From Cochliopodium minus (lineage: Eukaryota; Discosea; Himatismenida; Cochliopodiidae): a stretch of DNA of 21,890 nt. The notes beneath the pieces were generated by a model, which worked only from the letters and a program-made list of their open reading frames with translations, did not search any database and was not told the origin of the DNA. Location: contig JAMYWO010000496.1 of the NCBI GenBank assembly GCA_024220525.1, positions 1 through 21,890 of the forward strand, in the 5' to 3' direction. Below, in pieces: positions 1 to 21,890 of this stretch. Both the position numbers and the translations under genes were made by a program. How positions within the stretch are numbered: position 1 is the first letter of the stretch; each line of letters begins with the position of its first letter.

Positions 1-206
1 AGCATTATACTTGAAATGATCTGATATAAACAGAACTCAAAAATTTGATGCTAAGAAATTTCGAATAATTCAAGATTCTCGCAATTTTTATAAAAAATAT
101 CACATATGATAAGAAGATTATATGAGAATATATATAATTAAAACATTTTTCAATTCTTACAAGATTGATTTATATAAAATGATTAATTATTCCATCCTTT
201 ATTTAC
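1..206 (-). other. Probable intron of the NOL10-like gene; no exon seen
   Basis: On the minus strand this stretch starts with donor GTAAAT and is very AT-rich. I looked for the next NOL10 exon (a Trp-containing ECWD-type block) after each candidate AG in the phase left by exon 2. I found no convincing match. If it is one intron, it is longer than any other intron in the window. Confidence 0.4.
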
Positions 207-967
207 CTTCACTACTTCCGAATGCCAATAAAGAATGATATGGATTGGTGGATGCTGTATTGAATGTTTTGCTCTCGGTTTTCAACGGAGAATAGTAGAT
301 TCCTTGCTCCAAATGGAGCCTGTAGATTTCGTTGGAAGATCCGCATACATACATGAGCGTTGTGTTTTCATTATATGTCATATCCCTTCCTACTCTAGGT
401 GTTCTAGTTTTGTGATAAACTCCACCCTTTGTATGGAATTCTAATAAGGAAAAAATATTAATTGAATTTAGAAAATAATGAGAAATGATGGAGAATGGAT
501 ATGATTTGGAAAGAACGTTCATATCTATCACAATAACATTTATAAATGTGATAATAATATTGGAAAATTTTGGGAATTAAATTATTTTGAGAAAATGTTA
601 AGTTACCTATTGCTCTATCAACACTTATGAATGCAAATTTTGAATAATCATCCGCTAATAATTGAAATTGGACAATTTCACTATCCACATTACGAGTGAA
701 ATGATGTGATAATTGATCCAATTCATAGACCTTAATTTGTGGTGGATATATTCCCGCTACAACAAGAAATTTTCCATCTTTTGTTACTTCCATTCTCTGG
801 GAAGAGATGGGGAATGAAAAACTACTTAAAAGTTCAATTCTGTTTGAATAATCTTCATCTTTCTTTGCCAAATCTCTTTTTTCTCTTTGGGTCATCCATT
901 CAGGAAATACTTTTTCTCCTGCAACATTATATATCTTTATTCCATTTGTTGGTTCTTTTGAATTCAT
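207..967 (-). CDS. nol10: NOL10/Enp2-like nucleolar WD-repeat protein, 5' exons only (partial)
   Basis: The NOL10/Enp2 family works in the nucleolus in small ribosomal subunit (18S) maturation. Two exons are visible: 967-607 and 440-207. The intron begins GTAACT and ends TTAG. The ATG at 967 is the first in frame and is preceded by an A-rich leader. The spliced protein reads in family order: GIKIYNVAGEKVFPEWM near the N-terminus, then KRDLAKKDEDYSNRIELLSS, then DSEIVQFQLLADDYSKFAF, then across the junction VDRAI-EFHTKGGVYHKTR, and RVGRDMTY ... SSNEIYRLHLEQG. This follows animal NOL10 from memory almost block for block (KIYSLS, LPEWL, KKDVDVRRRIEL, DSEVVTFEILSDDYSK, YRLNLEQGRY). A donor GTAAAT follows SSEG at 206. 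The next expected block (family ECWD) was not found in bases 1-206, so the remaining several hundred residues lie beyond the left edge, unless this copy is truncated. Confidence 0.86.
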
Positions 968-1466
968 TTTGTGGACAAAATTTAAAACTAACAAATTTTT
1001 TTTTATTTTTTATTTGCTCAAATAAAAAAAATAGGCACCTTCTCTGTGCAACATTCAACAAATTTCATTCTATTTTCTATTCTTATTAGGGATATTAATA
1101 ATGGGTGATATTTTATAAAATTGAAATTTATATCGATTTATCACCAATTCATTATCAAATCCATTATTGAAAATTACCTAATCCAAGTCAATTATGCAAA
1201 ATGAGGGTAAAAAATAAATTATTGGGAGTTATATATGAATTCCAACCATTATAACTTTATATGCCATTTTTTTTATCTTAAAATTGATCATGTGACAAGA
1301 ATAATTTTTTTGTGAAGATAAATGATGTCCCATAATTTTCAAAGGATAAATCAAAGATGGATGACATTCGAAAAAGACTATAATCTCCCACTTCAAATAT
1401 TTTTTTTTTTATTTTTTTTTTGATCAAATATGAAAAGTTATTTTTTATTGGTTATTAAAAAAAAAA
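968..1466. promoter_or_regulatory. Divergent intergenic region between the NOL10-like gene and collagen-like gene A
   Basis: This 499-bp stretch separates two start codons on opposite strands, so it must hold both promoters. It is AT-rich, with T-tracts at about 1400-1420 and an A-tract directly before the ATG of gene A. No coding stretch, RNA gene or repeat element was recognised. GATCAAAT lies at 1422-1429, 38 bp before the gene A start; the same octamer occurs before gene C. No TATA box or initiator can be assigned with confidence in DNA this AT-rich. Confidence 0.5.
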
Positions 1467-4400
1467 ATGAAATCCATTATTTTGGTATATTTGATATTCA
1501 TTTGGTTCTTTCTCATCAATACTATAGTTGCCCAACCACAAAGGCAATTGATAGGAGGACCATGTAATTTTAATGGAGGAATGTCAACACCAAATTGTGC
1601 ATTAAACATTCCATCCCTACTAGGATCTTGCCAAATATATTATAATGATTCATTAATTCAAACAATAGACTCATGTAGTTTTGATACTACAAATTGTGAA
1701 GTAAATGGATTAAATGGGAGAGTAGTTATTATTCAAAATTGTTTGGTTAAAGAATCATCTATTAATAATGATGAAGCAAATAAAGAAATACTCAGTAGAT
1801 CTGTGGATTATAAAGATTTTGAAAGACACGACAATAATGATGAAAAACCAAAAAAACATCATGATAAAGATGATAATAAATATGGAGAAAGAAAAATTCA
1901 AAAGGGAAGTAAAGGAGAAAGAGGACATAGAGGAAAACCAGGGCATGATGGATTTAACGGATTAAATGGTCAAAAAGGAGAAAAAGGAGTTGAGAGTGAA
2001 AAGGGAGAAAAAGGAGATAGAGGTCGCAGAGGTCATAAAGGAACCAAGGGAAACAATGGAGATAAGGGAGAAAAAGGAGATAGAGGTAGCAGAGGTCAAA
2101 AGGGGGTAACTGGTGATCTTGGATTGCAAGGAGAAAAAGGAGAGAGAGGAGATCAAGGGAGAAGAGGTCATAGAGGTCACAAAGGTTTCAAAGGAAATGA
2201 AGGAGACAAAGGACGTAGAGGACACAAAGGTCACAAAGGAGATAAAGGAAAAAGAGGTAATAAAGGACTAATTGGAGAAAAGGGAACAAAGGGAGACAGA
2301 GGTAGAGGAAGAAAAGGACAAAAAGGATCTGAAGGAATGAAAGGACGCAGAGGAAAAATAGGAGAGAAAGGAGAGATTGGAGCAGATGGACAGAAGGGAA
2401 ACATTGGAGCAACTGGAGAAAAAGGGAGAAGAGGAAATAAAGGTCACAAAGGAAATAGAGGAGAAAAGGGAACACAAGGAGATCAAGGTATCAGAGGTAA
2501 ACAAGGAATCAAAGGATCTCAAGGTGAAACTGGACCTGCAGGACCTCAAGGAGAAACAGGAGTTGGAAGAAGAGGTAAAACAGGAAAACAAGGATCCAAG
2601 GGAGTCAAGGGAGAACCAGGAAATGTGTTGACTGTTCAAGGAGCACAAGGAGGGATTGGACCTACTGGTGTTCAAGGTGTTCAAGGTGCTACTGGTGTTC
2701 AAGGTGTCGTTGGACCATCTGGTGTTCAAGGACAAAGAGGAGAAAAGGGAGATAGAGGTAAAAGAGGAAGACACGGACCTGTTGGTTTCAAAGGAGAGGA
2801 AGGAAGAAGAGGCCACAGAGGTAAAGAAGGAAGACCTGGTGCTACTGGTGTTCAAGGTGTCCAAGGTACTACTGGTGTTCAAGGTGAAATAGGAGCTACT
2901 GGTATTCAAGGCGAAATTGGTGCTACTGGTATTCAAGGTGAAATAGGAGCAACCGGTATTCAAGGTGTTCAAGGATTTACTGGTCCCCAAGGTTATCATG
3001 GTCATTCAGGTGTTCAAGGTGACATTGGAGCTACTGGAGTTCAGGGTGTTCAAGGAGCAACTGGTCCTCAAGGTCCTCTTGGTCATTCCGGAGTTCAAGG
3101 ACCTGAAGGAAAGCAAGGTCCTTCCGGTAGAAGAGGTTTTAAAGGAGATGTTGGTGATAGAGGGAGAAGAGGGAAACAAGGAGTTCAAGGTATCAAAGGT
3201 GAAGTTGGTCCATTGGGATTAAAAGGAGATAAAGGAGATGTAGGAGAAATAGGACCTGTTGGTGCTCAAGGACTTCGTGGTCATAGAGGTCGCCAAGGGA
3301 AAAAAGGTAACAAAGGAGAAGCAGGAAGACAAGGTAATCAAGGAGAAATTGGAAAACAAGGTATCCAAGGAGAAAGAGGAGAAATAGGTCCTGTGGGTCC
3401 CCGCGGAAAGAAAGGTCCACAAGGAAAACAGGGGTTTCAAGGAGCTCAAGGTATCAGAGGTAAACAAGGTCAAAAAGGAGAAAAAGGATTTGGAGATAAG
3501 GGAGAGAAAGGAGGAGTTGGTAATCAAGGAGTTCAAGGACAAAAAGGTGAGTATGGACCTCAAGGACCTAAGGGTAAAAGAGGTAAACAGGGAAACCAGG
3601 GTATTCAAGGAACCAAAGGAAACCAAGGAGACCAAGGTATCAAAGGAGAAAGAGGTTTCAGAGGATATAAAGGTAGCCAAGGTAACACAGGTTTGAAGGG
3701 AAATCAAGGAGACCAAGGAATTCAAGGTATTCAAGGTATTGAGGGTAAACAAGGTATTCAAGGGAGAAGAGGTAAACAGGGAATCAAGGGAGATCAAGGT
3801 ATCCAAGGTATCCAAGGTGTTCAAGGAGACAAGGGAAATCAAGGAGCAACTGGTGAAAAAGGAAACAAAGGAGGATATGGTCCAAGAGGAAAAGAAGGTA
3901 AACGTGGTGTTCAAGGTATCCAAGGTGTTCAAGGAGTCCAAGGAGAAAAGGGAAATCAAGGAGATAAAGGTGATTTCGGACCAAGAGGAGAAACTGGTAT
4001 GAGGGGACACAGAGGATTTAAAGGAGAAAAAGGAGATCAAGGAGATCAAGGTATCAAAGGAGAAGTTGGTCCTCAAGGAGAAACTGGTATTAAAGGAGAA
4101 ATTGGTGTTAGAGGACACAGAGGATTTAAAGGAGAAAAAGGAGACCAAGGAGATCAAGGTATCAAAGGAGAAGTTGGTCCTCAAGGAGAAACCGGAATTA
4201 GAGGTAGAAGGGGAAAACAAGGTCCTATTGGTGTCGGAGAAAAAGGAGAGATAGGTCCGCTCGGTCCAACTGGTGTTCAAGGAGTTCAAGGAAGAAGAGG
4301 TAAAAAGGGTCCTATAGGAAAACAAGGTCCATTTGGTCCTCAAGGTATCAAAGGAGAAAAGGGAGATTTTGGTCCTTTGGGTCCTACAGGAGCTCAAGGT

Positions 4401-7400
4401 ATCCAAGGAATTGAGGGTAGAAGAGGGAGACGTGGATTTAAAGGTATGGTTGGAGATAGAGGAGAAAAAGGTAACCAAGGAAATCGTGGAGAACAAGGTA
4501 TCAAGGGGGAAATTGGACCTGTAGGTAACAAAGGAGAAATAGGAAAGAGAGGAAAACAAGGAATTAAAGGTGAAGTTGGAGAACAAGGTATCAAAGGTAT
4601 CAAAGGAGAAACAGGAAAGAGAGGAATCCAAGGTAAACAAGGATCTGAAGGAGAAAGAGGTAAACAAGGATCCAAGGGAGAAAAGGGAATCAGAGGAAAA
4701 AGAGGACATAAAGGAGTCAAGGGTTATGGAGAGAAAGGTCACAAGGGAGATTCTGGTGAAGTGGGACAAAAAGGCCACAAAGGTGATAGAGGTGAATTGG
4801 GTTCTTTGGGACCACAAGGACCACAAGGAGAGAAAGGTCAAAGAGGAGATAGAGGAAAGATGGGTAAAAGGGGAAAGAAAGGAGAGAAGGGAGAAATTGG
4901 TTTGAGAGGTCCTATGGGTGTTGAAGGAGAAAAGGGAGATAGAGGTAGAAAGGGGAGAACTGGATCACCTGGTTACAAAGGACAAAAAGGAGAGTTGGGT
5001 TATGGTCTTCCTGGAGAAAATGGAGAGAAGGGAGAGAAAGGAGATTCTGGAGATAGAGGAGAGAAGGGAGAGATCGGAGAACAAGGAGCTCGTGGTTATA
5101 AAGGAGACAAAGGTACTGAAGGAGAAATCGGTAAGAAGGGTCATAAAGGAGAGAAGGGAGAAGATGGAATAACTGGACCTAAAGGTAAAAGAGGTAAATC
5201 AGGAGAGAAGGGTGATAAAGGAGATGATGGAGAGAAGGGAGAAGTCGGTCCTAGAGGTTTTGTTGGTCCTATTGGAGATACTGGAGACAAAGGTAAACAA
5301 GGACAAAAAGGAGAGTATGGAGAGACTGGAGATAAAGGGGAGAAGGGAGAAATTGGAGCTGATGGTAAGGAAGGTAAACGTGGTAAGAGAGGTGTTCAAG
5401 GTTATCAAGGAATCCAAGGAAACAAAGGTCAACAAGGAGAAAAGGGCCAGAGAGGTGACCAAGGAGAAAAGGGACGCAGAGGGAAAATTGGAAAACAAGG
5501 ATACCAAGGTCAAAAAGGAGAGTTAGGAGAGAAAGGTAAAAGAGGTAAAATTGGTTTCAGAGGGGAAAGAGGAGAAGTAGGAGAAAAGGGACAAATTGGG
5601 GACAAAGGAGATAAAGGTAGTCAAGGAAATAAGGGAGAAGTTGGGCAGAAGGGAGAAATCGGAACCAAAGGCCAACAAGGAGATAAAGGTTATAGAGGAT
5701 TTAAAGGGATTAAAGGAGACAGAGGATTCAAAGGGTTTAAAGGAGACATTGGAACCAAAGGTCAAAAGGGAGACAGAGGTCAAAGAGGTGTGCAAGGTAT
5801 TCAAGGTGACTCTGGAGAGAAGGGGGAGGTGGGTCATACTGGTAAACAAGGATTTAAGGGTATAAAGGGAGACCTAGGTCCTCAAGGAGTTGAAGGATCT
5901 CAAGGTATTCAAGGAGAAAGAGGTCAAAAGGGAGACAGAGGTAAAAAGGGTTTCAAGGGTGAAATTGGTTTGAAGGGAGATAAAGGTGATAAAGGTGATC
6001 AAGGTCAAAAAGGAGAATTGGGAGAAAAGGGAGACTTTAAAGGAAGTAAGGGTCATCGTGGTTCCAAGGGAACAAAGGGAGATCAAGGTGAACAAGGTAT
6101 TAAAGGTGATAAAGGAGAAATCGGATTGAAGGGAGATAGAGGATACAGAGGGTTCAAGGGTGTTAAAGGAGACATTGGTCCTCAAGGAGATCTCGGAAAG
6201 CAAGGAGATCAAGGAGAAGTTGGACCACAAGGAACTAAGGGAGACAAAGGTAACAGAGGTTGGAAAGGATGGAAGGGAGAGATGGGAGACAAGGGTCAGA
6301 AGGGAGAATTCGGAGAGAAGGGAGATGAAGGTAAGAGAGGACATCGCGGAGAGAAAGGAGACAAAGGTATTGAAGGAATCAGAGGTAAAAGAGGGTTCAA
6401 AGGAGATAAAGGTGATCAAGGTCAGAAGGGAGAATTGGGATTGAAGGGAGATCAAGGGAATGAAGGAAGAAGAGGAAAACAAGGTCCATACGGTCACGAA
6501 GGAGAAAAGGGAGAGAAGGGTGACTATGGTCCACAAGGAGACAAGGGAAACAAAGGAGAAATAGGGCGTAGGGGATTTAAAGGAGAACAAGGAGACAAGG
6601 GAGAAGTTGGACCTGTTGGTGTTGGTATCCAAGGTCAAAAGGGAGAAGTCGGACCTGAAGGTCATGGTAAGAGAGGGTTTAAGGGAGAGAAGGGAGAGTT
6701 AGGACAAAGGGGATTTGATGGATCTAGAGGTAAAAAGGGAGATAAGGGAGAAGTAGGACAAAAGGGAGAATTGGGATTTACCGGTCGTCGTGGAGAAAGA
6801 GGTAATGTTGGTCCTGAAGGTGCTCAAGGAGTAAAGGGAGAGAAAGGAGAAATCGGAATTGGAAAGAGAGGACGCAAAGGTGATAAAGGTGATATCGGAT
6901 TGCCTGGTTACCAAGGGTTTAAAGGAGAGAAGGGAGAATTGGGTCTCAAGGGAGATACTGGTGCTCGTGGTAAACGTGGGTTCAAGGGTGACGTAGGTAG
7001 GGTTGGTTCCAACGGTTTGCCTGGACCAGAAGGACCTAGGGGTAAAAAGGGAGAGGAAGGAAGACCTGGTATTCAAGGTCAGAAGGGAGACAGAGGAAAG
7101 AAGGGAAAGACTGGTGAGATCGGTCATGTTGGACCACAAGGACAAAAGGGGGACCGTGGTGAGACCGGAGTTGGTGCAACTGGTGCCACCGGACAAAAAG
7201 GTGAATCAGGTGAGAAAGGTGAAGTCGGAGAGAAAGGAAATTACAAAGGAAGCAAAGGTGCTAGGGGAGCTAAAGGAGCCAGAGGTAAAAAAGGTGATCC
7301 TGGACGTGATGGTGCTTTGGGCCGTGATGGTCAAAAGGGAGAAGTAGGTGAAGCTGGTCCTGTGGGTAAGAGAGGACGTAAGGGAGACAAAGGAGATATT

Positions 7401-8141
7401 GGAGGTTTCACTGCTATCATCAGGGAGAGAACTCCTCATTACATCTTTCCAAAAACTTTGACTCATGACAAACACTTTGCTAAAAATCAACCTTCTCACA
7501 CAAATTTTCAATTTAATAGATACAGCTCTACTTATGTGAGAACTAATGATGGATTATTGTCATCTCCTCGTCAAAACTTTGATGACAGAAACAACACATA
7601 CATTTTCTCTAAAGATTGTGGTGATGAAAAAGTTTTGGTTGGTGGAGAATGTTCTTGGAACATCTATACCTTTCAAGTTAAATCCATTCCTTGCCGTTCT
7701 TCTGACTTTATTGTTGAAAGTGGATGCAAAAAGAACTGTTATAGAAAAATTAAATCTGAAGGGGGAAAATTCATCGAGGAATCTGATACTATTGTCACAA
7801 CCATCAAAGCATTTGATAAAAATGGTGCAAAACAAACTTATAATCATCCTAAATGCGCTTTGTTGGAACTCAGAGAATTGTCTACCGAGGAAAGAAGTGG
7901 ATGTGGTTACTTCTGTTTCTTCCACGAATTAGAACCATATTATTTCAGAGAAAACACTTTCTCCTGTAGATATATTGTCCCTAAATTCGAAACAATCAAA
8001 AATGATAATAATAATGAATTTAATAGCGGTTTTTCATTCTCCTCTCCCCCTGTAGAAGAAGAAACAAACGTTTATGCAAATTCTATCCAATCAGTTATTG
8101 TTGAAACTTTTTGTGCTCAATTGGTTACACGAGAAAAATAA
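1467..8141 (+). CDS. Collagen-like protein A, giant secreted Gly-X-Y protein (2224 aa, intronless)
   Basis: This is probably a secreted triple-helical matrix protein. Residues 1-22 form a signal peptide (hydrophobic core ILVYLIFIWFFL). Residues 23 to about 100 are a cysteine domain, ending in the four-cysteine pattern shared with genes B and C (GSCQI, DSCSF, TNCEV, QNCLV). Residues about 101-146 are a charged linker. Residues 147 to about 1979 are Gly-X-Y repeats, about 611 triplets, roughly 1.8 times the main helix of fibrillar collagens (about 338). They are rich in K, R, E and Q and poor in Pro. Interruptions are mainly G1G (GFG, GYG, GVG, GHG, GIG) and a few G4G (GDFKG, GNYKG). Residues 1980-2224 are the ten-cysteine C-domain (LVGGECSW, CGYFCFFHELE, TFSCRY, VETFC). 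Unlike B, C and D, the protein ends ten residues after the last cysteine, with no coiled coil. Start: first ATG, directly after an A-tract. It is a single 6.7-kb exon, convergent with gene B 96 bp away. Confidence 0.93.
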   Translation: MKSIILVYLIFIWFFLINTIVAQPQRQLIGGPCNFNGGMSTPNCALNIPSLLGSCQIYYNDSLIQTIDSCSFDTTNCEVNGLNGRVVIIQNCLVKESSINNDEANKEILSRSVDYKDFERHDNNDEKPKKHHDKDDNKYGERKIQKGSKGERGHRGKPGHDGFNGLNGQKGEKGVESEKGEKGDRGRRGHKGTKGNNGDKGEKGDRGSRGQKGVTGDLGLQGEKGERGDQGRRGHRGHKGFKGNEGDKGRRGHKGHKGDKGKRGNKGLIGEKGTKGDRGRGRKGQKGSEGMKGRRGKIGEKGEIGADGQKGNIGATGEKGRRGNKGHKGNRGEKGTQGDQGIRGKQGIKGSQGETGPAGPQGETGVGRRGKTGKQGSKGVKGEPGNVLTVQGAQGGIGPTGVQGVQGATGVQGVVGPSGVQGQRGEKGDRGKRGRHGPVGFKGEEGRRGHRGKEGRPGATGVQGVQGTTGVQGEIGATGIQGEIGATGIQGEIGATGIQGVQGFTGPQGYHGHSGVQGDIGATGVQGVQGATGPQGPLGHSGVQGPEGKQGPSGRRGFKGDVGDRGRRGKQGVQGIKGEVGPLGLKGDKGDVGEIGPVGAQGLRGHRGRQGKKGNKGEAGRQGNQGEIGKQGIQGERGEIGPVGPRGKKGPQGKQGFQGAQGIRGKQGQKGEKGFGDKGEKGGVGNQGVQGQKGEYGPQGPKGKRGKQGNQGIQGTKGNQGDQGIKGERGFRGYKGSQGNTGLKGNQGDQGIQGIQGIEGKQGIQGRRGKQGIKGDQGIQGIQGVQGDKGNQGATGEKGNKGGYGPRGKEGKRGVQGIQGVQGVQGEKGNQGDKGDFGPRGETGMRGHRGFKGEKGDQGDQGIKGEVGPQGETGIKGEIGVRGHRGFKGEKGDQGDQGIKGEVGPQGETGIRGRRGKQGPIGVGEKGEIGPLGPTGVQGVQGRRGKKGPIGKQGPFGPQGIKGEKGDFGPLGPTGAQGIQGIEGRRGRRGFKGMVGDRGEKGNQGNRGEQGIKGEIGPVGNKGEIGKRGKQGIKGEVGEQGIKGIKGETGKRGIQGKQGSEGERGKQGSKGEKGIRGKRGHKGVKGYGEKGHKGDSGEVGQKGHKGDRGELGSLGPQGPQGEKGQRGDRGKMGKRGKKGEKGEIGLRGPMGVEGEKGDRGRKGRTGSPGYKGQKGELGYGLPGENGEKGEKGDSGDRGEKGEIGEQGARGYKGDKGTEGEIGKKGHKGEKGEDGITGPKGKRGKSGEKGDKGDDGEKGEVGPRGFVGPIGDTGDKGKQGQKGEYGETGDKGEKGEIGADGKEGKRGKRGVQGYQGIQGNKGQQGEKGQRGDQGEKGRRGKIGKQGYQGQKGELGEKGKRGKIGFRGERGEVGEKGQIGDKGDKGSQGNKGEVGQKGEIGTKGQQGDKGYRGFKGIKGDRGFKGFKGDIGTKGQKGDRGQRGVQGIQGDSGEKGEVGHTGKQGFKGIKGDLGPQGVEGSQGIQGERGQKGDRGKKGFKGEIGLKGDKGDKGDQGQKGELGEKGDFKGSKGHRGSKGTKGDQGEQGIKGDKGEIGLKGDRGYRGFKGVKGDIGPQGDLGKQGDQGEVGPQGTKGDKGNRGWKGWKGEMGDKGQKGEFGEKGDEGKRGHRGEKGDKGIEGIRGKRGFKGDKGDQGQKGELGLKGDQGNEGRRGKQGPYGHEGEKGEKGDYGPQGDKGNKGEIGRRGFKGEQGDKGEVGPVGVGIQGQKGEVGPEGHGKRGFKGEKGELGQRGFDGSRGKKGDKGEVGQKGELGFTGRRGERGNVGPEGAQGVKGEKGEIGIGKRGRKGDKGDIGLPGYQGFKGEKGELGLKGDTGARGKRGFKGDVGRVGSNGLPGPEGPRGKKGEEGRPGIQGQKGDRGKKGKTGEIGHVGPQGQKGDRGETGVGATGATGQKGESGEKGEVGEKGNYKGSKGARGAKGARGKKGDPGRDGALGRDGQKGEVGEAGPVGKRGRKGDKGDIGGFTAIIRERTPHYIFPKTLTHDKHFAKNQPSHTNFQFNRYSSTYVRTNDGLLSSPRQNFDDRNNTYIFSKDCGDEKVLVGGECSWNIYTFQVKSIPCRSSDFIVESGCKKNCYRKIKSEGGKFIEESDTIVTTIKAFDKNGAKQTYNHPKCALLELRELSTEERSGCGYFCFFHELEPYYFRENTFSCRYIVPKFETIKNDNNNEFNSGFSFSSPPVEEETNVYANSIQSVIVETFCAQLVTREK
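2883..2963 (+). repeat. Three tandem 27-bp repeats inside gene A
   Basis: The units are 2883-2909, 2910-2936 and 2937-2963. Each encodes the nine residues GEIGATGIQ, with only synonymous differences. They sit in a neutral block (about 2640-3110) rich in GATGVQG and GPQG triplets that contrasts with the charged rest of the rod. Confidence 0.9.
4005..4200 (+). repeat. Tandem 108-bp duplication inside gene A
   Basis: Unit 1 is 4005-4112. A second, slightly shorter copy follows from 4113 to about 4200. The encoded 36-residue unit (12 triplets) starts RGHRGFKGEKGD and continues QGIKGEVGPQGETGI. The copies differ at a handful of mostly synonymous bases, which suggests a recent duplication that kept the Gly register. 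Confidence 0.9.
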
Positions 8142-8237
8142 AAATTTTTGATTGAAAAAAAATACAAGAAAATAAAAAAAAAAATCTATAAATTAAACAT
8201 TTTTAATTATTTAAAAGTTTTTATCCTTTTTTTTTTA
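8142..8237. terminator. Shared 3' region between convergent genes A and B
   Basis: This 96-bp AT-rich gap lies between the two TAA stops. AATAAA-type polyadenylation signals for gene A overlap its stop codon and recur near 8170. Both 3' UTRs must be very short or overlap. Confidence 0.45.
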
Positions 8238-8905
8238 TTATTTCGAAGATAAACCAAACTTTTTTCTGAAATCCTCCAATCTTTGATTGAAATCTGCTTC
8301 CTGTTGATCCAGCTCTTCATTCAAATCTCTTTGAAAAGAACTTTGTTCATCAACAGAGTCAACGTGAGAATCTACATTTGCAAAAACTTTGTCGTAATGT
8401 TGAGACAACTCGCGAACATCAGACAAAAACTTGGATTGATCGAAGCCTATATCTCTCTTTGAGAGGCGTGTGTTCTCCTCATGAAGCAGACTGTTGAAGG
8501 TCGCCTGTTCTTGGAGGTGCTCTTGTTGAGAAACTTTCTTAGAGCAGAAAGTTTCAACTACAACTACTTGTACGATTTGATCCAAAGCATTTTTGTTAAT
8601 ATCTCCCTAAAAGAAACATGAAAGATTAAAAAGTGAATTAATTTAAATCTTTCTAGAAAAAATTTATATATTTTACGAGAGAAATTTCTGTTTGAGAAAA
8701 AATTGGAGGAATGTAACTACAAGAAAAGTGTCCGTCTTCTTTGTAAACCTTCTCGAGTTGATGAAAGAAACAGAAATATCCGCATTGTGTTCTCTCGTTG
8801 GCAGAGAGGTGTCTCAAACTCAAAGTTCTGCATTGAGGAAAAGCGACAGATTTCTTTTCTCCGTTAGAATCATAAAAGGTGAGATGGTCAACTGAAGAAA
8901 AAAAA

Positions 8906-8936
<31 letters not shown>

Positions 8937-11900
8937 CCTTTTTTTTATGATTTACCTTGATCATTAGTGTTTAATTTAGATTCTAGGACACAGTTCTCGG
9001 AATCATTCTTTCCACAAAATTGTTTTTCAGAAATTTGGGAGGAGAGACAAGTGTGAGGAGCGGAATTGAAAGAGAAGACTTGCCATTCACAGTCTCCACC
9101 AACGAGAAACTCGGTATTCTCGTCGCATTTGCTGGTGAACAGGTGCTCATTCTCAGCGTCAAATTTCAAAGCAGAGAACCTCTCGTTTTTGGAATCTTCG
9201 TACTCAATGGAAACAGAACTGAAAAGATCGAGTTGTGGAATGAAAGTCGCTTCAGTGGATGGAAGGAGGACGAATGAGAAGTCGGAGGATTGGACTACAG
9301 AACGAGGAAGGAGGAAGTGAGGACTTCTCTTTCTTTGAACATCCTTGAAGGAGTCTTTGTTCTCCACGACTCTAGAGAATCTGAGCACTCTGTCTTCTCC
9401 CTTCTTTCCTTTTTGACCAGGGTTTCCCTTGTGACCTCTCTTTCCAGGCAAACCTTTTTGACCTCTGCGACCGTGATGTCCGTTGGCACCTCTGTTTCCC
9501 TTTACACCTCTATTTCCTTGGTAACCCTTGGCACCACGTTTTCCATGGTGACCACGTGGGCCTCTGATACCTCTGAACCCTTTGTCACCCTTGTTACCCT
9601 TGATGAGCGGTCTCTTTCCTCTGTTACCCTTAACTCCTCTGCGACCTTTGCTACCCTTGCTTCCCTTTGATCCTCCTGCACCAGTTGATCCCTTGACTCC
9701 CCAATCACCGTCGAATCCTTTGTCGTAATTGGCATCACCTTTGTTTCCTTTCAACCCTTTGTCTCCAGTGGTACCTTTATCTCCCTTACTGCCTTTGTCT
9801 CCCTTTATTAAACTAGGATCACCCTTGTTCCCTTTATCACCCTTGATACCCTTATCACCTTTATCTCCGTCATTTCCCTTGTCTCCTTTCAACCCTTTAT
9901 CTCCTTTGTCTCCTTTATGCTCTCCTTTTTGTCCAATATCACCCTTAAATCCTTTATCTCCTTTTTCGCCAGTTAAACCAACATTACCAGCAAAACCTCT
10001 TTCAGCAACATTTCCCTTGTTTCCATTGTCTCCTTTGTCACCTTTATCTCCGTTGTTTCCTTTGTTTCCCTTGTCTCCTTTTATACCCTTTTCTCCTTTA
10101 TCACCCTTACTACCCTTGTCTCCTTTAATACCTTTATCTCCCTTAATCCCTTTGTCTCCTTTATCTCCTTTATCTCCATTAATTCCGTCATCTCCTTTTT
10201 CTCCTTTGCTTCCACTCATGTTTTTGTCTCCCTTGTTTCCCTTATCTCCAGTATCACCCTTATCCCCCTTATTTCCTTTATCTCCCTTGCTTCCCTTCAC
10301 TCCTTTATCTCCTTTATCACCTTTGTCTCCACTATCACCTTTATCTCCTTTTATTCCTTTATCTCCCTTGTTTCCTTTTACTCCTTTATCTCCTTTACTT
10401 CCCTTGTCTCCTTTTAAACCTTCATCTCCCTTGTCACCTTTATCTCCTTTTATTCCTTTATCCCCTTTAAAACCTTTATCTCCCTTGCTTCCCTTATCTC
10501 CCTTGTTACCTTTTTCTCCAATTCTATCTCCTTTATCTCCTTTATCTCCTTTGTTTCCTTTGTCTCCCTTGTTACCTTTATCTCCCTTCACTCCCTTGTC
10601 TCCTTTGCTTCCTTTTTCACCTTTTTCTCCTTTCTCTCCTTTCACCCCTTTATCTGCAACTGCTCCAGCATCTCCTTTAATACCTTTAGTACCTTTAGTA
10701 CCTTTCTCTCCTTTCTCTCCAAAGTCTCCCTTATCTCCTTTATCTCCTTTTATATTGTTGTCACCAGTGAAACCTTTCTCTCCCTTCAAACCCTTGTCTC
10801 CCTTGTCTCCTTTAAGACCTTTGTTACCTTTGTCCCCTTTTGTTCCCTTATCTCCTTTGCTACCCTTATCGCCCTTATCCCCAGAATCGCCTTTGTCTCC
10901 TAATGTACCCTTATCTCCTTTACTTCCCTTATCTCCTTTGCTTCCCTTTAACCCTTTTTCATTTTGATCACCTTTGTATCCTTTATCTCCTTTGTCTCCT
11001 TTAGAACCCTTGTTACCTTTATCTCCATTATCATTGATTTCTCCCTTCTCTCCTCTGTTTCCTTTTAATCCTTTATCTCCCTTTTGTCCCTTTTCTCCGG
11101 TGAGTCCCTTATCTCCTTTCTCACCCTTATCTCCTTTTTCACCCTTTATTCCTTTATCTCCCTTATTCCCTTTATCACCTTTGTTTCCTTTTAATCCTTT
11201 ATCACCCTTCTCTCCCTTTTCTCCCTTTTCCCCGGTATCACCCTTATCTCCTTTTTCACCCTTATCCCCTTTATTTCCCTTGTTTCCTTTCAAAGCAACA
11301 TCTCCTTTCACTCCTTTATCTCCCTTATTCCCTCTGTTACCCTTATCGCCTTTGGCTCCTTTTTCTCCCTTATCACCTTTATCACCCTTATCCCCTTTAT
11401 TCCCCTTGTTTCCTTTATCTCCTTTGTCACCCTTATCTCCTTTATTTCCCTTCTCACCCTTGTTTCCTTTATTACCTTTATCTCCCTTATCTCCCTTGTC
11501 TCCTTTTTCTCCTTTATCTCCTGTATCACCTTTATCTCCTTTATTACCCTTATCTCCTTTTAACGCTGTATCTCCCTTATCACCTTTATCTCCTTTTATT
11601 CCTTTGTCTCCTTTGATACCCTTTTCTCCTTTGTTTCCTTTGTCTCCTTTATCACCTTTATCTCCTTTTAACGTTTCATCTCCTTTTATTCCCTTATCAC
11701 CAATCTCCCCTTTATCTCCTTTGTTACCCTTGTTCCCTTTATTACCTTTATCTCCTTTGTTTCCTATATCTCCTTTATCACCTTTATCACCTTTATCTCC
11801 TTTCGATCCTTTGTCTCCTTTATCTCCTTTATCACCTTTATCTCCTTTATTTCCTTTCAATCCTTTGTCTCCTTTGTTTCCCTTATCTCCTTTGCTTCCC

Positions 11901-12631
11901 TTGTCCCCTTTATCTCCTTTTAATCCTTTGTTGCCTTTGTTTCCTTTATCTCCTTTATCACCTTGTAACCCAAGATCCCCTTTCACTCCTTTATCTCCAA
12001 TATTACCTTTATCACCTCTATCTCCAGTATCACCTTCATTACCTTTTTCTCCTTTCTCACCTTTATCTCCATTTATACCTTTTTCTCCTTTTCCACCATT
12101 ATTATCATCCAATTTATTTCCTTTATCTCCTTTATCTCCAGTATCACCTTTTACTCCTTTATCTCCCTTCACTCCTTTATCTCCATTATTACCCTTATCA
12201 CCTTTTACTCCTTTATCTCCTTGGAGCCCTTGTGGGTAATAATCAAATCTTACATAACCAAACTTACAATTATCTATTGAGACATAAGGTTGAATCACAT
12301 TACCACTAATTTTACATGTATTTGGATCTGTATTATTTGGGTCTGGTGAACCATTCATATTGATTGTACAAATTTGATAGGTTGATAATAATTGTTCATT
12401 GGAATATAATTGGCAAGGAGTGACCAATGCTATTTCATTAATTTGAGTTTCATAAGGAAATCTTATTGAACAAGATGATAAATTCCATGGAATAGTAGCA
12501 CCTGTTGAATTCAATCCAGACAATGTACAATTTCCATATAATTGTGCATAAGAATCTCTAGCACAACTTATATAGGGAAGTATTGCCAATAAAAGAAGTG
12601 AAATGTAGAAAATATACTCCTTTCTCACCAT
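8238..12631 (-). CDS. Collagen-like protein B, G-D-K-rich secreted protein (1419 aa, 3 exons)
   Basis: Exons: 12631-8956, 8891-8677 and 8606-8238; donors GTAAAT and GTAAAA, acceptors TTCAG and TTTAG. The frame closes exactly at 1420 codons. Residues 1 to about 24 are a signal peptide (FYISLLLLAILPYISC). Next comes a cysteine N-domain with the shared pattern (TPCQL, QICTI, NTCKI, DNCKF). Residues 135 to about 1080 are about 315 Gly triplets, dominated by GDK, GNK, GSK and GEK, with about five prolines by eye. Register-keeping Gly replacements recur (GDT-ALK, GDV-ALK, GDQ-NEK). The last roughly 95 residues of the rod turn basic (RRG, HHG, KRG). After a KR site comes the ten-cysteine C-domain (LVGGDCEW, CGYFCFFHQLE, HFSCSY, VVETFC), then about 90 residues of charged, probable coiled coil. 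The ATG at 12631 is the first in frame and leads straight into the signal peptide. This is a paralogue of gene A; extracellular function is inferred. Confidence 0.91.
8898..8936. repeat. AAAAT microsatellite inside intron 1 of gene B
   Basis: The run is an A-tract followed by four to five AAAAT pentamers on the plus strand. It lies wholly within the first intron (8892-8955) of gene B, where it supplies the T-rich tract before the acceptor. Confidence 0.8.
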
Positions 12632-13022
12632 CACAATTTTTTTTTTAAAATTTTTTAATCTTGTCAAAATCTTTTTATTGACACCATCGGTTTTAAAAAA
12701 ATAAAAAAAAAAATTTTGAAAAGTGAAATATGCACTAATTTAGTTTATAAATAAAAAAATGATTTCATAAAGAAATCAATCAGATATCATTACCAAATCT
12801 TATTATAATTTGATTTTATAAGATCTCAATTATCATGATCCAAAAGGAAAGAAATGGACTCTCCTCCAAACTTGAACATATCTTTATATATTTTCTAAAA
12901 ATGGTAATTAGAATATTCAAGAAATGATTTAGTTATGATTATCAAAATTGGAGATTTGATTGAACAGAAAAAAGATCAAATTTTGATTTTTTTCTTTTTT
13001 TGTCCTTTCAAAAATAAAAAAA
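12632..13022. promoter_or_regulatory. Divergent intergenic region between collagen-like genes B and C
   Basis: This 391-bp AT-rich stretch separates the start codons of B (minus) and C (plus) and so should drive both, which makes co-regulation possible. Homopurine/homopyrimidine tracts flank each ATG. GATCAAAT occurs at 12974-12981, 42 bp before gene C. No coding stretch or RNA gene was seen. Confidence 0.5.
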
Positions 13023-15146
13023 ATGAAAATTTTATTTCTATTGATTGTCTTGTTTGTATATTTTGTACAATGTAAAGACATCTATGTTGGCAAAGGAACC
13101 TCAAAAGATAATTTGGAGATAATTTTTTTTGTTGGAATCAATAAGTGCAGAATAGAAGAGAATGCACAAATTATGGAAATAAATGGATGCAAGTTTGAGA
13201 GTTTTGATAAAATTTGTTTCATAAGGGGAAAGGATAAAGTGATTCAAATAACTGATTGTACATTTGAAAATAATGAAGAGAAATCCCAGAGTGGTAACAA
13301 ATTAAGAGAAAACATACCCTCTGAAGAGGCCAAGGAAGAAAATTTGATTAAGAAAGAATTTTTCCCTGATAGAGTGGCCCCACCAAGGGAAAAGAAGGGA
13401 AGAGGAAGAAAATATAAAGGACAAAAGGGAGAAAGAGGTAAAAAGGGAGATCCGGGTCTTCCTGGTGCAGATGGGCTGAATGGATACAATGGACTTAATG
13501 GAAAACGTGGTAAACAAGGTAAACCTGGAAAGACTGGTGATAAAGGTTCAAAGGGAGATCCAGGTTATGGATATGCTGGTCCAAGAGGAGATACTGGTAT
13601 TCAAGGCTCAACTGGATTTACTGGCCCAATAGGACCTACTGGTATACAAGGAGCTACTGGTAACGAAGGAGCTACTGGACTTCAAGGTCTTACCGGTCCA
13701 CAAGGGTATACAGGACCACAAGGACCAACTGGAGTCACTGGACAAACAGGATTGAAGGGAGATAAGGGGGAGATTGGAGATCAAGGTCCCAAAGGAAATG
13801 ATGGTGAAGATGGTAAACCCGGAAAGAAGGGAGATAAAGGAGAAGTAGGACAAAAAGGAAGAAGAGGAAAGCATGGTATTCAAGGAAGAAGGGGAAGAAC
13901 AGGAGAAAAGGGTGAGGTAGGGCCACAGGGTGAAAGAGGTAAAACTGGAGATACCGGACTTAAAGGAAGTCGTGGTAGAGAAGGTAAGCAAGGTTTTAAG
14001 GGATCAAGAGGTAGAAGAGGTGAACAGGGTTTCAAAGGCAACGACGGAGATAGAGGAGAGAAAGGTGATGTTGGAGAACAAGGTCCTATAGGGCGTCAAG
14101 GTAAAAAAGGAACAAAAGGTACAAAGGGAGAACAAGGAGATAGAGGTCTTAGAGGATTCAGGGGTGTTCGAGGAGAACGTGGATTCAGAGGAAAAACCGG
14201 TCATAAGGGACAAAAGGGTGAATCTTCTTATGTAGAGAAGAGAGTCGCAGAAGATATTGGTTTTGAAAGAAGCCAAAAGAGAGTTTTCTTGGTTCCAAAT
14301 GTTTCTGAAATTCCTCAAGAACTCACTTTGTTGAACCCTCAAATCAATTTGATGTATGTATCAAACGGCGAAAATACTTTTGGGTGGAAAGAAAGCAAGA
14401 TCATTAAGAATGTTGATCAAACTTTTACTGAAACTTGTGGAAGTGATCGTGTTGTGATCAGTGGGAAGTGCCAAATGAATGTATTCAACTTTGTCAAAAA
14501 GCTATCTCCTTGCCTCGTATCTGATTTCGATTCATTCCCTTGCAAACAAGATCAAGTGAATTGTATTTCGAGCATCACACCAAAAGATGGAGAATTTAAC
14601 AACCAACAACTTCCATTGGTAGAAAGCCTCAAATTTATCAACACTCTCAAAGAGGAGGTAGTTTTGTCTCCCCTTTGTACTATTCTCCAAACTTCAGATC
14701 TTAGCCAACCAGAATTAGATAAATGTGGATACTTCTGCTACATTCATCAATTAGATGCCGAATTCATTTCTGAAAGTTCTTTTTCATGCAAATACAACTC
14801 CCCTTCAGAGTTTAAAGATTCTCATGTTGTTTCTATATCTATTCAAACTTTCTGTGGTGACAAAGAAAACGAGGTCTCTAAAGATGGTACCAGCACTCAT
14901 CCTTTGACCATGTCTCAAGAGTTGTTGAATGAAAACAAGGTGTTGACCCTTGAAGTTGAATCTGATCACAAAGAGATTGAAGAGTTGAAAAATGAACAAA
15001 AACTAGAAAAAGAGAGAGAAGAAAAAGATGAAGAAACTTTGGCTCTCCTTATGCAAGAGATTGCAAAGTTAAAAAAACTTCAAGATCAACAAAATACCCC
15101 AAAGAATGTTGATCTCAATAATTCTATTGAATCAAAAATAAATTAA
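13023..15146 (+). CDS. Collagen-like protein C, short-rod member (707 aa, intronless)
   Basis: Residues 1-17 are a signal peptide (MKILFLLIVLFVYFVQC). The N-domain carries the four-cysteine pattern shared with A and B (NKCRI, NGCKF, KICFI, TDCTF). A charged linker leads to Gly-X-Y repeats at residues 133-401, about 89 triplets. They open with GDPGLPGADG, pass through a neutral Thr/Gln/Pro block (GPTGIQGATG, GPQGYTGPQG) and end in a basic RRG/FKG block. A QKR site precedes the C-domain (about 415-650), whose ten cysteines align with A and B: TETCGS, SGKCQM, SPCLV, FPCKQ, VNCIS, SPLCTI, CGYFCYIHQLD, FSCKY, IQTFC. The last roughly 70 residues are Glu/Lys-rich and heptad-like, a probable coiled coil. 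It has a single exon and an A-tract before the ATG. Very likely a secreted paralogue of A, B and D with the shortest rod. Confidence 0.94.
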   Translation: MKILFLLIVLFVYFVQCKDIYVGKGTSKDNLEIIFFVGINKCRIEENAQIMEINGCKFESFDKICFIRGKDKVIQITDCTFENNEEKSQSGNKLRENIPSEEAKEENLIKKEFFPDRVAPPREKKGRGRKYKGQKGERGKKGDPGLPGADGLNGYNGLNGKRGKQGKPGKTGDKGSKGDPGYGYAGPRGDTGIQGSTGFTGPIGPTGIQGATGNEGATGLQGLTGPQGYTGPQGPTGVTGQTGLKGDKGEIGDQGPKGNDGEDGKPGKKGDKGEVGQKGRRGKHGIQGRRGRTGEKGEVGPQGERGKTGDTGLKGSRGREGKQGFKGSRGRRGEQGFKGNDGDRGEKGDVGEQGPIGRQGKKGTKGTKGEQGDRGLRGFRGVRGERGFRGKTGHKGQKGESSYVEKRVAEDIGFERSQKRVFLVPNVSEIPQELTLLNPQINLMYVSNGENTFGWKESKIIKNVDQTFTETCGSDRVVISGKCQMNVFNFVKKLSPCLVSDFDSFPCKQDQVNCISSITPKDGEFNNQQLPLVESLKFINTLKEEVVLSPLCTILQTSDLSQPELDKCGYFCYIHQLDAEFISESSFSCKYNSPSEFKDSHVVSISIQTFCGDKENEVSKDGTSTHPLTMSQELLNENKVLTLEVESDHKEIEELKNEQKLEKEREEKDEETLALLMQEIAKLKKLQDQQNTPKNVDLNNSIESKIN

Positions 15147-15368
15147 TATATTTTAAATTTTAAATAATTTTTTTGATTAATATTAAACTTATCCACTTCA
15201 TGAGAGGAATCTGTATGTTCGAATCTTGAACTTAAATTTATTTAAATATATTTTTATTATTAATATTTATTATTTAAAAATTTCTTTTTCTCATTTGATT
15301 TAGTTCAAAAAATAAAAAATAATTGACCAAAGTATTTTGAGTTAATTAAACAAATTGAGTATTATCAA

Positions 15369-17201
15369 ATGGGATCATTTTCTATTGCACATTTACTCCT
15401 CATCATATTTATAATAAACATGAAAATCTCAAAAAGTTCGATTGTTGTGGACCTTGCAGATAATAAACCAACAAATATAACCACTTGGATGCATTTCAAG
15501 AGTAAGCCTATTCTCACACCCAATTCTTTTCTCTTCTTGTCTTCTTTGGATCCCAAGAATTTTTATTCTTGCAATAAATTAGATCCAAAAGAGTATGGAT
15601 TGAATTTCACTTTTATTGGAACCACAGTTCTCACTTTGGCTTATTCAGGCTGGTAATAAAAAACAATTTTATAGAGAGGAATTAATCAATTTTTTATCGA
15701 AGATATCTTGAATTAATAGAAAAAATTTAATTCACATTTATTTAAATTTGTTCCAATAGCTCAATAACTCGACATGCAAAGTTGATAGAAGATTCTGGGG
15801 CATTTGCAGGTAGGAATGATACAAAATAGGGATTTATAATAAAATATTTTTATATTATAATAATTTTAATTTATTTTTTCAGCGATCATAATATCGGGAA
15901 TACCATTTGTTGATGCGATCGGTATATCATAAAAAATTAAAAAAATGGTAATTATTATTCAATTTAGCCAAAATGAGCATAGAAAGCATCAGGATACCAG
16001 TCTTTATTGTCAGCACAACAGAAGGAACCAAAATGGCAACTATAATTGCAAAAAATTTGTTGAATGGACTTCCCACACCAATCTTTTTGCAAGATAATTA
16101 CAATTCGTTTAAGGTGTTAGGAAAGGGAGGGTTCTGGATCTTTCTCGAAGTGATCATCTTGTTGTTTTATTTGACTAACTTCATTCTCGGGATTAGATCG
16201 ATCTTTTTGCACGTGAAAAAGGAGGGATTCAAGTTTACCATTGCTCAAACAACCATATATGCCAACTTAGTGAGCACATTTTTGTTTTCGATAGTATTGT
16301 TCGATCCTCTCAATGTAATATCTTTTTTTTTTTTATTTTTTTTTTAATCTAAAACATTTTTTTTTTCAATAATTTTCCTTTTTTCTTTAGGTAAGGTATA
16401 TCGAGAATCAACAGTTCATCAACATTGTCATCCCACTATCTTTTCCTTCTCTTTTGACATCCATACTTCTTCTGTCCTTTTTCTTCAACGAAGTTTTAAT
16501 ATCTAAAGGTAAGAAAAAGAAACCGAAACTTGATTTTTTTAATTTTTTTTTTTTTTTATATCTATTTTTTAAACAGGTTTCATCAAACCTCAATTAACTA
16601 CTCTCAAATTCCCTTTTATGATCGTCTGCATTGGTTTTTGGGTTGCTTACATAGTGGATATCTGTTATTTTGCGACGTATCACTCAAGTGTTGAAGTTGC
16701 CAAAACAGGTATAACTTTTACCAATCAAAAAAATAAATCAAAAAAAAAAATTTTCAATTTTTATACCCCAATTATAGTTAATTTGATGAATGTTTTATTT
16801 TTTGGGTTAACTGGTTTATATTTCATGTTTGTTGCAACAATGATTTTAATCAGGCTCAAAAAGTATGAAAGCAAAATTTTGAAGAGGCTTTTTCCGTTGG
16901 TTGTATTAATTATATTCGGAATCATATTGTTTGAAATATTTTCTATTATTTCCACGATTGGTAGTTTTCTTTTTTTTTCTTTTTTTTTTAATCTTCAACC
17001 TTTTCTTATTTAAAAGGAGTTTTTAAATTGGACGTTTCACCCAGAACTTTTTTTACCTATTACACTATACTTTTCATCTCTACTGTTTTTATCTTGTCAC
17101 CCCAATTTCTCTATTTTCGAGAGCCAATCAAAGAAACGTCTTCGCTGAGACCATCTAACAATACATTGAATGCTTCTAACAAATTAGTTCAATTAAATTA
17201 A
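15369..17201 (+). CDS. PA-domain seven-transmembrane protein (445 aa, 8 exons)
   Basis: Exons: 15369-15652, 15760-15809, 15883-15921, 15968-16314, 16391-16508, 16577-16708, 16778-16960 and 17017-17201. All junctions are GT-AG and the frame closes at TAA after 445 codons. Residues 1-23 look like a signal peptide. Residues about 25-160 form a protease-associated (PA) domain: the junction-spanning AYSGCSITRHAKLIEDSGAF matches the family pattern of Cys, Lys/Arg and Ala before GA-x-x-x-II, followed by RIPVFIVSTTEGTKM. About seven hydrophobic spans follow (near FWIFLEVIILLFYL, IYANLVSTFLFSIVL, FINIVIPLSFPSLL, FMIVCIGFWVAYIV, LMNVLFFGLTGLYF, LFPLVVLIIFGIILF, FFTYYTILFISTVFIL). The tail is short and polar. 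Signal-peptide-peptidase-like proteases also join a PA domain to membrane spans, but their YD and GLGD motifs are absent here. A receptor or sorting role is possible; no function is assigned. Confidence 0.82.
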
Positions 17202-17509
17202 TGATTTTTTGTAATATTATTATATTTAACTTTATTTGCTTTATCAAACTATTATATATTGATCATTTCTATTTATATAGAATTTCTAGAAAAAAAAAAA
17301 AAAATTGGAAAAAATGAAAGCTGAATTTTCAAATTTAATGGGTATGGATGAATTATCCTTTTCAAATGAGTTCAATCAATTTCTCATCGAAGAATCAACC
17401 ATCAAATCAGAAGTAGTAAAAATAATTAAGAAAAAAAAAATCAGAAAATAATTCATGATCAATTCAAAAAAAATCACCAAAATAAAAAAAAAAAAAGAAT
17501 TATATCAAA
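17202..17509 (+). other. Intergenic region with one 45-codon ORF (17314-17451)
   Basis: This 308-bp stretch lies between the PA-7TM gene and the ankyrin gene and should include the latter's promoter. It contains an ATG after a long A-tract at 17314, opening 45 codons to a TAA at 17449-17451 (starts MKAEFSNLMGMDELSFSN, ends KKKKIRK). Its amino-acid mix is less AT-driven than random intergenic sequence here, and the block EFNQFLIEES faintly recalls the N-terminus of small Tim8-type chaperones, but no cysteine motif follows. It could be a small gene, an unspliced first exon of the ankyrin gene, or chance. Confidence 0.3.
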
Positions 17510-19472
17510 ATGTCATCTTGTATGGAAGATAATGAAGAATTGGGAGCAAAAGTATATTTATATTGAAAATTTTAATTTTTTAAATTCTCAACATCAAAAA
17601 AATAATAAGATATTCAGTTGGATAGAAAAAGGAAAGATGACAAAACTAAAACAATTAATGGAAAGATTTAAAAAAGAAGATAGAGAAGAGGAAATATTCG
17701 ATCTAGAAAATACTGAAGGGGACACAATGCTTCATCATGCTTGTAAAAAAAAAAACTTGAAAAGATTAAAAATATCACAATCAAAATCCAAAAAAAAAAA
17801 CAAATTTTATCGACTATTATGATAAATTTTTTTCAATTCAAAAGGTAAAAAAACGAACAAAGTGGAAATGATAAAATATTTGGCTGAATACAAAGCAGAT
17901 TTTAAAGCAAAGAATAGAGGAGGAGAGACGTGTCTTCACAATGCTTGCTGGAACACAAATAACATAGAAATAATAAAGTTCTTAATATTGGAGATGAAGT
18001 GCGACATCTACGCAAATGACGATGATGGGGATTCACCACTAGATTATGCAGTGATGGGAAACGGCAGTGTGGAGATAATAAAATTTTTGGTGGAAGAAAT
18101 AAAAGTTGAGATGGCGGAAGATTCTCAAAAGAATTCTCCTCTTCACATATCTTGTTCGAATAACGAAAGTTTGGATATTATTTCCTACATTTACGAGAAA
18201 TATCCTGACAATATTAACACTCAAAACAAATATGGAAATACACCCCTTCACTGTTCCTGGTAAAATCAGAAAATTTTCTTGTTTCTTCAGAAGGACAAGT
18301 TTTTAATTTTTATTTTATTTTTTTATTGATTTTATTTTTTAAAGCTGGTTCAACCGCAACACCAGAATAACAGAATTTTTGCTAGAAAAAAAATCCGACC
18401 TGAATATTCTTAACAACGAAGGCACACTCCCTTTTGGCATGCTTTCTCTCAACGAAAACCTCAATGAAAGAGATACAAAGAACCTCATCCTTTATTTTTC
18501 AGAAAAGCTCAAATTTCTTCTTGTGCATCTCCCTCCAACCGAAAATGCTACCAACTCCTCCGCTTTTTCCCAACACCTCTACTCCCGTTCCCTTTGCTAC
18601 TCCAAAATTTTCTACCACGAAAATGAGCTTAAGGACTTGGAGAAGTACATTCTTTTCAACGAGGAAAAGTCCTTCTCTTATTTTTTATTTGCCAAAACTT
18701 TTTTTTCTTTGAGAATGTTCGAGATTTCTCTTTATTTTTTCGACATTTCAAAGAAACTGGGTGAAGAGAAAAACCTTATGGAGATTCTCCAGTATGAAAA
18801 TTCTTTAGAAAACAAACAATATGGACACGAATTGATACTTCCCATGAAACGAAACAGTGTCTCCTTTAAATATTTCAAGTTTTTGAACAAGCTCAACCAA
18901 GCCAATATTTATTTACAAAATTTTGAATACGAAAACTCCCTTAAAAAATTCAATGGAGCTCTTTTTTTATCTAAATTTTCCGTTTTGAAAAAAGATGTCT
19001 TGGTGGGTCGTTGCCAAAGTTACTATGAACTCCATGAGTTTGTCCTTTCTATTGAAGATTGTGACGAAGTTTTGAGGATTGACAAAAACAACAAAGTTGC
19101 TTTGAAAATAAAAATGTTTTCGTATTTGAAGCTTGGAAACAAGATTCAGCACGAAAAACTCTTTTTGGAGTTTACAAATTTGCAGGGAAAAAAAGAATTC
19201 AGTTCATCGAGAGAATACTATTTTTACCTCAAAAAAGAAAGCAAAAAACAGTTGATCTTAGAACGAGGAGCGTCGATTTGTGCTCATTGTAAATCATCTG
19301 AAAATCTAAAACTTTGTATTAGGTGTATGAAAGTTAAATATTGTCAAATTGGTACTTTTTAAAAACAAAAAAAATAATTTGACTCATTCAAAATTTTTTG
19401 TTTAAAATAAAAAAAGAGTGTAGGATAGCAAATTGGAAAGAACACAAAAATTATTGTGAACCCTTAATTTAA
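17510..19472 (+). CDS. Ankyrin-repeat, TPR-like, MYND zinc-finger protein (550 aa, 5 exons)
   Basis: Exons: 17510-17551, 17610-17742, 17845-18259, 18345-19351 and 19417-19472. All introns are GT-AG and the frame closes at 550 codons. Ankyrin repeats fill residues about 40-225: EGDTMLHHAC, GGETCLHNACW, DGDSPLDYAV, QKNSPLHISC and GNTPLHCSC, each followed by an EIIKFL-type helix. A helical, TPR-like middle follows (QANIYLQNFEYENSLKKF, YELHEFVLSIEDCDEVLRID). The last 40 residues are a complete MYND finger, assembled only after the last intron is removed: CAHC, CIRC, YCQI-EC, WKEHKNYC. MYND fingers bind proline-rich peptides, and ankyrin plus MYND proteins are usually cytosolic or nuclear adaptors. 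The start is the least certain part: the ATG at 17510 with a 58-bp first intron is preferred for its A-rich context, but an unspliced start at 17532 reads into the same frame. Its stop is only 54 bp from that of the convergent GLUG-like gene. Confidence 0.85.
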
Positions 19473-19526
19473 CAATTTCCAATTAAATTAAATTTATTTG
19501 TAATTTCTCAGTTTCATATCCATTTT

Positions 19527-21107
19527 TTATTGGGGTTTGTTTGTAGAACATCCATTTGTACAATTACAGTACCCATATCTAGGTTCATACTCTGATTGAA
19601 ATATTTTAGTGATAATTTTAAGGTTTTTTTAAAATAAAAAAAAGCAGACCATTTTTGAGATTATCACCAGACCACAAGTATTTCTGATCAAAATTGCCCA
19701 AGATGTGAGAATAAAGTTCTGGACAAGATAAACCAATGGGAAAACTTTGATCATTACAATTACCAGACTTTATGGAGGGCATATCTTCAAACTGCTTGAA
19801 GAAGTAAACGTTAGAAAAGGAACAAGTGGTGTTTATGAGTATTGAACCAATAGACGAAGAGCTATTAGGGTTGGAATAATAGTTGGAAGAGTAACTATTT
19901 ATAATTGTAAAAAGCCCATTCAGCAATATATCCAAAGTATTTAACAGTCCGACTGAAAAACCAGAATTTCCTTCTTGTATTATTTTTGCTCTTGTATATA
20001 CATCGCTTACTGAAGTCCTAGCTGTTTTTTATTGAAAAACAATATCATTTTTTTAATGAAAAGCAAAAAAATATTTTTTTTTGGGAAAATATTACCTCTG
20101 GAAGATCTGAAAACAAATATGAAACCACTGGCTTGTGGAGCATTTATAGTGACGCTTTCTTTTACATAAGATTGGCTGATTGGAGTATTATCTACATTCA
20201 TCACCAGTCCTGCAGCTGCTGAATTTCCTTTTATTAATCCGTTACTCACTCCTGAATTAATGATTCTTCCAAAAATTGATGATCCTATTCCTCCTATTTT
20301 ATTTAAAAATTGAATTAATAATTCTAAAAAATAAAAACAAAAAATGTTCACCAGCATAATTGGCATTTATAATTGTGGTCTTTGGGCTTGAAGGAAATCC
20401 TATGTTGTGACAATTAATGATGTTGGCAGATCCTATTCTATTGATGGTATGAATTTTTTTTTAAGTTGACCTTTCTTTAATCTATAGGTTGAATGTTTAC
20501 CCTATGAATGATCCTCCTCTTGATGATGGAGAATATAGAATGGTATTTTGTATCAATGAATTCGTTATTGTGTTGAATTGTGAGGATTGCCCTACAATAA
20601 TGGATGATAATTGATTGGGGGTCACATTATCTATTGAGCTGATGAGATTGCTGAGTGATGGATGTGTTGTATTGAATATTAGATTATCGATTAAACAATC
20701 TGAGCAAATAGCAAATAGACCAGAGAGGATTGTCGCGTTTGAAAATATATTTATATTCAAAATACTCAAATTTCTGATGTTGACATAATTTCCATTGAGG
20801 ATTAATGCAACATTTTTATTTTCATAATCGGTGATAGTGAGATTTATTATTGAATAACCATTCCCATCGAGAATTCCTTTATAATTATAAAAGAATATTC
20901 TATTTAGAAAAAGAAATTGATACCATTGAAAGATGAGATTGGTTGAAAAGGATATGAAGTGCAATCGATAGAATTGGTGAGGAAATAATTGATGGTGGGA
21001 TTCAATTGATCAATATTTTGTAATTGATAACAATTAGAAAGGGCTACCATTTGGGAATTAACATTAATAATAACAAGAAACAAAATGAATATAAACAATA
21101 ATTTCAT
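19527..21107 (-). CDS. Secreted GLUG-like repeat protein (about 420-426 aa, 5 or 6 exons)
   Basis: Exons: 21107-20924, 20876-20501, 20437-20352, 20293-20096, 20021 to about 19650, and probably 19591-19527. Residues 1-19 are a signal peptide (MKLLFIFILFLVIINVNSQ). The body matches the GLUG/right-handed beta-helix type: FNGILDGNGYSIINLTI spans the first junction, then VNIRNLSILNIN, LSGLFAI, GGSFIG, ANIINCHNIG, IFGRIINSGVSNGLIKG and SAAAGLV. A W-x5-LKNG segment near the end fits the usual close of such repeat units. The 3' end is ambiguous. Read through exon 5, the stop is at 19618. With an intron from either GTGATA (19667) or the weaker GTCTGC (19649) to the acceptor at 19592, the protein ends in a cysteine-rich tail EYEPRYGYCNCTNGC and stops at 19527; both keep frame. 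Such proteins are secreted or surface-bound; the ligand is unknown. Confidence 0.74.
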
Positions 21108-21286
21108 TTCTATTTTATATTATTTCTTTTATTTATCAAATTTATTGACCAAATTTAATCATGATAAAACAAAGTTTGATTAATCCTTTCTAACAAACCA
21201 AACCTTTAAATGTTATTCATTATGCATATTGCTAAATGAAGAAGAACAATTTTTTTTTAATTAAAATATTTAATTTATAATTTTTT

Positions 21287-21890
21287 TTAGATCAACAATT
21301 CTTTTTTAAGAATATCAATCTGTTGTTCTTCATACAATTTTTCTTTCTCAAGCTTTGATTTCATATGTAAATTCTCATTCTTCAAATTGGTAATTTCTTG
21401 TTTGAATTGTTGTTCTAACTTTAGTTCTAAATCATTCTCAAAAGAAGTAAGATCATCAGATAAATCGAGTTGATGTTGTAATTGTTTGATCTTGTTGAAA
21501 GCATCGACTTCATTGAATTCTTGGGAGAGAACAAGAGTATTTTGTTCCTCGATCTTGTTGGAAATCTCTTCAAAAATTTTGGTTGGCTTGTTCTCTTGTT
21601 CTTCGATGGGATTTTGTTCTTGTGGGAGTTGGTCGTTGCCTGCGCAAATTGTTTCAACAACGACAACTTGAACGATTTGATCCCAAGCATTAGTGTTTAT
21701 TTGTTTGTTTTCTCCCTAAAAAAAGAAATTAGTAAATTTAAAAAAATTAAACAAAAAGATTAATTAATTAAAAGAAATAATCAGAAGAAATTATAAATTT
21801 CGAAACAATAAAAAAGAAAGAAAGAATTTTAAAAAGAAATTTACAAATGGAAATTGAGGAGAAGGTGCAAAGAGAGGAGGAAGATAACTG
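21287..21890 (-). CDS. Collagen-like paralogue D, C-terminal end only (partial)
   Basis: Two exons are visible: 21890-21845 (cut by the window edge) and 21715-21287. The intron runs from GTAAAT to TTTTAG. The partial exon ends SYLPPLFAPSPQFPF, matching gene B, where SYIPPIF follows the FSC cysteine. The last exon starts GENKQINTNAWDQIVQVVVV and reaches ETIC. Gene B has GDINKNALDQIVQVVVVETFC at the same place after an intron at the same position and phase. The remaining roughly 115 residues are Glu/Gln/Lys-rich with heptad-like leucines and isoleucines, a probable coiled-coil tail ending KKELLI. The collagen rod itself would lie beyond the right edge and has not been seen; membership rests on the C-terminal match. 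Its stop lies 179 bp upstream of the GLUG-like gene start on the same strand. Confidence 0.86.

What the first reader, a model, noticed from the sequence alone, without database searches (positions are those of the whole stretch)
1467..21890. Cluster of four collagen-like paralogues with constant caps and variable rods in a protist-like genome
A, B and C share a signal peptide, a four-cysteine N-domain, a Gly-X-Y rod and a ten-cysteine C-domain; D shows the same C-terminal end. Rods are about 611, 315 and 89 triplets, so the caps are conserved while length and chemistry diverge. Animal collagens are the usual setting for a dedicated trimerising C-domain, and I do not recognise these caps as any named collagen NC domain. 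This may be an independently evolved matrix system with family-specific assembly domains.
Basis: partly seen in the sequence, partly recalled or inferred. Interest (0 to 1): 0.82.

Follow-up and report, generated by a model that had tools for sequence, protein, structure and literature searches.

The report
Protist collagen-like genes with unnamed caps
A compact, apparently microbial eukaryote genome carries a cluster of related genes for probably secreted, collagen-like rods of very different lengths that share end pieces matching no named protein family found here, a possible separate use of the collagen rod outside animals whose assembly has not been tested.

Summary
A (1467-8141, +), B (12631-8238, -, three exons) and C (13023-15146, +) each encode a hydrophobic leader, an N-cap with four invariant cysteines, a Gly-X-Y rod (about 611, 315 and 90 triplets) and a C-cap with exactly ten cysteines. 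The C-caps are clear paralogues (21 to 41 sd above shuffles); the N-caps are weaker, B against C marginal. D is only a 3' fragment; it shares B's tail and an intron position, and its rod is outside the window. The C-caps matched no Pfam or NCBIfam family, and no relative of a cap was confirmed in the viral, prokaryotic, phage or plasmid searches made. No cap was found in 80 viral loci with similar rods. A short C..GG motif of a bacterial post-collagen domain resembles the C-cap's start; kinship is unproven. Rods hold no GPP in 982 triplets and excess Lys-Gly-Asp/Glu pairs. Best reading: secreted trimeric collagen-like proteins with family-specific assembly caps. Trimers, secretion and lineage are inferred; no eukaryote collection could be searched. 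Protist collagens are already reported, so: new variant of a known kind.

The parts
1467..1904 (+). Gene A: leader and N-cap (four shared cysteines) with charged linker
1905..7400 (+). Gene A: Gly-X-Y rod, 1832 residues, 16 perfect runs
7401..8141 (+). Gene A: linker and ten-cysteine C-cap, without the charged tail of B, C and D
12230..12631 (-). Gene B: leader and N-cap
9392..12229 (-). Gene B: Gly-X-Y rod, 946 residues, 17 perfect runs, dominated by GDK/GNK/GEK
8238..9391 (-). Gene B: linker, ten-cysteine C-cap and charged tail; introns 8955-8892 and 8676-8607
13023..13418 (+). Gene C: leader and N-cap (four shared cysteines)
13419..14225 (+). Gene C: Gly-X-Y rod, 269 residues, one interruption
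14226..15146 (+). Gene C: linker, ten-cysteine C-cap and charged tail
21287..21890 (-). Gene D, 3' end only: end of C-cap and charged tail; intron 21844-21716 at the same codon as B's second intron
12632..13022 (.). 391-base interval between the divergent start codons of B and C; possible shared promoter region (inference)
   Evidence: gene models

Best explanation
These are secreted collagen-like proteins of a microbial eukaryote. Three like chains probably meet through the cysteine-rich C-cap, which sets register and starts zippering of a triple helix; in B, C and D a charged tail may help. With little proline and no GPP, the rod is held mainly by Lys-Gly-Asp/Glu ion pairs between chains. 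The small cysteine-bearing N-cap closes or links the other end. Rod length (roughly 520, 270 and 77 nm at 0.286 nm per residue, a recalled figure) is the variable part, so one assembly module serves spacers or fibres of different reach in a cell coat, cyst wall or matrix. Shown: architecture, paralogy of the C-caps, rod periodicity, ion-pair excess. Inferred: secretion, homotrimers, C-to-N folding, disulphides, site of use.
For: Gene models and rods; Pfam Collagen in all three; ten invariant cysteines; C-cap paralogy 21 to 41 sd. Lys(Y)-Gly-Asp/Glu pairs: A 113 of 579 against 60.8 +/- 5.3 for shuffled triplets (0 of 2000 shuffles reach it), C 11 of 87 against 5.3 +/- 1.8 (3 of 2000), B 128 of 281 against 117.8 +/- 4.0 (19 of 2000). 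GPP 0 of 595, 298 and 89 triplets. Hydrophobic leader and no strongly hydrophobic stretch in the C-terminal part (best 19-residue hydropathy 0.85 to 1.1). That a non-collagenous domain directs trimer formation, and that bacterial collagens form triple helices without hydroxyproline, is described in PMC8968730 (passages read).
Against: No direct evidence of trimers: the C-cap model had pLDDT 49.6 and no fold match better than E 1.3. B's ion-pair excess is small because its composition alone nearly forces it. A and B rods fall into 16 and 17 perfect runs, so they are broken many times. A lacks the charged tail, so the tail is not essential. No expression or localisation data.
Confidence: 0.6

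Rival explanations
1. Surface adhesins or fibres used in feeding, prey capture or attachment, with the C-cap as ligand-binding head on a collagen stalk, as in bacterial collagen-like adhesins or collectins, rather than a matrix.
For: Stalk-plus-head layout; rod length as the variable part; the C-caps have diverged to 35-38% identity in local alignments (31-32% to C), as ligand-binding heads often do.
Against: No membrane-spanning stretch is suggested in the C-terminal parts, so nothing visible would hold them on the cell; all ten cysteines are kept, which also suits a shared assembly role.
Confidence: 0.2
2. Origin rival, compatible with the best explanation: the C-cap descends from the short C..GG..C domain that follows collagen repeats in some Actinomycetota, enlarged by insertions, so the genes or their caps came from bacteria. 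(Raised from 0.07 after a recheck showed the bacterial domain to be a real, wider family.)
For: The domain was found in 14 of 396 genomes of the phylum at E 1e-4 or better, and 6 of the 16 loci read carry collagen runs of six or more triplets in the same open stretch. With 19 bacterial sequences hhalign aligns its C..GG motif with the start of the C-cap: P 0.025; 1 of 200 column-shuffled controls scores as high; the first 45 columns alone P 0.004; in a core of first 45 plus last 40 columns 0 of 200. Both domains end in a strand-like segment with a cysteine (by eye).
Against: hhalign probability is only 2 to 8.5 percent and 17-21 columns are aligned; with fewer sequences P was 0.17 and 0.21; the C-terminal ends do not align (last 40 columns P 0.33). 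The lead was picked by eye, so these P values flatter it. The C-cap profile itself found only chance-level places (8 of 149 genomes at E 1, best 0.026 with stops inside) and nothing in genome contigs.
Confidence: 0.12
3. Ordinary animal-type collagens in a small, compact animal genome (for example a rotifer- or myxozoan-like one, recalled).
For: AT-rich compact genomes with short introns also occur in animals (recalled). The NOL10 neighbour scores best against the PDB chain named Nucleolar protein 10 (2.1e-51) before the ENP2 chains (4.9e-43 to 1.4e-26; that these are human and fungal is recalled), but only four sequences matched.
Against: No GPP in 982 triplets and 0.5-5.2% proline; no named collagen NC domain in Pfam; rod of A unbroken by introns over 5.5 kb.
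Confidence: 0.08

Closest known systems
Animal fibrillar and network collagens (COLFI, C4/NC1, NC10, C1q)
   Same: Secreted rod with a dedicated non-collagenous C-terminal domain; long Gly-X-Y rod
   Different: C-caps match no Pfam model and N-caps none above cutoff; little proline, no GPP; no introns in A and C
Ministeria vibrans collagen IV (PMC5560861, passages read)
   Same: Collagen with a C-terminal domain in a single-celled eukaryote
   Different: That one bears the animal C4 pair; here no C4 match
Gly-X-Y repeats in Monosiga, Salpingoeca and Dictyostelium (PMC5395295, passages read)
   Same: Collagen repeats in protists
   Different: The passages read do not describe shared ten-cysteine caps or a gene cluster; not compared by sequence here
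Mimivirus collagen-like proteins L71, R196, R239-R241, L668, L669 (PMC9614988, passages read)
   Same: Proline-poor Gly-X-Y rods
   Different: Those named proteins were not compared; in 80 viral loci with B-like rods no cap was found
Bacterial collagen-like proteins (Scl, Bcl; PMC8968730, passages read)
   Same: N-domain, rod, C-domain; helix without hydroxyproline
   Different: No C-cap relative in 72,556 plasmid records, 50,697 phage records or genome contigs
Actinobacterial C..GG..C domain after collagen repeats (loci L002, L021, L107, L110 and others)
   Same: Follows Gly-X-Y repeats in some proteins; C..GG motif at its start aligns with the C-cap's start
   Different: About 60-95 residues with mostly two conserved cysteines against about 160-180 with ten; ends do not align

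Membership tests
Collagen superfamily (triple-helix repeat) | Long Gly-X-Y repeat recognised by PF01391 | tested here: met
   A 6.2e-273, B exon 1 9.4e-140, C 1.9e-45
Collagen superfamily (triple-helix repeat) | Three chains wind into a triple helix | not testable with these tools
   needs circular dichroism or structure; no trimer prediction available
Animal collagens | Proline-rich rods with GPP, source of hydroxyproline | tested here: not met
   0 GPP in 982 triplets; Pro in Y position 9, 3 and 5 times in A, B and C
Animal collagens | A named NC domain (COLFI, C4, NC10, C1q) | tested here: not met
   no Pfam family up to E 1 for the N-caps of A and B and the three C-caps; C-caps none up to E 10, 3 of 3; C's N-cap only Adeno_E1B_55K (0.028; 0.006) and PDZ (0.095), below their cutoffs. 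A very diverged domain could be missed by single-sequence scans
Collagen IV | Pair of C4 domains | tested here: not met
   no C4 match
Actinobacterial C..GG..C domain after collagen repeats (unnamed here) | Profile similarity over the domain | tested here: inconclusive
   motif only: 19-sequence profile P 0.025, probability 2%, 21 columns; 1 of 200 shuffles as high; last 40 columns P 0.33
Viral collagen-like proteins | Shared caps with KGD-rod proteins of viruses | tested here: not met
The window's own genes scored 2e-29 or better on N-caps, by construction. Flanks were at most 6 kb and some rods may be cut
Right-handed beta-helix proteins (N-cap) | Beta-helix fold | tested here: inconclusive
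   Adeno_E1B_55K E 0.006, below cutoff, 1 of 3 members (that this is a beta-helix family is recalled); model pLDDT 59.9, strands and one short helix, best fold match E 0.2, another fold

The most novel reading that the evidence does not exclude
A eukaryotic lineage outside animals built its own collagen system: a multigene family in which a new ten-cysteine trimerising domain and a new N-cap are joined to freely lengthened, ion-pair-stabilised, proline-poor triple helices, making fibres up to about half a micrometre long.
Probability: 0.35. Interest if true: 0.75.

Novelty: new variant of a known kind. Interest (0 to 1): 0.52.

Why it matters
Animal collagens depend on dedicated trimerisation domains and on hydroxyproline. 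A protist family with its own caps, very long rods and no GPP would be an independent test of what a collagen needs in order to assemble and to be stable, and could supply material for engineering long collagens without hydroxyproline.

Tried and rejected
C-cap searches in viral contigs, genome contigs, phages and plasmids confirmed nothing. N-cap search in viral contigs: nothing. PDB by sequence: best E 0.25 (C alone) and 0.34 (profile), taken as chance. PHROGs: best 0.096, each of three families matched by 1 of 3 members. NCBIfam: none. C-cap model pLDDT 49.6, fold matches all at E 1.3 or worse: discarded. N-cap model pLDDT 59.9, 508 matches at E 10 or better, best 0.2 (Ph1500), none at 0.001: not used.

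My first reading of the other places used only one strand for part of the check and missed two real relatives, L023 and L025; one search recovered them. Of the rest, L007, L008, L009, L010, L011 and L024 did not look like the domain and were dropped. Comparison with the C-cap: P 0.17 (4 sequences), 0.21 (5), 0.025 (19); controls. Left open, not adopted.

Lineage: no tRNA (bacterial setting) and no Rfam match. Codon use (its row B_C was in a wrong frame with 11 stops and slightly pollutes the totals) recalls amoeboid protists from memory only. Seven paper searches: no listed title or shown abstract start describes such a family; this is not proof of absence. Passages of PMC6892926 (Willaertia), PMC11702301 (amoeba genomes) and PMC4448552 (lysyl oxidases) gave nothing on such genes.

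Full report
What is there. The window is a compact stretch of an AT-rich eukaryote genome. At its left end on the minus strand is a NOL10/Enp2 gene (Pfam Beta-prop_NOL10_N, E 5e-26; PDB chain named Nucleolar protein 10 at 2.1e-51). Then come A (1467-8141, +), B (12631-8238, -) and C (13023-15146, +), a putative multi-pass membrane protein gene that seems split by introns (about 15.4-17.2 kb), an ankyrin gene with a sub-threshold TPR match and, by eye, a MYND-like end (17.3-19.5 kb), a leader-bearing gene on the minus strand (about 19.6-21.1 kb), and the end of D on the minus strand. A and B lie tail to tail, 96 bases apart; B and C lie head to head, with 391 bases between start codons (from the models).

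Rods. A, B and C have rod spans of 1832, 946 and 269 residues with glycine at 33.5, 31.9 and 33.5 percent; 595, 298 and 89 triplets lie in 16, 17 and 2 perfect runs. Pfam Collagen matches each. This is far beyond chance. Chemistry differs: B is dominated by GDK, GNK and GEK with 0.5 percent proline; A has more varied triplets and 3.1 percent; C has 5.2 percent. No rod holds a cysteine or a GPP triplet. Lysine in Y followed by Asp or Glu in the next X, the pairing known to stabilise proline-poor collagens (recalled), exceeds shuffled triplets strongly in A (113 against 60.8 +/- 5.3), moderately in C (11 against 5.3 +/- 1.8) and slightly in B (128 against 117.8 +/- 4.0).

Caps. The C-caps share ten invariant cysteines and a CGYFC block and hold no others; pairwise scores are 40.7, 33.3 and 21.5 sd above shuffles. 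The N-caps share four cysteines; their scores are 5.5, 4.3 and 2.4 sd, so the B-C link rests on A and on the shared layout. N-caps and C-caps do not resemble each other. D, seen only from the end of its C-cap on, matches B over the tail (43 of 114 identical) and has an intron at the same codon as B's second intron; A and C are intronless. D's exon also matches the three-sequence C-cap profile at E 0.0048 although it was not in it. Hence B and D are probably sister copies. Tails of B, C and D are 34 to 39 percent charged and poor in Pro and Gly; the best hydrophobic period was near the heptad only for B (3.44; C 3.1, D 3.16), so coiled coils are not established.

Known families. The C-caps gave nothing in Pfam up to E 10 or NCBIfam, chance-level PHROGs and PDB. 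The N-caps of A and B gave nothing in Pfam; C's gave only sub-threshold Adeno_E1B_55K and PDZ. No relative of the C-cap was confirmed in viral contigs (0 of 150 candidate stretches), genome contigs (0 of 100), 50,697 phage records or 72,556 plasmid records; for N-caps 0 of 44 in viral contigs. Searches are pattern-first scans that can miss distant relatives. Rods alone do find bacterial and phage collagens (19 plasmid and 355 phage records for C's rod), as any Gly-X-Y repeat would, so rod similarity says nothing on descent.

Viral comparison. In their 8161 open stretches, 91 of them with at least 15 perfect triplets in a row, no cap was found (best E 0.26 and 0.058); the window's own genes score far better in the same search, but by construction. 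The named mimivirus proteins were not compared.

Bacterial comparison. A domain of about 60-95 residues with a C..GG motif and a closing cysteine follows collagen repeats in Nonomuraea and in several unnamed Actinomycetota genomes. A profile of five found it in 14 of 396 genomes at E 1e-4 or better; 6 of 16 loci read have collagen runs of six or more triplets in the same open stretch. hhalign aligns its C..GG motif with the first columns of the C-cap: P 0.17 and 0.21 with four and five sequences, 0.025 with 19. Of 200 column-shuffled controls 1 scored as high; the first 45 columns alone gave P 0.004, the last 40 P 0.33. Because I chose this comparison after seeing the motif, I call it suggestive and unproven. 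It is the main threat to the word 'independent'.

Structure. AlphaFold2 with three sequences gave mean pLDDT 49.6 for the C-cap and 59.9 for the N-cap, with 39 of 81 residues between 70 and 90. No match reached E 0.001. I draw no fold from these.

Lineage. Short AT-rich introns (B 64 and 70 bases, 11 and 16 percent GC; D 129 bases), compact genes and proline-poor rods favour a protist. I could not search any eukaryote collection, so whether the family is known elsewhere under a protein accession is open, and a small animal is not formally excluded.

Literature. Gly-X-Y repeats are reported in Monosiga, Salpingoeca and Dictyostelium (PMC5395295, passages), a canonical collagen IV in Ministeria (PMC5560861, passages) and seven proline-poor collagen-like proteins in mimivirus (PMC9614988, passages). 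Collagens outside animals are therefore not new; the caps, the cluster and rods of up to about 1800 residues without GPP are what may be new.

Verdict. Observation confirmed, with D partial and the N-cap link weaker than stated.

Noticed in passing
window 1-966, - strand: NOL10/Enp2-like gene with at least one intron; a good marker for placing the genome in a eukaryote tree.
   Followed up: partly
window 17310-19470, + strand: Ankyrin-repeat gene with introns whose 3' end looks, by eye, like a MYND zinc finger split by an intron, with a sub-threshold TPR match.
   Followed up: no
window 15360-17200, + strand: Apparently intron-split gene for a probable leader-bearing, multi-pass membrane protein; no Pfam match above cutoff for the two stretches scanned.
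   Followed up: no
window about 19600-21107, - strand: Leader-bearing gene with repetitive segments resembling a beta-helix by eye; no Pfam match for the one stretch scanned.
   Followed up: partly
window linkers between rod and C-cap of A, B and C (about 7401-7470, 9391-9290, 14226-14300): Basic stretches (QRKR-S in B, QKR-V in C, RER-T in A) followed by a similar hydrophobic-Pro motif; possible processing site between rod and C-cap, as in procollagens. Read by eye only.
   Followed up: no
L002 580-2835; L021; L106-L121: A widespread actinobacterial domain (C..GG near its start, closing cysteine), in several proteins right after collagen repeats; the one member scanned has no Pfam match above cutoff. 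It may be an undescribed collagen-capping domain of bacteria.
   Followed up: partly
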